Shown piece after piece: positions 1-64,000 of a DNA stretch of 64,000 nucleotides (position 1 is its first letter; the number at the start of each line of letters is the position of its first letter). Under the pieces are notes generated by a model. The model saw only the letters and a list, made by a program, of their open reading frames with translations. It was not told where the DNA came from and ran no database searches. The DNA comes from Hyphomonadaceae bacterium (GTDB taxonomy: Bacteria > Pseudomonadota > Alphaproteobacteria > Caulobacterales > Aquidulcibacteraceae). The position numbers and the translations under genes are program-made. Location: positions 1 to 64,000 of the forward strand of contig JALHOC010000007.1 of NCBI GenBank assembly GCA_022843225.1, read 5' to 3'.

Positions 1-225
1 GTAAGGTCAATGTCGGGTCCAGCGGCAGCGGCGCTGCAGGGCGCGTGGAATTGTACTACACCTGAATTGTACACAATGGGCGTCCGCTCGTGAGAGCGAC
101 CAGTGGCTCAAATGGGCCACCGCCGGCCTGCTGGTAACATTTCTCGACGGTCTTGGTCGCTCAATTCCTGCCGCTGGTCATAGTGCATAAGCTAGGGCAG
201 GCCGTCGCCGACAGTGGACATTCGG
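1..225. other. Left edge, no supported gene
   Basis: No complete gene is visible. One plus-strand frame is open from the window edge to a TGA at 63-65 and ends in the residues GRVELYYT, so it could be the tail of a gene that starts outside the window, but 20 codons are too few to judge. The rest shows no start codon with a ribosome binding site. Confidence 0.3.
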
Positions 226-984
226 CTAAGTAACCAATTCCGCGCCTGTGCTGTCTATGGACGCCGGGCGTGTTGAGAGACGCCTGAGACGCTGCACGCA
301 CAAAAATGCGAACTGAAGTGGGCGCACGTCCAATGCCAGGAAAAGTTTGCGGTGCCCGATAGAGACGGACGCGATCGCACCGAGCAGGACCACTAAGAAC
401 CAGGTTCCAAGAACCAACGCCAGCATTGGCCGAACTATCGGCGCCGCCATCAACAGCACACGCTTGAAATAGTAGCGCTGGAACTCGAGATGGCGATCTT
501 CATCGCCGCCAATTGCGCGAGCAACCTCAGCGACATGGGAACACGGGACTCTCGTTGCCACGACCCAATAGAAAGTCGAGCCGACGACCTCAGCCGCAGC
601 AATCACGGCCATCTTGGGCCGCAGTCCAAAGAATCGTCTGGACCACCTAAACCATCGGTCGAACCGATGCTTCCGGATGACGGGCTCGCCCATCGCGCTC
701 AGTAGTTTGGACAACTCCCGCGCATGACGACCTTCCTCCCTCACGTATAAGCGGACCGATTCCTTCATTGAATGGTTCAGCGCTGGGTCGAGCGAGCATG
801 CGGCCTCTTTGGCCACTCTCCCTTCTCCGGCTTCGCCAAGCTGAAAGCACTGCAACGCCGTCACAAGAGGTCGGTGCAACTCCGGCGCAAGTGATGCCAC
901 GTGCGAAGGCGTTTGAGGCGCCGGCCGATTTTCATTGCTTTCGAAATACGCCAACCATTCATCGCACGTCATAGCGTCTTCCAA
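226..984 (-). CDS. Ferritin-like di-iron domain protein
   Basis: A 252-residue protein with the spacing of a four-helix carboxylate-bridged di-iron fold: E83-E84 followed by H87 (EEGRH), E132 in a third helix, and E162 followed by H165 (DEDRH). Two E-x-x-H pairs plus isolated glutamates are the usual ligand set of ferritin-like and rubrerythrin-like proteins. A hydrophobic stretch at about 185-212 suggests a C-terminal membrane anchor, which is not typical of storage ferritins. Substrate and reaction cannot be read from sequence; iron or oxygen chemistry is an inference from the fold. It stands alone on the minus strand outside the left repeat, with no FixK/FNR-like box seen upstream. Confidence 0.7.
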   Translation of the reverse strand: MEDAMTCDEWLAYFESNENRPAPQTPSHVASLAPELHRPLVTALQCFQLGEAGEGRVAKEAACSLDPALNHSMKESVRLYVREEGRHARELSKLLSAMGEPVIRKHRFDRWFRWSRRFFGLRPKMAVIAAAEVVGSTFYWVVATRVPCSHVAEVARAIGGDEDRHLEFQRYYFKRVLLMAAPIVRPMLALVLGTWFLVVLLGAIASVSIGHRKLFLALDVRPLQFAFLCVQRLRRLSTRPASIDSTGAELVT

Positions 985-1066
985 CTACTCTGGGGACAGT
1001 CCGCGCCGGTGGGTCAGCCGCTATCCTATGCTCGCAAATCCGAATGTGTACGACGGGGAACTTGTT

Positions 1067-1270
1067 CTAGCCGTCTAGGATGTTCAGGGTCGGCAGAAGC
1101 ACCAAAACCAGCAGTGCGCCATAGGGAAAGAATAGCCATGGCGCGCCAATAAGCTCACCTAAGAGCATGATGGGAAACGTGAGCAGCCCTGCGCCTAGCC
1201 ACAGTTTCATCCCCCAGCCTAAGCGTTTGCCATACAGCCTCACCGAAGCCTCCCACGCACCGGGCAACAC
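1067..1270 (-). CDS. Small two-helix membrane protein
   Basis: A 67-residue protein made of a short basic N-terminus (KRLGWGMK) and two hydrophobic segments at about 23-37 and 45-60, separated by GAPW. It reads as a helical hairpin in the inner membrane. I do not recognise a family. It lies between the ferritin-like gene and the left repeat, on the same strand as the former with about an 80-bp gap, so co-transcription is possible. The hydrophobicity pattern and start codon make it more likely real than a random frame, but support is modest. Confidence 0.5.
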   Translation of the reverse strand: MLPGAWEASVRLYGKRLGWGMKLWLGAGLLTFPIMLLGELIGAPWLFFPYGALLVLVLLPTLNILDG

Positions 1271-1559
1271 GCTTTAGTCTAGCGCGAGCACGCAGATCAA
1301 AAAGGCTGAATTGGGCCAATGAGCCTAGTTCGTAACATTGTGGCGGTCCGGCCGCAGTCCGCCCCTCTCCTGCCGGTCGAGTGAGCTCGGACATCGGGGG
1401 TCTCCCGTCTCGGGCTCGACCTGGCCAATCCAGGCGCAGCCCTGAGACAGGAGGCGCTGGGGATCACGCAAGCCTCTCAGGCACAGCGTCCCGCGCGAGC
1501 GGGTTAATGCATTGCCCCAGAGCTGACATCGCCGGCGGTGGGGCTTTGGGCCAGTGCAC

Positions 1560-1751
1560 TCATTTGTCCCATACGATGGGGCCACCGATAACAAGCATAC
1601 TCTTCCAAGATTCGATATCCTCCGTGCGCCACGCGACCGCGCGACGGCTGATCCGAAGCGGCGCAGGGAAACGTCCCTCGCCAATGGCCGCGTAGATCGA
1701 AGAGCGGCACAGACCGACTTCCTTCATTACTTGAGGCAGACGTAACAACAT
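1560..1751 (-). CDS. AlpA-like helix-turn-helix regulator (copy 1, intact)
   Basis: A 63-residue protein beginning MLLRLPQVMKEVGLCRSSIY, the layout of AlpA/excisionase-type winged-helix proteins: an LRLP-V-E-G start, a recognition helix around SSIYAAI, then [15 protein letters not shown] and a helix containing IESW. Such proteins bind DNA and control excision or integrase expression in prophages and islands. I chose ATG at 1751 because the family starts at this point; a TTG seven codons upstream is the only alternative. A 45-codon ORF lies immediately upstream on the same strand. No integrase is adjacent, so its present target is unknown. Confidence 0.8.
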   Translation of the reverse strand: MLLRLPQVMKEVGLCRSSIYAAIGEGRFPAPLRISRRAVAWRTEDIESWKSMLVIGGPIVWDK

Positions 1752-1778
1752 TTCGAGTCCCTGAGGGGCCAAACCGCG

Positions 1779-1916
1779 TCACGAGGATACGGCTAGCGTC
1801 CGCACTTGTCGGCGCACCATGTGCTGCTGGAAAATTTCGGAAACTTCCGCGATGTTCCGGATGAGGAGCATAGCGATCGGGAATCGAACCCGTTTAGCCA
1901 AGTCGTCCGGCGGCAC
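1779..1916 (-). CDS. Small ORF upstream of alpA-like gene
   Basis: A 45-codon ORF starting at GTG (1916) and ending in TGA (1779-1781), 27 bp before the AlpA-like start. It has a coherent composition: an N-terminal PPDDLAKRVRFPIA segment, then a helix-like IRNIAEVSEIFQQHMVRRQ and a basic tail. In the second repeat copy a one-base deletion in the matching stretch shifts the frame after QQHM, so only this copy is intact. I do not recognise the family. The start is not certain because an in-frame TAA lies only a few codons further upstream. Confidence 0.45.
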   Translation of the reverse strand: MPPDDLAKRVRFPIAMLLIRNIAEVSEIFQQHMVRRQVRTLAVSS

Positions 1917-2239
1917 ATTGACGGCACGCGCGGCGTCGCCTTAAGAAAATTCGACCTAGATTCCGGTTGTTAGCGGGCAGTTCGATTCCGGCCCCAGCAC
2001 CAGCACCCCCTCCAGGGACTTCCGCTAACGTCCAAAAATCGTTGTTTTTCAACGCGTGTCGTCCATCAACGTCCAAGGCCGATCGTTCACAGCGACAGCT
2101 TTCTAGTTTGATTTGACGCAAAGTCGGCGGGCAACCGGCCGCGGAACATAAGGCTGATCGTACCCGTTGGCCTGCAACGCGTCTTGAGATCACCACGTCC
2201 GCGCACCCTGACCGTAACACACGCGCCCAGAGGCCCTCT
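1917..2239. other. Intergenic: repeat end and promoter region
   Basis: About 320 bases without a convincing gene. The first 86 belong to the left repeat. The remainder contains related short motifs (CTAACGTCCA, then CATCAACGTCCA) flanking an A/T-rich AAAAATCGTTGTTTTT segment, and a FixK/FNR-like dyad at 2108-2121 ahead of the cytochrome gene. The minus-strand frame across this region encodes low-complexity sequence and looks spurious. Confidence 0.5.
2108..2121 (+). promoter_or_regulatory. FixK/FNR-like box upstream of cytochrome gene
   Basis: TTGATTTGACGCAA fits TTG(A/C)-N6-(T/G)CAA, the FixK-type consensus. Its centre is about 125 nt before the cytochrome start at 2240, further than the other boxes here, so it would need a longer leader. 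Confidence 0.5.
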
Positions 2240-2800
2240 ATGCTAGCCGTAATGCACCGATTGAGAGCGTACCACGCGCTCCTCGCAGTTTTGGCGATGG
2301 CGGCGTACCTGAGCGCTGAATGGGGCAAAATCCACGCCTGGTTCGGATATGGCGTTGCTACGGTGATCGTGCTGCGGCTCGTCCTGGCGTTCTCAGGAGC
2401 TCCCCAGCTGGGCCTTATGCGTTTTTACCCGCATTTCGAGGGGATGAAGCTCGGCAATGCGATGACCCACCCCGCTATAAGCCGAACGCTCTTGCTGGCA
2501 ATTGCGATCAGTTTACTGGGAGTGACGGGAACAGGGATTGCGATGGATCGAGGTCGCGCAATCGGCTTGGCCGGAACGCCATCTGGCGCTTCGTCCGCCA
2601 TCGTTGGCGAAACACGTGACGGCGAATACGACGAAAGCGGACGTGAATCAGGCGAAGACGAAGAAGAAGGCGTCGTTGCGGAAGTCCACGAATTGCTTGG
2701 GAATTTGCTCGTCCTCTTAGTTGGCTTGCATGTTTCCTATCTGCTACTTTTCAAGCGGCCTCTAGCGCGGTTCATGCTGTTTGCCGAGCCGCGCAAATAG
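2240..2800 (+). CDS. Cytochrome b561-like membrane protein
   Basis: A 186-residue membrane protein with four hydrophobic segments (about 10-25, 32-50, 80-100, 148-168) and well-placed histidines: H12 in helix 1, H32 at the start of helix 2 (KIHAWFGY), and H147 and H161 in the last helix region (VHELLGN and GLHVSYLL). This is the pattern of diheme cytochrome b/b561 subunits that pass electrons across the membrane. The loop between helices 3 and 4 is strongly acidic (ESGEDEEEG). Such proteins often partner a periplasmic c-type cytochrome or oxidase; none is adjacent. An FNR/FixK-type box upstream is consistent with use under low oxygen. ATG at 2252 is an alternative start. Confidence 0.75.
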   Translation: MLAVMHRLRAYHALLAVLAMAAYLSAEWGKIHAWFGYGVATVIVLRLVLAFSGAPQLGLMRFYPHFEGMKLGNAMTHPAISRTLLLAIAISLLGVTGTGIAMDRGRAIGLAGTPSGASSAIVGETRDGEYDESGRESGEDEEEGVVAEVHELLGNLLVLLVGLHVSYLLLFKRPLARFMLFAEPRK

Positions 2801-2958
2801 TCACCGGCCAGCGGCAGCGGACATCCAGATCAGCCGTTCGCGCCTATTGCTAAGGTGCGGCGTTAGATCGCCGAAGACGGCCGCACGGCATTGGCGCGCG
2901 CATCGTCGCCACGGCTCTCGTTTGTGGTCATTCGTGATCATCGACGACCGCGCCACAT

Positions 2959-4362
2959 TCACATCTGTGTGCATTCGGTCTCAGACGTCACGCGGATAGC
3001 CGCCTGGACGTTCCTGGGCTGGCGATCCAGCGCGCGTACGACGGCGACGTCGCGCCTGTAGATGTCATCAGCGTAGCGCACCGCTCCTGTGCTATCCGCT
3101 GCCGCTGTTACGTACAGGACGTAGATCGGCAAGGGAGATGCCAAAGCGATGGTCTGGGTCGCACCCGTGTCGATTGCAGCCTCGATCGCGGTTTGGTCCC
3201 ATGCGGTATCAGCGAGCACCGTGGTCGCAAGCGCCACCGGCTCTGCGACGCGAATGCAGCCGTGGCTCAGCGCACGGTCGGCGCGAGCAAACAGGCCCCG
3301 GCTGGGCGTGTCATGCAAAAACACGGCGTACGGGTTCGGCAAATCAAAACGAAGACGCCCCAAGGCGTTGTTGGGACCAGGACGCTGCCGAAGAGTGAAT
3401 GGAAACGGCCATGCACGCCAGTCCACTGCGGCGGGATCGACCGACCGTCCTGAGCTGTCCAGCACATCGAAGCTCTCGCGTGTCACCGCATCAGGATCGC
3501 GGCGGAAGCGGGGTATGAGTTCACCCACCGCAATGCTAGACGGTGGTGTCCAGGCGGGATTGAGCGTGATCGTCTCGATGGCGGCGATGAAGCTGGGCGT
3601 TTGCGTCCTGCGGGCGCCGACGATCGCGACATGGGTGATGCTCACCTCCCCCTCGCGCATCCGGAGCTCAAAAAACGGCGCCAACACCTCGATGCGCCGC
3701 TTCGGGAGGCTCTGCGGCATCCACCGCCATCGCTCAAGGCTGGCGCGCAGTCGCGTCTCGCGCTCACTGACTGTCAGGCCCGTGCTTTCGGCTTCATCAT
3801 TCGGCGACATTCGGACACGCGTCAGCTCGGCCACGAGCGCCAAGTATTCCGGAGAGGTCGGCAAGAGACTGACTAGCGTTTGTGAAACGCCAGCGCCGTT
3901 TCGCAGGGCGCGGCGCAGCATATCAATATCCGGTGCAGGCGGGCGAGCGATCCGCCACTCAGGATCGACGATCGTAGGATCGGTCGCGCCAATGGCGAAC
4001 GCCGTCGCCAAGGCCACAAACAGCTGGTCTGCTTCTTGGTCCAGGCGTCGTGCCGCTTCGGCATCGCGTGGTGAAAGCGGCTCCAAGCGAGCGAGATTAT
4101 CGAGCGCATCCGACGGCCGCGTCAGTCCATGTGCGACGGCCGTGTCAGCCGTGTCGCGCAAGTCGGCCAGCGCCGCGTCGCTCCAGGTCCTCGGCGGTGG
4201 CGGTACGGGTTCGACGATGGGCGGCGCCTCCACGCGGCCGCCACAGCTTGCGACCATCACCAGAACGAGAAGCGCAAACGGGGCAGCCAAGCGCAGCGCG
4301 CGTCTTTGCGTTCGACCGCAACCGTCGTAGGCTTGTGCTTGTGCTGACACGTCGAAATTCAC
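2959..4362 (-). CDS. L,D-transpeptidase (YkuD domain), lipoprotein
   Basis: A long (467-residue) L,D-transpeptidase. The catalytic motif SHGCIRV is complete, with H367 and C369, in a C-terminal YkuD domain that makes 3-3 crosslinks in peptidoglycan or attaches proteins to it. The N-terminal half is helical, as in YcbB/LdtD-type enzymes. The N-terminus has a basic patch (RTQRRALR), a hydrophobic core and a lipobox ending VASC, so it is probably an outer or inner membrane lipoprotein. The called start is a GTG at 4362; it overlaps the 5' end of the divergent DUF882 gene by about 28 bp, so a downstream start is possible. Confidence 0.88.
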   Translation of the reverse strand: MNFDVSAQAQAYDGCGRTQRRALRLAAPFALLVLVMVASCGGRVEAPPIVEPVPPPPRTWSDAALADLRDTADTAVAHGLTRPSDALDNLARLEPLSPRDAEAARRLDQEADQLFVALATAFAIGATDPTIVDPEWRIARPPAPDIDMLRRALRNGAGVSQTLVSLLPTSPEYLALVAELTRVRMSPNDEAESTGLTVSERETRLRASLERWRWMPQSLPKRRIEVLAPFFELRMREGEVSITHVAIVGARRTQTPSFIAAIETITLNPAWTPPSSIAVGELIPRFRRDPDAVTRESFDVLDSSGRSVDPAAVDWRAWPFPFTLRQRPGPNNALGRLRFDLPNPYAVFLHDTPSRGLFARADRALSHGCIRVAEPVALATTVLADTAWDQTAIEAAIDTGATQTIALASPLPIYVLYVTAAADSTGAVRYADDIYRRDVAVVRALDRQPRNVQAAIRVTSETECTQM

Positions 4363-4871
4363 TCCTGGCGGGATTGGGTTTAGCCGCCTCCGCCATTGCT
4401 TCGCCGCAAGCCCATGCTGACGCTGCGGCAGGCCGAACCTTGAGCTTTCATAACTTACACACAGGCGAAGCCCTCGCCATTGAGTATTGGCAAAATGGCG
4501 CCTATGCGCCCGATGCCTGCGCCGCCATCGACCAAATTCTCAGGGATCACCGTACGGGCGAAATTCATGCCATTGACGCGCGCTTGCTCGACTTACTGCA
4601 CGAACTATCGGGCCAGCTTGAGACCCGCGCGCCTTTTCAGGTGATCTCTGGCTATCGCTCGCCGCATACGAACGCGGCTCTCGCGGACGCCAGTTCAGGC
4701 GTAGCACGCGGCAGCCTGCACATGCAGGGCCTAGCCATCGATATCGCAATCGAGGGCGTCCCCACCGCCACGCTTAGAGACGCCGCGCTTAGTCTAGCGC
4801 GCGGTGGCGTCGGCTTTTATCCAAACCCTGGCTTTGTACACGTCGATGTGGGCCGCGTCCGGCGTTGGTGA
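4335..4871 (+). CDS. YcbK/DUF882-type murein peptidase (M15-like), Tat signal
   Basis: About 178 residues. The start region TRRNSLLAGLGLAAS is a twin-arginine export signal with cleavage near QAHA. The mature part matches DUF882/YcbK, relatives of the M15 DD-carboxypeptidase fold: SGYRSPHTN, then SLHMQGLAIDI (His and Asp metal ligands) and FVHVDVG near the end. The role is cell-wall peptide trimming in the periplasm. These genes commonly sit beside an L,D-transpeptidase; here the two are divergent rather than tandem. Starts at GTG 4335 or GTG 4341 both fit; neither has a strong ribosome binding site, and frames further upstream are antisense to the transpeptidase. Confidence 0.82.
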   Translation: MLVLTRRNSLLAGLGLAASAIASPQAHADAAAGRTLSFHNLHTGEALAIEYWQNGAYAPDACAAIDQILRDHRTGEIHAIDARLLDLLHELSGQLETRAPFQVISGYRSPHTNAALADASSGVARGSLHMQGLAIDIAIEGVPTATLRDAALSLARGGVGFYPNPGFVHVDVGRVRRW

Positions 4872-5024
4872 TCCAAAGTGATGCGCGGGGGATCTGACTG
4901 ATACCTGCGCGATAGACCGAACGGAGGTCATGCCACGCCGGATCGGAATCACGACTGGCTTGGCAGCTTGAACGCTGTCGCTGGTAATGCTGCGCTCACT
5001 TAGCCACGATGTCGCCGACATGCG

Positions 5025-5606
5025 TCATTCTTGATGTTGAGGCAGTGCAAGAGGCACATCGGTCGTGGACGCATCACGCTCCGCAGGAGGCGGTGTTACG
5101 TCGTCCACTGGAGCAGGAGCGCACGCGGCGCGCGCCACGCCCTTCAGAAAAGCGCGCCGCACCATCCCGGCGAAAATGGCATCCCGCAATACACGCTCTC
5201 TTCGTTCGGCACCCGAGATCCTCCGTATGATGCTGCGATAGGGCAGTCCAACCATACCGCCTAGTGCGCCAGACATTAGAGCCGAAGCGTCGAAGCTCGA
5301 TTCGCCCTCGTGCTCGTCGGCCTCGTCCAGGTCTGGCCCCAGCACAAGATCGAGCGCCGATATCTCGTTCAGTATCGCGCTGCACTCTGCGTCGCGCGCA
5401 AGTGCATAAGGCGTCTCGGTGGCACGGATCAGAACCTCGGGCGGATTCTCGCGGGTCCAACCGGTGTCCCGTAACGGCTCTCCGGCGGCGTCGCCAACCC
5501 GGTTGTCTCCCGTGCGATGCGCATATGTCGTCGCCGCGCAACCGCTCACTGCCAAGAGGCAGACGCTCAACGCGATCGGCTGGAGGACGCTCACCAGTCG
5601 CTCCAT
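5025..5606 (-). CDS. Hypothetical lipoprotein
   Basis: A 193-residue protein with a lipoprotein signal (hydrophobic stretch then LAVSGC, Cys 23). The mature part has a conserved-looking block with an ILNEISALD helix, a Gly-rich hydrophobic SGALGGMVGLPY segment that could touch a membrane, and a basic helix (RRISGAERRERVLRD). I do not recognise the family. It lies 6 bp after the small lipoprotein gene on the same strand, so the two form an operon that would be driven by the FixK/FNR-like box at 5932. Confidence 0.6.
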   Translation of the reverse strand: MERLVSVLQPIALSVCLLAVSGCAATTYAHRTGDNRVGDAAGEPLRDTGWTRENPPEVLIRATETPYALARDAECSAILNEISALDLVLGPDLDEADEHEGESSFDASALMSGALGGMVGLPYRSIIRRISGAERRERVLRDAIFAGMVRRAFLKGVARAACAPAPVDDVTPPPAERDASTTDVPLALPQHQE

Positions 5607-5612
5607 TAGCCG

Positions 5613-5876
5613 TTAGGGTTGGCTATTTGGGTTGTCGTCGGTTGCGTCATGGATCGCATCGGCAGGATCATGGTTCTCGCGCCCGGTCGCTTGATCGATC
5701 GCCTCCCCTGCATTCTCAAGGGCGCCGTCGCCGCGATTGACCTCGCCTTGCGTGGCTTCTTCGATAGCGGAATCCATGTTCTCGCCAGCCTTCTCAGAAC
5801 TGCCTTCCTGGCTGCAACCGCCAAGTCCGGCAAATCCCAGCACGACCAGTACGGCGAACATTGTCCGGTTTCGCAT
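5613..5876 (-). CDS. Small lipoprotein, acidic
   Basis: An 87-residue protein: short basic N-terminus (MRNR), hydrophobic core, lipobox LGGC (Cys 21), then a hydrophilic, acidic, Asn/Asp-rich tail with no predicted fold (GENMDSAIEEATQGE and similar amphipathic helices). It resembles entericidin-like or stress-related small lipoproteins only in layout. A FixK/FNR-like dyad centred 62.5 nt upstream of the start makes it the first gene of a probable low-oxygen-induced operon with the next lipoprotein. Confidence 0.6.
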   Translation of the reverse strand: MRNRTMFAVLVVLGFAGLGGCSQEGSSEKAGENMDSAIEEATQGEVNRGDGALENAGEAIDQATGRENHDPADAIHDATDDNPNSQP

Positions 5877-5931
5877 TGGATTCTCCTATTCATCCGAGCA
5901 AAAACGTTAGTGCGATCCCCGCAAATACTGC

Positions 5932-5945
5932 TTGATCTTGCGCAA
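5932..5945 (-). promoter_or_regulatory. FixK/FNR-like box upstream of lipoprotein operon
   Basis: TTGATCTTGCGCAA fits TTGA-N6-GCAA. Its centre is 62.5 nt from the start codon at 5876. On the minus strand a TAACGT at about 5903-5908 lies where a -10 element of a class II activated promoter would fall. Confidence 0.6.
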
Positions 5946-6004
5946 CCTCGGTCGACCAAATCTCGAAAGGCGCGATTGATGGCCGGCACCGCACTCAATT
6001 TTGC

Positions 6005-6412
6005 TCATTCGGCCTGCAACGCCGCGAGCACATCAGATCCGCCTCGACCAACCAGTTCCTTGTGCACTTCTCCGACAAGTATCGCTTCGAGTTGCATGTC
6101 GTAATGCCGGCGCATCTCGCCCAAGGTCCGCGGTGGCGCAATAACAACGAGGTGCTTAATCTCCCCTTTTTTTGCCCCTTGATTAAGCCAGCCGACCACT
6201 GCTGCGGCGTGCGCATCCTCATCCAAGAGATGTCCGGGGTTGGCCGAACTCGTGATATGACGAGCGCCCGACCCTCTATTGTGCTCATCAAGATGAGGCG
6301 CATCCATTCGCGAAAGCTCAGCCTCGGCTTCGTTGCCGATGTTGCGATAAAGTTTGAGCTTTTCGCCATCGACAACGACGACAACCGTCCCATGAGGCAA
6401 CAGCATGCGCAT
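6005..6412 (-). CDS. Host attachment family protein
   Basis: A 135-residue soluble protein matching the layout of the 'protein required for attachment to host cells' family: HGTVVVVVDGEKLKLYRN at the N-terminus, a variable Asp/His-rich middle (DAPHLDEHNRGSG), a HLLDEDAHAAAVVGWLN helix and the VVIAPPRTLGEMR motif. Despite the name (from plant-associated bacteria) members are widespread and their core resembles bacterial release-factor-like/eRF1-like domains; the function is unsettled. It is often found among stress and low-oxygen genes. A dyad TTGC-N5-TCAA lies 64 nt upstream, one base short of the consensus spacing. Confidence 0.8.
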   Translation of the reverse strand: MRMLLPHGTVVVVVDGEKLKLYRNIGNEAEAELSRMDAPHLDEHNRGSGARHITSSANPGHLLDEDAHAAAVVGWLNQGAKKGEIKHLVVIAPPRTLGEMRRHYDMQLEAILVGEVHKELVGRGGSDVLAALQAE

Positions 6413-6436
6413 CTCCTAACTTCAAATCCTGGATGC

Positions 6437-6465
6437 GCGGCGGCGGTCAACTGGACCGCCGCCGC
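6437..6465. terminator. Strong hairpin between two minus-strand units
   Basis: A perfect 12-bp GC stem (GCGGCGGCGGTC and its complement) with a 5-base loop lies between the broken gene at 6505-6763 and the host-attachment gene. There is no T-run, so it is either a terminator-like or an RNA-stabilising hairpin. Confidence 0.45.
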
Positions 6466-6504
6466 CTAATTGCGTCATTCAAGAAACGACGGCGCGACAC
6501 GCAT

Positions 6505-6763
6505 TCAATCGCCGACGACCCAGACGCCATTGGGGGGGCTGGCACGCATGACCTTGGGTTTGCCGCGAGCGACGGTCGACCGTCGTTGTCTGGCGATAGG
6601 TCGCACACCGGAAGCCATCCGGATCCTCATAATACTGATCGACATGGAAACGGCCCGAATTGCCGTTGCTCTGATTGCGTCAATCGTAATCGGTATTCGG
6701 ATTCGGGCGGTTCGCATTTGAGCCATCATAACATTGTTTGCCCAATGATAGATTGATCCGCAT
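6505..6763 (-). pseudogene. Decayed gene with DPDGFRC..NGVWVV motif
   Basis: Joining two frames gives a coherent sequence: QYYEDPDGFRCATYRQTTTV, then HACQPP, then after a one-base shift NGVWVVGD and a stop. The shift falls exactly in a run of seven G (6532-6538, plus strand); six would restore the frame. This Asp-Pro-Asp-Gly-x-x-Cys / Gly-x-Ala-Cys / Gly-x-Trp layout is common at the C-terminus of small surface or periplasmic proteins in alphaproteobacteria. A TGA at 6680-6682 interrupts the upstream part as well, so both ends look broken. The nominal ATG overlaps the FixK/FNR-like box, so the true start is unclear. Confidence 0.5.
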
Positions 6764-6766
6764 CAA
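6753..6766 (+). promoter_or_regulatory. FNR/FixK box (perfect dyad) upstream of ElaB-like gene
   Basis: TTGATCCGCATCAA is a perfect TTGAT-N4-ATCAA dyad, matching the consensus of FNR, FnrL, Anr and FixK regulators. Its centre is 59.5 nt before the start at 6819, consistent with class II activation (about -41.5) and a short leader. Confidence 0.8.
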
Positions 6767-6818
6767 GCGCTGGCGCCGCCCTGGGCATACCGTTCCACTA
6801 CTCAAAAAGTAGACAAAC

Positions 6819-7121
6819 ATGGCTCACGCCGCGAAACAACTCATGACCGAATTGTCCGATGACTACGAAGTCGTCGTGAAAGCACTCGGCCGTATGACCA
6901 GGAACATTGGCGAGCACGGTGACGACGCCGTGGTGGAGTCGGCTCAAACCTTCGTTCATTCCGCGTCCGCTCTCGCAGATAAGATCAAGACGCAATCCAA
7001 GAAGCTCGCGAAGACAGCCGGTGAAGAAATGCGCGAGCATCCGATCGCCGCAGCGGCGCTGGCGGCGGCAGCTGTTGGTTTGCTGGGCTACGCCGTGAGC
7101 CAATCCGGAAAACGCCAATAG
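6819..7121 (+). CDS. ElaB/YqjD/DUF883-like membrane-anchored protein
   Basis: A 100-residue protein: a long amphipathic helical region (about 1-72) followed by EMREHPIAAAALAAAAVGLLGY, a C-terminal membrane anchor, and a basic tail (SGKRQ). This is the layout of ElaB/YqjD-type proteins, C-tail-anchored inner membrane proteins; YqjD of E. coli binds ribosomes in stationary phase. A perfect FNR-type box lies 59.5 nt upstream, suggesting induction at low oxygen. A small hairpin (CTACT-CAAAA-AGTAG, 6798-6812) lies just before the start, where no clear ribosome binding site is seen. Confidence 0.72.
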   Translation: MAHAAKQLMTELSDDYEVVVKALGRMTRNIGEHGDDAVVESAQTFVHSASALADKIKTQSKKLAKTAGEEMREHPIAAAALAAAAVGLLGYAVSQSGKRQ

Positions 7122-7339
7122 CGGCGGCTCGAACAACGCAAGGCGCGTTGCCGCTCGCATAGTAGTGCTGTGCGGACGTGCAACGCACCTTGCGTTGGCG
7201 CTAGCGATAACTGGGCGCGCTCGCTCAGCATGCGTTCTCTACCGGTGCCGCATGAAACCTACGCTGGCTGACGTCTCTCCATGAGATTTGGCCTCATCGC
7301 GACCCCCGCATCAGTAGTCGCGCGGGTTGGTGGCGCTCG

Positions 7340-7771
7340 ATGCTTCTGGTTTTTCTTACGTTGTGCCTTGGCGCTTGCGGCACGATTTCGCGGGAATTTG
7401 ACACTGCGTACCGCCACTCGGACGCGGTCGCCGCTTTGCCTGCCGGCGTGCAAATCCTGGCCCTGCAGGCGCCTCAAGATTTGGCGCTCGCTGAGCGCGT
7501 TCCGGCGCAACCACCGTCAGAAAGTCACGCCATCCTCGCGCGCTCGGGAGGTGGCGCGAACGGCGCGTATGGCGCTGGCGTTATCACGCTTCGTGCTCGG
7601 CGTGGGGTCGATGCGTTGGCGGCGGGGTCGCGCATAAAAAGGTCATTGGGCGTCTGCTTGGCGAGTCGGCTCGAAGTCGCCGTTTCTGTCCTTCAAGGCA
7701 GCAATTACGGTTACTTGACCACGCACCCATCCTCGAAGGCGCCATCTCCGCGCCCAGCGCTGACGCCTTGA
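7340..7771 (+). pseudogene. Truncated patatin-like lipoprotein
   Basis: The first 80 codons are convincing: a lipoprotein signal (LLVFLTLCLGAC), then a region ending ILARSGGGANGAYGAGVI, the Gly-rich oxyanion motif at the start of patatin-type phospholipases. After that the frame becomes basic and Ser-rich and loses all family resemblance; the GxSxG nucleophile and the Asp of the catalytic dyad are absent. Normal members are several hundred residues long. It is a remnant truncated soon after the first motif, probably during the rearrangement that placed the next promoter (7768) at its 3' end. Confidence 0.65.
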
Positions 7772-7781
7772 TCCGGCGCAA
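7768..7781 (+). promoter_or_regulatory. FixK/FNR-like box upstream of phasin-like/ATPase operon
   Basis: TTGATCCGGCGCAA fits TTGA-N6-GCAA. Its centre is 62.5 nt before the ATG at 7837, the same spacing as at the lipoprotein operon. It lies at the 3' end of the patatin remnant. Confidence 0.6.
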
Positions 7782-7836
7782 GGCGCACATTTGGGGGAGC
7801 GCGCAGACGTTTAATTGAAGAAGTAGGAGCGGCGAC

Positions 7837-8289
7837 ATGAGCCAAGCGGTGATCGATTTCTGCGAGGGACTGAAAACGACGCTGCTCGCCCTGGAGGACC
7901 GCATCGGCAAAGCCCAAGCGAGCCTTGCGAGCGGGGCGGTTCAGGTCAGCGGCGAAGCCAAGAAGCATCTGGACGAAGCTGCTGCGCAACTCGACAAGTT
8001 CAAGGTCCATGCCGGCCTGATGGCGCAGGCCATTCGCGCCGATTTGCCCGAGCAAACCGCCGAGATGAAGGAGAAGCTCCAGGAATTCGGGCTTGAGGCG
8101 CAAGTGGCGATGCGCCACGCTGTGGTGTTCTTGGCTGAGACGGCGTCTAAGGGCGCTGAAGGTGCTGCCGCAATGCTCAAGGAAGGCGCGTCCAAGGCAA
8201 AAACCCTGGCTGAGGATTTGCGGCACGACACGGCGGTGACGGTTGCGACGCCCGACAAGCAACAGCCCGGCGTAGCCACGCCCAACTAA
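7837..8289 (+). CDS. Phasin-like helical protein
   Basis: A 150-residue, almost entirely helical protein rich in Ala, Glu, Lys and Gln, with heptad-like segments (KKHLDEAAAQLDKF, AEMKEKLQEFG, TASKGAEGAAAMLKEG) and a disordered Pro-containing tail. There is no signal peptide. It resembles phasins and other granule- or membrane-surface coiled-coil proteins in composition only; I cannot name a family firmly. A good ribosome binding site (AGGAG, 7825-7829) precedes the ATG. Its stop is 2 bp from the start of the cation ATPase, so the two are co-transcribed, probably from the FixK/FNR-like box at 7768. Confidence 0.6.
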   Translation: MSQAVIDFCEGLKTTLLALEDRIGKAQASLASGAVQVSGEAKKHLDEAAAQLDKFKVHAGLMAQAIRADLPEQTAEMKEKLQEFGLEAQVAMRHAVVFLAETASKGAEGAAAMLKEGASKAKTLAEDLRHDTAVTVATPDKQQPGVATPN

Positions 8290-8291
8290 TC

Positions 8292-11222
8292 ATGACCACA
8301 GCCCGGGCCGCGCCCGCATGGGAACGTGTGAGCTTCGACCATCGGCTGCAACCGCATGTGCGCGTGCACCACGCCATTGGCGGACGCACGCGGCTGCGAC
8401 TTGCGCCGCTTGCAGGCCGCGCCGATCTGCTGGGCGCTTTGGCGCGCCGCGTCGCCGCGCGCCAAGGCGTTGTCAGCGTGCGCGAGAACGCAGTCTCGGG
8501 CTCGCTGCTCATCGATCACGACAAACGTCTGACCTCCGAAACCATCGCGGCGGTAGTGCGCGATCTCTGGCGCGCTGGATTGACGGGCCCGGTTAAGCCC
8601 GCGGCCGCCGACTCCGTCGAATCTACCTGGCACGCGCTGCCCGCCTCCATGGTGCTCGATGCCTTCAAGGCAAAGCAACCATTGACCCATTCCGAGGCGC
8701 ATGGGCGGGTTACCCGCATCGGCGAAAACCGGCTCTCGGAACCGGCCCCAACACCGCTTGTGCACTTGGTCGCCGCGCAGCTCAAATCCGCCCCCGTCGC
8801 CTTGCTCAGCGGGTCGGCGGCGCTTTCGCTGGCGACCGGCGGACTTATCGACGCCGCGCTGACGCTCGGCGTCATTGCGCTCAACGCTGGGATCGGCGTG
8901 TCCACAGAGAGCTGGACGCGCCGCCTCATTCGTTCGCTGTCGCGCCCGTCCGATCCCGACGCGCTTGTGTTGCGCGACGGAATTGAGACCCACGTGCCCG
9001 CGTCGCGGCTTGCTCCAGGCGACTGGATCATTCTCAAACCTGGCGTGGCCGCGCCCGCCGACGGCCGCCTGATCAGCGCCGAGGGGCTGATGGTGGATGA
9101 GGCCTCGCTCACCGGGGAGAGCCACCCGGTCGAAAAGCACGCCGAGGCCGTCGTATCGCTCACCGCTCCGCTCAGCGCGCGGCGCACGATGATCCATCGC
9201 GGCGGCGTCGTCACCACTGGCTCTGGCGTCGCGGTGGTGACCGCCACCGGTGAGGCGACTGAAATCGGCCGCGTCCGCACTTTGCTGCAAAGCACGCGCG
9301 CGCCCGTGCCGCCGATGGAGCGGGCGCTCGATCGCCTCGGACTGCGCCTGACCATCGCCTGCCTTGGCGCTTCTTCGATCCTTGCAATCCTGCTGCTGAT
9401 GCGCGGCGAGCGCGTGTCGAAGGTGGCCAAGAGCGCGGTGGCGCTCGCGGTATCGGCCATTCCTGAGGGGTTGCCGGCCCTGGCCGCCTCCACCAAGGCG
9501 CTCGCCGCGCGCGCCATGTCGCGCGAGGGCGCCTATGTGCGCAATGTCAACGTGCTTGAAACGGCCGCGAGCATCGATGTCTTGTGCCTCGACAAGACCG
9601 GCACACTCACGCAAAATCGTATGGAAGCGGCGATTGTGCGCACCCTGGGCGCTGAACACCGACCAGCGACCGGCGCGCCGATTCCAAGCCTTGTGCGTCT
9701 GATCGCCAGGATCGCGGCGCTCTGCAACGACGCTGAACTATCGAACGCTTCAGACCCATCGTCAGGATCGGGCACCGAGCGTGCATTGCTGCATTTTTCC
9801 CGCGACGCGGGATTTGATGTCGAATCGCTGCGCGCGGCGCACCAACGGCGCGGCGTCCTGCCGCGCACGCAGGCGCGTCTCTACATGGCGACAGAGCACG
9901 CCGCGCGCGGCGGGCCTCTGCTTGCTGTTAAGGGCGCGCCGCACCAGGTGCTGGCGTTGTGCTCCACTGTTCGTTCCAGCGCGCGGGCGCTGCCGCTCGA
10001 TGAGACGATGCGCACAGCGATCCGAGCGCAGAATGAGTATCTGGCGAGCGAAGGGCTGCGTGTGCTGGGCTTTGCACGCGGGCGCGGGCGTACCCTTGCG
10101 GAGGGCGAACCGGAAGCGCTCGAATGGCTGGGCCTGGTCGGCTTGCGCGATCCGTTGCGCCCCGGCGCGGACGCCGCGATCCGCACCTTTCAGCGCGCGG
10201 GCATCCGCACCATCATACTCACCGGCGACCAGGCCGGCACGGCGCGCAAGCTTGCGTCTGACCTCGGCATGGCGCCCGACGGCGCCGTGAATGTCGTGGA
10301 CGCGAGCGAGCTGCGCAACGCGACGCCAGAACACATGGCGGAACTCGCCAATAGCGCCGAGGTGTTCGCCCGCGTCAGCCCCGCCGACAAGCTCGCGATC
10401 ATCAAGGCGCTGCAAGCTCAGGGCCATGTCGTGGCCATGACCGGGGACGGGGTCAATGACGGCCCCGCTTTGCGCGCCGCCGATGTCGGCATCGCCATGG
10501 GCAAGTCCGGCGCCGATGTGGCGCGCGATGTTGCCGACATTGTCATCGCCGACGACGATCTCGCCAGCCTGGCGACTGCCTTGTCGCGCGGGCGGGCCGC
10601 GGACGACAATCTCCGCCGCGCCGTGCGTTTTCTGCTCTCCACCAATGCGAGCGAAGTGGTGCTTCTGCTCGCCGAAGCGCTGCAGGGCCCCGACGCGCTC
10701 GAAACACCCGCACAACTCTTCTGGCTCAATCTCATGACAGACGTTTTCCCGGCATTGGGTTTAGCCATGGCGCGGCCTGCCGCCGACATTCTCGACCGGC
10801 CGCCGCGCCCGGCGGAGGAAGATGTCTTCGGTCGTCGCGAAGCGGCCGCCATCGCTGCGGACGCTTTGCGCATCGCAGCGCCAGCGATCATGACTCATTT
10901 TTTTGCGACGCTGCGGCACGGTTCGGGGCCGCGCACGCGCGGCTTGACGTTCCTGGCGCTCGCCAGTCGTCAATTGATGCAAGCGTTGCGGCTGCGTCCG
11001 GGGCGACCGGCGACAGACATTCTGGATCGCCCTATTGAGCTCGGCGTCGCCGCCGCGTCCGTCTTGCTTGCTGCGCCCTTTGCGCTGCCCCCGTTGCGCC
11101 GCGTGCTGCGGATTTCCAGCCCGCGCCCGATCGAGGCCGCTTTCATCATCGGATTAAGCATCGCGCCCTTGGCGCTGCGCTTCATCGCCCCGCAAGGGTC
11201 GGTTGGCACGCCGAAAATCTAG
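8292..11222 (+). CDS. P2-type cation-transporting ATPase with N-terminal HMA-like domain
   Basis: A 976-residue P-type ATPase with all core motifs: actuator TGES (274-277), PEGLP in M4 (391-395), phosphorylation DKTGTLT (D434) and hinge TGDGVND (717-723). PEGLP and a NLMTDVFPALGLAM segment in M6 resemble Ca2+/Mn2+ (P2) pumps rather than the CPC-type heavy-metal P1B group. The N-terminal 100 residues are unusual: GGRTRLRLAPL and a GVVSVRENAVSGSLLI segment look like a ferredoxin-fold HMA-type domain without a CxxC motif. The likely role is export or compartment transfer of a divalent cation across the inner membrane; the ion is not predictable. It follows the phasin-like gene in an operon and overlaps the convergent DUF5132-like gene by 4 bp. 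Confidence 0.9.
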   Translation: MTTARAAPAWERVSFDHRLQPHVRVHHAIGGRTRLRLAPLAGRADLLGALARRVAARQGVVSVRENAVSGSLLIDHDKRLTSETIAAVVRDLWRAGLTGPVKPAAADSVESTWHALPASMVLDAFKAKQPLTHSEAHGRVTRIGENRLSEPAPTPLVHLVAAQLKSAPVALLSGSAALSLATGGLIDAALTLGVIALNAGIGVSTESWTRRLIRSLSRPSDPDALVLRDGIETHVPASRLAPGDWIILKPGVAAPADGRLISAEGLMVDEASLTGESHPVEKHAEAVVSLTAPLSARRTMIHRGGVVTTGSGVAVVTATGEATEIGRVRTLLQSTRAPVPPMERALDRLGLRLTIACLGASSILAILLLMRGERVSKVAKSAVALAVSAIPEGLPALAASTKALAARAMSREGAYVRNVNVLETAASIDVLCLDKTGTLTQNRMEAAIVRTLGAEHRPATGAPIPSLVRLIARIAALCNDAELSNASDPSSGSGTERALLHFSRDAGFDVESLRAAHQRRGVLPRTQARLYMATEHAARGGPLLAVKGAPHQVLALCSTVRSSARALPLDETMRTAIRAQNEYLASEGLRVLGFARGRGRTLAEGEPEALEWLGLVGLRDPLRPGADAAIRTFQRAGIRTIILTGDQAGTARKLASDLGMAPDGAVNVVDASELRNATPEHMAELANSAEVFARVSPADKLAIIKALQAQGHVVAMTGDGVNDGPALRAADVGIAMGKSGADVARDVADIVIADDDLASLATALSRGRAADDNLRRAVRFLLSTNASEVVLLLAEALQGPDALETPAQLFWLNLMTDVFPALGLAMARPAADILDRPPRPAEEDVFGRREAAAIAADALRIAAPAIMTHFFATLRHGSGPRTRGLTFLALASRQLMQALRLRPGRPATDILDRPIELGVAAASVLLAAPFALPPLRRVLRISSPRPIEAAFIIGLSIAPLALRFIAPQGSVGTPKI

Positions 11223-11503
11223 CTGCTGTGCGCTTCTTTAATCGGGGGGTCTGCGTCGGGCGCCGACGCTGGCCGTTCGCGCGTCAGTTCCGCTTGCACT
11301 TCAGCGACCAGGTCTTCCACATCCTCGGTGAATTCGGCGGCTGCCGCGCGAGCGCGCGCATAGGCGCCCATGCCGCGCTTCAAGCTTTCGCGCACAAAAG
11401 GCCTGGCTGCGCGCAATATCTTCGGCGCCGCCACGGCCAAGCCGATCACGGCGGCGCCGCCACCTATCAGCAGCGCCGCTCCGAGAATTCGCGATCCGAT
11501 CAT
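11219..11503 (-). CDS. DUF5132-like small membrane protein
   Basis: A 94-residue protein with one N-terminal hydrophobic helix (GAALLIGGGAAVIGLAVAAP), then a basic segment (RPFVRESLKRGM) and an amphipathic acidic helix (FTEDVEDLVAEVQAEL). This is the layout of DUF5132-type proteins, which frequently neighbour P-type ATPases. I place the start at ATG 11503 rather than 11527 because GGCGGAAG lies just upstream and because the FNR-like box is then 58.5 nt away, matching three other units here. The stop overlaps the end of the ATPase gene. Confidence 0.6.
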   Translation of the reverse strand: MIGSRILGAALLIGGGAAVIGLAVAAPKILRAARPFVRESLKRGMGAYARARAAAAEFTEDVEDLVAEVQAELTRERPASAPDADPPIKEAHSS

Positions 11504-11554
11504 GCTTCCGCCTGCGTTTAACGCCAAACGCTAGCCATGCTGAGACCCGGCCTG

Positions 11555-11568
11555 TTGTTTTAGATCAA
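11555..11568 (-). promoter_or_regulatory. FNR-like box between DUF5132-like and DUF445 genes
   Basis: TTGTTTTAGATCAA has a perfect right half (ATCAA) and one mismatch in the left (TTGTT). It lies between divergent genes, 58.5 nt from the start at 11503 and about 77 nt from the start at 11639. Confidence 0.5.
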
Positions 11569-11638
11569 AGCCGCACCCTAGCGCCGCTCAAAAATGCATG
11601 TCAGGCGGCAACCGAATAGGCCACCCTAAGGATGAAGC

Positions 11639-12895
11639 ATGACCGCAATCGAACTTGTCGGCGCCAAGACGCCGCCTTCTCTGGGCGCCATGCGCATGAT
11701 CGCTGGCGCGCTGCTGCTGTTGATGGCGGCGCTCTATCTGCTGGCGGTGCTAAATCAGACCCAGGCGCCCGGCTGGGGCTATTTGCGCGCGTTCGCTGAA
11801 GCGGCAATGGTTGGCGGGCTCGCCGACTGGTTCGCGGTGACGGCGATCTTTCGCCATCCGCTTGGGCTTCCCATACCGCACACGGCGGTCATCCCGCGCA
11901 ACCAAGAGCGCATTGCTGGCGCGCTGGGGGAGTTCGTCACCGTCAATTTCCTTGCGCCCGAGATCGTGCGCGAACGCCTTCAGAAGGAAGATCTGGCGGG
12001 TGGGCTCGGCCGCCAACTCGCCGAACCCGCTGCCGCGCAACGCATCGCCGGCGGCATTATGAACGCGCTGCCCTCGCTGGCGGATCTTCTGGATGACGAA
12101 GTTGTCGCCGATTTCCTGCGCCGTCAGATTGGCGATCTCAGCCGCGACGAGCGCCTCACCTCCGCCATCGGGCGCGGACTCTCCCTCCTCACCGCGCACG
12201 GCAGGCATCAGCCCGTGCTAGACGCCGCGCTTAGCGAAGGCTGGCGGGCGCTTGAGGAGCACGAGCCTGCGATCCGAGCCCAGGTGCGCGCGCAAACGTC
12301 TTGGATTTGGCGCGTCATCGCACTCGACGCCCGCGCCTCCGATGCGCTGATCTCGGCGATTGAGGAGACGTTGAAAGCTATTTCGCGCGATCAAGCTCAT
12401 CCCGCCAGACAGCGCATTACCGAACTATTGCAGAAGCTATCCGCCGATCTGCAAAGCTCCCCGGAATTACGCTCACAAGTCGAGAGGATCGTCGCCGACC
12501 TTCTGGCCCATCCCACGGTCGGCGCCTATTTCGCCGACCTCTGGCGCAGCTTGCGCGCCGCCATGCGCACCGCCGCCGAGACGCCTGACGCTACGGCTCG
12601 CACAGCGCTCGCCGACGCCATCGCCCGCTTCGGTGCGGCGCTCGCCAATGATCCCCAGGTGCAAGCTTCGCTCAACAAACGCCTGCGCGACCTGCTCACG
12701 GAGATCGCTGGCCGCCACGGACGCGATATCGGCGCCCTGATCACCGAGACCATACGCGGCTGGGACACCAAGACCGTCGTTGACAAGCTCGAGCAGAATG
12801 TCGGCCCCGACCTGCAATATATCCGCATCAACGGCACGCTCATCGGCGGCCTGATCGGCCTATCCATCCATCAAGTGACGCAGCTGCTGACTTGA
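11639..12895 (+). CDS. DUF445 family membrane protein
   Basis: A 418-residue DUF445 protein. After a hydrophobic helix (MIAGALLLLMAALYLLAVL, about 20-38) comes the hallmark segment AFAEAAMVGGLADWFAVTAIFRHPLGLPIPHTAVIP, read here in pieces, then a long helical domain and a C-terminal hydrophobic GGLIGLSIHQVTQLL anchor. The family is widespread in bacteria (YjiN type) and its biochemical function is unknown. A strong ribosome binding site (AAGGATG) precedes the ATG. An FNR-like box lies in the divergent promoter region it shares with the DUF5132-like gene. Confidence 0.85.
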   Translation: MTAIELVGAKTPPSLGAMRMIAGALLLLMAALYLLAVLNQTQAPGWGYLRAFAEAAMVGGLADWFAVTAIFRHPLGLPIPHTAVIPRNQERIAGALGEFVTVNFLAPEIVRERLQKEDLAGGLGRQLAEPAAAQRIAGGIMNALPSLADLLDDEVVADFLRRQIGDLSRDERLTSAIGRGLSLLTAHGRHQPVLDAALSEGWRALEEHEPAIRAQVRAQTSWIWRVIALDARASDALISAIEETLKAISRDQAHPARQRITELLQKLSADLQSSPELRSQVERIVADLLAHPTVGAYFADLWRSLRAAMRTAAETPDATARTALADAIARFGAALANDPQVQASLNKRLRDLLTEIAGRHGRDIGALITETIRGWDTKTVVDKLEQNVGPDLQYIRINGTLIGGLIGLSIHQVTQLLT

Positions 12896-12980
12896 TCGGC
12901 AAAAGCGGGCGTCCGCGCACGTGTGGCGACGACCAGTCGGTTGCGGCCAAGAGCTGCGCGTATGGTCGCCTGCGCCGCGC

Positions 12981-13550
12981 CTAGATCTTCTCCTCGCGCA
13001 CTGAGCGCACCTCCACATTCGCGTCCGCGAGGCGTCTGTACAATTGTCGCCTTTGCGCCAGCGGCCACCAATCGTAGAGGAAGATCTCGATCGGACGCCA
13101 GTTGGCGACCCAGCCGAGGATAATGAGCCCCTCGGCAAAGAAGCTTGAGATATCACCAGGCCCGAACACACCGCTCACCAATCTCCCACCCAACACGCAA
13201 CCGCCCAACACCGCCAAACCGATAAGCAGCGACAGGCGTCCAATGCGAAACATCTCGTGGAGATCACCTCTCATGCGCTCAGCGCGATAGGTGAAGTGAC
13301 GCCGCAGTGCGTCCGCTAGTCCCGCCGCGGGGGCGCTCTGCTCCTCGCCCTGCGACAGATGAACGACGATGCGGAATGCCTGGCCTCTCGGCAGCTCTCG
13401 CGCCCAGCCGACTATGAAATCTTCTGCACTTCTGGCGAGATCGCGCGTCGGGATCGGAAATGGATCGAATGGATCGAATAGTTGGCTGAGCTCCTCAAGC
13501 CGAAGCTCGATTGAGGCGCCGCCCTGAAGGTCAACAACTGCCTCGGTCAT
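12981..13550 (-). CDS. Hypothetical two-helix membrane protein
   Basis: A 189-residue protein. A soluble N-terminal part of about 105 residues (with DPFDPFPIPTRDL and FRIVVHLS) is followed by a basic stretch, two hydrophobic segments (about 112-128 and 140-153) and a C-terminal NWRPIEIFLYDWWPLAQRRQLYRRL block, a sequence style seen in small conserved proteins encoded beside cation ATPases. I do not know a name for the family. It is the last gene of the ATPase-nuclease cluster, 129 bp after the nuclease stop. A short frame ending at 13547 overlaps its ATG (ATGA) and might couple its translation, but that frame has no good start. Confidence 0.65.
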   Translation of the reverse strand: MTEAVVDLQGGASIELRLEELSQLFDPFDPFPIPTRDLARSAEDFIVGWARELPRGQAFRIVVHLSQGEEQSAPAAGLADALRRHFTYRAERMRGDLHEMFRIGRLSLLIGLAVLGGCVLGGRLVSGVFGPGDISSFFAEGLIILGWVANWRPIEIFLYDWWPLAQRRQLYRRLADANVEVRSVREEKI

Positions 13551-13679
13551 TGCTCATCCCCGTTCAGGCTGCTCTCACAGGCACCCAGGCGACCCATGAG
13601 CCACGCTAGGATGCGATCAATCTCGCCAGCTGCGTCAGCAGCAGGAGTCGTCGCGCGCGGAGCGGATGCACATCCCCGT

Positions 13680-15044
13680 TCATGTGAGATCGTAGCTGAA
13701 GAGCGGATCGACCACATTTGCCCTCCAGTTGAGCTCGCGCTCGACACGCGTGCGCAAGACCTCCGCAGCTGCGGGCTCACCATGGACTATGAACAGACGG
13801 CGGGGCGCCTGCTCAAAGCCTGCGAGCCATCGCATGATTTCATCAACGTCGGCGTGAGCGGAGAGCTGAGGCAAACTGGCGATCTCAGCGCGCACCGGAA
13901 TCCAGTCGCCGAACATTTTGAGTTCCGTCTCCCCCGCCAGCAGACGCGCGCCGCGCGTACCCAGAGCTTGGTAGCCCGCAAACAGGATGGTGCTTCGAGG
14001 ATCCGGCGCAAAGGTACGAATATGGTGCACCACCCGTCCTCCGGTCGCCATGCCGCTGCCTGCAATCACGACCTTGGGCATGGGGTTGGATGTGATTGCC
14101 TTGGAGGCTTCCACATCACGCGTGTAGGCGGCGACTGAACAGGACCCGTCGATGGCTTCTGCGTCGAGCTTGTGATCTTCAGGATAGGCGCGCAGCAACT
14201 CGGAGGCGCTGATCGCCATAGGGCTGTCCAGAAACACTGGCGTCACCCCCAATCGTCCCGCGCGCTTGAGCAGCCACAAATGATAAAGCAGACGCTGCAC
14301 ACGCCCCACGGCGAATGCGGGAATAACCACGGTGCCACCGCGCTCCACCGTGCGTTCGATGATGTCGCCCAGCTCTGCCATGGGATCTGTTTTGGCATGC
14401 GTTCGATCGCCGTAGGTGGATTCAACGACCACATAATCCGCCTGTGTGACGGGCTCGGGATCGCACATGACCGCATCGTTGTACCGGCCGAGATCGCCGG
14501 AGAACGCCAGCGTCATCCCGCCGATCTTCACCTCCGCGGTGGCAGCGCCAAGAATATGCCCCGCGCGCCGGAACTTCAGACCACAATCGCGAGCGATCTC
14601 GAATTCTGAGTCAAAAGGCATTTGCTTCAAGTGCTTCAGCGCCCGCTCTGCATCGCGCATTGTGTAAAGCGGCAACGCCGGCTGGTGCTTGGAGAAGCCC
14701 TTGCGATTGGCGTAGTCGGCATCCTTCTCGGCGATCTGGGCGCTGTCCTTCAGGAGAATGTCGCAAAGAGCTGCGGTCGCATCGGTGCAATGGGCAACGC
14801 CGCGAAACCCGTCGCGCACCAGCTTCGGCAGATAGCCGCTGTGATCCAGATGTGCGTGCGTGAGGACGACCGCATCGATCGAGTCCGGCGGCACGGCGAG
14901 CGGCGCCCAATTGCGCTCACGCAGGTGCTTCAACCCCTGAAAAAGACCACAATCGACCAGGACGCGCGTGCCATCGGCATCGATCAAGTGCTTCGATCCG
15001 GTGACGGTCTCGGCTCCGCCAAGACTTCGCAATGTCAGCTTCAC
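13680..15044 (-). CDS. Metallo-beta-lactamase/beta-CASP nuclease
   Basis: A 454-residue protein of the RNA-processing MBL family (CPSF73/YSH1-like). Motif HAHLDH (H63, H65, D67, H68) forms the dinuclear zinc site; later features include FSGDLGR, the beta-CASP segment SGMATGGRVVHHI, and SAHAD near the C-terminus. It probably acts as an exo- or endoribonuclease in the cytoplasm. I choose GTG 15044: GGGGGAGG lies just upstream and the GTGA overlaps the TGA of the ATPase gene, indicating translational coupling; ATG 15059 is the alternative. Linkage of such nucleases to P-type ATPases and stress genes recurs in proteobacteria, but the reason is unknown. Confidence 0.88.
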   Translation of the reverse strand: MKLTLRSLGGAETVTGSKHLIDADGTRVLVDCGLFQGLKHLRERNWAPLAVPPDSIDAVVLTHAHLDHSGYLPKLVRDGFRGVAHCTDATAALCDILLKDSAQIAEKDADYANRKGFSKHQPALPLYTMRDAERALKHLKQMPFDSEFEIARDCGLKFRRAGHILGAATAEVKIGGMTLAFSGDLGRYNDAVMCDPEPVTQADYVVVESTYGDRTHAKTDPMAELGDIIERTVERGGTVVIPAFAVGRVQRLLYHLWLLKRAGRLGVTPVFLDSPMAISASELLRAYPEDHKLDAEAIDGSCSVAAYTRDVEASKAITSNPMPKVVIAGSGMATGGRVVHHIRTFAPDPRSTILFAGYQALGTRGARLLAGETELKMFGDWIPVRAEIASLPQLSAHADVDEIMRWLAGFEQAPRRLFIVHGEPAAAEVLRTRVERELNWRANVVDPLFSYDLT

Positions 15045-17548
15045 GCGCGCCTCCCCCATGCCCCGAAGCGCAACAATGGCCAATGCCAGGCGCCGCTGAC
15101 CAGACCAACGCCAATGGCCAACAGCACATACTGGGCGCTCGGCGCCGCCAAGTGAAATATCCCCGCCAGCCAGTGGCTGGCGACTACCATCGCCAGCGCG
15201 ACCATCAGCACCCCGGCGATGATCCAGTAAATGCGCCGCTCCGGATCGAGGATGCGTCCTTCTGCGCCGACCGCGTCCACCAGCGCCAGAGTAAGATTGG
15301 CGACAACGAGCGCAATGAAAGCCGCCCCGCGCGCCTGCTCGACGGTCAGAGTAACCACAGCGTAGACGTAGAGCGCCAGGACGGCGCCTAAAATGACGAG
15401 ACCCTGCAAAGCAGCGGTGAGCAATTGCCTCGGGCCAAACAGCGCTTCGTCGGGCTTACGCGGCGGGCGTTTCATGGTACCTCGGCTGCTGCGTTCGCCT
15501 TCAAAGGCGAGCGCACAAGTCGGGTCAATCGCGAGTTCCAGTAAAACCACGTGCATCGGAAACAAAAGCTGCGGCAATCCAAGCAGGATCGGCAAAAGCG
15601 CGAGACCGGCAATCGGGACATGGATCGCCGTGATATAGATTAAGGCCTTGCGCAGATTGGCGAAGATGCGCCGGCCCATGCGCACGCCACCGACGATCGA
15701 CGCAAAGCCGTCATCGAGAAGCACAAGATCAGCGGCTTCGCGTGCGACATCGGTGCCTTTTCGGCCCATCGCGATCCCGATATGGGCCGCCTCAAGTGCA
15801 GGCGCGTCGTTTACGCCGTCGCCTGTCATCGCCACAACTTCGCCATTGGCTCTGAGCGCCTCGACGATGAGCAGTTTTTGATCGGGAGCGATGCGCGCGA
15901 AAACGCGGCCCTGCCGCATGTGCTGACGCAAGGAGGGGAACGGAAGCTCAGCCAACGCAGCGCCCGTTGTTACTCCGCTTGCGACGTCGATACCGGCGGC
16001 AGACGCGATCGCCAGCGCGGTCGCGGGATGATCGCCGGTGACCATGATGACTTGAATGCCGGCGCTGCGCGCCTCTTCCAATGCACCGGGCACATCTTCA
16101 CGCAGCGGGTCGAGAAATCCGATGAGACCTACAAACTCGAACGAAGCGCTCTCGGGGGTCTCCGGAAACGTGGTCGCGCCCCGCCACCTGGCGACACCGA
16201 GCACGCGCAAGCCATCCTTCGCGAAAGCTCCGATAATCTCATGCAGTCGGGTGATCGTCCCATCGTCGAGGCCGCACAAACGAAACACGGCTTCCGGCGC
16301 GCCCTTCGCGGCCGCCACGCGCTCCTCGCCATCACGCCAAAGCTGCGTCACCGCCATGGTTTCCGGGCGAAGCGGCCAGCTTCGCTCGATCTCGCCCACC
16401 GCGACAGGCAATCCGATCGCCGTCGCCGCTTCATGAATGCCGCGATCCATCGGATCTATTGGCCGCACACTTGACGCGAGGGCGGCGCAAGCGACCAGCG
16501 CGCGCCCCTCCTCTCCCATCGCCGCGTCTACATCGGCAACGCCGCTTTTTGTCCAAACACGAACGAGCCGCATGTGATTTTGGGTCAAGGTGCCGGTCTT
16601 ATCGACACACAAAACCGTCGCCCCGCCCAGCGTCTCGATGACAGCGCTACGGCGCACGAGCACTTTGTGGGTCGCGAGCCGCCAAGCGCCCAACGCCAAA
16701 AAGACCGCGAGCACCATCGGAAACTCTTCCGGCACCAACGCAATCGCCGTCGTTATTCCGGCAAGCGCGCCGGCGACCCAGTCACCGCGGAAAACACCAA
16801 AGGCGAGCACCACCAAGCCACAGAGAGCGAGCGCAAAGAGACCCAATAAGCCAACGAGTTTGCCTGTGGTGCGCTGCAACGGCGTAGGTTGCTGATCGAT
16901 CTCGGCGAGCGAGCGGCCAATGCGTCCAAGCGCCGAGCGCACGCCTGTATGGGTCACCCGCGCTACGGCTTGGCCACGCACCACCAGCGTTCCTGAGAAT
17001 AAAAGCGGCGACGCTTCGTGCGTAGGCGCGGAGACTTCGGCAAAGACCTCGCCAGCAAGGGCCAAGCGCTTGGAGACTGGGGCGGACTCTCCGGTCAGAG
17101 ACGATTCATCCACGCTCAGAATGTCGCCTGCGATCAAGACGGCGTCGGCGCAGACCCGATCGCCTTCACCGACGAGCATAATGTCGCCGGGCGCAATTTC
17201 GCGTGACGCCATCTTTCGCTGAACGCCATCGCGCACGATACGGGCGTGAGGCTGCGCCAAGTCGCGCAGTGCCGACAGCGCCCGTTCACTGCGCGCCTCT
17301 TGTGCGACCACAATCGCAATCGCCGCGCATGCGCCGAGCAGCAGAAAGACGCCTTCGCCAAGACTACCGAGAAAGAGATAGAGCCCCGCCGCTGCGAGCA
17401 GCAACATGAACATCGGCTCACGCAAGGTCTCGGCAGCAATCTTGGCGAGCCCGCGACGCCCGGGGCTCGGCAGTTCGTTTGCGCCCCATTGGGCAAGCGA
17501 TTGCTGGGCTTGCGCCTCGCTTAGGCCCGTGAGGCTGTCTTCGGTCAC
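15041..17548 (-). CDS. P2-type cation-transporting ATPase
   Basis: About 835 residues, a second P-type ATPase without the HMA-like extension of the first. It begins TGLSEAQAQQSLAQWGANEL, the usual cation-ATPase N-terminal domain, and has TGES, PEEFP in M4 (in place of PEGLP), DKTGTLTQN (D316 from this start) and a MTGDGVNDAPAL hinge. The PEEFP variant suggests a different ion preference from the first pump. The open frame extends to 17635; I use GTG 17548, where family similarity begins, but upstream starts cannot be excluded. It is translationally coupled to the MBL nuclease. A FixK/FNR-like box lies in the divergent promoter shared with the ABC operon. Confidence 0.88.
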   Translation of the reverse strand: MTEDSLTGLSEAQAQQSLAQWGANELPSPGRRGLAKIAAETLREPMFMLLLAAAGLYLFLGSLGEGVFLLLGACAAIAIVVAQEARSERALSALRDLAQPHARIVRDGVQRKMASREIAPGDIMLVGEGDRVCADAVLIAGDILSVDESSLTGESAPVSKRLALAGEVFAEVSAPTHEASPLLFSGTLVVRGQAVARVTHTGVRSALGRIGRSLAEIDQQPTPLQRTTGKLVGLLGLFALALCGLVVLAFGVFRGDWVAGALAGITTAIALVPEEFPMVLAVFLALGAWRLATHKVLVRRSAVIETLGGATVLCVDKTGTLTQNHMRLVRVWTKSGVADVDAAMGEEGRALVACAALASSVRPIDPMDRGIHEAATAIGLPVAVGEIERSWPLRPETMAVTQLWRDGEERVAAAKGAPEAVFRLCGLDDGTITRLHEIIGAFAKDGLRVLGVARWRGATTFPETPESASFEFVGLIGFLDPLREDVPGALEEARSAGIQVIMVTGDHPATALAIASAAGIDVASGVTTGAALAELPFPSLRQHMRQGRVFARIAPDQKLLIVEALRANGEVVAMTGDGVNDAPALEAAHIGIAMGRKGTDVAREAADLVLLDDGFASIVGGVRMGRRIFANLRKALIYITAIHVPIAGLALLPILLGLPQLLFPMHVVLLELAIDPTCALAFEGERSSRGTMKRPPRKPDEALFGPRQLLTAALQGLVILGAVLALYVYAVVTLTVEQARGAAFIALVVANLTLALVDAVGAEGRILDPERRIYWIIAGVLMVALAMVVASHWLAGIFHLAAPSAQYVLLAIGVGLVSGAWHWPLLRFGAWGRRA

Positions 17549-17680
17549 CGGACAGATTATCCGCACTCTCCTGCGATCGCGACTGCGCAGGGCCATCCCG
17601 GAAGGGCCCACACAAATGTTCCCTATCATCGGCAATCGCGAAAGGGATAGACATCAGAGCAGAGCGCCAAGCAATGTCAC

Positions 17681-17694
17681 TTGAGCCCGATCAA
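17681..17694 (+). promoter_or_regulatory. FixK/FNR-like box in divergent ATPase/ABC promoter
   Basis: TTGAGCCCGATCAA fits TTGA-N6-TCAA. It lies between the minus-strand ATPase and the plus-strand ABC gene; its centre is 39.5 nt from the ABC ATG and 52-139 nt from possible ATPase starts, so it could serve either or both. Confidence 0.55.
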
Positions 17695-17726
17695 GGATAG
17701 CCTGACCAAACCGGGCATGAAACCTC

Positions 17727-18458
17727 ATGATCAAGGTCGCGCCGTCGGATCAGCCTGCGCCGCTTTTCGCCCTGCGCGGCATTTGCAGGACCTATGGCGC
17801 GGGCGAAACAGCGGTTCGCGCGCTCATTGACGTCGACCTAGATATCGCCGGCGGCGAATTGATCGTGCTCTTGGGCCCGTCAGGCTCCGGCAAGTCCACC
17901 CTTCTCAATATTCTGGGCGGTTTGGATCGTCCGAGCGCGGGCGCGATCCACTTCCGTGGCGCGCCCCTCACTGGACAAAGCGAACAAGCGCTGACGAAGT
18001 ATCGCCGCCTCCACGTCGGCTTCATTTTCCAATTCTACAATCTCATTCCAAGCCTCACGGCGCGTGAGAACGTCGAACTCGTTGGCGAGATCACCGACGA
18101 TCCCCTGGAAGCCGCCGAGGCGCTTGACCTTGTTGGTCTCGGACAACGCCTCGATCACTTTCCGTCGCAATTGTCCGGCGGCGAGCAGCAGCGCGTGGCG
18201 GTCGCGCGCGCCATCGCCAAAAGGCCGGCCGTGCTCTTGTGCGACGAACCCACAGGTGCGCTCGACGTCAAGACCGGCGTCCGGGTGCTGGAAGCGCTAC
18301 AAGAAGTGAACGAACGCTACGGTTCGACAACCTTGATCGTCACCCACAATGCCGATGTCGCGCGTATGGGCGCGCGCGTCATTCGCTTTGGCGACGGACG
18401 CGTCCGCAGCGTCGAGACCAATACCGACCGCGTTCCACCTTCAGATCTGGTGTGGTGA
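17727..18458 (+). CDS. ABC transporter ATP-binding protein (LolD/MacB type)
   Basis: A 243-residue ABC ATPase with Walker [10 protein letters not shown] (50-58), Q-loop in [14 protein letters not shown], signature LSGGEQQR (149-156) and Walker B VLLCDEP (169-175). The [16 protein letters not shown] segment and length are typical of the LolD/MacB/FtsE class that powers FtsX-type permeases through mechanotransmission rather than direct substrate passage. It is the first gene of a three-gene operon with the permease (3-bp gap) and an HlyD-type adaptor, so it energises that complex. Confidence 0.92.
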
Positions 18459-18461
18459 GCG

Positions 18462-20825
18462 ATGCGCGCGCTGGACAAGAAACTCTTTCGTGATGTCTGG
18501 CGCATGCGCGTTCATGCGCTGGGTGTGGCGCTTGTGCTCGGGTGCGGGCTCTCGGTCATGGTCATGGCTGTGGGCATGCGCGGCTCGATGGAGCGCACAC
18601 GCGCAGCGTATTACGCTGAACGGCGCATGGCCGACTTGGCCGTGTCCGCCGTACGCGCGCCGGAGCGCATGGCCGAGGTTTTGGCTCAAGCGCCGGGCGT
18701 GGAGACGGTCGAGACCCGCGTGAGCGGCGTTGCGTTACTTGATTTCCCCGGCGTCTCGGAACCGGCATCGGCGCGCCTCGTCTCGCTGCCAATCGAGGGA
18801 AGACCTCGCGTCAATGATCTGACGCTTGCCCGCGGCCGCTGGCCGGATCCTGCACGCGCCAATGAAATTTTGCTGAGCCAAGCTTTTGCCGACGCCAACA
18901 ATCTCGGTCTCACCGACACGCTGAACGCCACTATTCATGGCCGGCGACAGACCTTGCGGATCGTCGGCATCGCCAACTCGCCGGAATTCGTCTTCGTCGC
19001 AGCGCCCGGCGAACTCTTCCGGCAAGCCAAGCGCTTTGGCGTGATCTGGATGAACCGCGAGGCGCTGGCGCGCGCCTACGACCTCGACGGCGCCTTCAAT
19101 GATGCTGTTTTCTTGGCTGGCCGTAACGCGAATCAATCTGAAACGATCGCCGCCATTGATCGCATTCTCGAACCCTATGGCGGCATCGGCGCTTATGGCC
19201 GCGACCGCATGGTGTCAGACCGCTTTCTCAGCGAAGAACTCCGCCAGCTCTCCACCATGGCGATCTTTCTGCCAGCGCTGTTTTTGATCACGGCGGCGTT
19301 TCTGGTGAACATCGCGCTTGGCCGCGTGATCGCGACCGAGCGTTCCAACATCGGCCTGCTCAAAGCGTTCGGCTATTCCAATGCAGATGTTGCTTGTCAC
19401 TACGCCAAGAGTGCGCTCATCTTCGCGGCGATCGGCGCCTTCATTGGCTCAGCGGCCGGCATTGCGCTTGGCCGGTCAGTCGCTGACCTCTACCGTGACT
19501 ATTACCATTTTCCGACGCTTGAGTTCTCCGCCTCGCCCGCAACCTTCCTCGGCGCCTGGGCGGCAGGTTTAGCGGCCGCCCTCACCGGCTGCATTTTTTC
19601 CGTGCTGAAAGCGGCGCGGTTATCTCCCGCCGAAGCCCTGACGCCGCCACGGCCGACCACCTTCTTCTCGGCTGGCCCCGCGCTTTCGCGGTTTGAGGCC
19701 AACCTCGACGCCAAATCGCGGATCATCATGCGGCGGATCGTGCGCTTTCCCCGCCGTGCCGGCACAACCGCGCTTGGTGTTGCTTTCGCCATCGCGCTGC
19801 TTGTGGTCGCGCGCACCATGCCGGCGGAAATGGATTATCTGCTCGATGTCAATTTCGGCGTCGCCAATCGCCAAGACGTGACACTCACCTTTACCGAGGC
19901 GCGCGACAGCGGCGTCCTCCATCAAGTCGAGCGACTTCCAGGCGTCCTCTATGCGGAGCCGTTCCGCCTCGACGACGTTATCTTGCGCCACAACGGTCGG
20001 ACTGTGCACGAGGCTGTATTCGGCGTGCCCGAACATGCGCGCCTCAGTCAGATCGTGGGGAGAGGTCAAAGGGTAATGGCGCCGCCAGCGACGGGCATCG
20101 CCTTAGCACGCGCACTTGCGGAGAAGCTGGGCGCCAGGCCGGGCGACGAGATCCGGTTGGAGCAAACGCGCGGCCGGCGCATTGCGACAAACGTGCGCGT
20201 GACGGCGATCGTCGAACCGATGATTGGCTCATCCGCTTACATGGAAATCGCCGCGCTCTCGCGGCTCATGCGCGAGCCCGGCCGCGTCAGCGGCGCACAT
20301 CTGCGCATGGATCCGGGTCGCTATGGGGCGTTCGACCGTGAGATCAAGGATATCCCCAACATAGCAGGCGTCAGTTATGTCGGCCAGGCGGAGGCGTCGA
20401 TGCGCAGCGAATTCGAGCAAGGTGTCGGCGTCATGAACCTCATTTATGCCGCTTTCGCTGCAATCATGGCGGGCGGCGTCGCCTTCTCGGCTGCGCGCAT
20501 AACTCTGGCCGAACAGGAGCGCGATTTAGCGACGCTGCGCGTCCTCGGCTTCACCCGTCTTGAAGTCTCTTACATTCTTGTCGGCGAACTGATGGCGCTG
20601 GCGCTCATCGCCATCCCGGCGGGCCTCGCGCTCGGCACCCTTCTGTCGATCTGGCTGATGCAGCTGTTTCAGACCGACATGTACGCCTTCCCGTTCGTAT
20701 TCAATCCGGCGGGCTACGCCTTCGCCATCGCTTTCACGCTAGGATGCGTCGCAACCACCGCGATGGTCGTGCGCGCCAGCATCGACAAACTCGATATGAT
20801 CGCCGTCCTCAAAGCCAGAGACTGA
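18462..20825 (+). CDS. FtsX-like ABC permease
   Basis: A 787-residue permease with the duplicated FtsX arrangement: an N-terminal helix (about 17-40), a large periplasmic domain, three helices around 270-390 (ending with a LKAARLSPAEALTPPRP coupling segment), a second transmembrane helix near 430, another periplasmic domain and three C-terminal helices (about 660-780, ending KLDMIAVLKARD). Such permeases extrude lipids, peptides or lipoproteins. The 4-bp gap to the adaptor gene and the preceding ATPase make a complete tripartite inner-membrane unit; an outer membrane channel is not encoded here. Confidence 0.88.
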   Translation: MRALDKKLFRDVWRMRVHALGVALVLGCGLSVMVMAVGMRGSMERTRAAYYAERRMADLAVSAVRAPERMAEVLAQAPGVETVETRVSGVALLDFPGVSEPASARLVSLPIEGRPRVNDLTLARGRWPDPARANEILLSQAFADANNLGLTDTLNATIHGRRQTLRIVGIANSPEFVFVAAPGELFRQAKRFGVIWMNREALARAYDLDGAFNDAVFLAGRNANQSETIAAIDRILEPYGGIGAYGRDRMVSDRFLSEELRQLSTMAIFLPALFLITAAFLVNIALGRVIATERSNIGLLKAFGYSNADVACHYAKSALIFAAIGAFIGSAAGIALGRSVADLYRDYYHFPTLEFSASPATFLGAWAAGLAAALTGCIFSVLKAARLSPAEALTPPRPTTFFSAGPALSRFEANLDAKSRIIMRRIVRFPRRAGTTALGVAFAIALLVVARTMPAEMDYLLDVNFGVANRQDVTLTFTEARDSGVLHQVERLPGVLYAEPFRLDDVILRHNGRTVHEAVFGVPEHARLSQIVGRGQRVMAPPATGIALARALAEKLGARPGDEIRLEQTRGRRIATNVRVTAIVEPMIGSSAYMEIAALSRLMREPGRVSGAHLRMDPGRYGAFDREIKDIPNIAGVSYVGQAEASMRSEFEQGVGVMNLIYAAFAAIMAGGVAFSAARITLAEQERDLATLRVLGFTRLEVSYILVGELMALALIAIPAGLALGTLLSIWLMQLFQTDMYAFPFVFNPAGYAFAIAFTLGCVATTAMVVRASIDKLDMIAVLKARD

Positions 20826-20829
20826 TTTC

Positions 20830-22029
20830 ATGCGCCTGCCCTCTCGCACAGATCTGATTGCAATGGCGAAGGCGCCGCTGAAATTCACTGTCGCACAGCG
20901 CGTGTGGCTGGGCGCAGGCATTGGTGTCGCGCTCATGCTTATCTGGCTGGCATGGCCGCGGCCAATGAGTGTGGAGATCGCCGACATCGACAGAGGCGTC
21001 GTGCGCAGCGAGGTGGTCGATGAAGCGCGCACGCGAATCCACGACGTCTTTGTGGTGGCCGCTCCCGTCAGCGGCGAACTGCAGCGCCTTGAGCTAGAGC
21101 CCGGCGACGCGGTCGAGCGCGGGCAAGTCGTCGCCTCGATTCTGCCGGCGGATCCCGCATTGCTTGACGCGCGCGTCGCCGCCGAAACCAGCGCGGCCGT
21201 GGCAGCGGCGCAAGCCGCGCTCGCCGCCAGTGAAGCGGATCTTCAGCTGGCGCAGAGTGATCAAAGGCGGGTGGCGACACTCTTTGCCCGCGAGTTTGCC
21301 TCACAAGCAGCACTCGACGCCGCCAATGCCGGCCTGCGCGCAGCACGCGCGGCGGTCAACGCGCGCCGGGCCGAGGTCGCGCACGCGCGCGCGGCGGCGA
21401 GTTCTCCGTCCGCGCGAGCGCGCCGTGCGACGCTGGTGACCAGCCCCGCCGCCGGTCGCGTGCTTCGCGTGCTGCAACAGAGCGAAACCATCGCGCTTGC
21501 GGGCGCGCCTCTGATTGAGATTGGCGACACCAGCAAAATCGAGATCGCGGCCGAGTTCCTCACCCAAGACGCCGTACGCATGCAGGCTGGCGCCTCGGCC
21601 CAGATCGAAAACTGGGGCGGCGATACGCCAATCCCGGCTCGCGTCTTCCGCATCGAGCCCTATGCGCGCACGCGCATTTCAGCGCTGGGCGTTGAAGAGC
21701 AGCGCGTCAACGTGATCCTTCACCTTGTCGACCCTGAAGCTGCTCCGCCGCTCGGCCACGGCTTTCGCGTCGATGCGCGCGTGGTGTTGAACGAGCAACG
21801 CGATGCGGTCCGCGCGCCTACCGATGCATTGGTGCGCGACGGCGAGGGCTGGGCGGTCTTTGTGGTTCGAGGCGGACGGGCCCGGCTGACACCGATCACG
21901 TTGGGGGACGGCGGCGACGACTATCGTGCCGTGTCGTCTGGATTACGCGAAGGTGACCGTGTCATCCTCTTTCCTGGAGACAGGATGGTCGATGGCGCCC
22001 GGGTTCAGGGGGCTCCGCGCCGCAGGTAA
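20830..22029 (+). CDS. HlyD/RND-type periplasmic adaptor protein
   Basis: A 399-residue membrane fusion protein: a single N-terminal anchor (WLGAGIGVALMLIWLAW, about 28-45), a lipoyl-like half-domain (VVAAPVSGELQRLELEPGDAVERGQ), an Ala-rich coiled-coil hairpin (about 95-195), the second lipoyl half (TLVTSPAAGRVLRVLQQSE), then beta-barrel and membrane-proximal domains (VVLNEQRDAVRAPTDAL). It would link the FtsX permease to an outer membrane channel. It ends the operon; no regulator or TolC is adjacent. Confidence 0.88.
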   Translation: MRLPSRTDLIAMAKAPLKFTVAQRVWLGAGIGVALMLIWLAWPRPMSVEIADIDRGVVRSEVVDEARTRIHDVFVVAAPVSGELQRLELEPGDAVERGQVVASILPADPALLDARVAAETSAAVAAAQAALAASEADLQLAQSDQRRVATLFAREFASQAALDAANAGLRAARAAVNARRAEVAHARAAASSPSARARRATLVTSPAAGRVLRVLQQSETIALAGAPLIEIGDTSKIEIAAEFLTQDAVRMQAGASAQIENWGGDTPIPARVFRIEPYARTRISALGVEEQRVNVILHLVDPEAAPPLGHGFRVDARVVLNEQRDAVRAPTDALVRDGEGWAVFVVRGGRARLTPITLGDGGDDYRAVSSGLREGDRVILFPGDRMVDGARVQGAPRRR

Positions 22030-22370
22030 AGCGATCTGATATAACCATCGGCGCTGATCACGATTGTGACCTGTTTGCGCTCTCCAAACGTGGCTTTGTT
22101 CAAATCACCACGAAAACGACGGAGCCCTTTTCTTTCATCAAAAGTGTCACGTCGTGATGACCCTTCGAACCTTCTCCTTAGTGGGAGAGTCCGCGCCCGT
22201 TCGAGTGAAGATCAACTGGGATGGGGGTGGCCTATCGGCTCCCCCGATCCGGAAAAGCAATTGCAGTTCTGTCTTGCCCGCGTTGTAGCGTCCGCTTTCG
22301 CCCCCTCAAGTCCGCAAGTGGACGTCTGAAATTGCCCCGACTCGGACCTCGCACGGGCTTTTGGGCGCGC
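22030..22370. other. Intergenic between exporter operon and right repeat
   Basis: About 340 bases without a supported gene. A degenerate palindromic unit CTTCTCCTTAGTGGGAGAG (about 22171-22189) resembles the start of dispersed palindromic elements found between alphaproteobacterial genes. A minus-strand frame ending at 22005 reads sensibly for about 40 codons (containing VTIVISADGYI) but has no good start and overlaps the adaptor gene, so I do not call it. Confidence 0.4.
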
Positions 22371-22813
22371 ACTCATTTGTCCCATCTGATGGGGCCACCG
22401 ACAACAAGCTTACTCTTCCAAGATTCGATATCCTCCGTGCGCCACGCGACCGCGCGACGGCTGATCCGAAGCGGCGCGGGGAAACGTCCCTCGCCAATGG
22501 CCGCTTATATCGAAGAGCGGCACAGACCGACTTCCTTCATTACTTGAGGCAGACGTAACAACATTTCGAGTCCCTGAGGGGCCGAACCGCGTCACGAGGA
22601 TACGGCTAGCGTCCGCACTTGTCGGCGCACATGTGCTGCTGGAGAATTTCGGAAACTTCCGCGATGTTCCGGATGAGGAGCATAGCGATCGGGAATCGAA
22701 CCCGTTTAGCCAAGTCGTCCGGCGGCACATTGACGGCACGCGTTGCGTCGCCTTAAGAGAATTCGACCTAGATTCCGGTTGTTAGAGGGCAGTTCGATTC
22801 CGGCCCAGCACCA
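22371..22813. repeat. Direct repeat, copy 2 (right end of island)
   Basis: About 443 bp matching 1558-2002 in direct orientation. It ends at the same CCAGCACCA. Compared with copy 1 it has lost one base inside the small ORF (shifting its frame), lost one C near the right end, and carries a nonsense change in the AlpA-like gene. Copy 2 therefore appears to be the decaying member. Confidence 0.9.
22373..22564 (-). pseudogene. AlpA-like regulator, copy 2, nonsense-interrupted
   Basis: Equivalent to the intact gene at 1560-1751, but the Tyr codon TAC after SSI is TAA here (plus-strand TTA at 22505-22507), which truncates the protein in the recognition-helix region after about 19 residues. Substitutions near the C-terminus ([15 protein letters not shown] against WKSMLVIGGPIVWDK) show independent drift. 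The upstream TTG seen in copy 1 is TTC here. Confidence 0.8.
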
Positions 22814-22884
22814 TCGCTTTCACCCGCGGCAAAGAGCGGCCACAATCGAGGTGCGTGGAGGCGTTGGGCCAGAGGCAAGCCAAT
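22565..22884. other. Right half of repeat copy 2 and flank
   Basis: Mostly the non-alpA part of the right repeat. The 45-codon companion ORF of copy 1 is frameshifted here by loss of one C in GCGCACATG (about 22627-22634). The 70 bases after 22813 lead to the DsbA-like remnant; no promoter is obvious. Confidence 0.5.
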
Positions 22885-23518
22885 ATGATACTCAACCGCC
22901 GAACGTTCACGCTCGCGACATCGGCGCTGACCGTGGGCGCGCCGACATCAGCCCTGGCCGACAATCTCACCGACGCGATCGGCCTTGGCGCGCTGGAAGC
23001 CCCGCTGACGCTGGTGAGTATGCATCGCTCACCTGCACGCACTGCGCGCACTTTCATGAAACGAATCGGCCAACGCTCAAGGCCGCCTACATTGATCTCG
23101 GGCGGGTTGGGTTCACGCTGCACGAAATGGCGACGCCGTCCCGGCGGTCGCGCTAGCCATGTTCCAACTCGCGCGCTGCGGTGAGGCGGATGCGACAGAC
23201 TACTTCCGCAGAGTCGCCATCTTGTACCAGCCCCAAGTCGCCATCATTGGAACGGGAACCATGGCGGGCGTTCGCGACAGCCTCTTGGAACTCGGCGCGG
23301 ACTGGGGGCTCGCCGAGGATCAGGTCATGGCGAGCTTGACCGATCGCCGTGGCGCGGAATGCATCACGCGCTCTATCGAAGACGCATCACGGCGCGGCGC
23401 AACAGGAACGCCGGCTTTTTTTGTCGGCAACGAGCGCATCTCCAACATCGGCTTCTTCACCACCGATGGTCTTGCGTGCATCCTCGATGCACGTCTTGCC
23501 GCCGGAACATCACCATAG
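22885..23518 (+). pseudogene. DsbA-like thiol oxidoreductase, double frameshift
   Basis: Three frames together give a DsbA/Com1-type protein: a signal peptide (ILNRRTFTLATSALTVGAP ending SALA), then after a one-base loss near 23015 EYASLTCTHCAHFHETN with the active-site CTHC, then after a second shift near 23138-23143 AVALAMFQLARCGEAD and an intact end with GTPAFFVGNERISN (the cis-Pro region). The normal role is oxidation or reduction of periplasmic disulfides. Two independent shifts argue for a true pseudogene rather than a sequencing slip. It abuts the right repeat, so island insertion may have removed selection or promoter. Confidence 0.8.
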
Positions 23519-23527
23519 ACGGTCAGC

Positions 23528-24619
23528 GTGAGTTCCGTGGCGCGCACCCTTTCCGATCTCCGCCGCTACGCCATCGCGCGTTCCTTGTTCGCGCCAACAA
23601 CATTGCCGCGCGCCATCCAGCGCCTCGGCTTCGTGCAAGCCGATCCGATCCGCGCGCCAGCCCGCGCGCAGGATTTGACGCTGCGCCATCGCGTACGCGG
23701 CTACAAAGTCGGAGACTTGGAGCGCCGATATCCGCGCCTGCCCATCGAGGAAGATTTCTTGGTCAATTACGGGTTTTTGCCGCGCGCCACACACGCGCTG
23801 ATGCACCCCCGCACCCCGCGCCGCGCGTGGACAAAGGCGCAGCAAGCGAAGGCCGCCAGCGTTCTCGCGCTCGTGCGCGAGCGCGGCGTGGTGCATCCGC
23901 GCGACGTCGACGCCACGCTTCAACACGGCAAGATCACCAATTGGTTCGGCGGCAAGACCAACGCGACGACGTACCTCCTCGATGGCCTGCACTATCGCGG
24001 CGACCTCCGCGTCGCGGGCCGCGAGCGGGGCGTGCGGCTCTACGCGCTGCGCGAGCCAACTCTGCCAGCGCCAAACGCTGAGGCGGCGATGGACACACTC
24101 GTCGATCTCATCCTCGCCAAGTATGCGCCGCTGCCCGAGCGCTCGCTCGGGGACTTGATCACCTTGTTGCGCGGCGGCGCGCCACAATGGGCGCATGCGC
24201 GGCGAGACGCCTTCGCGCGCGCGCGCCGCCGCGCGCCTTCCGTGGAAATTGACGGCATTCGCTGGTTCTGGCCCGACGGTGAGAATCCCCGCGCCGCGCG
24301 GTGGGTCGCCGATGACGAGGTGCGATTCCTCGCGCCGTTCGATCCGGTGGTGTGGGATCGACGTCGCTTCGCGCTGTTCTGGAATTGGACCTACACATTC
24401 GAGGCCTACAAGCCTGCGCCCAAACGCGTGCGCGGGTACTACGCTCTACCGCTGCTGTGGCGCGACCGCGTAATCGGCTGGGGCAATCTCGCGGTCAGGG
24501 ACGGCGGCCTTCATGCTGACATCGGCTACCAATCCGGCGCGGCGCCGCGTGGCAAGGCGTTCATACATGCACTTGATGAGGAGCTTTCCCGGATGCGGGC
24601 GTTTCTCCAAATACTCTAA
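23528..24619 (+). CDS. YcaQ/AlkX-type DNA glycosylase (winged-helix)
   Basis: A 363-residue HTH_42 family protein. The segment RLGFVQADPI carries Q37-x-D39, matching the catalytic Q-x-D pattern described for YcaQ/AlkX (AlkZ relatives use Q-x-Q). The C-terminal FLAPFDPVVWDRRR and FEAYKPAPKRVRGYYALPLLW blocks are also family hallmarks. YcaQ excises bulky N7-alkylguanine lesions and unhooks interstrand crosslinks in DNA. The start is a GTG 10 bp after the DsbA remnant; its stop overlaps the convergent AsmA gene by 4 bp. Confidence 0.85.
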   Translation: MSSVARTLSDLRRYAIARSLFAPTTLPRAIQRLGFVQADPIRAPARAQDLTLRHRVRGYKVGDLERRYPRLPIEEDFLVNYGFLPRATHALMHPRTPRRAWTKAQQAKAASVLALVRERGVVHPRDVDATLQHGKITNWFGGKTNATTYLLDGLHYRGDLRVAGRERGVRLYALREPTLPAPNAEAAMDTLVDLILAKYAPLPERSLGDLITLLRGGAPQWAHARRDAFARARRRAPSVEIDGIRWFWPDGENPRAARWVADDEVRFLAPFDPVVWDRRRFALFWNWTYTFEAYKPAPKRVRGYYALPLLWRDRVIGWGNLAVRDGGLHADIGYQSGAAPRGKAFIHALDEELSRMRAFLQIL

Positions 24620-26574
24620 TTCGACGCCGATGCTGTGCGCGCCGCACCTTCCACTTGGGTCACACGCGTCTGTATCTCACGCAACGCCCGATCGTTCATG
24701 TCCCCGGCATAGGCGAACTGTCCGAAGGGCCCGCGCACCGCGAACGGAATGACGATCCCGCCTCTTGGCGAGCGCGGCGCCAGCCGCGCATCCAGACGAC
24801 GCGCTGGTAAATCGATCACGCCAATACCAGGGATGCGCAGGTCCGGCGTGTTGAAGGTAAGGTCGCGCGTCGCCATCACGCCATCGGAGATCAGGAATGT
24901 GCCTGAGAAGCCGTTGAACGCGGTGCGCGCTTCCGGGGCGATCAATTCGCCGCGCAACGCGTTGCGGATGGTGCGCGACACCCCGCCGAGATCGACGCCG
25001 TGCAGCGTGCCGGAAACAATCTCAAGATGCACGCGCCCGTCGGCGGCGGCGGTCATCTGCTCTTGCGTGCGCCCTCGCGTGCGCAGGAATACGGTGAGTT
25101 CGCCGCGCCCCTCGACATTGGTAAAATTAATGGCGTCGGTGAGAAATGGCCGCGTCGCGATGCCGTCGAACGCAAAATCTTGCAATAGACGAACGCTCGG
25201 CTCGCGCGCGTCAATCTCGAAACGCCCGCGGCCCGATCCGCCATAAAGCGTGAGATTGTGCAAGGTCGCCGCGAGGTAGCCGTCATTGATAACTAGATTG
25301 AGTCGCCCGCTATCGACACGCATGTGCTGCACCAGCACGGCATGGGTGACCAATTCCAGGTCGGCGTTGAACGCGCGTAGGCCGGAGAAATCGATCGGCG
25401 TTTCGCTGGGCGTTTCCTGCAGATCGAGCGCGCGCGGCGCGGCTTCGACGGCGGCGATTTCGGCGGTGGGCGTCGGTGGAGCGTCGGCGGTAGGCGGCGT
25501 GATTTGCGCCTCCGCTGTAGCGGCGACGGGCGCTTGGCCGGAAATGTAGGGGTTCAGGTCGAAGTCGAACAATTCAAGGCGCCCACTCAGATAGGGTTTG
25601 CCCCGCAATTCAGAGAGCACAAAATCGCCGCGCCCGGAGATGCGGTCGAGCGTGAAACTCGCATTGGAAAAGTCATAGCGCCCGCCGCCAACCGCGATGC
25701 GTCCGGAGACCTGAAACGCCTCCAGCCCAACGCCGCCCTGGATTGGGGAGCCCGCCCACGTTGTGAGCTGGCGCAGGCTTGGCCCGGAGGCTTGCACCGC
25801 GCCGGCGATTTCGCCCGACGCGGCGGTGGTTTGCCCATTGAAAGATGCGCTCACCAGTTCGCCCGCGAGATCCAGCTTGAGCCGCGTCGGCTGCCCGCTC
25901 ATCGCCGCGCCGGGCGCGGCGAGTTCTATCGCCACGTCGACCATACGATCATTATACCGGAAGCCGCCCTCCGCGCGCATCGGCGCGTCAAGGCTGGTGA
26001 GCGCAGTGCGCAGGTCGAGATCGCCCAATTGCCACCCGGCGCCGCGGCGCGCGTCGAAAAAGCTAACTTCACCGCCAGCGATGCGAATTTCGCGCAGGCT
26101 GGTGCGCGCCACATCAACAATCGGCTCGCTTGGCCGTGTTGGGGGCGGTGGCGAAGAGCCAGACGGGCGCGGCGCGGGCGTCAAAATCCAATTGGGCCGC
26201 CCCTCGGCATCGACTTCAAGCGCGATGCGCGGCTGTTGGAAGATAAGACGCCGGACCACGACTTGCCGATTGAGTAGCGGCTGCAACTCGACGCCGACAT
26301 GGATGTCTTCGGCGGTCAAGAACGCCGGGGCGCGGCCGCCCGCAACATTAGCCAAAGAAGCGCCCGCAGCATGAACGCCAAGCGTCGGCCAATAGCTCAC
26401 ACCGACGCTGCCGGAAATCGTGAGGTCGCGCCCGGTCGCGCTTTCTACGGCCCTCTCCACCTCCGCGCGCACGTCAATCCGCGACACGAGATAGGCAAGA
26501 GCCCCCGCCCCAATCAGAGCCGCCGCCAAGAGCGCGCCCACGATATAAAGAACCCAGCGCAACCAAGCGTTCAT
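24616..26574 (-). CDS. AsmA family protein
   Basis: A 652-residue protein with an N-terminal membrane anchor (LRWVLYIVGALLAAALIGAG) followed by a long periplasmic beta-rich region. The N-terminal chorein-like part includes VESATGRDLTISGSVGVSYWPTLG and the C-terminal AsmA-2 part GGSGRGRFEIDAREPSVRL and FSGTFLISDGVMATRDL. A Pro/Thr/Ala-rich linker lies near 340-375. AsmA proteins are now viewed as bridge-type lipid carriers between inner and outer membranes. It is a single gene, divergent from the CobW-family gene across 69 bp. Confidence 0.9.
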   Translation of the reverse strand: MNAWLRWVLYIVGALLAAALIGAGALAYLVSRIDVRAEVERAVESATGRDLTISGSVGVSYWPTLGVHAAGASLANVAGGRAPAFLTAEDIHVGVELQPLLNRQVVVRRLIFQQPRIALEVDAEGRPNWILTPAPRPSGSSPPPPTRPSEPIVDVARTSLREIRIAGGEVSFFDARRGAGWQLGDLDLRTALTSLDAPMRAEGGFRYNDRMVDVAIELAAPGAAMSGQPTRLKLDLAGELVSASFNGQTTAASGEIAGAVQASGPSLRQLTTWAGSPIQGGVGLEAFQVSGRIAVGGGRYDFSNASFTLDRISGRGDFVLSELRGKPYLSGRLELFDFDLNPYISGQAPVAATAEAQITPPTADAPPTPTAEIAAVEAAPRALDLQETPSETPIDFSGLRAFNADLELVTHAVLVQHMRVDSGRLNLVINDGYLAATLHNLTLYGGSGRGRFEIDAREPSVRLLQDFAFDGIATRPFLTDAINFTNVEGRGELTVFLRTRGRTQEQMTAAADGRVHLEIVSGTLHGVDLGGVSRTIRNALRGELIAPEARTAFNGFSGTFLISDGVMATRDLTFNTPDLRIPGIGVIDLPARRLDARLAPRSPRGGIVIPFAVRGPFGQFAYAGDMNDRALREIQTRVTQVEGAARTASASN

Positions 26575-26643
26575 GAGCCGCCCCCACCTTTTGCTAGACC
26601 CTAGCCGCTAGCGCCGCCCGCCGGAATAGCTATCTAGGGGCCT

Positions 26644-27693
26644 ATGACCACCATGACACAGCCCGTTCCCGTTACCGTGCTCACTGGCTTCCTGGGTGCT
26701 GGCAAAACCACCCTCTTGAACCGCATTCTCACTGAGCAACACGGCAAGAAATACGCCGTCATTGTCAACGAGTTCGGTGAAATCGGCATCGACAACGACC
26801 TCATCGTCGATGCCGACGAGGAAGTATTCGAGATGAACAATGGCTGCGTGTGCTGCACGGTCCGCGGTGACCTCATCCGCATCATTGAAGGTTTGATGAA
26901 GCGAAAGGGGCGCTTCGACGCCATCCTGGTGGAAACCACCGGCCTTGCGAAGCCCGCGCCTGTCGCGCAGACGTTCTTCGTCGATGCCGACGTCCGCGCC
27001 AAGACCAAGCTGGACGCCATTGTCACGGTCGCCGACGCCAAGCATTTGCTGGGGCAGCTTGCCAGCCAAGAAGAAGCCGTCGAGCAAATCGCGTTCGCGG
27101 ACGTGATCCTGCTCAACAAAACCGATCTGGTCAGCGCTGAAGAGCTTGCGGTCGTCGAACGCCAAATTCGCGCCATTAACGCGACCGCCCGCGTTCACCG
27201 CATGCAGCGAGGCAATATCGCGCTGGATCAAATCTTAGGGTTGGGCGCGTTCGATCTCGAACGCATCACCGAAATCGATCCACACTTCCTGCCCGACCAC
27301 GATTGCGACGATGCCTGCGCACACCATCACGACCACGGCCATGATCACCAGCACGATCACCACCATCATGACGACGCCCATGACCACGTCGCCGCTTCCG
27401 GTATTGCAAGCGTCTCCCTCGCGACCGACAAGCTGATCGATCCCAACAAGCTTCTGCCCTGGCTGAATGATCTGACCCAAGCGCGCGGGGCGGATATCTT
27501 ACGCCTCAAGGGCATTTTCGCTTTCCCCGACGAACCCAAGCGCTTCGTGGTTCAAGGCGTGCACATGATCATCGAGGGCGATACTCAACGCGATTGGCGC
27601 GAGGACGAAAAGCGCCTGTCGCGCCTCGTTTTCATCGGCCGCGATCTCGATCGCGAGGAACTCGAGGCCGCTTTCGCGAAATGCGCGGCATGA
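26644..27693 (+). CDS. CobW/COG0523 GTPase, zinc-type metallochaperone
   Basis: A 349-residue G3E GTPase: Walker A GFLGAGKTT (15-23), NEFGEIGIDN, the metal-binding CxCC motif (C68-V-C-C71), NKTDL for guanine specificity and a C-terminal CobW_C domain. Between them a His/Asp-rich loop (about 218-245, more than a dozen His) could buffer or deliver zinc. COG0523 proteins pass metal to client enzymes, often in zinc shortage; the His loop favours Zn, Co or Ni rather than cobalamin synthesis, since no cob genes are present. No Zur box was recognised upstream. Dispersed palindromes separate it from the next gene. Confidence 0.9.
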   Translation: MTTMTQPVPVTVLTGFLGAGKTTLLNRILTEQHGKKYAVIVNEFGEIGIDNDLIVDADEEVFEMNNGCVCCTVRGDLIRIIEGLMKRKGRFDAILVETTGLAKPAPVAQTFFVDADVRAKTKLDAIVTVADAKHLLGQLASQEEAVEQIAFADVILLNKTDLVSAEELAVVERQIRAINATARVHRMQRGNIALDQILGLGAFDLERITEIDPHFLPDHDCDDACAHHHDHGHDHQHDHHHHDDAHDHVAASGIASVSLATDKLIDPNKLLPWLNDLTQARGADILRLKGIFAFPDEPKRFVVQGVHMIIEGDTQRDWREDEKRLSRLVFIGRDLDREELEAAFAKCAA

Positions 27694-27710
27694 GTCCTCA
27701 GACTCTGTCC

Positions 27711-27876
27711 GTTCCCCCTCCCCTAGAGGGGGAGGGGGTTAGGGGGTGGGGTGATCCTACGGCTGCGCATGTGCCTGCGGATACGTGGAGCAGATCACGT
27801 TCGCGCGTTGCACGACTTGCAACAGCGCTACTCACCCCCACCCCTGCCCCTCCCCCCTCCAGCGGGAGGGGATATG
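27711..27876. repeat. Inverted pair of G/C palindromic elements
   Basis: Two copies of one G-rich element lie in opposite orientation. The left (about 27711-27751) reads CCCTCCCCTAGAGGGGGAGG followed by TTAGGGGGTGGGG; the right (about 27828-27872) is its inverted counterpart. Each can form a hairpin and the two can pair with one another over about 40 bases. Such units recur between alphaproteobacterial genes and may act as a terminator for the CobW-family gene. Confidence 0.7.
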
Positions 27877-27892
27877 CTGGTGTCCACGCATC

Positions 27893-28882
27893 ATGACCCT
27901 TCCCGGCCAACAGCGCGCGCTCGATCTCGGCGCAAGCGTCACGAGCACACATTGGATCGGCCCAACCGCTCTCTTCGCGCTGGGCGACGGCGCGGTCGTC
28001 ACCGCCTCCGCCGACGGCGCGACAGATCGCATCCAAGTTCATGACGGCGCGATCTTATGCGCGTGCGCGCATCCCGACGGCAAACGCCTCGTTACTGGCG
28101 GCGACGATGGCAGGCTCATCGCGCTGGGCGAAGGCGGTAATCTCACGCCGCTCTTGGAGACGCGCGGCAAATGGGTCGATCACGTCGTCGCGAACCCCGT
28201 CTCAGGCGCCCTCGTCGCCAGCGTCGGCAAGCAGGCTGTTGTGCTGCAGAAGGACAAGGAAACGCATCGCTTCGAGCATCCCTCGACAATTGGCGGGCTC
28301 GCGCTCGACGCCAAGGGCCGCCGCCTTGCCGTTAGCCATTATGGCGGCGCTACGTTGCGTTACGCGCTTGCCGGCGACGATCCTGGCGTGGCGCTCAAAT
28401 GGATCGGCTCCCATCTGCTCGTTTCGATCTCGCCGGACGCCGATTACGTGATCACAGCGATGCAGGAGAACGCGCTGCACGGCTGGCGCCTGCCGGAGAA
28501 GACCGATCTCAAGATGGATGGGTACCCGGCGAAGACGAAGAGCCTATCCTGGGACAAGCGCGGGCGTTGGCTCGCGACCTCCGGCGCCGACAGCGCCATC
28601 GTGTGGCCGTTCGTTGGAAAGCTCGGCCCCCAGGGTAAGGCGCCGCTCCAATTAGGCCAACGCGCGGCCTTAGTGAGCGCGGTGGCGTTCCATCCCAACG
28701 AGGAATTGCTTGTCATCGGCTATGCCGACGGCGCGGGAGCACTTGCGCGCTTCTCGGATTCCGCCGTGTTGGACTTGGTTCCGCCGGGCGATGGTCCGGT
28801 AACCGCAATCGCTTGGCGCAGCGATGGCCGCGCGGTCGCGCTCGGCGACGATTCGGGGCGCGGAACATTGATTGAGTTCTAG
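27893..28882 (+). CDS. WD40 repeat protein
   Basis: A 329-residue beta-propeller protein with at least six WD40-like blades, for example HPDGKRLVTGGDDGRLIAL, DKRGRWLATSGADSAIVW and HPNEELLVIGYADGAGALARF. There is no signal peptide, so it is cytoplasmic. WD40 propellers are scaffolds; the partner is unknown. I place the start at ATG 27893 because the upstream frame runs through the palindromic repeat. It follows the CobW-family gene on the same strand, and this pairing occurs in related genomes, which hints at a link with metal delivery (inference). The stop overlaps the convergent YciI gene by 4 bp. Confidence 0.82.
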   Translation: MTLPGQQRALDLGASVTSTHWIGPTALFALGDGAVVTASADGATDRIQVHDGAILCACAHPDGKRLVTGGDDGRLIALGEGGNLTPLLETRGKWVDHVVANPVSGALVASVGKQAVVLQKDKETHRFEHPSTIGGLALDAKGRRLAVSHYGGATLRYALAGDDPGVALKWIGSHLLVSISPDADYVITAMQENALHGWRLPEKTDLKMDGYPAKTKSLSWDKRGRWLATSGADSAIVWPFVGKLGPQGKAPLQLGQRAALVSAVAFHPNEELLVIGYADGAGALARFSDSAVLDLVPPGDGPVTAIAWRSDGRAVALGDDSGRGTLIEF

Positions 28883-29178
28883 GCTTTAGTTAGCGCGCTT
28901 TCGCCAACCACCGTCACCCATTCGCGCACGCGCCAAGACTTGACGACGCCGTTGAGCACATACGGATCGACGCGAGCGAAATCCTCTGCAATTTGTGGTG
29001 TTTCGGCTTTGAACAGAAACATGCCTAGAGGAGGATCATCCTCCGCGAACGCGCCGCCGAGTTGCAATTCATCGCGCGCGACAGAGCCCTTCGCATGCTC
29101 CAGATGCATCGCCCGGTGCAGCGCGCGCCGCTCGCGGAAATCGGCGGGATAGTCGTAGAAGAGGACGAAGTGTTTCAT
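28879..29178 (-). CDS. YciI-like protein
   Basis: A 99-residue YCII-type protein (dimeric ferredoxin-like fold): MKHFVLFYDYPADF at the start, RALHRAMHLEHAKG with the conserved His, GMFLFKAETPQIAEDFARVDPYVLNGVV in the second half with its Asp-Pro-Tyr. Members are related to muconolactone isomerase-like folds and only some have a known activity (chloro- or nitro-aromatic turnover). The ATG overlaps the stop of the preceding gene (ATGA), so it is the last gene of the nuo transcription unit. Confidence 0.82.
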   Translation of the reverse strand: MKHFVLFYDYPADFRERRALHRAMHLEHAKGSVARDELQLGGAFAEDDPPLGMFLFKAETPQIAEDFARVDPYVLNGVVKSWRVREWVTVVGESALTKA

Positions 29179-29792
29179 GGCGTAGATTGGCGCGTTTTTT
29201 CATCCCTAGCCTGCAGTACCCGCAGGCGCTTCATAAGGCCTTCGGCCGCCCCCTGAGCAATCGTGCTCTCAGGAAATTTTTGGAACTGCAGCAAGAGCAT
29301 CCAGGACCATGAGACTACATCGCTCTTGACACTGTCACTCCAGCGCACGCTATCGGCTGTTGGCATCAACTCCGAAACATACTGGTCAAGCACGAGTTCG
29401 GCTTGCTCACTCGCAACTGCCAATTCATAGCAGATTCCCTGCAGGTCGAGAGAGCTGACGTACTCCTCAGCATCCCGTCTGCACCTAACAATAACATCGA
29501 TAAGAAAGGTGAGCCTGTTAACGAGCCGACCGGTCCTCTCATGTCCGGCAACATCGGCAGGAAAGGCTCGGAGCGACGCCGCTAACTCAGCTGACGTTTG
29601 CGCGATCTCGCCGACCGTCTCGATAAAAACCTCGATCGCGTGAAGCCTCCGCTGCTCCCGAAGTTGGGAGAGGGCCATGGGCACAGCTACAAACGCGGCA
29701 ACCACAGCCGCTACGCCCGCAAGCGCTCCGAGCATTTGGGCCCAATCCACGGGACTGCAAGTTGCCAAGCTGCCCCAGGTACAAGTGGTCAT
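29175..29792 (-). CDS. Hypothetical single-span membrane protein
   Basis: A 205-residue protein (from ATG 29792, which overlaps the nuoF stop as TGATG). A hydrophobic helix (MLGALAGVAAVVAAFVAVPMAL, about 20-41) is followed by a helical cytoplasmic domain with RRLHAIEVFIETVGEIAQTS and many Glu/Arg residues. I do not recognise the family. Its position directly after nuoF, where nuoG would normally follow, makes it an insertion or replacement at the break of the complex I operon. Confidence 0.6.
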   Translation of the reverse strand: MTTCTWGSLATCSPVDWAQMLGALAGVAAVVAAFVAVPMALSQLREQRRLHAIEVFIETVGEIAQTSAELAASLRAFPADVAGHERTGRLVNRLTFLIDVIVRCRRDAEEYVSSLDLQGICYELAVASEQAELVLDQYVSELMPTADSVRWSDSVKSDVVSWSWMLLLQFQKFPESTIAQGAAEGLMKRLRVLQARDEKTRQSTP

Positions 29793-31102
29793 CACTCCGC
29801 CGCCACCATGCGCACTTGATGCACGCCTTTCGCGGCGCGGTAGCGATCGATGCGTTGTTCGATCTCGCCGCGGAAGCAGCGGATCAGGCCTTGGATCGGC
29901 CACGCGGCGGCGTCTCCCAACGCGCAGATCGTGTGGCCTTCAACCTGACCTGCCACGTCGAGCAGCAGATCGATCTCGCTGTGATCGGCCTCGCCTGTGA
30001 CCATCCGCTCCAACACCCGCCACATCCAGCCCGTGCCTTCGCGGCACGGCGTACACTGGCCGCAGCTTTCGTGTTTGTAGAAATACGCCAAGCGCGAGAT
30101 GGCGCGGATCATGTCCGTGGATTGATCCATCACGATCACCGCCGCTGTGCCAAGGCCCGAGCGATGCGGCGCCGCCGACAGCGAGTCGAAATCCATGAGC
30201 ATGGTCTCGCTCTCTTGCGCGTTGATCATGCGCACCGAGGAGCCGCCCGGGATCACGGCTTTCAGATTTCCCCAGCCGCCGCGCACGCCGCCGCAATGTT
30301 CCTCGATGAGTTGCTTCAGTGGAATGCTCATCGCCTCTTCGACATTGCACGGCTTGTTCACATGGCCGGAAATGCAAAACACTTTCGTGCCGGTATTGTT
30401 GGCGCGGCCGATGCCGGCGAACCATTTCGCGCCCCGGCGAATGATCGTCGGCGCCACCGCGATGCTCTCGACATTGTTCACGGTCGTAGGGCAACCATAG
30501 AGGCCGACATTGGCCGGGAACGGCGGCTTCAGGCGCGGTTGGCCTTTCTTGCCTTCGAGGCTTTCGAGCAGCGCGGTCTCCTCGCCGCAAATATACGCGC
30601 CGGCGCCGTGGTGCATGTAGAGATCGAAATCCCAGCCATGCACATTGTTCTTGCCGATGAGTTTCGCTTGGTACGCTTCCGCGATCGCGCGCTCCATCGC
30701 TTCGCGCTCGGCCACGTACTCACCGCGAATATAGATGTAGCAGGCATGTGCCCCCATCGCGAACGACGCCACCAGGCACCCCTCGATCAGCAGATGCGGA
30801 TCGTGGCGCATGATGTCCCGATCCTTGCAGGTGCCTGGCTCGGACTCGTCGGCGTTCACAACGAGATAGTGTGGGCGATCCTTGATCTCCTTGGGCATGA
30901 AGGACCATTTCAGCCCGGTCGGGAAGCCCGCGCCGCCGCGACCCCGCAGGCCGCTATCCTTCACCTGCTGAATGATCCAGTCGCGCCCGCACGCGATCAT
31001 GTCCTTGGTTCCGTTCCAGGCGCCGCGCGTCTTTGCGTTCTCTAGGTCCGCGCCGTGACGGCCGTAGAGATTGAGGAAGATGCGATCCTTGTCCGCGAGC
31101 AT
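29792..31102 (-). CDS. nuoF: NADH-quinone oxidoreductase subunit F
   Basis: 436 residues. It binds FMN and NADH and is the electron entry point of complex I on the cytoplasmic arm. Visible motifs: [13 protein letters not shown] (about 54-66, FMN site), [19 protein letters not shown] (NADH site) and [12 protein letters not shown] (three of the four Cys of the N3 4Fe-4S cluster; the fourth lies in the C-terminal region). Full length for the family. It follows a small membrane protein gene by 4 bp. The usual next gene, nuoG, is absent. Confidence 0.97.
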
Positions 31103-31106
31103 GCGA

Positions 31107-31349
31107 TTATTTCCCCAACATCATGAAGGCGCGAAGCCCAAACCAGAGCGCTCCGATTGCAGGCGCGACCACATAGCCGCTCGTCATGGAGCGATGCTCG
31201 ACGCCAAACATATAAGCCGCGACGCCGGCGCAGCCGATCGCCGCGAACACATAGATCCAGCGCGCGCCCGTGCGCGCGACGCCGCCGAGCGAGATCGGCT
31301 CGAAACGCGGCCGCTTGGGCGCCGCATCGGTGGCGTTCACCTCGTTCAC
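31107..31349 (-). CDS. Small two-helix membrane protein in nuo operon
   Basis: An 80-residue protein between nuoE and nuoF, overlapping the nuoE stop by 4 bp. It has a soluble N-terminus ([13 protein letters not shown]) and two hydrophobic segments ([19 protein letters not shown] and [18 protein letters not shown]). Similar short hydrophobic proteins sit within nuo operons of other alphaproteobacteria; a role as a complex I accessory or assembly factor is plausible but unproven. Confidence 0.7.
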
Positions 31350-31999
31350 ACTTTCTCCGGCAGGTTCGGCAGTGTGATTTTCTTCGCGAGTGAGCCATCG
31401 AACAGCGAGGCATCCGTAAGCACAGTCGCATCGCCCTCCGGCGCCGAGGTTTGGCGGCCCAGCGCTGAACCCGGCGTCACGCTCTCCCCGCGCGCAAGCT
31501 TGTCCATCAGCGCCTCAAACGCCCCGGGCGTGAGGTCCTCGTGGTAATAATCATGGATCGCCACGACCGGCGCGTTCACACAGGCGCCGAGGCATTCCAT
31601 CTCTTCCCAGGAGAAGAGCCCGTCGGCGCTCACTGCGTGCGCCTCGCCGATGCGGCGTTTGCACAACGCTTTCAAGTCCTCCGACCCGCGCAGCATGCAG
31701 GGCGTGGTGCCGCAGACTTGCAGATGGTGCTTACCGACCGGATGCAGGTGAAACATCGTGTAGAAGGTCGCGACTTCAAGCACGCGGATGGGCGCCATGC
31801 CCAAAAGTTCCGCGATAGCGCGGATCGCGGGCTCGCTGACCCAACCCTCCTGCTTCTGCACCAGCCACATGATTGGGATCACTGCCGATTGCTTACGGTC
31901 AGGTGGATATTTCGCGATCCACCAGCGCGCTTGCTCCATGGTGGCAGACGCGAAGGCGAAGCTTCCGGGTTGCTCTGCGGCGAGACGACGAGCGCTCAT
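31346..31999 (-). CDS. nuoE: NADH-quinone oxidoreductase subunit E
   Basis: A 217-residue thioredoxin-fold subunit carrying the N1a 2Fe-2S cluster. The ligands are seen as CGTTPC and CLGAC (with VNAPVV). The ATFYTMFHLHPVGKHHLQ segment is the family's most conserved. A C-terminal extension of about 50 residues (SVTPGSALGRQTSAPEGD onward) is longer than in E. coli and typical of alphaproteobacterial and mitochondrial 24-kDa homologues. It is preceded 7 bp upstream by a SnoaL-like gene. Confidence 0.96.
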   Translation of the reverse strand: MSARRLAAEQPGSFAFASATMEQARWWIAKYPPDRKQSAVIPIMWLVQKQEGWVSEPAIRAIAELLGMAPIRVLEVATFYTMFHLHPVGKHHLQVCGTTPCMLRGSEDLKALCKRRIGEAHAVSADGLFSWEEMECLGACVNAPVVAIHDYYHEDLTPGAFEALMDKLARGESVTPGSALGRQTSAPEGDATVLTDASLFDGSLAKKITLPNLPEKV

Positions 32000-32006
32000 C
32001 TTTCTC

Positions 32007-32339
32007 TCACTTCACGAAATCGACGCGGGCGATGAGCCCATTCTTGACGGTGTAGATAGCAAGCGCCTCGAAGTGCGGGCCCTCAGGGCCGCGCGACACC
32101 GCTTCATGATCGATCACCACATCGCCCAGCCCGATGCGGTTCACGACACGCGCGCGATTGTTCGGGTATTGCGCGAACATCGCCGCATAGCGCGCCCGCA
32201 GCTCGCCGCGGCCGCTCTGCGTGATCGCGCCATTCAGGTCAGCGATGACGCAATCCTCGGCATAGGTCGCGACAAACGCCTCCATGTCTTGCGCGTTGTA
32301 AGCGTCGAGTTGTCGCTGAACCAGATCGACGGCGCTCAC
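32007..32339 (-). CDS. SnoaL/NTF2-like protein in nuo operon
   Basis: A 110-residue protein with the NTF2/SnoaL cone fold: VQRQLDAYNAQDMEAFVATYAEDCVI at the start, REELRARY-type helix and YTVKNGLIARVDFVK at the end. Active-site Asp/His positions are partly present, so it may be a small isomerase or only a binding module. It overlaps the preceding 64-residue gene by 4 bp. Such genes occur in nuo operons of related bacteria with no known function. Confidence 0.78.
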   Translation of the reverse strand: MSAVDLVQRQLDAYNAQDMEAFVATYAEDCVIADLNGAITQSGRGELRARYAAMFAQYPNNRARVVNRIGLGDVVIDHEAVSRGPEGPHFEALAIYTVKNGLIARVDFVK

Positions 32340-32530
32340 AGATCGCGCTCCTCGGCGATAAACCCTTCGCCCATCATCTTGTCACGCACCATCAGCACTT
32401 TGTGACGACCGCCTTTTTTGAGCAGGAAGCAGTGCTGGAACATGCCGCTTGAATCGATCGCGGCGCTGTACTGGATGACCTCCCATCCCTGTGCGGCCAA
32501 CGCGCTCAAGGGTGTCTGCGTCGTGCTCAT
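32336..32530 (-). CDS. Small hypothetical protein in nuo operon
   Basis: A 64-residue soluble protein: a short N-terminal helix (LSALAAQGWEVIQYSA), then beta-like segments (GMFQHCFLLKKGGRHKVLMV) and KMMGEGFIAEERDL. The W-E-V-x-Q-Y pattern recalls small DUF4177-type proteins but I cannot assign it. Start and stop both overlap neighbours by ATGA, so it is translated with the operon. Confidence 0.65.
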   Translation of the reverse strand: MSTTQTPLSALAAQGWEVIQYSAAIDSSGMFQHCFLLKKGGRHKVLMVRDKMMGEGFIAEERDL

Positions 32531-32967
32531 GCGGGGGCCCTCCGCGCCTCGATCTCGTCCAGCTTGACGAGCGCCTGCGTCGCGTCATCGCGCGCTTTCA
32601 GCAAGCTCGCGCGTCGAAAGGCGCGCAGATAGGTCGACAGCACCGGCGCTTTCAACAAGACCCCGCGCCGTACCGCGATCATCAACAGCAACGCCGGCAG
32701 CCAGGCGAGCGATTGGGTTCCCGCGCCGCCCGGCATATCCATGCCGCGCGCCTCCATGAACTGCATGCGCACCGGAACAAGCACAAACCCGATCAGCAAG
32801 CCTATCGTCAGCCCCTGGATCGCGGCGCCAATGCGCACGCGTGTGGGCATATGCTCCACATGCGCGGGTTTGAACGCCAGAAATGCGTACAGCACGTACC
32901 CGACCATTATCGCGAGCGCGACCGCGCCCTCGATCCACAGCATAAGCGGCGTGTGCGCGCTGCTCAC
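32527..32967 (-). CDS. Hypothetical membrane protein in nuo operon
   Basis: A 146-residue protein with three hydrophobic segments (about 9-29, 47-65, 84-97) and a basic helical C-terminus ([26 protein letters not shown]). Its start overlaps the nuoD stop by 4 bp. No family is recognised. Because it is inserted between two soluble-arm subunits yet is a membrane protein, an assembly or docking role is a reasonable guess only. Confidence 0.65.
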
Positions 32968-34169
32968 CGGTCGATCTCTCCGAACACGATATCGAGCGAG
33001 CCCAGGATAGCGCTCACGTCCGCCAGCATGTGACCCTTGCAGAGATAATCCATCGCCGCGAGGTGCGGGAAACCGGGCGCGCGGATTTTCAGCCGATACG
33101 GGCGGTTAGTGCCGTCCGCCACGAGATAGACGCCAAACTCACCCTTCGGCGCTTCGACCGCCGCGTAAGTCTCGCCCGCCGGCACGTGATAGCCCTCAGT
33201 GTAGAGCTTGAAGTGATGGATCAAAGCTTCCATCGATTGCTTCATGTCGGCGCGGCGCGGCGGCGCGAACTTCGAATTCTCCGGCATTACGGGTCCAGGC
33301 GTTGCGCGCAGCAAGGTCACGCATTGGCGCATGATCTTGATCGACTCGCGCATCTCCTCGATCCGGCACAGATAGCGATCATAGCAATCGCCATTCTTCC
33401 CGAGAGGAATCTTAAAATCGAGTTCCGAGTAAATCTCGTAGGGTTGGCTGCGGCGCAAATCCCACGCCATACCGGAGCCACGCACCATCACGCCCGAGAA
33501 GCCCCATTTCAGCGCGTCTTCCTGGCTGACGACGCCGATATCAACATTGCGCTGTTTGAAGATGCGATTGTCGGTGAGCAGGCCTTCGATGTCGTCCAAA
33601 ACCGCAGGGAGGCCAACGCAGAACGCCTCAATGTCGTCAATCAGCTGTGGCGTGAGGTCTTGATGGACGCCGCCAGCGCGGAAGTACGCCGCGTGCATGC
33701 GCGAACCCGACGCGCGCTCGTAGAACACCATCAGCTTTTCGCGTTCCTCGAAGCCCCAGAGCGGCGGCGTCAGCGCGCCTACGTCCATGGCTTGCGTCGT
33801 GACGTTCAAGAGGTGCGAGAGCAAGCGCCCGATCTCGGAGAACAACACGCGGATGATCTGCGCACGGCGCGGCACCTCGATGCCCGCGAGCTTCTCGATC
33901 GCCAGGCAGAAGGCGTGCTCCTGGTTCATCGGCGCGACGTAATCGAGCCGATCGAAATAAGGCAGCGCTTGAAGATAGGTCTTGTACTCGATGAGCTTTT
34001 CGGTGCCGCGATGAAGAAGTCCGATATGCGGATCGACGCGCTCGACGACTTCGCCATCAAGCTCTAGCACCAAGCGCAACACGCCGTGCGCCGCCGGATG
34101 CTGCGGTCCGAAATTGATCGTGAAGGTACGCTTCTCTTCGGATGGTGCGTTGGAGAGATCGTCAGCCAT
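32964..34169 (-). CDS. nuoD: NADH-quinone oxidoreductase subunit D
   Basis: A 401-residue 49-kDa-type subunit that lines the quinone pocket at the base of the peripheral arm. Family segments: [49 protein letters not shown] and a C-terminal [35 protein letters not shown] region, read in pieces. It is separate from nuoC, not fused as in E. coli. Its ATG overlaps the stop of a small lipoprotein gene (TAATG). Confidence 0.97.
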
Positions 34170-34510
34170 TACAGCCCCTGCCGCACTTGAGTGAGCGCAT
34201 CAGCGGTACATTGCTCGTGAAAGAGGCGACGAGCAGTTTCCCGCTTGTTGACCCAGTCTAGCGACGCATCCGCCCGTGCTCTAAGCTCAAAATTTTGATC
34301 GGTTGTGGAAGCGAATGCCGATGCAACTTGCGTCCATTGCTCGCGCAATCCCGATATAGCCGCACCATCGGTGAGCACGTCTCCTGCTGCTCGGCAACGA
34401 ACCGCAAGCCAGCCATAAGCACTTAGCCAAGCGGGGGGCTCACCGGAGCAGCCGGCTATCAATGCGACCGCTCCCGCCATCAGAGAGCAGCGCAACGCGC
34501 TGGCCGTCAT
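34169..34510 (-). CDS. Small lipoprotein inserted between nuoC and nuoD
   Basis: A 113-residue protein with a lipoprotein signal ([12 protein letters not shown], Cys 21). The mature part is helical with several Trp and two Cys (VRCRAAGDV and HEQCTADAL) and no recognised family. The ATG overlaps the nuoC stop (ATGA) and its stop overlaps the nuoD start, so it is embedded in the operon and translated in step. A lipoprotein in the middle of a complex I operon is unusual. Confidence 0.65.
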
Positions 34511-35109
34511 CGCCCACTCTCCGCCTTCTCATCCCCTGGCAGCGTCATACCCTCCCACGGCGACAGAAAATCAAAACTGCGATAAGCGGCGGTCAGCTTC
34601 ACCGGCTCGTAAACCACGCGTTGCTGCTCGCTGTCGTAACGCACCTCAACGTGGCCCGTCAGCGGAAAGTCCTTACGCAGCGGCCAACCCTGGAAGCCGT
34701 AATCGGTGAGGATGCGGCGCAAATCCGGGTGCCCTGAGAACAAAATGCCATACATGTCGAACGCCTCGCGTTCGAACCAGTCCGCGCAGGGAAACAAGCC
34801 GGCGACCGAAGGCACGGGCGTCTGCTCATCTGTGTCCACCTTGATGCGCACGCGTTGGTTCAACGGCATCGAAAGTAGATGATAGACAAGGTCAAAGCGC
34901 TTGACGCGCTCTGGATAGTCCACGCCGCACACATCTATGAACGTCGTGAACTTACAGCGCGGATCGTGGCGGAGAAACGTGAGCAACGAGACAATGCCGT
35001 CCGCCTTGGCCGCGATGGTCAACTCGCCGGCTCGCACGCTATGACTCAGCGCCACGCCGGCCTGCGAGGACACAATATGTGCGCCCAGGGCGTCCAGGTG
35101 CGCGCTCAT
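34507..35109 (-). CDS. nuoC: NADH-quinone oxidoreductase subunit C
   Basis: A 200-residue 30-kDa-type subunit: [26 protein letters not shown], then [14 protein letters not shown] and the conserved [29 protein letters not shown]-type segment, read in pieces, which packs against NuoD. I place the start at ATG 35109, which overlaps the nuoB stop (ATGA); the longer open frame is antisense-like sequence inside nuoB. Redox-inert, structural. Confidence 0.96.
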
Positions 35110-35678
35110 CGTTCGATGTTCCCTTCGCGGCGGATTTTGCGCTGCAATTGCAGCACGCCATACACCAAAGCCTCGGCTGTTGGCGGGCAGCCCGGCACGT
35201 AGATATCCACCGGCACGATGCGGTCGCAGCCGCGCACGACGGCGTATGAATAATGGTAGTAACCCCCGCCATTGGCGCACGATCCCATCGAGATCACGTA
35301 GCGCGGGTTGGGCATTTGGTCGTACACCTTGCGGAGCGCCGGCGCCATTTTGTTGGTCAGCGTGCCGGCGACAATCATCACATCGCTTTGACGCGGGCTG
35401 GCGCGCGGGGCGAAGCCAAAGCGCTCAAGATCATAGCGCGGCATGCTGGCCTGCATCATCTCAACCGCGCAGCAGGCAAGCCCGAACGTCATCCACATCA
35501 GCGAGCCGGTGCGCGCCCAGGTGATCAGGTCATCCGCCGCCGCGACCAAGAAGCCCTTGTCAGCGAGCTGGTTCGAGAGCCCCGTGTAAAACGGGTCGTC
35601 CTCTTTGACGGGATAGCCGCCCTCAACAAGCGCGCGGCCAGCATCTCCGTAGAGAACGGGTTCGGGTTTCACTCCCAT
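35106..35678 (-). CDS. nuoB: NADH-quinone oxidoreductase subunit B
   Basis: A 190-residue PSST-type subunit holding cluster N2, the last Fe-S centre before quinone. Ligands are visible as [10 protein letters not shown] (tandem Cys), a later Cys in [11 protein letters not shown] and CPPTAEAL. I use ATG 35678, which overlaps the nuoA stop by 10 bp and gives the usual length; an in-frame start 7 codons earlier is possible. Confidence 0.97.
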
Positions 35679-36055
35679 TCGAGCGCTCCCTTCTTCCACT
35701 CATAGATGAAGCCGACAGTCAGCACGCCCAGGAACGCCATCATCGACCAGAACGCGAATTGCGCTACATCCGGGGGCATGTCCGTCAGCGAGATCGCCCA
35801 CGGAAACAGGAACGCAACTTCAAGGTCGAAAATGATGAAGAGGATGGACACGAGGTAGAAGCGGACATCGAACTTCATGCGGGCATCATCGAAGGCGTTG
35901 AACCCGCATTCGTAGGCTGACACCTTTTCCTTGTCCGGGCTCTTCGGCGCGACCACCCAAGCGGCCACAATGAAGCCCGCGCCCATAAGGATGGCGATGG
36001 CCATGAAGATCAGGATCGGCAGGTAGTCGGTGAGGTCGAGGCCCATGAAATCCAC
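35669..36055 (-). CDS. nuoA: NADH-quinone oxidoreductase subunit A
   Basis: A 128-residue membrane subunit with three helices (about 10-32, 66-88, 97-117) and the conserved loop [22 protein letters not shown] read in pieces, whose Cys is near the quinone site. It is the first gene of the operon. The 130 bp upstream, before the FkbM gene, must hold the promoter; no FNR-like box was seen there. Confidence 0.96.
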
Positions 36056-36185
36056 CCAGGCCGCGCCTAAGGCTCACGCCAGGGAACCCGGCGCGCGCCA
36101 GCGCGAAATCGGGCCGGACGCTAGTGGGCGTCGGGGCCGAAGGCAACAGCGCCGAACGCCTCACGGAGCGCGATCTTGCCGTGCC

Positions 36186-36977
36186 CTAAAGCCGAACAAA
36201 AATTAGGTTCTCACCTCGAATAAGGAGTTCGAACTCTCGTTCGAACATTGCTTTCTGAAGGGCCCGACTAGTGTGTTGCCCCGGCAGCATCCAGTCATGC
36301 ACCTCCACGAACACAACGCAGACCTCGTCCAACCAGCCCAGGTTGGCCGCGAACAGGTCGGCCTCGAAGCCCTCGATATCCGCTTTGACGATCAACAGCT
36401 CGGCGTTTGGCCCGCCGAGAGCCTTGGCGTCCGCCACCGTTATAACAAGGACGCCGCCTGCCCCGCCATCGCGTTGCGTGCGGGTGGAAAAGCCGTGGCC
36501 TGCTTCGCTGACAAGCGTCACGACGCCCTCTTCAGCGCCAATCGCCGCCTCGACAAGTTTAACGTTTCCGAAGTTCGCGAGGTTCTTACGCGCTACAATC
36601 AAGTTGCTTGGGTCTGGCTCAATCGCCACTACCAGCGCGCTGGGAAACTCGCGCGCGAACCACATCGCCGTGAGCCCGATATTGGCGCCGGCGTCGACGA
36701 TCACAGGTCGCCCGCCCCGCGCCAGAATAGCCTGGTAGGCCGCATCGACCCGCTCGTATTGTGCAAACCGCTTCAGGTCATACTCGCGTCCGGCGAACAC
36801 CTGGTGCGCCACCGCAGCGTCGCTGTCGCCGTAGCGCAGCCAGACCGAACCAAAGCCCTTGAGCGGCGTCTCCGAAAGATCGCTTCCTAGCCAGGCGCGC
36901 GGGTGGCGGGTCAAAAACCCAATGCCCAACCGACGCAACCCCTTGAGGTCCTTTGACAACGCCTTGAAGGAGTTCAT
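36186..36977 (-). CDS. FkbM family methyltransferase
   Basis: A 263-residue SAM-dependent methyltransferase of the FkbM type: motif I IVDAGANIGLTAMWFA, acidic loop AIEPDPSN, and LLIVKADIEGFEADLF. FkbM enzymes O-methylate sugars or polyketides. The start overlaps the stop of the GT25 gene by 4 bp, so the two work together, probably on a surface polysaccharide. Confidence 0.85.
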   Translation of the reverse strand: MNSFKALSKDLKGLRRLGIGFLTRHPRAWLGSDLSETPLKGFGSVWLRYGDSDAAVAHQVFAGREYDLKRFAQYERVDAAYQAILARGGRPVIVDAGANIGLTAMWFAREFPSALVVAIEPDPSNLIVARKNLANFGNVKLVEAAIGAEEGVVTLVSEAGHGFSTRTQRDGGAGGVLVITVADAKALGGPNAELLIVKADIEGFEADLFAANLGWLDEVCVVFVEVHDWMLPGQHTSRALQKAMFEREFELLIRGENLIFVRL

Positions 36978-37828
36978 GCGCGCTCCGCGTGCGACTTGAC
37001 GAGGGCATGGCGCAGCACAAAGTCAGTGCGCCTTCGCTTCGGAATAAAAGATGCGATAACATTGAGCGCAACGCTTCGTGTCCAGCCGCCGACGCCAAAT
37101 TCCGACATCCTGAGTGCGTGACGCCCCCAAACTTCGACGAGACGTTGCCTGCGAACGGCGCTGGCTTGCTGCCTCAGGCGTGCGCGCGTCGACGGCGATA
37201 CGGATGAGATCGAGGATTGTGGCAAAACATCGGGCGTGATGGGCGCCGGCGCCACGCCGTACATGTCGAGGCCCCACGCCCAAGGTCGGCGTAAATCTTG
37301 GTCAACCGGAAAACGCCGGGCGCCCCCGGCGAGAAACTTCCGCGCCCCCGAAAGACTCACGAGCGAGGCGCCCGTGCTTCCAGGCACCTCCGAGTACCGG
37401 CACAAACTATAGCCATCAATATCGCGAACGCGCTTGATCGCCCATCTCGGCTGATTTGAGAGGCGCACGAAGTCCCAGCCCGGCGGCAGCTTGGCGAGCA
37501 AGGCCGCCAGAACCGCGCCGAACCCCGCGCCAATCCCCAAATCATCCTCTAGGACGAGCGCTGGAGAAGCGATGTCGCCGGAGACCATTTTCTGCAAGAT
37601 CGCCAGATGGCTGGCGTAGCAGCCGATCTCGCCCGCCGTCAGTTTTGCGCCGGGCTCGAAATAGGCTTGAAGCGCAATCGGGAGGGCGTCGCCGCGCAGC
37701 GCGGGAAAGCGCTCGAACGCAACCCCCACCGCTGTGAGCTGAGTACGCATGTGCTCAAGGCGATCGACGTCGCGGTCAAGATTGATGACAAGAACCGAAA
37801 CCACGCAACACCCCGCGCCAAAGGCCAT
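36974..37828 (-). CDS. Glycosyltransferase family 25 (LPS type)
   Basis: A 284-residue GT25 protein: VLVINLDRDVDRLEHMRTQL at the start, GEIGCYASHLAILQKM, ALVLEDDLGI (the E-D-D nucleotide-sugar/metal motif) and a GASLVSLSGARKFL segment. Family members add galactose or related sugars to lipooligosaccharide. The exact start is uncertain (the first nine codons are outside the family core). Coupled to the FkbM gene; the tRNA-Asp lies just upstream. Confidence 0.85.
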   Translation of the reverse strand: MAFGAGCCVVSVLVINLDRDVDRLEHMRTQLTAVGVAFERFPALRGDALPIALQAYFEPGAKLTAGEIGCYASHLAILQKMVSGDIASPALVLEDDLGIGAGFGAVLAALLAKLPPGWDFVRLSNQPRWAIKRVRDIDGYSLCRYSEVPGSTGASLVSLSGARKFLAGGARRFPVDQDLRRPWAWGLDMYGVAPAPITPDVLPQSSISSVSPSTRARLRQQASAVRRQRLVEVWGRHALRMSEFGVGGWTRSVALNVIASFIPKRRRTDFVLRHALVKSHAERA

Positions 37829-37846
37829 GAGATCATTGCCGCCGAA

Positions 37847-37923
37847 TGGCGCGAGTGACGGGGCTCGAACCCGCGACCTTCGGCGTGACAGGCCGACGCT
37901 CTAACCAACTGAGCTACACCCGC
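37847..37923 (-). tRNA. tRNA-Asp (GTC)
   Basis: A full cloverleaf on the minus strand: acceptor GCGGGTG pairing with CACTCGC, D-arm with AGCTCAGTTGGTTAGAG, anticodon stem TCGGC/GCCGA around loop CTGTCAC (anticodon GTC), T-loop GTTCGAGCC and an encoded CCA. Confidence 0.96.
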
Positions 37924-37975
37924 GTTCGATGCGCTGACGCGAGAGCGAGCGGGTTAGGGCAAGCTGCTTTGGGGG

Positions 37976-38476
37976 TCAAGCCGGTCCGTCCGCCTGGGGG
38001 CTCCAAATCCCGTTCGGCGAACGGAGCCTTAGCAGGGCGCCGAGGCGGTCATTCGGGATCAATTCCTCAACCCCCGCCCCATCGCGAACCGCGACGAAAG
38101 CCGCCCCAGTTGCGGTGTCGAGCGCCACGATGGCCTCGCCCGCTAGGCACCCCTCCGCAGCGCATCCGCGTAACACCAAAGCCGCAGCCCCGCCGCCCTC
38201 AACGAGCACGGCGGGCCGGGCGTCCGCCATCAGGCGCCACAGATGAGCGCGATCGGCAGCGTTGAGACCCATAGCCTCCGGGCTAAACCATACACCCGCC
38301 TCGGCGACGAAGGCCGGGTAAGCTTGGCCAACATGAGCCATTAGATCCGGCAGCGCGGGACTCGGTGCCGCCTGCTCCGTATGGGCTGGCGCATTCGACG
38401 GCTGAGGCGCGATCCGATCACAACTCGCCGCCAGGAACGCCACGGCGCCCAAAGCAAGGAGAGGGCAGAGCTTCAT
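37976..38476 (-). CDS. Hypothetical lipoprotein
   Basis: A 166-residue protein from ATG 38476: signal MKLCPLLALGAVAFLAASC with lipobox Cys 19, then a Pro/Ala-rich linker and a compact domain containing LNAADRAHLWRLMADARPAVLVEGGG, CAAEGC (a possible disulfide) and FVAVRDGAGVEELIPNDRL. I do not recognise the family. It is a single gene between two tRNA genes. Confidence 0.65.
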   Translation of the reverse strand: MKLCPLLALGAVAFLAASCDRIAPQPSNAPAHTEQAAPSPALPDLMAHVGQAYPAFVAEAGVWFSPEAMGLNAADRAHLWRLMADARPAVLVEGGGAAALVLRGCAAEGCLAGEAIVALDTATGAAFVAVRDGAGVEELIPNDRLGALLRLRSPNGIWSPQADGPA

Positions 38477-38537
38477 CGGCGTGCAGCCTAACAGGTGGCC
38501 CCGCGCTTGGCGACCGCCCGCCGCCAAGCGCGGCTAC

Positions 38538-38611
38538 TGGTGGGCGGTGAGGGGATCGAACCCCCGACCCTCTCCGTGTAAAGGAGACGCTCTACCGCTG
38601 AGCTAACCGCC
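38538..38611 (-). tRNA. tRNA-Val (TAC)
   Basis: Cloverleaf on the minus strand: acceptor GGGCGGT with complement ACCGCCC, anticodon stem TCTCC/GGAGA around loop TTTACAC (anticodon TAC), T-loop GTTCGATCC, encoded CCA. Its 5' end overlaps the last 9 bp of the potassium channel gene. Confidence 0.95.
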
Positions 38612-39406
38612 CCCGCGCGGCGCTTCTTTCGCCGCCCTAGCGGTTCCGCGCAAGGGGCTCGGCAGAGTCTCGCCGCATCCTTTGCAGAACCGCGCGTCGT
38701 TGTCGTGGCGAGCGACGCCGCAGGCGCAGCCGATGATCTTATGCGGCGGCGCAAACGCCTTTTGGGCGATCGTGAAAAACAAGCTGATCCCGATCAGCAT
38801 CAACGCAATCGAGAACAAGCGCCCGCCCGCGCTATCGAGCGTGATGTCGCCATAGCCGGTCGTGGTCAGCGATGTGGTCACGAAATAGAGCGCGTCTATG
38901 AAATTGCTGAGTTTGGGGTGCTGGCCGAGGAACAGCGCCTGCGTGAGCCCCGCCGCGCAGAAAATGAACACCACGAGCGTGACGATCGCCTTGGTTAGAT
39001 CCTCGACATAGGTCTCGTCCCAGCGGCCTCGATTGATCACGTTCCAGAAGCGCTCGGAGCGCACGACGCTCCAGAGCCGCAAAATCCGCAGAAAACCCCA
39101 ATTGTGCAGCATGGCCGGAAACATCAACGTGGCCAGCACGACGAGATCAATCCACGTCTCCGGGTACTTGAGCCAGCGACGCAGGCTGCCAAATGCGAAC
39201 AAGCGTGCGCCGAGATCGACGGCGACAAAGAGCGCGATCACCAGATCCGCAATCCAGAACCAAGGCTGCTCCTGGATAAACTGGCTGACGACGAAGAACC
39301 CAATGATCAGCAGATCAAGCGCCAGCAGCCACCCCTGGAAGCGCAGCGCCGCCTCGGTGTGGCCAAAATAGAGCGCACGCACGCGCGAGCGGAAGCCATT
39401 GCTCAT
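38603..39406 (-). CDS. Voltage-gated-type potassium channel with zinc ribbon
   Basis: A 267-residue six-helix channel: S1-S4 region (about 25-130, with a short R-rich FLRILRLWSVVRSERFW), pore helix LYFVTTSLTTTGYGD with the K+ filter TTGYGD, S6 GRLFSIALMLIGISLFFTIA, and a C-terminal tail with C-x-C and C-x-x-C (GCACGV, FCKGCGE) that looks like a zinc ribbon. The start ATG 39406 overlaps the stop of the GFA gene (ATGA). The gene ends inside tRNA-Val. Confidence 0.88.
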   Translation of the reverse strand: MSNGFRSRVRALYFGHTEAALRFQGWLLALDLLIIGFFVVSQFIQEQPWFWIADLVIALFVAVDLGARLFAFGSLRRWLKYPETWIDLVVLATLMFPAMLHNWGFLRILRLWSVVRSERFWNVINRGRWDETYVEDLTKAIVTLVVFIFCAAGLTQALFLGQHPKLSNFIDALYFVTTSLTTTGYGDITLDSAGGRLFSIALMLIGISLFFTIAQKAFAPPHKIIGCACGVARHDNDARFCKGCGETLPSPLRGTARAAKEAPRGGG

Positions 39407-39867
39407 GCGCGTTGGTTGCTCTGCATGCCCGCGAAGAACGCCGCCGCATCGGGGCTTGCGTCGCCCGTCGCTTCCGACGGAACCTCCTCGCAGAACCGCA
39501 CCCACGGAATGCGGCTTTCCACGCCATATTGAATAAAGATCGGCGCCGCGCCCGGATCGTCGAGCGAGCCGATCGTCACGTAAAGACGCGCGTCAGGTCG
39601 ATTGTAGCTGAACGATAACGGCGTACCGCAGTCGCGGCAGTAGGCGCGCGTCGCGAGATTTGAACTCGCGAACACGGCCGGCTCGCCTTTGGTCCACGCG
39701 AAATCCGCTTTCGGCGCCCCGGCGAGCGCCGCAAAAAGCCCGCCCGTCGCGCGTTGACACATGCGGCAATGGCACACATGGGCATTCTGCGGCGCGACAT
39801 AAAGCGCATAGCGTATCGCGCCGCATTGGCAGCCGCCTGTCGCGACGGGTTCACGATCCTGAGTCAT
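39403..39867 (-). CDS. GFA family (glutathione-dependent formaldehyde-activating-like) protein
   Basis: A 154-residue Mss4-like zinc protein: GGCQCGAIRY, CHCRMCQRATGG and CRDCGTPLSF supply the conserved Cys ligands. The family prototype accelerates glutathione-formaldehyde adduct formation, but most members have untested functions. Co-transcribed with the potassium channel (overlapping stop/start). Confidence 0.9.
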   Translation of the reverse strand: MTQDREPVATGGCQCGAIRYALYVAPQNAHVCHCRMCQRATGGLFAALAGAPKADFAWTKGEPAVFASSNLATRAYCRDCGTPLSFSYNRPDARLYVTIGSLDDPGAAPIFIQYGVESRIPWVRFCEEVPSEATGDASPDAAAFFAGMQSNQRA

Positions 39868-39913
39868 TGCAGTGCTCTAGCGCCGTTCGCGCGAGCGAGG
39901 CAAACACGAGCCC

Positions 39914-41128
39914 ATGACCCAGCCCAAAGCCGCCCTTGGCGGCATCCGCGTCCTCGATCTATCCCGCGTCCTTGCGGGCCCTTGGTCGACGCAAATCCTT
40001 GGCGATCTCGGCGCCGACGTGATCAAGGTCGAGAAGCCAGGCGCCGGCGACGACACGCGCGCCTGGGGGCCGCCCTTTCTTCCCGACACTGACGGCAGAC
40101 ACGGCGACGCGGCTTATTATCTCTGCGCCAACCGCAACAAGCGCTCGCTCGCGATCGACTTCGCCAAGCCTGAAGGCGCCGAGATCGTCCGCCGGCTCGT
40201 ACCACAGTGCCAAATCCTGGTTGAGAACTTCAAAACCGGCGGCCTCAAGAAATATGGCCTCGACTATGCGAGCATCGCCAAGATCAATCCGAGCATTGTC
40301 TATTGTTCGATCACAGGCTTCGGTCAGGACGGGCCGTACGCGCATCGCCCGGGCTATGATTACATGATCCAAGCTATGGGTGGTTTGATGAGCCTCACAG
40401 GCGAGCCTGCGGGTGAACCGATGAAGTCCGCCGTTGCGGTCGTCGATCTCTTCACCGGCATGTACGCCGTCACCGCGATCCTCGCCGCGCTGCGCCATGC
40501 TGAACGCACCGGTGAAGGCCAACGCCTCGACATCTCGCTGCTCGATTGTTCGGTGGCGCTGCTCGCCAATCTCGGCGCGAGCTATCTGCTGTCCGGCGAA
40601 AAGCCGACGCGTCTGGGCAACCAGCACGCCGCCATCGCGCCCTATCAGGTCTTCGCCACCGCCGACGGACATATCGTCGTGACCATCGGCAATGACGGCC
40701 AGTTTCGTCATTTCTGCACAGCTCTCGGCCTCGCTCTCGCTGATGACCCGCGCTTCGCCAGCAACGAAGCGCGCGTGACCCATCGTGGCGACCTCACAGC
40801 AGCGATCGCGCCCGCCATGTCCGCGCGCACCACGGCCGCATGGGTTTTGGCGCTCGAAGCCGTCGATGTTCCGTGTGGGCCGATCAACACGCTGCCGGAA
40901 GTGTACGCCGACCCCCAGGTCATTGCGCGCGGCGCGGTGGAATCGATGATGCGCGCTGACGGCGCCGAGGTGAAACTCGCGGCGAACCCGATCCGGATGA
41001 GCGTTACCGATCCCGAACCGCGCTTGCCGCCGCCGCTCTTGGGACAAGACACCGAAAGCGCGCTCGCAGATCTGATTGGCGCGAACGCCGTCGACATCGC
41101 TGCATGGCGCGCGCGCGGCATCATCTAG
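39914..41128 (+). CDS. CaiB/BaiF family CoA-transferase
   Basis: A 404-residue class III CoA-transferase. Hallmarks: GIRVLDLSRVLAGPWSTQILGDLGADVIKVE at the start (read in pieces), NRNKRSLAIDF, SITGFGQDGPYAHRPGYD, and AMGGLMSLTGE; the catalytic Asp lies in VVDLFTGMYAV. It moves CoA between acyl groups, likely in fatty-acid, carnitine or branched-acid metabolism; the substrate cannot be told. Single gene divergent from GFA. Confidence 0.92.
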   Translation: MTQPKAALGGIRVLDLSRVLAGPWSTQILGDLGADVIKVEKPGAGDDTRAWGPPFLPDTDGRHGDAAYYLCANRNKRSLAIDFAKPEGAEIVRRLVPQCQILVENFKTGGLKKYGLDYASIAKINPSIVYCSITGFGQDGPYAHRPGYDYMIQAMGGLMSLTGEPAGEPMKSAVAVVDLFTGMYAVTAILAALRHAERTGEGQRLDISLLDCSVALLANLGASYLLSGEKPTRLGNQHAAIAPYQVFATADGHIVVTIGNDGQFRHFCTALGLALADDPRFASNEARVTHRGDLTAAIAPAMSARTTAAWVLALEAVDVPCGPINTLPEVYADPQVIARGAVESMMRADGAEVKLAANPIRMSVTDPEPRLPPPLLGQDTESALADLIGANAVDIAAWRARGII

Positions 41129-41251
41129 CAGATGACGCGTATGTCATGTGTCGCGTCGGACATGCACGCAATGGTAATGCGCGTCGCCGCTATTTCGCCC
41201 GATCGCACCGCGACCTCTGCGCCGTCAATTCCGACCACCATGGAGAAGACG

Positions 41252-41590
41252 ATGCGATCGATACTTGTGGCGTCAGCGCTGGCGCTAATGGCGGGCGCGT
41301 GTACGCAAAGCGGAAACATTGAGCGCGGCGCCGCCACCGGCGCTGTCCTGGGCGGCATCGCGGGCGCCGTGATCGGCAACAACACCGGCGACGGCAACGC
41401 TGAGCAAGGCGCAGCCATTGGCGCGGTCGTCGGCGCTGCCGGCGGCGCTTATGCGGGCTGTGTGCGCGATGGCCGCTGCGGGGGCGACGCCAATCGCCGC
41501 CATTATCAGGACCAGCGCACCGGCCGGTACTATTTCAGCGATCCGCAATCAGGACATCTGTTCTACGAGAACGGCGATCCCTATCCGTAA
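41252..41590 (+). CDS. Glycine-zipper lipoprotein
   Basis: A 112-residue outer membrane-type lipoprotein: signal ALALMAGAC, then a glycine-zipper (GAATGAVLGGIAGAVIGN and GAAIGAVVGAAGGAYAG) that inserts in membranes, and a Tyr-rich tail. I favour ATG 41252, which has GGAG at the right distance; ATG 41240 is the alternative. It ends 8 bp before a terminator shared with kbl. Confidence 0.82.
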   Translation: MRSILVASALALMAGACTQSGNIERGAATGAVLGGIAGAVIGNNTGDGNAEQGAAIGAVVGAAGGAYAGCVRDGRCGGDANRRHYQDQRTGRYYFSDPQSGHLFYENGDPYP

Positions 41591-41598
41591 CTCAAAGT

Positions 41599-41629
41599 TG
41601 ACGCCGCGCTCCACAGGGGTGCGGCGTCA
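41599..41629. terminator. Bidirectional hairpin between convergent genes
   Basis: A perfect 9-bp stem TGACGCCGC/GCGGCGTCA with a 13-base loop lies between the stop of the glycine-zipper lipoprotein gene and the kbl stop, which is part of the stem. It can serve both strands, though no T-run is present. Confidence 0.6.
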
Positions 41630-42814
41630 GCCCAGCGCTTTCTTGGCATCCGCGAAGCCGTTGACCGCGAACTCAAGTTCAGCGCGCGTGTGCGCGGCCG
41701 ACATTTGCGTGCGGATGCGCGCCTTGCCTTTGGGCACAACGGGAAACGAAAACGCGATCACATAGACGCCACGCGTAAGCAGCGCCTCGGCCAAGGCCAC
41801 GGCCGGTTTCGCGTCATAGAGCATTACGGGGATAATGGGATGCTCGCCGGGCAACAAATCGAACCCGGCAGCCACAAGGCCGTCGCGGAAGAAATTCATA
41901 TTGTCACGCAGACGCGCGCGCATTGCATCACCGCCTGCGGCGATCTCCACCGCTTTGCGCGCGCCCGCTACAACAACAGGCGGCACGGTGTTCGAGAACA
42001 GATAGGGCCGTGAGCGCTGGCGCAGCAGCTCCACGATCGCCCTGCGCCCGCTGGTGAACCCGCCGCTTGCCCCGCCCAGCGCCTTCCCCAGCGTGCTGGT
42101 GAGGATATCGACGCGCTCGGTGCAGCCGCAATGCTCGCCCGTACCGCGCCCGCCAGGGCCGACGATGCCGGTCGAATGGCTATCGTCGACATGCACCAGC
42201 GCATTGTAGCGCTCTGCGAGATCGCAAATCTTGTCGAGCTGCGCGATCACACCATCCATCGAGAACACGCCATCGGTAGAAATGAGCTTGAAACGTACGC
42301 CCGCCGCGTCTGCGGCTTTCAGTTGCGCTTCGAGATCGTTCAGATCGTTGTTGCGATAACGGTAACGCTGCGCCTTGCACAGGCGAATGCCGTCGATGAT
42401 CGACGCGTGATTCAGTTCGTCAGAAATTATGGCGTCTTCCGCGCCCAGCAGCGTTTCGAAGAGACCGCCATTGGCGTCGAAGCAGGACGGATAAAGGATG
42501 GTGTCCTCCATCCCCAGCCACGCTGAAAGATCGGCTTCCAATTGTTTGTGAATCGTCTGCGTGCCGCAAATGAAGCGCACCGAGGCCATGCCGTAGCCCC
42601 ACGCGTCAAGGCCCGCTGTCGCCGCGGCTTTCACACGCTCGTCTTGCGCCAACCCCAGATAATTATTAGCGCAGAGATTGATGACGCGCTTGCCGCCCGT
42701 GACGCCGACCTCCGCCCCCTGGGGCGTCGCGATTACGCGTTCGTCCTTGTAGAACCCTGCTTCACGAATGCCGGCGAGTTCCCGCTCAACGTGCTTTTGA
42801 AAGTCGCCGTACAT
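41627..42814 (-). CDS. kbl: 2-amino-3-ketobutyrate CoA ligase (glycine C-acetyltransferase)
   Basis: A 395-residue PLP enzyme of the alpha-oxoamine synthase family: [21 protein letters not shown] and the PLP lysine in [13 protein letters not shown]. It cleaves 2-amino-3-ketobutyrate with CoA to glycine and acetyl-CoA, the second step of threonine degradation. ATG 42814 gives the family start [14 protein letters not shown] and lies 2 bp after the tdh stop; the longer frame begins with TTG. Confidence 0.95.
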
Positions 42815-42816
42815 CC

Positions 42817-43842
42817 TCAGTCCCAATTCAGGATGATCTTGCCCGAGTTTCCGGCGATCATGGTCTCGAAGCCGTCTTTGAAGTCTTCATACGACATCCG
42901 ATGCGTAATCACGGGCTTCAGGTTCAGCCCGGATTGGATCATCACCGTCATTTTATACCAGGTCTCGAAAATTTCGCGCCCGTAGATGCCCTTGATCGTC
43001 AGCATGTTAAACACGACCTTGTTCCAATCGAGCGAAAGTTCGCCGGACGGAATGCCAAGCATCGAAATTTTGCCGCCATGGGCCATGTTATCGACCATGT
43101 CGCGGAACGCGGTCGGCACACCCGACATTTCGAGCCCGACGTCGAAGCCCTCGCTCATGCCGAGCTGTTTTTGCACATCGCCCAGCTTTTCGCGCGACAC
43201 ATTTACCGCGCGCGTGGCGCCAAGCTTCAACGCCAATTCGAGCCGATAATCGTTCACGTCCGTGATCACGACATGTCGCGCGCCGACGTGACGCGAAATC
43301 GCCGCCGCCATGATCCCGATCGGACCCGCGCCGGTGATCAGCACGTCCTCGCCGATCATGTCCCATTGCAGCGCGGTATGCGTGGCGTTGCCGTAGGGAT
43401 CGAAGATCGCCGCGATATCGAGATCGATGCCGTCGGCGTGGTGCCAGACATTGGCGTTTGGGATCACGATGTACTCGGCGAACGCGCCTGCACGATTGAC
43501 GCCAACGCCGCTTGTATGTGGGCAAAGGTGACGGCGTCCCGCCATGCAATTGCGGCAGCGCCCGCAGACGATATGGCCCTCGCCCGAGACGATCATGCCA
43601 GCCTTGTAATCGTTGACGTTGTCGCCAACGGAAACAACCTCGCCGACGAATTCGTGGCCGACCACCATCGGCGTCTTGATCGTGCGCTGAGCCCAATCGT
43701 CCCATTTGTAGATGTGCACGTCGGTGCCGCAGATCGCGGTGCGCTTCACTTTGATGAGCACGTCATTGGGGCCGGGCTCCGGCTCGGGGACGTCCTCAAG
43801 CCAAAGGCCGCGCCCGGCCTCGCGTTTTACCAGCGCTTTCAT
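42817..43842 (-). CDS. tdh: L-threonine 3-dehydrogenase
   Basis: A 341-residue zinc alcohol dehydrogenase: catalytic zinc ligands in CGTDVHIY and GHEFVGEV, structural zinc [18 protein letters not shown]-binding [10 protein letters not shown]. It oxidises threonine to 2-amino-3-ketobutyrate, which Kbl consumes. Start ATG 43842. Together with kbl it forms the tdh-kbl operon. Confidence 0.95.
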
Positions 43843-43865
43843 GACCGACTCCTCGCTGGAAAATC

Positions 43866-43942
43866 TGGTCGGGGCGGCGGGATTCGAACTCGCGACCCTT
43901 AGCTCCCAAAGCTAATGCTCTACCAGGCTGAGCTACACCCCG
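43866..43942 (-). tRNA. tRNA-Pro (TGG)
   Basis: Cloverleaf on the minus strand: acceptor CGGGGTG pairing with CGCCCCG, anticodon stem TTAGC/GCTAA around loop TTTGGGA (anticodon TGG), T-loop GTTCGAATC, encoded CCA. Confidence 0.96.
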
Positions 43943-43993
43943 ACATTCAGAAGGCGGCCCATGTGCCATGCGCCGCCCCAATCAGCAACCGCG

Positions 43994-44476
43994 CTAACGC
44001 GGGAAAATCCGGTGCCGCACGCGATCGCCGGGCCGGATGCCTAGAGCCTCGGCACGGCCGGCCCGGATTTCGAGCACCCCGCGCGTCAAACCCGCCGCTG
44101 GAATGCCCGCCTCCGAATAGGGCTCGGTATGGTCGGCGATGTTGAGAATGCGACCATCGACGCCAATGAAAATGATGTCGAGCGAGAGCGGCGTGTTGCG
44201 CATCCAGAAGCTGGCCATCTCCGGCTCCTGGAAGTGAAACAGCATACCGCGATCGTCGGCGAGGCTTTCGCGGAACATCAGACCCCGCGCCCGCTCCTGA
44301 TCGTCGTCGGCGATCTCCACAGAGAGGCGCACGGGGCCATTCGCGGTGTCGATGGTCAGCTGTTCCAAGCCGGCTTCCGCCCGCCCGCCAGCGGCGGTTT
44401 CGGCTTGTTGGGCGCATGCGCCAAAGGCCAGCGAGAGGCCCAGCACGAGCGCCCGGGCGAAGGTCGAGAAGGTCAT
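43994..44476 (-). CDS. DUF192 family exported protein
   Basis: About 160 residues from ATG 44476. A lipoprotein-type signal (FARALVLGLSLAFGAC) is followed by the DUF192 domain: RARGLMFRESLADDRGMLFHF, FWMRNTPLSLDIIFI, GIPAAGLTRGVLEIRAG. The family is widespread in the periplasm and its function is unknown. No operon partner. Confidence 0.88.
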   Translation of the reverse strand: MTFSTFARALVLGLSLAFGACAQQAETAAGGRAEAGLEQLTIDTANGPVRLSVEIADDDQERARGLMFRESLADDRGMLFHFQEPEMASFWMRNTPLSLDIIFIGVDGRILNIADHTEPYSEAGIPAAGLTRGVLEIRAGRAEALGIRPGDRVRHRIFPR

Positions 44477-44563
44477 GCAGAGGTCCCTGTTTCGAGCGCC
44501 CATAGCATGGCCGAAGGCAGGGCCAAAGCTGAGGTCAGCGCTGAGTTGGCCCGGGAGGTGCCG

Positions 44564-44638
44564 TGGCAGGCCCTAGGGGAGTCGAACCCCTCTTTTCAGG
44601 TTGAAAACCTGACGTCCTAACCGATAGACGAAGGGCCC
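44564..44638 (-). tRNA. tRNA-Glu (TTC)
   Basis: Cloverleaf on the minus strand: acceptor GGGCCCT with AGGGCCT (one G-U pair), anticodon stem TCAGG/CCTGA around loop TTTTCAA (anticodon TTC), T-loop GTTCGACTC, encoded CCA. Confidence 0.95.
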
Positions 44639-44738
44639 ACGGAACCCGCGTTTCGCGGGAAGCCGGGCATATAAAGGCGACCGCTTGCCCTGGCAAGCGC
44701 CCTGCGATCTCGGAGCAAGCGAGCGGCTGCGCGAAGGA

Positions 44739-46160
44739 TCACGACCAGAGCTTTGGCTTGCGACCCGTCCATGGCAGCTCTTTTTCCAATTGCCCAGCCA
44801 AACGAAACAAGCTCGCTTCATCGCCATAACGGCCCGTGAACATCATGCCGATCGGCAAGCCGGCATCGCTCTGCCACAAGGGCAGCGACAGCGAGGGCTG
44901 CCCGGTCATGTTGAAGGGCGGCGTAAACCCGAAGGTGCGCGCTTGGCGCTTGTCGAACTCCTTGAGGTCCGCCATCAGCGTGTCGAGATACTCAACACGC
45001 GGCGGCGGCGTGATCATCACCGGCGTCAGCCACACATCCCAAGTCTCGAAGCGCGCGAGGATCTGGCGGTTCATCAGACGCAATTGCTGCCAACCCCACA
45101 TCGCGTCCTGGCCGCTGATCTTCTTGCCGACCTCATAGCCGCGCCGCGCCAGACCCTCGATATCATCATCTGGTTCGCGCCCGATACGCTCGACCCAGCG
45201 CTTAATGCCGGCGGAGAAGTTCGCCGCCGAGACCAAGCCCTGCGCGCGATAGAGCAAGCGGTAGTCGATGCCCAACCCCTCCTCGCGCACATCATGGCCG
45301 AGCGCGCGCAGGGTATCGGCGGTGCGCTCAAGCGCGGCCTGAACCTCTGGATCAAGTGGCGTCGCCGACGCTGTCTCGTTTGACCAGGCGATGCGCAGCT
45401 TACCGGGGTTTCGGCTCACCTCGTCGAGGAACGACCCATCCTGGCGCGGCGCGGCATAGGGACTTGCCGGTTGCGGCGCGCCTGTGGCGTCCAGCATTGC
45501 GGCGCTGTCGCGGACTGTTCGAGAGACGACATGGTCCACCGAGAAGCCGATAGCGCGATCGGCATCATCCTCGCCATTAGGGTTGCGGTCGCGCGTCGTC
45601 TTCAGGCCCACAAGCCCGCAGCATGCGGCCGGAATGCGGATCGAACCCAAGCCGTCGCTCGCATGCGCGATCGGAACCATGCCGGACGCCACCGCGCTCG
45701 CCGCGCCGCCGGACGAACCGCCGGAGATGTGGTCGGTGTTCCAGGGATTGCGGCAAGGCCCGAGCCGCGCCGATGTGGTGACGCCGGGAATGCCAAATTC
45801 CGGTGTGTTGGTCTTACCTGCCAGCACAACGCCGGTCGCCCGGTAGCGTTTTACCAATTCGCTGTCGCCGTCGTCGGCGGCGATCTCGGCGAAGCGGCTG
45901 CCCGAGGTGCGCGGCCAACCCTTAACCTTGAGGCCCAAGTCCTTGATCAGGAAGGGCACGCCCTTGAACGGGCCATCTGGCAGCGCGGACGCGGCGGTGG
46001 CGCGCGATTCGTCGTAGGCTTTGTGCACCACAGCGTTCAGCGCGCCATTGTGGCGCTCGATCCGTTCAATCGCGGCTTCGAGCAATTCTGCCGGCGTGAC
46101 TTCGCCCGCGTTCACCAAGGCCGCGAGGCCCAGCCCGTCATAATCCGCATAGTCGCGCAT
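44739..46160 (-). CDS. Amidase signature family hydrolase
   Basis: 473 residues from ATG 46160, a member of the amidase signature family: the catalytic Lys in FLIKDLGLK, the cis-Ser region HISGGSSGGAASAVASG and the nucleophile region SDGLGSIRIPAACCGLVGLK. The Ser-cisSer-Lys triad is therefore in place. Substrates of this clade range from amides to 6-aminohexanoate oligomers and cannot be deduced. Divergent from the next small gene. Confidence 0.92.
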   Translation of the reverse strand: MRDYADYDGLGLAALVNAGEVTPAELLEAAIERIERHNGALNAVVHKAYDESRATAASALPDGPFKGVPFLIKDLGLKVKGWPRTSGSRFAEIAADDGDSELVKRYRATGVVLAGKTNTPEFGIPGVTTSARLGPCRNPWNTDHISGGSSGGAASAVASGMVPIAHASDGLGSIRIPAACCGLVGLKTTRDRNPNGEDDADRAIGFSVDHVVSRTVRDSAAMLDATGAPQPASPYAAPRQDGSFLDEVSRNPGKLRIAWSNETASATPLDPEVQAALERTADTLRALGHDVREEGLGIDYRLLYRAQGLVSAANFSAGIKRWVERIGREPDDDIEGLARRGYEVGKKISGQDAMWGWQQLRLMNRQILARFETWDVWLTPVMITPPPRVEYLDTLMADLKEFDKRQARTFGFTPPFNMTGQPSLSLPLWQSDAGLPIGMMFTGRYGDEASLFRLAGQLEKELPWTGRKPKLWS

Positions 46161-46230
46161 CCGCGTCCTCCCGTGCGCGAACGATAAAGGTAAATTTCTG
46201 TTTGGCATACGACATGCAGGGCTCGCGGCG

Positions 46231-46440
46231 ATGGACAAGGCCGAGCCTCTCTTCGTGCAGGTGCGCCGCCCCGGCGACCGCCGCCAGGGCCAACGCCGCG
46301 ACCCGCGCTGGCGTTTCGATCCGATGTTCGCCGCAAGTTTGGTTAGTCAGATTGCGCCAGCTGAGACCGTCTCGCGCAGCCTCTACCCCGAGCGACCCAA
46401 GCCGCCAAGCGGCGGGCGGTTCGTCAATATTCGCACATGA
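46231..46440 (+). CDS. Small basic conserved protein
   Basis: A 69-residue protein rich in Arg and Pro: LFVQVRRPGDRRQGQRRDPR, then WRFDPMFAASLVSQIAP and a Pro-rich tail. It has no signal or membrane segment. It looks like one of the small proteins conserved in Caulobacterales-like genomes but I cannot name a family. Its stop is 4 bp before the stop of the convergent HTH gene. Confidence 0.5.
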   Translation: MDKAEPLFVQVRRPGDRRQGQRRDPRWRFDPMFAASLVSQIAPAETVSRSLYPERPKPPSGGRFVNIRT

Positions 46441-46444
46441 AAGC

Positions 46445-46774
46445 TCAGGCGCGCTTCTTCTCGCGCTCGAATTCGGCGAGCCAGGTGTCGATCGCGTCAA
46501 GCCGCGCCTCGATGCTTTCGATCCGCGCGGAGGCAGTGTCTTCCGCAGCCGGCTCGCGCATCGCAACGCCCGCGCGCAGCGTCACTTCAACGATATCGAC
46601 GCCGAGGAGCGCGGCAAACGCACTGAGTTCACGACCGGTGGCGGCCCGCTTATTGGCGAACAAGCAATTCAAATCCGCCCGTTCGACGCCAACCGCTTCG
46701 GCCATCGCGGCGCGATCAAGCTTGAGCCCAGCCAAGCGCGCGTCGAACCAGTCCGCGTCAAAGAACAGCGCCAA
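46445..46774 (-). CDS. HTH (XRE-like) DNA-binding protein
   Basis: A 109-residue protein. Residues about 17-65 read as a lambda-repressor-like HTH: DRAAMAEAVGVERADLNCLF, then NKRAATGRELSAFAALLGVDIVEV. The C-terminal third is a coiled coil (ASARIESIEARLDAIDTWLAEF) that probably dimerises it. Targets are unknown. Not accompanied by phage genes. Confidence 0.72.
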   Translation of the reverse strand: MALFFDADWFDARLAGLKLDRAAMAEAVGVERADLNCLFANKRAATGRELSAFAALLGVDIVEVTLRAGVAMREPAAEDTASARIESIEARLDAIDTWLAEFEREKKRA

Positions 46775-46820
46775 CGGCTACTCCCAGCATTCCGGCGCCG
46801 AACCCTCAGGAACGACCCCC

Positions 46821-46901
46821 ATGGATACGCTCATACTTCCCCGATTCGCGCGCTGGTTCGACTTCGCAATCGCGCTCGGCCTCGGAATGTGGTGCCTCTA
46901 A
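46821..46901 (+). CDS. Possible 26-residue membrane microprotein
   Basis: An ATG-started ORF with AGGA about 12 bp upstream encodes MDTLILPRFARWFDFAIAL and a short GLGMWCL end: an amphipathic then hydrophobic sequence, as in small membrane proteins. Coding status is uncertain given the length. Confidence 0.3.
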   Translation: MDTLILPRFARWFDFAIALGLGMWCL

Positions 46902-46973
46902 GGACTTATGGGGCAAAGGGCCTGAGGCAGTTAGGCCATGACACCCTACTGCCCCAATGCCCTAGTCCACGGC

Positions 46974-47411
46974 TTAGTGCTGGCCCGCAAACTCAACGTC
47001 GCGGCGCGCCGATATGATCGTCACCACAACGCCCGCGAGCACGTCCAACAGCGCCATCACCATGATGACGAAGAACACGCTGGTGGCGAAGGCCGGATGC
47101 AGAAGGAACTCCACCAGGCAGATGATGAATACCAGCATCGACAAGGCATGATTGAAGATCGCCGCGGTGCCCGTCGAGGTCGATTTCAACAGCTCGACGA
47201 ACAACAGGATCAGCGCCAGCAGGATGAGAACGTCGCCAAAGGCGACCGTCCATTCCACGCCCGACGCCATCGGAATGCGCGCCCATGGGTCGGCCAAATG
47301 CTGTCGCACATCGCTGGCGTCGCTATTGGCCGCCGTCGCGCCGAACGCCCACACATTATAGATGAGCACTGGGATCAGGATCAGCGGAAAAACGTTGAAA
47401 ATGGCCCCCAT
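46974..47411 (-). CDS. Small multi-span membrane protein
   Basis: A 145-residue protein with four hydrophobic segments (about 5-18, 55-72, 80-100, 105-130). I choose ATG 47411 because GAGGGGAG lies just upstream; the longer frame reaches back to overlap the GT2 stop. The N-terminal FNVFPLILIPVLIYNVWAF is notable. No family recognised. Downstream of the GT2 gene on the same strand, so a membrane partner for glycolipid transfer is possible. Confidence 0.65.
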   Translation of the reverse strand: MGAIFNVFPLILIPVLIYNVWAFGATAANSDASDVRQHLADPWARIPMASGVEWTVAFGDVLILLALILLFVELLKSTSTGTAAIFNHALSMLVFIICLVEFLLHPAFATSVFFVIMVMALLDVLAGVVVTIISARRDVEFAGQH

Positions 47412-47497
47412 GGGACTCCCCTCATTGTTGCCGCGCCGACTCCGTTGTGAAGCCTCGCGCATCGCCAAAGTTTCTGCGGCGCCCAGACGGTCTCTGC

Positions 47498-48229
47498 TCA
47501 TAACTCGTCAGCCCCTCCTGGCGCCCTAGCCCGGCTTCGCAACCACATCACACCGAACAAATCGGTCATGTTTGCGGCCAGCCGGCCAAGATTGGTGTAT
47601 TTCGAGCGTCCCGCGCCTCTGTGTCGATGGTTAACCTCTAAAAACTCTACTGCATAGCCTTCCCGCAGCATCAAAGCGGCCATGAAGCGGTGCATGTGAT
47701 CAAAATAAGGGAGACGCAAAAAGGCCTCTCGTTTGAAGACCTTGACCCCAGAACCGCTGTCATCTGCGCCGTCGTTGAGCGCCGCCTTGCGGATGGAATT
47801 GGCGACCCGAGAGGCAACCCGCTTGCTCCAGGCATCCTGACGCTTGCCGCGCTTCCCCCCGACCATGCCCAGATCGGCGGGCGCATCCGGGCGCGTCAAG
47901 CGCGCCAAAAGCCGGGGCAAATCCGCCGGATCGTTCTGGCCGTCGCCGTCCAAAGTTCCCACGATGGCCGCCCGCGCAGCCAAAACACCCGTCCGGACCG
48001 CCCGGCTTTGGCCGGCATTGCGCCGGTGACCGACCAACCGCAAAGCCGGTAGCTCAGCCTTGGCGGCCGCCAGTTCCGCGCGGGTATCGTCCCGGCTGCA
48101 ATCATCGACGAAAATCACCTCGTAGGAGCGGCCATCCAAAGCCGCGGCGATCTCGCGAGCTAGGTTCGCGGCGTTGCCGGCTTCGTCATGCACGGGCACG
48201 ACAACGCTAAACTCAATGGTCTCGGCCAA
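47498..48229 (-). CDS. Glycosyltransferase family 2 (polyprenyl-phosphate type)
   Basis: A 243-residue GT2 protein: FSVVVPVHDEAGN, VIFVDDCSRDDT, GTLDGDGQNDPADLPRLL (the metal and nucleotide-sugar D-x-D), and MHRFMAALMLREGYAVEFLEVNHRHRGAGRSKY. This layout is that of dolichol-phosphate-mannose/undecaprenyl-phosphate-sugar synthases, which feed lipid-linked sugars to ArnT-type transferases. An ArnT-like gene is divergent next to it. Confidence 0.88.
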   Translation of the reverse strand: MAETIEFSVVVPVHDEAGNAANLAREIAAALDGRSYEVIFVDDCSRDDTRAELAAAKAELPALRLVGHRRNAGQSRAVRTGVLAARAAIVGTLDGDGQNDPADLPRLLARLTRPDAPADLGMVGGKRGKRQDAWSKRVASRVANSIRKAALNDGADDSGSGVKVFKREAFLRLPYFDHMHRFMAALMLREGYAVEFLEVNHRHRGAGRSKYTNLGRLAANMTDLFGVMWLRSRARAPGGADEL

Positions 48230-48339
48230 GATCCTCGTCCCCGAACTCGCGGGCGACCTCTTAGCGGCTCGTGACGCAGGAAGCGAGACCCCGCGCCGCC
48301 ATGGCGCATCGGCGCTGAGGTGCTAGGTAGCAACGATCA

Positions 48340-50064
48340 ATGCGCCCTGCCGTTTCCCCTGCCCTATTCGATCAGTTCGCGCGAGGCTGGCGCGGCTATC
48401 TGGTCATCGCGCTGATCGCCCTGGCGTCGAGCCTCATGGGCGCGGCGCACGTGAGCGTCATGGACGCGGACGAGGCCCGCTTTGCTCAAGCTAGCCGGCA
48501 AATGGTCGAGAGCGGCGATTATGTGCGCATTCGTCTTCAGGACGAGGAACGCAATCGCAAGCCGATCGGCACCTATTGGGCGCAAGCAGCGTCGACGCAG
48601 CTCCTCGCGCCAATCACCGGCGCCAATAACGAGATCTGGACTTACCGTCTGCCGTCCGCGCTCGGCGTGGCGCTCGCCGCGCTGGCGACGCTCTGGGGCG
48701 GCGCGGCTTTGGTCGGCCAACGCGCGGCGTTCATGGGCGCGGCACTACTAGCGGCAGGCTTGCTGCTGAGCTTCGAGGGCATGACAGCCAAGGCCGACGC
48801 TTTGCTTGTCGGCTTCACCACGTTGGCCGTCGCCGCGCTGGCCCGCTTGCGCATGAGCGCCGGTGCGCCGCGTACGCTTGCGCTGCTGTTCTGGGCGGCG
48901 CTGGCGTGCGGGATTCTCATCAAAGGTCCCGTGACCCCCGCCGTCGCCGCGCTGACGCTCATTGCTCTTGGGTTCTGGGAGCGACGCGCAGATTGGATGA
49001 AACCGTTGTTGTGGTGGCCCGGACCCGTGCTAGCGGCGCTGATCGCGCTGCCATGGTTGATCGCCATCGGGGCCGCCACCCATGGGCGGTTCTTCAACGG
49101 GATGCTCGTCACTGACATTGGCGCGAAACTGATCGGCCAGGATCAAGCGCATCTCGCCTTGCCTGGCTTCTATATTGCCCTGCTGCCGATCCTGATCTTT
49201 CCAGCGACCTACGCACTCCCAGCCGCCGGCCGCATCGCGTGGGAGGCGTTGCGCGCGCCCGCGAGCGAGGCGCGGCTCGCTGCGCCGCGATTTCTCATGG
49301 CTTGGGCGGCGCCGACTCTGCTCGTGCTTGAACTCCTGCCCACAAAGCTCGTGCATTACGCATTGCCCGTCTATCCCGCCATTGCGCTCCTGTGCGGCGC
49401 GGGGCTCATGGGCATGCGCGGCAAACGCTGGCGCATATCGCATCCGGTCGGCGTCGCAGTGTTCGCGGTCGTGGGCGCGCTGATCGTTGCGATGATGGCG
49501 TTTAGCGCGACCTTGATGCCAGGCGATTTCGAAGCCGACGCGCGCCGCGCAATCTCCGCCGGCATCGTGGGGGCAATCGCGCTTGGCATTGCCGTCCTCG
49601 CGTTGATTCTGCTTCGCCGGCCCGTCCTGCGCGCGGGCGCCATCATCGCGTGCGCGCTGGTGCTCTCCTTCAGCTTGCGCGAGCGTCTGCTCCCTGAATC
49701 ACGTGCGCTGTTTCCCAGCGCGGAACTCGTCGATGCGCTTGCCCGCGAACGCCTAATGCCCACCGATGAACGACAGCTCTGGTCTGTCGGCTATGACGAA
49801 ATCAGCCTCGTGTTCCTGACGCGCACCACAACCCGCTTGGCGACAGAAACGGAAGCTGCGGCGGGTGCCGCTCTGGGCGACACATTGATAATCGAGGGCC
49901 GCGCTCTGGAGCGCACCAAGCTTGAATTGGCGCGACGCGGCCTTGTATTCGAGAGCGCTGGCGACCCTGTGCGCGGCTTCAGCCTCGGCCTTGGCGATCG
50001 CGTTGCGCTATATTTCGGGCGTGTCAGCGCGGTGCCGGCGGACGCCCCGCCACAAAGTCCTTGA
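48340..50064 (+). CDS. ArnT/PMT-like membrane glycosyltransferase (GT39/GT83)
   Basis: A 574-residue polytopic protein with an N-terminal catalytic loop VMDADEARFAQASRQMVESGDY after the first helix: the D-x-D/E motif (DADEARFA) is the hallmark of ArnT and protein mannosyltransferases that use polyprenyl-phosphate sugars. About ten to twelve hydrophobic segments follow, and a short periplasmic C-terminal domain. It is the likely user of lipid-sugar made by the divergent GT2 enzyme, modifying lipid A or another envelope acceptor. Its 3' end overlaps the convergent GT2 gene by 41 bp. Confidence 0.85.
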   Translation: MRPAVSPALFDQFARGWRGYLVIALIALASSLMGAAHVSVMDADEARFAQASRQMVESGDYVRIRLQDEERNRKPIGTYWAQAASTQLLAPITGANNEIWTYRLPSALGVALAALATLWGGAALVGQRAAFMGAALLAAGLLLSFEGMTAKADALLVGFTTLAVAALARLRMSAGAPRTLALLFWAALACGILIKGPVTPAVAALTLIALGFWERRADWMKPLLWWPGPVLAALIALPWLIAIGAATHGRFFNGMLVTDIGAKLIGQDQAHLALPGFYIALLPILIFPATYALPAAGRIAWEALRAPASEARLAAPRFLMAWAAPTLLVLELLPTKLVHYALPVYPAIALLCGAGLMGMRGKRWRISHPVGVAVFAVVGALIVAMMAFSATLMPGDFEADARRAISAGIVGAIALGIAVLALILLRRPVLRAGAIIACALVLSFSLRERLLPESRALFPSAELVDALARERLMPTDERQLWSVGYDEISLVFLTRTTTRLATETEAAAGAALGDTLIIEGRALERTKLELARRGLVFESAGDPVRGFSLGLGDRVALYFGRVSAVPADAPPQSP

Positions 50065-50938
50065 GCGCGACGAGCGTCAGCAACACAGGGCGCGCAACGA
50101 AGGCGAAAGCCCTCTCTGCGGGCGTGCGCGCGCTCTTGGCCGCAAACAAGGCCAATCCCTGAATACGGCGGCGGCCGCGCACATCGCGGCGCGCCAATTG
50201 AACGCCCGACGCTTCGGGCTGGAACACCACGCTGCCACCGGCCGATGCGGCGCGGTGGCACAAATCCAAATCCGCGTAGTCGGTCGCGAAACCCGCGTCG
50301 AAGCCGCCGAGCGTTTGGAAGTGCTCGCGCGGCACCAGCATCAATGCGCTCGACACCGCGCCGACATTGCGCGCGCGGCGCTTCTTGCCGGCGGGCGGCG
50401 CGACATCCATCGCCACCGCGATAGCGCTGAACGCATTGAGCTGACCCAGATGCGCCGCCGGCCGCTCACGCCCGCTTGTGTCAGTGAGGCGACCGCCTAC
50501 AACCAGGGGTTCGCGTGCGTCCGCACCCGCAGCGGCCATGCGCTGCACAGCGCCGCGACGCAACACCACGTCCGGCGAGATGAACAGCACCCAGCGTCCG
50601 CGCGCCTGCGCCGCGCCCATGTTTGACGCGACAGCGAAGCTCGCGGCGATCGGGGCGCCCACAATGCGGACATCGCGACGATCGGCCTGCAGCGCCCGCA
50701 ATGCCGAAGAAACTTCCGGAGCGTTGCCATTGTCGACAATGATCACATCATCGACCCACGGCTCTACCAAAACGCTGCGCAAACAGAGATCGAGATGGGC
50801 CTGTCCGGCTTTGCCCGGCCCCAGCCCGCGCGCGACGATGACCGCCGAAACTCTGGGTTCCAGCGCCAATGCCGTTGCGCGTTCACGTGAGGGGAACTGG
50901 TCCAAGCCTGCCTCCGGGCGACGCCGCCTCACCACCAT
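50024..50938 (-). CDS. Glycosyltransferase family 2 (rhamnosyl-type)
   Basis: A 304-residue GT2 protein: VSAVIVARGLGPG, DDVIIVDNGNAPEV, GRWVLFISPDVVLR (D-x-D region), GAVSSALMLVPREHFQTLGGFDAGFATDYADLDLC read in pieces. The FDxxFxxDYxDLDLCHRA segment is typical of rhamnosyltransferase-like and O-antigen enzymes. Its 3' end overlaps the ArnT-like gene. Single gene upstream of thrS on the same strand. Confidence 0.87.
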   Translation of the reverse strand: MVVRRRRPEAGLDQFPSRERATALALEPRVSAVIVARGLGPGKAGQAHLDLCLRSVLVEPWVDDVIIVDNGNAPEVSSALRALQADRRDVRIVGAPIAASFAVASNMGAAQARGRWVLFISPDVVLRRGAVQRMAAAGADAREPLVVGGRLTDTSGRERPAAHLGQLNAFSAIAVAMDVAPPAGKKRRARNVGAVSSALMLVPREHFQTLGGFDAGFATDYADLDLCHRAASAGGSVVFQPEASGVQLARRDVRGRRRIQGLALFAAKSARTPAERAFAFVARPVLLTLVALKDFVAGRPPAPR

Positions 50939-51029
50939 CCTGTCTTGAGCGTTCGCGCCCGTCTAGGCGCCCCTGTGGCTGAAAGCGGGGGAAAGGCGGG
51001 CCATTACACAGCTTTCAGGCGAGCCCGCA

Positions 51030-52967
51030 CTAGCTGGCGCGGCGAAGGTCAGGTGGGGTCGCTTCGCCAGTGAGCGCGGCCAGCGCTTCGGGGAGGCTCA
51101 TAAGCGTCTGCGCCTCGCCGCCCAGGCGGCGCAGGGCGACCGAGCCCTGTTCCGCCTCCTTGCGCCCGACAACCGCGATGGCCGGGACCTTCGCCAAGGA
51201 GTGTTCGCGCACCTTATAGCCCACCTTCTCATTGCGCAGATCGAGTTCAACGCGCAGCCCGGCCGCACGCATTTTGGCGGCGACTTCCTTGGCGTAGCTG
51301 TCGGCGTCCTGCGTGATTGTGGCCACCACCACCTGCACAGGGGCGAGCCACATCGGGAACGCGCCTGCATAGTTCTCGATGATGATGCCGATAAAGCGTT
51401 CGAACGAACCGAAGATCGCGCGGTGCAGCATTACCGGCTTATGCTTGGCGCCGTCCTCGCCGACATAGTCCGCGCCCAACCGATCGGGCAGCACGTAGTC
51501 GAGCTGGATCGTGCCACAGGTCCATTCGCGCCCGATCGCGTCCTTCACGATGAAATCGAGCTTCGGCGCATAGAACGCGCCATCGCCCTCCGCGATCCTG
51601 GGCTCGATGCCAGCCTTGCGGGCAGCGTTGGCCATCATCGCCTCGGCCTTGTCCCAGAACTCGTCCGAACCTGCGCGCTTCTCTGGCCGCGTGCCTAGAT
51701 CGATGTGCGTGGCGACCAAGCCGAAATCGCCGTGCACCAGACGCACGAGTTGCAGGAACCCGGCGACTTCGTCTTCGATCTGGTCTTCGCGGCAGAAGAT
51801 GTGGGCGTCGTCTTGCGTGAACGCACGCACGCGCATGAGCCCGTGCAGCGAGCCTGATGGCTCGTAACGATGGCACGCGCCGCACTCCGCCATGCGCAGC
51901 GGCAGGTCCCGATAGCTCTTCTGACCAACCTTGAAGATTTGCACGTGGCCAGGACAGTTCATCGGCTTCAGCGAAAGCGTTTCCTCTTCCACCGTCTCGC
52001 AGACGAACATGTTCTCGCGGTACTTGTCCCAGTGGCCGGACTTCTCCCAAAACACCCGATCAAGCACTTGCGGCGTCTTCACTTCGACATACCCCGCCGC
52101 GTCGAGACGACGGCGAATGTAGGATTCGAGTGTACGCCACAGCGTCCAACCCTTGGGGTGCCAGAACACCATGCCGCGGCCTTCTTCCTGCATGTGGAAG
52201 AGATCCATCTGGCGCCCGAGTTTGCGGTGATCGCGCTTTTCGGCTTCCTCCAGGCGCGTGAGATAATCCGCGAGTTGCTTCTCATCGGCCCAGGCCGTGC
52301 CGTAAATGCGCTGGAGCTGCGCGTTCTTTTGATCGCCGCGCCAATAGGCGCCCGCAAGCTTCATCAACTTGAAGGCTTTGCCCAAGCTGCCCGTCGACGG
52401 CAGGTGCGGCCCTCGGCAGAGATCGCCCCATTTGTCGCCGTGGCTATAGATCGTGATCGGATCGCCGGGCTTGATGACTTCGTCGATGGTCTCGGCCTTG
52501 TAGATTTCACCGATCGACTTGAAGTGGGCGATTGCCGCTTCCTTTTCCCAGACCTTGCGGATGATCGGCAGATCGGCATCGACGATCTCCTTCATGCGCT
52601 TCTCGATCTTCTCGAAATCGTCCGTAGAGAACGGCTCCTCGCGCGCGAAATCGTAGTAAAAACCATCCTCCGTCACCGGGCCGAACGTCACTTGCGTGCC
52701 GGGAAACAGCTCCTGCACCGCTTGCGCCAGCACGTGCGCCGCATCGTGGCGCAGCACTTCCAGGCCGTCGGCGCTATCGCGCATGACGAGTTCGAATGTG
52801 CCGCCGCCTTCGAGCGGCCGCGTCAAATCCCACCAAGCGCCATCGATCTTGGCGGCGACGACCTTTTTGGCGAGCGATTTCGAAATGCCTTCCGCCACCG
52901 CGAGCGGCGTTGCGCCGTCCTCGTAGCTGCGCTCGGCCCCATCGGGAAATTTGAGAGAAATGCTCAT
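51030..52967 (-). CDS. thrS: Threonyl-tRNA synthetase
   Basis: 645 residues with the full domain set: TGS domain ([20 protein letters not shown]), editing domain, class II catalytic core with zinc ligands around [10 protein letters not shown], motif 2 [35 protein letters not shown] (in pieces) and the anticodon-binding C-terminal domain. It charges tRNA-Thr. Its ATG overlaps the yidD stop (4 bp). Confidence 0.98.
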
Positions 52968-53305
52968 GACTTGCTCGCATTTAGATCATTGTTTGGCGGC
53001 GCACGATAACCACCGCGCCAGTCGCCATACCGCCACGGGCGCCACCATGAGTTCGGCTTCAGCATCTCAGGCGCCGGATCCCAACCAGAACCGCCCCAAG
53101 GATGGCAGCGACAAAGCCGCGCGCCCGCCATCCAGCTGCCCGCCCAGGCGCCGTGCGCGCGGATCGCATCAGCGGCGTAGGACGAGCATGTCGGCAAATA
53201 GCGGCACTCCCTCCCGATCAAGGGCGAGAGCGTCCATTTGTACAATTGGATGAGCCCCAGAAGGCCCAAAGAAGGCCAGCGGTGGGCAGGCAGGCTCGGC
53301 GACAT
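52964..53305 (-). CDS. yidD: Membrane protein insertion efficiency factor YidD
   Basis: A 113-residue protein from ATG 53305: [34 protein letters not shown] and [15 protein letters not shown] (in pieces) are diagnostic of YidD, an inner-membrane-associated protein that helps YidC insert proteins. Immediately upstream of thrS with overlapping stop/start. A C-terminal extension ([14 protein letters not shown]) is longer than in E. coli. Confidence 0.93.
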
Positions 53306-53456
53306 AATAGCGATCAGCTGAGATTGATGTTTGTGATCGGGACGAGCGTGCGGCCGCTGCGGCGCGCCCGATCTCGCGCCGCCGGCTTCAGTAGGTAGTT
53401 GTCGCCAAACCAAACATCATGAAACATCTAAGCGATTTCGCCGCGTGGCGCCAGCC

Positions 53457-53783
53457 TTACGTGGCGCTTGCAGCTTCAGCTGCAGCGCCAATCTTCGGCA
53501 TGCAGCGCACCTGGCCGAACGCGCCCCAGCATTCGGCGATAGGGCGATCATTGACCGAGATCGCATAGTGCGAGGCGACATAATAGTCGGTGTAGGTCCC
53601 GTCTTGCGAGATCTGGGCGACACCGGTTTGCAGAATGGCGCCAAGATCAAGATTGGACGCCGCCTGCTCCTGAATTTGCTGAAGCGTCGCGTCAGCGGCC
53701 TGGCGATGCTGGGCTTCAGTCGGCTTGGTGAAATAGCCAGCAACACCCGCGAGCACCAAAAGCAGCAGCAAAAAACGGAACAT
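53457..53783 (-). CDS. Hypothetical anchored or exported protein
   Basis: A 108-residue protein with an N-terminal hydrophobic signal or anchor (MFRFLLLLLVLAGVAGYF) and a small periplasmic domain with SQDGTYTDYYVASHYAIS, a pair of Cys (AECWGAFGQVRCMP) that could form a disulfide, and a low-complexity Ala tail. I do not recognise the family. Spacing from neighbours is about 150 bp below and about 65 bp above. Confidence 0.6.
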   Translation of the reverse strand: MFRFLLLLLVLAGVAGYFTKPTEAQHRQAADATLQQIQEQAASNLDLGAILQTGVAQISQDGTYTDYYVASHYAISVNDRPIAECWGAFGQVRCMPKIGAAAEAASAT

Positions 53784-53846
53784 GGAACACCCCCGGAAAA
53801 CTCTGGACGCCTTCTAGCCGATCAAACCAGCGCCCTCCAGCGCCAA

Positions 53847-54470
53847 TCAGGCCGGAACGGCCGCGCCCAAATAATTGTAGCCGGCGAAACGAGGCGTCGA
53901 GGGCAGGTACATCTCTTCCAGGCCTTCGATACGGTAGCCGCCGTCGGTAATCAGCCCAGGGATATCGCGGTTCAAATGGCAGCCGCCGGCGATGCGTTTC
54001 CAGACGGGCTCGATGGCGCGCTGTTGCCGGCGGACGGGCTCGTCCGGCGCTCGCCCATGCTCGCAGAACAAGAGCTTGCCGCCCGGCTTCAGCACGCGGC
54101 GCGCGCCAACCAGCGCAGCGACCGCATGGGGGATGGTGCAGAGGGCGTAGGTCACAAGCACCGTGTCCACACTCGCAGGCGGCAGCGATATCTGCTCAGC
54201 GCGTTCGGGCAAAATCTCGACCGGCACGCGCGCTTGTCGCGAAACGCGCCGCGCGCGCACGAGCATGCCCTCCTCGGGCTCAAGCGCAAAGACGCGGCTC
54301 ACCTTGGCGGCGTCATAATATGGCAAATTCAAACCAGATCCGAAGCCGAGTTCCAACACCACGCCCTCCGCGCGCGGCACGATCTTGCGGCGCTGATAGC
54401 TTATAGGCTTTGCGCCGCACGCGCAGTTAATGACGAATGGCAAAACGTATCTGTCGTAGACGCCCATCAT
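53847..54470 (-). CDS. Class I SAM-dependent methyltransferase
   Basis: About 207 residues from ATG 54470. Motif I VVLELGFGSGLNLPYY, post-I FALEPEEGML and the ARRVLKPGGKLLFCEHG block place it in the UbiE/Methyltransf_11 group; homologues with the MGVYDRYVLPFVINCACG start are frequent in proteobacteria. Substrate unknown. Four bp downstream of a lipoprotein gene. Confidence 0.82.
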   Translation of the reverse strand: MMGVYDRYVLPFVINCACGAKPISYQRRKIVPRAEGVVLELGFGSGLNLPYYDAAKVSRVFALEPEEGMLVRARRVSRQARVPVEILPERAEQISLPPASVDTVLVTYALCTIPHAVAALVGARRVLKPGGKLLFCEHGRAPDEPVRRQQRAIEPVWKRIAGGCHLNRDIPGLITDGGYRIEGLEEMYLPSTPRFAGYNYLGAAVPA

Positions 54471-54474
54471 GCCC

Positions 54475-54807
54475 TCATGGCGAGGTCGGCGGCAGCGCAC
54501 CGGTGCAGCGTCGATTGCGTTCTGCGTGCACTGGCGCGGCGGGATCGAGGCGCACGGTGAACACGTCAAAGCACGACGCGAACACCGACTCGGCAAACAC
54601 GCACTCATCAACCATGGCCCGATGGCTGCAGGAAAAGCCGTTCGCGCGAAGATCATCGATCATGGCTTCCGGCATCACCTCGCCATCGTAGCGCTGCGCC
54701 GCGTAGGCCGGAGCGTTCGCGAGCAACTCGTCGAACGAGAACGCTGCCCGTTCCGGCGTGCTCGCGCAGGCCGCGAGGAAAGCGAGTGCGACGAGCTCAA
54801 ACCGCAT
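54475..54807 (-). CDS. Small lipoprotein, paralogue 1 (NGFSC family)
   Basis: A 110-residue protein from ATG 54807: signal MRFELVALAFLAAC (lipobox Cys 14), then a helical domain with IDDLRANGFSC, a Cys after EC, and SCFDVFTVRL. The pattern L-x-x-N-G/D-F-x-C ... C ... C ... W/F-x-V is shared with the lipoproteins at 55880 and 56343, so the three are paralogues. Its start overlaps the end of the Fe-S scaffold gene by 11 bp. Function unknown. Confidence 0.65.
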   Translation of the reverse strand: MRFELVALAFLAACASTPERAAFSFDELLANAPAYAAQRYDGEVMPEAMIDDLRANGFSCSHRAMVDECVFAESVFASCFDVFTVRLDPAAPVHAERNRRCTGALPPTSP

Positions 54808-55228
54808 GTGCTTGCGCCTTCTCCAACGCCTCAACCGCCGCATCGAAGGCAAGCATGGTCGAGGCATGACGGGGGGGATAATCCTTCACGCCTTCGAGGT
54901 GACGCAACTCCCAGAACCGCCCGCTCGGGGGCGCCGCGCCGTCCTTCAGCATCGCGCGCATGCCGTCGCGCGCATCGCGAATCTCTTTCGGCGTTGCGCC
55001 AAGCGCGTGCATGGCGAGCACTGCCGTTGCAGCCTGACCGAGCGCACACGCTTTCGGGTGCACGGCGATGGCGCTAACCACGCCGTCCTTGAGATTGAGT
55101 TCCACGGTCACCACCGAACCGCATACGCGGCTGACCTTGGTGGAAACCCCGTCCGGCGCGTTGAGGCGCCCGACATGGGGCATGTCTGCGGCCAGTTCGA
55201 GGATTCGCGGGTGGTAAAGATCGTCCAT
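54797..55228 (-). CDS. IscU/NifU-like iron-sulfur scaffold protein
   Basis: A 143-residue protein of the NifU N-terminal family: HPRILELAADMPHVGRL, then VCGSVVTVELNLKDG (first Cys), HPKACALGQAATAVLA (second Cys) and FWELRHLEGVKDYPPRHASTML. The third cluster Cys of IscU is replaced here by His (RHAST). Such divergent members are common beside yidD-type clusters in alphaproteobacteria and may act as scaffold or carrier. Divergent from the SseB-like gene. Confidence 0.85.
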   Translation of the reverse strand: MDDLYHPRILELAADMPHVGRLNAPDGVSTKVSRVCGSVVTVELNLKDGVVSAIAVHPKACALGQAATAVLAMHALGATPKEIRDARDGMRAMLKDGAAPPSGRFWELRHLEGVKDYPPRHASTMLAFDAAVEALEKAQAHAV

Positions 55229-55312
55229 GCGCCATTATGTGGCCTTCCTGGCGCGCCAAGCAAATACAGGCGCTTGACCCTTTCGGCTCACCACGCGCCA
55301 CTCGGACCGATC

Positions 55313-55900
55313 ATGACCAAAGCCCCACTGCGCCTTTGCTTTCTCTCGCTCGCCCTGGCTGCGATACCGTTCGCGGCCCAGGGGCAAACGCCGCTGCCCG
55401 CGCCCGAAACCGCGCCCCCGGCCGCCGAAACACCCGTTGCCGCGCCTGGCATTCGCCTGAATGAGGACGGCGCGAATGTCGCGCCGGCGCGTCCGCGCCC
55501 GGTCCTGGTTCCGATCGAGCCAGCCAACGCCTTGGAGCGCACATTCATCGCCGCACTCGACAATCCCGAGTTCCGCCCGATCTTTCGCCGCCAATTGCTC
55601 GACCTCAACGTGGCTTTGGTGGTGGCGTCCGCGGAAGCCAACGCGCCCCCGCTTGAGGTTGAGGTCAGCGAAGGCCGGCGCGCCAGCTTCATCTTCACGA
55701 GTTCCGAGCGCGTCGACCAGGTGATGGGGCCGAATACACCACGCCAAGTGATGACAGGCCGCGCCGCGCTAGAAAGGCTGCGCGGCAAGAACATCGTGCT
55801 CAATCCGCGTCTGATGCCGATGCTGACGCTCGAGCCCGAAGATATCGTCGCGTATCTGGCCGCGCCCGTGCCGCGCGCCTCAGCCGGGCCCGCCCAATAA
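55313..55900 (+). CDS. SseB-like protein with export signal
   Basis: 195 residues from ATG 55313. A signal peptide (LCFLSLALAAIPFAAQGQ) and a Pro/Ala-rich linker precede an SseB N-terminal-type domain: FIAALDNPEFRPIFRRQLLD, FIFTSSERVDQVMGP, ALERLRGKNIVLNPRLMP and LEPEDIVAYL. SseB domains usually occur in cytoplasmic proteins linked to serine metabolism or secretion; an exported version is uncommon. Its 3' end overlaps the convergent lipoprotein gene by 21 bp. Confidence 0.72.
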   Translation: MTKAPLRLCFLSLALAAIPFAAQGQTPLPAPETAPPAAETPVAAPGIRLNEDGANVAPARPRPVLVPIEPANALERTFIAALDNPEFRPIFRRQLLDLNVALVVASAEANAPPLEVEVSEGRRASFIFTSSERVDQVMGPNTPRQVMTGRAALERLRGKNIVLNPRLMPMLTLEPEDIVAYLAAPVPRASAGPAQ

Positions 55901-56338
55901 GCCATCGCCGCCGCAGCGGCGGTCATAGATCGCGCGCGAGCGTGCGAGCACGCCGTTGCCTTCAGTATCTCGCAAATGCACTTGCCAGGTATGGGTGCAG
56001 CCATCGACCGTAACAGTCTTGCGACAAATCTGATCCGGCGGATCGCCACGTCCCGCGCTGTCGCGATTGGCGGCGCAGGTGAAGTCGTTCCGGCGCAGAT
56101 CGGCGCTCACAGCGCCAAGGTCCAACCCCGCCGCATATCGACCCGCGACTTCACGCTCGAAGTGCTGCGCCACGGCGGTTGGCGCTGCGCGGTGCCAATC
56201 GCCAAGGTTTATCGACGCCGAAGGAATCGCGCCCACCGCACTGCGGCCGCTCGGCGTGCTGTCCGGCAGCGTTGCGCAGGCGCTGAGGAACATGGCGGCG
56301 CTCAACCCAGACCAGACCCAGACCTTGCTCATTGTCAT
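55880..56338 (-). CDS. Small lipoprotein, paralogue 2 (NDFTC family)
   Basis: A 152-residue protein: signal ending FLSAC (Cys 21), then WHRAAPTAVAQHFEREVAGRYAAGLDL, SADLRRNDFTC, QICRKTVTVDGCTHTWQVHLRD. The cysteine order and spacing match the neighbouring lipoproteins at 54475 and 56343. Only 4 bp separate it from the next lipoprotein on the same strand, so they form an operon. Function unknown. Confidence 0.65.
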   Translation of the reverse strand: MTMSKVWVWSGLSAAMFLSACATLPDSTPSGRSAVGAIPSASINLGDWHRAAPTAVAQHFEREVAGRYAAGLDLGAVSADLRRNDFTCAANRDSAGRGDPPDQICRKTVTVDGCTHTWQVHLRDTEGNGVLARSRAIYDRRCGGDGLLGGPG

Positions 56339-56342
56339 ACCC

Positions 56343-56795
56343 CTAACGCGCGCCGAGGCACATCACGTCGAAACCGGCGATTGGTTCCGGACGCGCAGGC
56401 TCAACCACAACATACCAATCAAACGCGCATTCGCGCTCCATGATTTCGATGCGGCACTGCAGGCGCGCGCCATCGGCGCAGGCAAAGCCGTTGGCCTCAA
56501 GGTTCGCCTTCGTCTCTGGAACAGACAAATCCAGGAAACGCGCGCGCATCTGGGTTTGAAAGGCCTGGCCATACTGAACGGGATCGGCTTGCCGCCATTG
56601 CCCGAAATCGACGCCGCCTGGCCCGCGGCCTTCCGGTGGCGCTACGCTGCCCGCACGCGCGACTGCGTTTGGGGGCGGCGGCGCTGTGCCGCGCTCAACC
56701 GGGAAGGGCGAAGGCCCGCTCTCAGCTTCTGGCGGCATCCCACCGGACGCGCACGCCGCTAAAGCCGCCACGATCGCAAACACCAGTAAGCGCAT
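56343..56795 (-). CDS. Small lipoprotein, paralogue 3 (NGFAC family)
   Basis: About 150 residues from ATG 56795: signal MRLLVFAIVAALAAC (lipobox Cys 15), a Pro/Gly-rich linker (ERGTAPPPPNAVARAG), then FGQWRQADPVQYGQAFQTQM, KANLEANGFAC, LQCRIEIMERECAFDWYVVVE and a final Cys. It is the longest-linker member of the three-paralogue group and the first gene of the pair. Confidence 0.65.
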   Translation of the reverse strand: MRLLVFAIVAALAACASGGMPPEAESGPSPFPVERGTAPPPPNAVARAGSVAPPEGRGPGGVDFGQWRQADPVQYGQAFQTQMRARFLDLSVPETKANLEANGFACADGARLQCRIEIMERECAFDWYVVVEPARPEPIAGFDVMCLGAR

Positions 56796-56869
56796 GATTT
56801 GTCCTTGTCCCGACGCTGGCTTAGGGCGACGATCTCGGACCGGCAAGCCCGGCGCGGCGGGAGAGGCTT

Positions 56870-60706
<3,837 letters not shown>

Positions 60707-60819
60707 CCGCTGGCCTCTTCTAGCTCAGAACTCAAGGCTGCGCCGAAGCGCCACCGGCTGATACAGGATGATCCGCGCGCCGCAAAGCGTCTGCGGCTGT
60801 GGAGTGAGGCCTTTTGGCG

Positions 60820-61749
60820 TTAGCCTACCGCAGCGGCCATGGGCATGGGCGCGGCGCGCACGGGCTCAGCGGCCTCGTTCTCCCAGCGCCAGGCTTCCGG
60901 GGTATCCAGAAGAGCCCGCACCAGGCGCGCATTCAGGGCATGACCCGGCTGGTCCGCCACAAAGCGGCCACAAATGGGCGCGCCCACCAGCGACAAATCG
61001 CCAATGGCGTCGAGAAGCTTGTGACGGACGAACTCGTCCTCGAAGCGAAGCCCTTCCGGGTTCACAATGCGCCCGCCATCGACAACGACCGCGTTCTCCA
61101 TCGAGGCGCCCCGGCCCAGGCCCGCGGCGCGTAGCCGCTCGACATCGGAGAGGAAGCCGAACGTCCGCGCGTCAGCGATTTCGGTAAGAAACGAATCTGG
61201 CGTCAGGCGCACGCGCCGACGCTGCACCCCAATGGCTCGATCGGCGAAGCGAATGGTCACGTCGAGATCGAGGCCGTCAAAACCGTCGGCAGGCAAGAGC
61301 GCCGCGCTCTTAGCGCCCATGCGCACTTCAATCGGCTCCAGGATGCGCACCACGCGTTGCGGGGCGCTCTGGGCTTTCACCCCAGCATTCATGAGGACTT
61401 GCACGAACGGCGCGGACGAACCGTCAAGGATAGGGATTTCGGGGCCCTCAACTTCAACATTGAGGTTGTGTATGCCGAGCCCCACGCAGGCCGACATCAG
61501 ATGCTCAACAGTCGAAACCTCGACGCCGTAGCTATTGCACAAAGTGGTCGCGTTGCGGGTCGCGCCAACGCTGTCAGCGTGAGCGCGGATGCTGTTGTCC
61601 ACATCCCGAACGTCCGAACGGAAAAAGGTGATGCCGCTGTTCACAGGGGCCGGCGTCAGCGCCAAACGCACATGCGAACCCGAGTGGACCCCAACCCCGG
61701 CGCACATAGCCGGGCCGGCAATCGTATGTTGGCGACGCAATACTGGCAC
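60820..61749 (-). CDS. lpxC: UDP-3-O-acyl-N-acetylglucosamine deacetylase
   Basis: A 309-residue zinc deacetylase and the first committed enzyme of lipid A synthesis. Motifs: GVHSGSHVRLAL, VEHLMSACVGLGI (His 83), DGSSAPFV and EFVRHKLLDAIGDLSL (zinc His and catalytic Asp), then a late His in ADQPGHALNA. Full length. About 110 bp upstream of bamD on the same strand; the usual ftsZ neighbour is not present on its other side. Confidence 0.97.
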   Translation of the reverse strand: MPVLRRQHTIAGPAMCAGVGVHSGSHVRLALTPAPVNSGITFFRSDVRDVDNSIRAHADSVGATRNATTLCNSYGVEVSTVEHLMSACVGLGIHNLNVEVEGPEIPILDGSSAPFVQVLMNAGVKAQSAPQRVVRILEPIEVRMGAKSAALLPADGFDGLDLDVTIRFADRAIGVQRRRVRLTPDSFLTEIADARTFGFLSDVERLRAAGLGRGASMENAVVVDGGRIVNPEGLRFEDEFVRHKLLDAIGDLSLVGAPICGRFVADQPGHALNARLVRALLDTPEAWRWENEAAEPVRAAPMPMAAAVG

Positions 61750-61868
61750 GCTTTGTCCCCCTAAGGGCAGGTTTGGGCCCCCCGACCCTGGTTTTCTCTA
61801 GGCGCCGCCAACGCGTCCAACAACACACGTTGCGTTACTGTTTGTGACCGTTAACGAGTGGGGCTGAA

Positions 61869-63584
61869 ATGGGCCCCGAACGACCCTCCCCGCTGAGCGC
61901 TGAAGCCTTGCTCGCGCACGCCGAAACCGGTGGTCCCGGCGCGGCGCTGGCGGCGCGCCGCGCCGCCATTTTAGCCGAACACTACGATCTCGATTTGGCC
62001 CGGCGCGCCCTGAACCTCGCGATTAGTCTGGACCCGATGGATCCCTCGCCGCGCCTGGGGCTGGCGCGGCTTCATGCGGAGGCCGGCGATCTGGATGGCG
62101 CGCGTAACGAGGCGGCAGCCGTCCTGCGAGACGGCATAGACCAGGCTGCGCGCGCCCGGGCTGCATATTTCTTGGGAGAACTCGCACGCCTGCAGGGAGA
62201 AAGCGGAGAAGCGCGAAGCCATTTCGACGCCGTTCTGCGGATCGAAGACGCGCTGCTTGCGGGCAATCGCAGCGACCCCACGGCGGCGCGCTGGTATGCG
62301 AGGGCGCGCGGCCGCATCGCCGAACTTGACGCCGAAGCTGGCGAGATGGCGCGCGCGCGCGGCGGCGCGGAAGGCGCACTCGCCATGTTGCGCGCAGCCG
62401 CCGCTCAAGTGGGAGAGCCTCCTGTCCTGGCCGCCGACATCGCAGACGCCGAAGTCAGGCTGGCGGCTTTAGAGTTGGATGCGTCCAAGCCCGCATCCGC
62501 CCGCCGACGCCTCGGCGAAGCCATCGGCCGCTACGAGGCGCTGGCCGTCACGGAGAAGACTGAACTGCATTGGCGGTCGGCTTTGGCGCACGCTTGGGCG
62601 CTCGCCGCCGAGGCCGATTTCGCACGCGGCGCTGGCGACCATGCCCGCGACGCGATGGACAAAGCGCTGCAGGTGCGCGTGCGCCTGGCGGCCGCTGATC
62701 CGCGCGAAGGCTGGGCGCTGGCGGGTCTCTGGCGTACGCGCGGGGCGCTTCGCGCTGCGCTCGGCGATCATGTGGTCGCTTCGGACTCCCTCGCACAAGC
62801 CCGCGCATTGGCGCAGCAGCTCGCCACGCGCGACGCAGGCGCGGAAGCTCCCGCCCGTTTCCTCGTTCACACGCTACTTGAGCAAGCCGATCAAGCGGTA
62901 AGAAGCGGCGTCTCCGATCTCGCGCTGGACGCTGCGAACACCGCACGCGCCCTCGCGGAGACCCGCACCAACGACACGCTCGCAAACCCGGACTGGCTCG
63001 CGCTCGCGGCAGCGGCGTGGGATCGGCTGGGCGAGTGCGCCCGGCTTGCAGGCTCAACGAGCCCCATGCTGGACGCCTTCGCGCGCGCGGTCGAATTCCG
63101 CCGTCTCGCGGCTGCGAGGGACACGAGCACCGACCGGCAGCGCGGCCTTGCCGCAGCTTTGGTCAAATACGGAGAGGCCGCCTTAGCGGCGACCCAGAAC
63201 GAAACCAGCCGCGCGGCCTTCAGCGAAAGCGCCTCGATCCGGCTGCGGCTCGCGGAGGCTTCTCCGGGCGACGCGCGCGCGGCGTTGTCCGTCGCGGCGG
63301 CGTTGGAGCGGCTCGGCATTGCAGCTATGGCGCTGGGGGACCGCGCCTCGGCGCGCGCGGCCTGGGAGGACGAACTCATCCTCGCGGAGCAGATTTTTCC
63401 AGACGAGCGCGCCCTCGATGGCATCCGCTTTCGCGCCATCGTCGAAGGCCATCTCGCGGGCGCTGGCGGCGCACAAGCTGAAGACCACCGGCGCGCGGCT
63501 CTGGCGCGGTTCGACACTCTGGCCCAAGCTGGCGCTCTCACGGAGCGCGAAGCAGCGCTGCGCCGGAAGCTCTGGGGCGGATAG
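61869..63584 (+). CDS. TPR-like repeat protein
   Basis: A 571-residue Ala/Arg-rich helical protein without signal peptide. TPR-type units are visible in the first third (ARRALNLAISLDPMDPSPRLGLARL, ARAAYFLGELARLQGESGEA) and similar degenerate units continue to the end. It probably acts as a scaffold. No partner can be named; it is divergent from lpxC and convergent with the microprotein gene. Confidence 0.72.
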   Translation: MGPERPSPLSAEALLAHAETGGPGAALAARRAAILAEHYDLDLARRALNLAISLDPMDPSPRLGLARLHAEAGDLDGARNEAAAVLRDGIDQAARARAAYFLGELARLQGESGEARSHFDAVLRIEDALLAGNRSDPTAARWYARARGRIAELDAEAGEMARARGGAEGALAMLRAAAAQVGEPPVLAADIADAEVRLAALELDASKPASARRRLGEAIGRYEALAVTEKTELHWRSALAHAWALAAEADFARGAGDHARDAMDKALQVRVRLAAADPREGWALAGLWRTRGALRAALGDHVVASDSLAQARALAQQLATRDAGAEAPARFLVHTLLEQADQAVRSGVSDLALDAANTARALAETRTNDTLANPDWLALAAAAWDRLGECARLAGSTSPMLDAFARAVEFRRLAAARDTSTDRQRGLAAALVKYGEAALAATQNETSRAAFSESASIRLRLAEASPGDARAALSVAAALERLGIAAMALGDRASARAAWEDELILAEQIFPDERALDGIRFRAIVEGHLAGAGGAQAEDHRRAALARFDTLAQAGALTEREAALRRKLWGG

Positions 63585-63586
63585 CG

Positions 63587-63667
63587 CTATTTCTTGGCGG
63601 TTTTCTTGTCGCCTTCTTTCTTGGGTTTGCGCTTTTCCTTGTTGGAACGCATCTGACCTTTAGCCAT
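63587..63667 (-). CDS. 26-residue Lys-rich microprotein
   Basis: An ATG-started ORF encoding MAKGQMRSNKEKRKPKK followed by EGDKKTAKK. Very basic, no hydrophobic segment. Short proteins starting MAKGQ-RSNKE-KPKK are conserved in alphaproteobacteria and sit upstream of various genes, so this is likely real, although it is below normal length cut-offs. It might bind RNA or ribosomes (inference from charge). 79 bp upstream of it (in the minus-strand direction, towards rpiA) no other gene begins. Confidence 0.72.
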   Translation of the reverse strand: MAKGQMRSNKEKRKPKKEGDKKTAKK

Positions 63668-63746
63668 GGCCTCGTCTCCGGTTGAGCGACGCGCGAAATG
63701 TGCGTGCTTTGCTCGCTCTTGTCGAGTGACGTTGGTGAAGGGCGCT

Positions 63747-64000
63747 TTAAGATTCCTTGATCTCGGCGCCTACGGCTTTGCCGATGATCACCGTGCGCGC
63801 CAGACCCAGGAACAGCCCGTGCTCCACGACGCCGGGGATGCGCTTCAGGGCATCCGCCAATTCCCCGGGCTTAGCGATTGCTTTAGCATGGGCGTCGAGG
63901 ATGTAATTGCCGCCGTCGGTGATCACTGGCTCGTTCGACTTACCGCTCGTGCGCAGAATGACCTCATCGCCAACACACCCAGTTTCAATGAGCGCGTCGC
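63747..64000 (-). CDS. rpiA: Ribose-5-phosphate isomerase A, C-terminal part
   Basis: The window ends inside this minus-strand gene; 84 codons of the C-terminus are present. Segments such as VILRTSGKSNEPVITDGGNYILDAHA, PGELADALKRIPGVVEHGLF and GLARTVIIGKA match RpiA (the D-G-N-Y-I-L-D block is diagnostic). It interconverts ribose-5-phosphate and ribulose-5-phosphate in the pentose phosphate pathway. The start lies beyond 64000. Confidence 0.92.
   Translation of the reverse strand, partial: DALIETGCVGDEVILRTSGKSNEPVITDGGNYILDAHAKAIAKPGELADALKRIPGVVEHGLFLGLARTVIIGKAVGAEIKES

Follow-up and report, generated by a model that had tools for sequence, protein, structure and literature searches.

The window analysed here is a stretch of 64,000 nt from an alphaproteobacterium; a scan of genome contigs found a single locus, a Hyphomonadaceae MAG contig. 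The window contains an accessory gene block of about 21 kb (1558-22813) bounded by two direct repeats (Table 1), whose copy number in the whole genome is two. In the left repeat an AlpA-family ORF lies open on the minus strand (1560-1772), and positions 1980-2002 resemble the 3′ end of tRNA-Phe; in the right repeat the AlpA frame is broken by a stop. The assembly gave no full match to tRNA-Phe, tRNA and Rfam scans gave no match inside the island, and no integrase was recognised among the genes called between the repeats, either by eye or in Pfam searches of 18 ORFs. The left end of the island is lower in G+C (60-62%) and includes one gene remnant.

The genes between the repeats encode a varied set of products. 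PATP1 begins 2 nt 3′ of the gene for a 150-aa protein; it matches Pfam above cut-off, and the HMA_2 and NCBIfam Ca-type models remain below theirs. A previous, sequence-only reading of this DNA had labelled the 100-aa and 150-aa proteins ElaB-like and phasin-like, but no Pfam or NCBIfam family scores above cut-off for either; a phasin assignment of the 150-aa protein was rejected on these grounds. Structure prediction makes this protein helical, with low confidence (mean pLDDT 58.8), and it was matched in one of 289 class-wide genomes, namely its own, in a sample that included no other genome of the same genus.

Table 1. Repeats, box sites and genes of the island (positions in the window; distances are from the box centre).
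Feature	Position	Strand	Remarks
Left direct repeat	1556..1994		439 nt ungapped; with gaps about 1541-2002, 96%
FixK box TTGATTTGACGCAA	2108..2121	+	125.5 nt 5′ of cytochrome b561 start
Cytochrome b561-type membrane protein	2240..2800	+	PF01292
L,D-transpeptidase	2959..4362	-	YkuD, Scaffold
Weak box-like site TTGCTTCGCCGCAA	4396..4409		40.5 nt before GTG at 4362; absent from the earlier list
Small lipoprotein-like ORF	5613..5876	-	family matches below cut-off only
FixK box TTGATCTTGCGCAA	5932..5945	-	62.5 nt from start (5876) of lipoprotein-like gene
FixK box TTGATCCGCATCAA	6753..6766	+	59.5 nt before 100-aa protein gene
100-aa protein, hydrophobic C-terminus	6819..7121	+	80% identical in G008
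FixK box TTGATCCGGCGCAA	7768..7781	+	62.5 nt before 150-aa protein gene
150-aa protein	7837..8289	+	predicted helical, low confidence
PATP1, 976-aa cation-transporting P-type ATPase	8292..11222	+	Pfam above cut-off
DUF5132 protein	11219..11503	-	profile match
FixK box TTGTTTTAGATCAA	11555..11568		common to divergent DUF5132 (58.5 nt; start 11503) and DUF445 (77.5 nt)
DUF445 membrane protein	11639..12895	+	profile match
Beta-CASP metallo-beta-lactamase-fold, RNase-like protein	13680..15059	-	
PATP2, second cation-transporting P-type ATPase	15041..17548	-	divergent from exporter
FixK box TTGAGCCCGATCAA	17681..17694		39.5 nt before ABC exporter; shared with divergent PATP2
Exporter: ABC ATPase, FtsX-type permease, HlyD-type adaptor	17727..22029	+	
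Right direct repeat	22369..22806		97% identity to left repeat

The same reading had proposed that the block is wired by FixK/FNR-type boxes of the class TTGMN6KCAA, i.e. TTG(A/C)N6(T/G)CAA, a definition that is also the textbook one. All of its dyads (2108, 5932, 6753, 7768 and 17681, with a one-mismatch site at 11555) lie where it placed them. A repeated spacing of 58-63 nt to the start codon holds for the boxes at 5932, 6753, 7768 and 11555, but fails for those at 2108 and 17681. Its count of five exact matches was too low: there are eight within 1558-22813, the extra ones lying at 4396, 4480 and 5037. The last two fall within called genes, and the site at 4396, which overlaps or adjoins the start of the M15 peptidase gene, may likewise be coding. 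Outside the island the window's remaining 42.7 kb have only two matches (29403 and 55595), both within genes called by a codon model, in agreement with the earlier finding of none in the core intergenic regions checked.

FixK-type palindromes precede the units tabulated with boxes, while several island genes have none of their own: in the window, no own box scoring at least 8 was found for the transpeptidase, M15, Host_attach and 12981 genes. The gene at 5025 probably shares the box at 5932 as the second gene behind that at 5613. The start of PATP2 is uncertain (GTG 17548 or TTG 17635), which places PATP2 and the RNase gene either 139.5 or 52.5 nt from the box shared with the exporter, an observation that counts against the regulon reading.

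Matches to the box class are common, with 243 in the 2,863,944 bases of the genome, or one per 11.8 kb as against an earlier hand estimate of about one per 40 kb; the reversed pattern occurs 120 times in the same genome (one per 23.9 kb). This frequency, together with three island matches that have no clear promoter role, speaks for chance, with a degenerate motif and an interval picked after the data had been seen. The island is still enriched: at the density of the whole genome it should hold 1.8 sites, and eight are present (binomial P 5e-4). For the stricter TTGATN5KCAA on either strand, five were seen against 0.47 expected (P 1e-4), and such sites are intergenic in five of five cases inside the island compared with 15 of 58 outside (Fisher P 0.002). 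These enrichment P values are post hoc, because both motif and interval were chosen by that reading.

What tells most strongly against chance is the occurrence of boxes at orthologous promoters in relatives, a test in which the window's own sites are unused, although the box definition was that of the earlier reading as well as the textbook one. Across ten same-genus genomes, 24 of the 27 regions upstream of orthologous units contain a FixK box, as do 16 of 202 other upstream regions. As controls, each of 19 permuted half-site motifs occurred in none or one of the 27, and each of seven wrong spacers in none. A weight matrix trained on 25 boxes of the relatives, with the window left out, ranked the sites at 7768, 17681, 11555, 2108 and 6753 first to fifth in the 64 kb, followed by 4396 (rank 6) and 5932 (rank 7). 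Between the reversed pattern, the permuted halves, the wrong spacers and this window-free matrix, chance and over-fitting are rejected for the main boxes, and as an account of the whole pattern they are very improbable indeed.

The box at 6753, one of three perfect TTGATN4ATCAA sites genome-wide, is identical 5′ of the orthologue in G008. The half-sites of the box at 7768 are conserved in 8 of 11 genomes, being 100% identical among the eight that bear the box (flanks about 30%), all of which carry the TTGAT-N4-CGCAA variant before the 150-aa gene. Counting against the regulon reading, that box is degraded in G026, and orthologues in G008 and G011 have no upstream box of score 8 and have an extra small gene upstream. 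The DUF5132/DUF445 pair has a box between its members in nine of nine genomes having the pair, and the ABC ATPase has one upstream in seven of seven, with the 39.5-nt spacing in five. For the boxes at 6753 (from one relative only), 7768, 11555 and 17681, the relatives thus exclude chance in practice. No orthologous promoter for the boxes at 2108 and 5932 was found in the fetched relatives, so the motif score is their one line of support; 5932 scores 13.8, the coding match at 55595 outside the island 13.7 and the weakest training site 13.1. These two boxes could still have arisen by chance.

It is possible, though we think it the less probable reading, that the regulon is partial and that the cytochrome, lipoprotein, peptidase and transpeptidase of the left end are passengers whose sites arose by accident or have decayed. 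Besides the missing orthologous promoters, the distance of the box at 2108 from its gene and the low G+C and gene remnant of the left end fit this idea. Against it, the box at 2108 ranks fourth in the independent matrix scan, and transpeptidase homologues (46-48%) in G008 and G011 bear boxes at distances of 63.5 and 61.5 nt. For the main island units, control by a FixK/FNR-type regulator, as originally proposed, has strong support from conserved boxes at orthologous promoters and from a FixLJ-FixK locus in the host.

This locus, recognised by Pfam in the same genome, has the order fixK / fixL-fixJ-receiver, the receiver being FixT-like. The FixK protein matches FixK2 (4i2o) with E 4e-52 and FixJ matches 5xso with E 5e-53; the best matches of the FixL PAS domain are the heme-PAS structures of FixL 8js5 and 1dp6 (E 2e-49 or better), such that FixL carries a heme-PAS-type domain with putative heme binding. 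All 11 genomes searched have a FixK orthologue, that of G026 being split in two. Further FixK boxes in the genome precede ccoN (90.5 nt), ompW (67.5 nt), a Usp gene (56.5 nt) and the fixT-like gene (62.5 nt). In the available text of one study of C. crescentus, ompW, ccoN and fixT are named as FixK-activated (PMC3751524).

We also considered that the boxes are genuine but read by another Crp/FNR-type regulator, either an iron-sulfur FNR or an NO-sensing Dnr/NnrR, in which case the signal would not be oxygen sensed by FixL. Dnr-type proteins also recognise sites very similar to FixK sites. The sites of FnrN and FixK are likewise described as very similar in the accessible part of PMC4999443, which, however, reports only FixK in the Caulobacterales studied. 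A cNMP_binding search of the genome returned four matches, among which no candidate FNR or NO regulator was found: two belong to long frames (603 and 571 aa) whose sequence shows a different architecture, and one is a Crp-type protein with an R..NR recognition helix. Only FixK (contig C23) has an E..SR helix, which we take to be the mark of a FixK-type regulator. It adjoins fixLJ and, having a single cysteine, lacks the N-terminal cysteine cluster of FNR. A different regulator is accordingly quite improbable, and these features suggest that the regulator is likely FixK rather than FNR.

From the boxes, their conservation and the regulator genes we infer a chain of binding, activation and oxygen dependence. 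As oxygen falls, FixL would phosphorylate FixJ, phosphorylated FixJ would raise the level of FixK, and FixK dimers would bind TTGAT-N4-ATCAA-like boxes and activate the island promoters alongside ccoN, ompW and the fixT-like feedback gene elsewhere. In a class II FNR/FixK promoter the box centre lies near -41.5 from the transcript start. Boxes at 58-63 nt from the ATG would then correspond to class II geometry plus a leader of 17-21 nt, and an almost leaderless mRNA is predicted for the exporter. Low oxygen thus probably turns on a large part of the block in concert. As to physiological role, we infer that the pumps, RNase-like protein, DUF445 protein, exporter and small envelope or helical proteins may serve low-energy survival, not respiration.

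Taken together, the locus is very probably a mobile-type island in which the host FixLJ-FixK cascade controls many of the units. The pattern of sequence identities points to a mosaic whose modules were exchanged, each along with its box. We would go further only tentatively, to a proposal that we hold at somewhat less than even confidence: that box-plus-gene cassettes are exchanged between same-genus species and assembled into mosaic islands, promoter-specific box variants being kept with the cassette and setting its own oxygen threshold. Such islands could do without a regulator, since the host FixLJ-FixK would at once read the FixK box that comes with every cassette. The type of regulon is known and its gene content is unusual. 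A probable FixK regulon in a Caulobacter relative here extends past respiration to ion pumping, RNA turnover and export, and is built of modules that seem exchangeable. The island offers a convenient case for testing how genes gained by horizontal transfer join an existing oxygen circuit, and DUF445, DUF5132 and the 150-aa protein paired with a P-type ATPase represent uncharacterised families with probable low-oxygen functions.

Among the matches listed in the open-licence PMC literature, there was no FixK-wired island of this kind, and partial likenesses exist to several systems. In the available text on Bradyrhizobium diazoefficiens (PMC6515984), the genes induced at 0.5% O2 include bll3115-3117 (MBL-fold hydrolase, PRPP synthetase and thymidine phosphorylase) as well as Host_attach, PEP synthase, Usp and HlyD adaptor genes; the Host_attach gene bll5315 is marked there as a direct FixK2 target and the trio is not so marked. 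By names only, this resembles G011, in which MBL, phosphorylase and PRPP synthetase genes stand in a row. The lxa locus of Burkholderia cenocepacia, as far as described in the accessible part of PMC6127331, clusters low-oxygen genes with Usp proteins and a phosphofructokinase, and a metallo-beta-lactamase-superfamily protein is numbered beside a zinc alcohol dehydrogenase. Loci of the lxa type include Usp and Hsp20, and no Usp gene was recognised in the island of the window. Compared by gene list only, the likeness runs through the relatives' clusters, with Usp genes in G011 and G022 and, in G022, an MBL gene adjoining zinc alcohol dehydrogenase and PfkB genes, its MBL protein being only 36% identical to that of the window. 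A further parallel is the FixK regulon known from Caulobacterales such as Caulobacter crescentus, which, in the portions of PMC3751524 and PMC4999443 available, shares with the present genome FixL, FixJ, FixK and a FixT-like receiver, together with boxes upstream of ccoN, ompW and the fixT-like gene. Unlike Caulobacter FixT, the receiver here has one cysteine and is without the 4-Cys motif. Furthermore, whereas the Caulobacterales FixK targets given in PMC4999443 are limited to redox processes, the island adds pumps, an RNase-like protein, an exporter and small proteins.

The sequence-only reading had taken the island between two direct repeats (1558-22813) to be, probably, a single low-oxygen regulon under FNR or FixK. 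This holds in the main: we predict that many of the island's units form a FixK regulon, and the boxes of the main ones are conserved upstream of orthologues in relatives, although the genomic background of such sites is higher than had been estimated. All six proposed boxes (2108, 5932, 6753, 7768, 11555 and 17681) were found in place, and the four spacings given for them are exact. The window covers positions 1-64000 of contig C7 in a 2.86 Mb draft genome of 117 contigs (99.5% complete). In this genome TTG(A/C)-N6-(T/G)CAA occurs 243 times, or once per 11.8 kb, and the reversed-pattern control 120 times; the earlier figure of about one per 40 kb was therefore too optimistic. The island contains eight matches where 1.8 are expected. 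The remainder of the 64-kb window has two, both within called genes, in agreement with the failure to see any box by eye in the core intergenic regions. For TTGAT-N5-(T/G)CAA there are 63 distinct genomic sites (38 forward and 28 reverse, three counted twice), five of them in the island (0.47 expected); all five are intergenic, as against 15 of the 58 elsewhere, by gene calls from a simple codon model that was made for this analysis and may misplace individual starts.

Homologous clusters were taken from ten same-genus genomes, which were the best matches to the first P-type ATPase (PATP1) among 61 searched and not a random sample, and their genes were paired with those of the window. We scored merged regions of 120 nt upstream of orthologues (at least 45% identity) of the 150-aa gene, DUF5132, DUF445, the ABC ATPase, the second P-type ATPase (PATP2), the 100-aa gene and the transpeptidase, counting as a box any TTG-N8-CAA that agreed with TTGAT-N4-ATCAA at 8 or more of the 10 positions. 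With the window left out, a box was present in 24 of 27 orthologous regions and in 16 of 202 other upstream regions; each of 19 half-site permutations scored in none or one of the 27, and seven other spacer lengths in none. Adding the window gave 28 of 32 regions, with at most two for permuted motifs. A matrix built from 25 of the relatives' sites, window excluded, gave its five highest scores in the 64 kb to 7768, 17681, 11555, 2108 and 6753, followed by 4396 (14.2) and 5932 (13.8). Outside the island the top score, 13.7, belongs to 55595, which lies within a gene; it is above that of the weakest training site (13.1), so that the two lowest scores in the island are weak evidence when taken by themselves. 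For the boxes at 2108 and 5932, it is the motif score by itself that points to FixK control.

The eight genomes with a box upstream of the 150-aa gene agree fully in both half-sites, while spacer and flanks are near random. Three of 11 genomes have no such box there; in the relatives G008 and G011 an additional gene lies upstream of the orthologue, and in G026 the box is degraded. The divergent DUF5132 and DUF445 genes have one common box in all nine genomes with that pair. The exporter box is present in 7/7 genomes; five have it at 39.5 nt, the other two at 49.5 and 28.5 nt. Because no ribosome-binding site is evident upstream of the exporter start, its mRNA is predicted to be leaderless. The 150-aa 'phasin-like' protein (7837-8289) was found in none of 288 sampled genomes from other genera of the class; its gene stands directly before a P-type ATPase gene in 10/10 fetched same-genus clusters, and its N-terminus is almost invariant. 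A patatin-like phospholipase gene remnant (7340-7768) lies at the place where G008 has the gene in full, to which it is 66% over 88 aa, and stops where the 7768 box starts.

Identity of the core gene ThrS to that of the window's genome is 93% in G026, 87% in G011, 86% in G008 and 80% in G010. The values for PATP1 (88% in G010, 71% in G026 and G008) and the FtsX permease (94% in G008, 93% in G011, 69% in G010) conflict with this order, which suggests that the island comprises two or more modules that differ in history and each carry a box of their own. A deletion scar around 13590-13690, on the minus strand, has left the beginning of a gene for a deoA-like nucleoside phosphorylase fused to the final part of one for PRPP synthetase; G011 has both genes at this place.

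The genome holds two copies of the repeat, with an AlpA-family frame that is open in the left and stop-interrupted in the right. Both end in a stretch resembling the 3' end of tRNA-Phe in the relative G012, and no integrase was recognised between them. Since the sequence downstream of the left repeat resembles the G012 DNA behind this tRNA gene, the left end could be either element or old chromosome. A 107-120 nt stretch, represented here at 1400-1519, recurs in relatives at 79-87% identity (three copies in G008, four in G023); integrase-like ORFs were noted by eye at three of the four loci inspected.

Positions of the direct repeats and of the receiver gene
Feature	Location	Remark
Left direct repeat	1541-2002	96-97% identity between repeats
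Right direct repeat	22355-22813	96-97% identity between repeats
FixT-like single-domain receiver (L129)	contig C23, 14293-14754	behind fixJ

Of the two regulator types proposed, FixK rather than FNR is the likely one. On contig C23 of the genome, fixK is divergent from fixL-fixJ and the receiver gene, which has the box TTGAGGCAAGTCAA 62.5 nt upstream. Pfam and PDB matches identify FixK (FixK2, 4i2o), FixL (PAS domain to 8js5 and 1dp6) and FixJ (5xso), and a FixK orthologue was found in 11/11 genomes searched, in two pieces in G026. With its single cysteine, the receiver lacks the 4-Cys motif known from Caulobacter FixT. A similar FixT-like arrangement lies about 10 kb from the cluster of G006. 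Outside the island, boxes stand upstream of ompW, a Usp gene and ccoN (called as COX1 by Pfam; the ccoOQP-like genes that follow it were assigned by eye); in C. crescentus, excerpts of PMC3751524 name ompW, ccoN and fixT as FixK-activated. Others of the 15 intergenic TTGAT-N5-(T/G)CAA sites outside the island have no known FixK link, or a start too near or too far. At G000:C8:18427, a perfect box, TTGATTCCGATCAA, separates two divergent genes that are candidates for further FixK targets; one encodes an AurF-like protein (box at 63.5 nt), the other a lipoprotein-like hydrolase (box at 48.5 nt).

Some schemes assign the Hyphomonadaceae to the Caulobacterales. In the NCBI taxonomy they belong to the order Hyphomonadales of the Alphaproteobacteria. 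Compared by gene lists only, and from excerpts of the two sources, similar kinds of gene occur in the lxa locus of B. cenocepacia (PMC6127331) and among the microoxia-induced proteins of B. diazoefficiens (PMC6515984). FixK targets in the Caulobacterales are described, in excerpts of PMC4999443, as limited to redox processes, and as measured against that description the gene content of the predicted regulon would extend the known targets.
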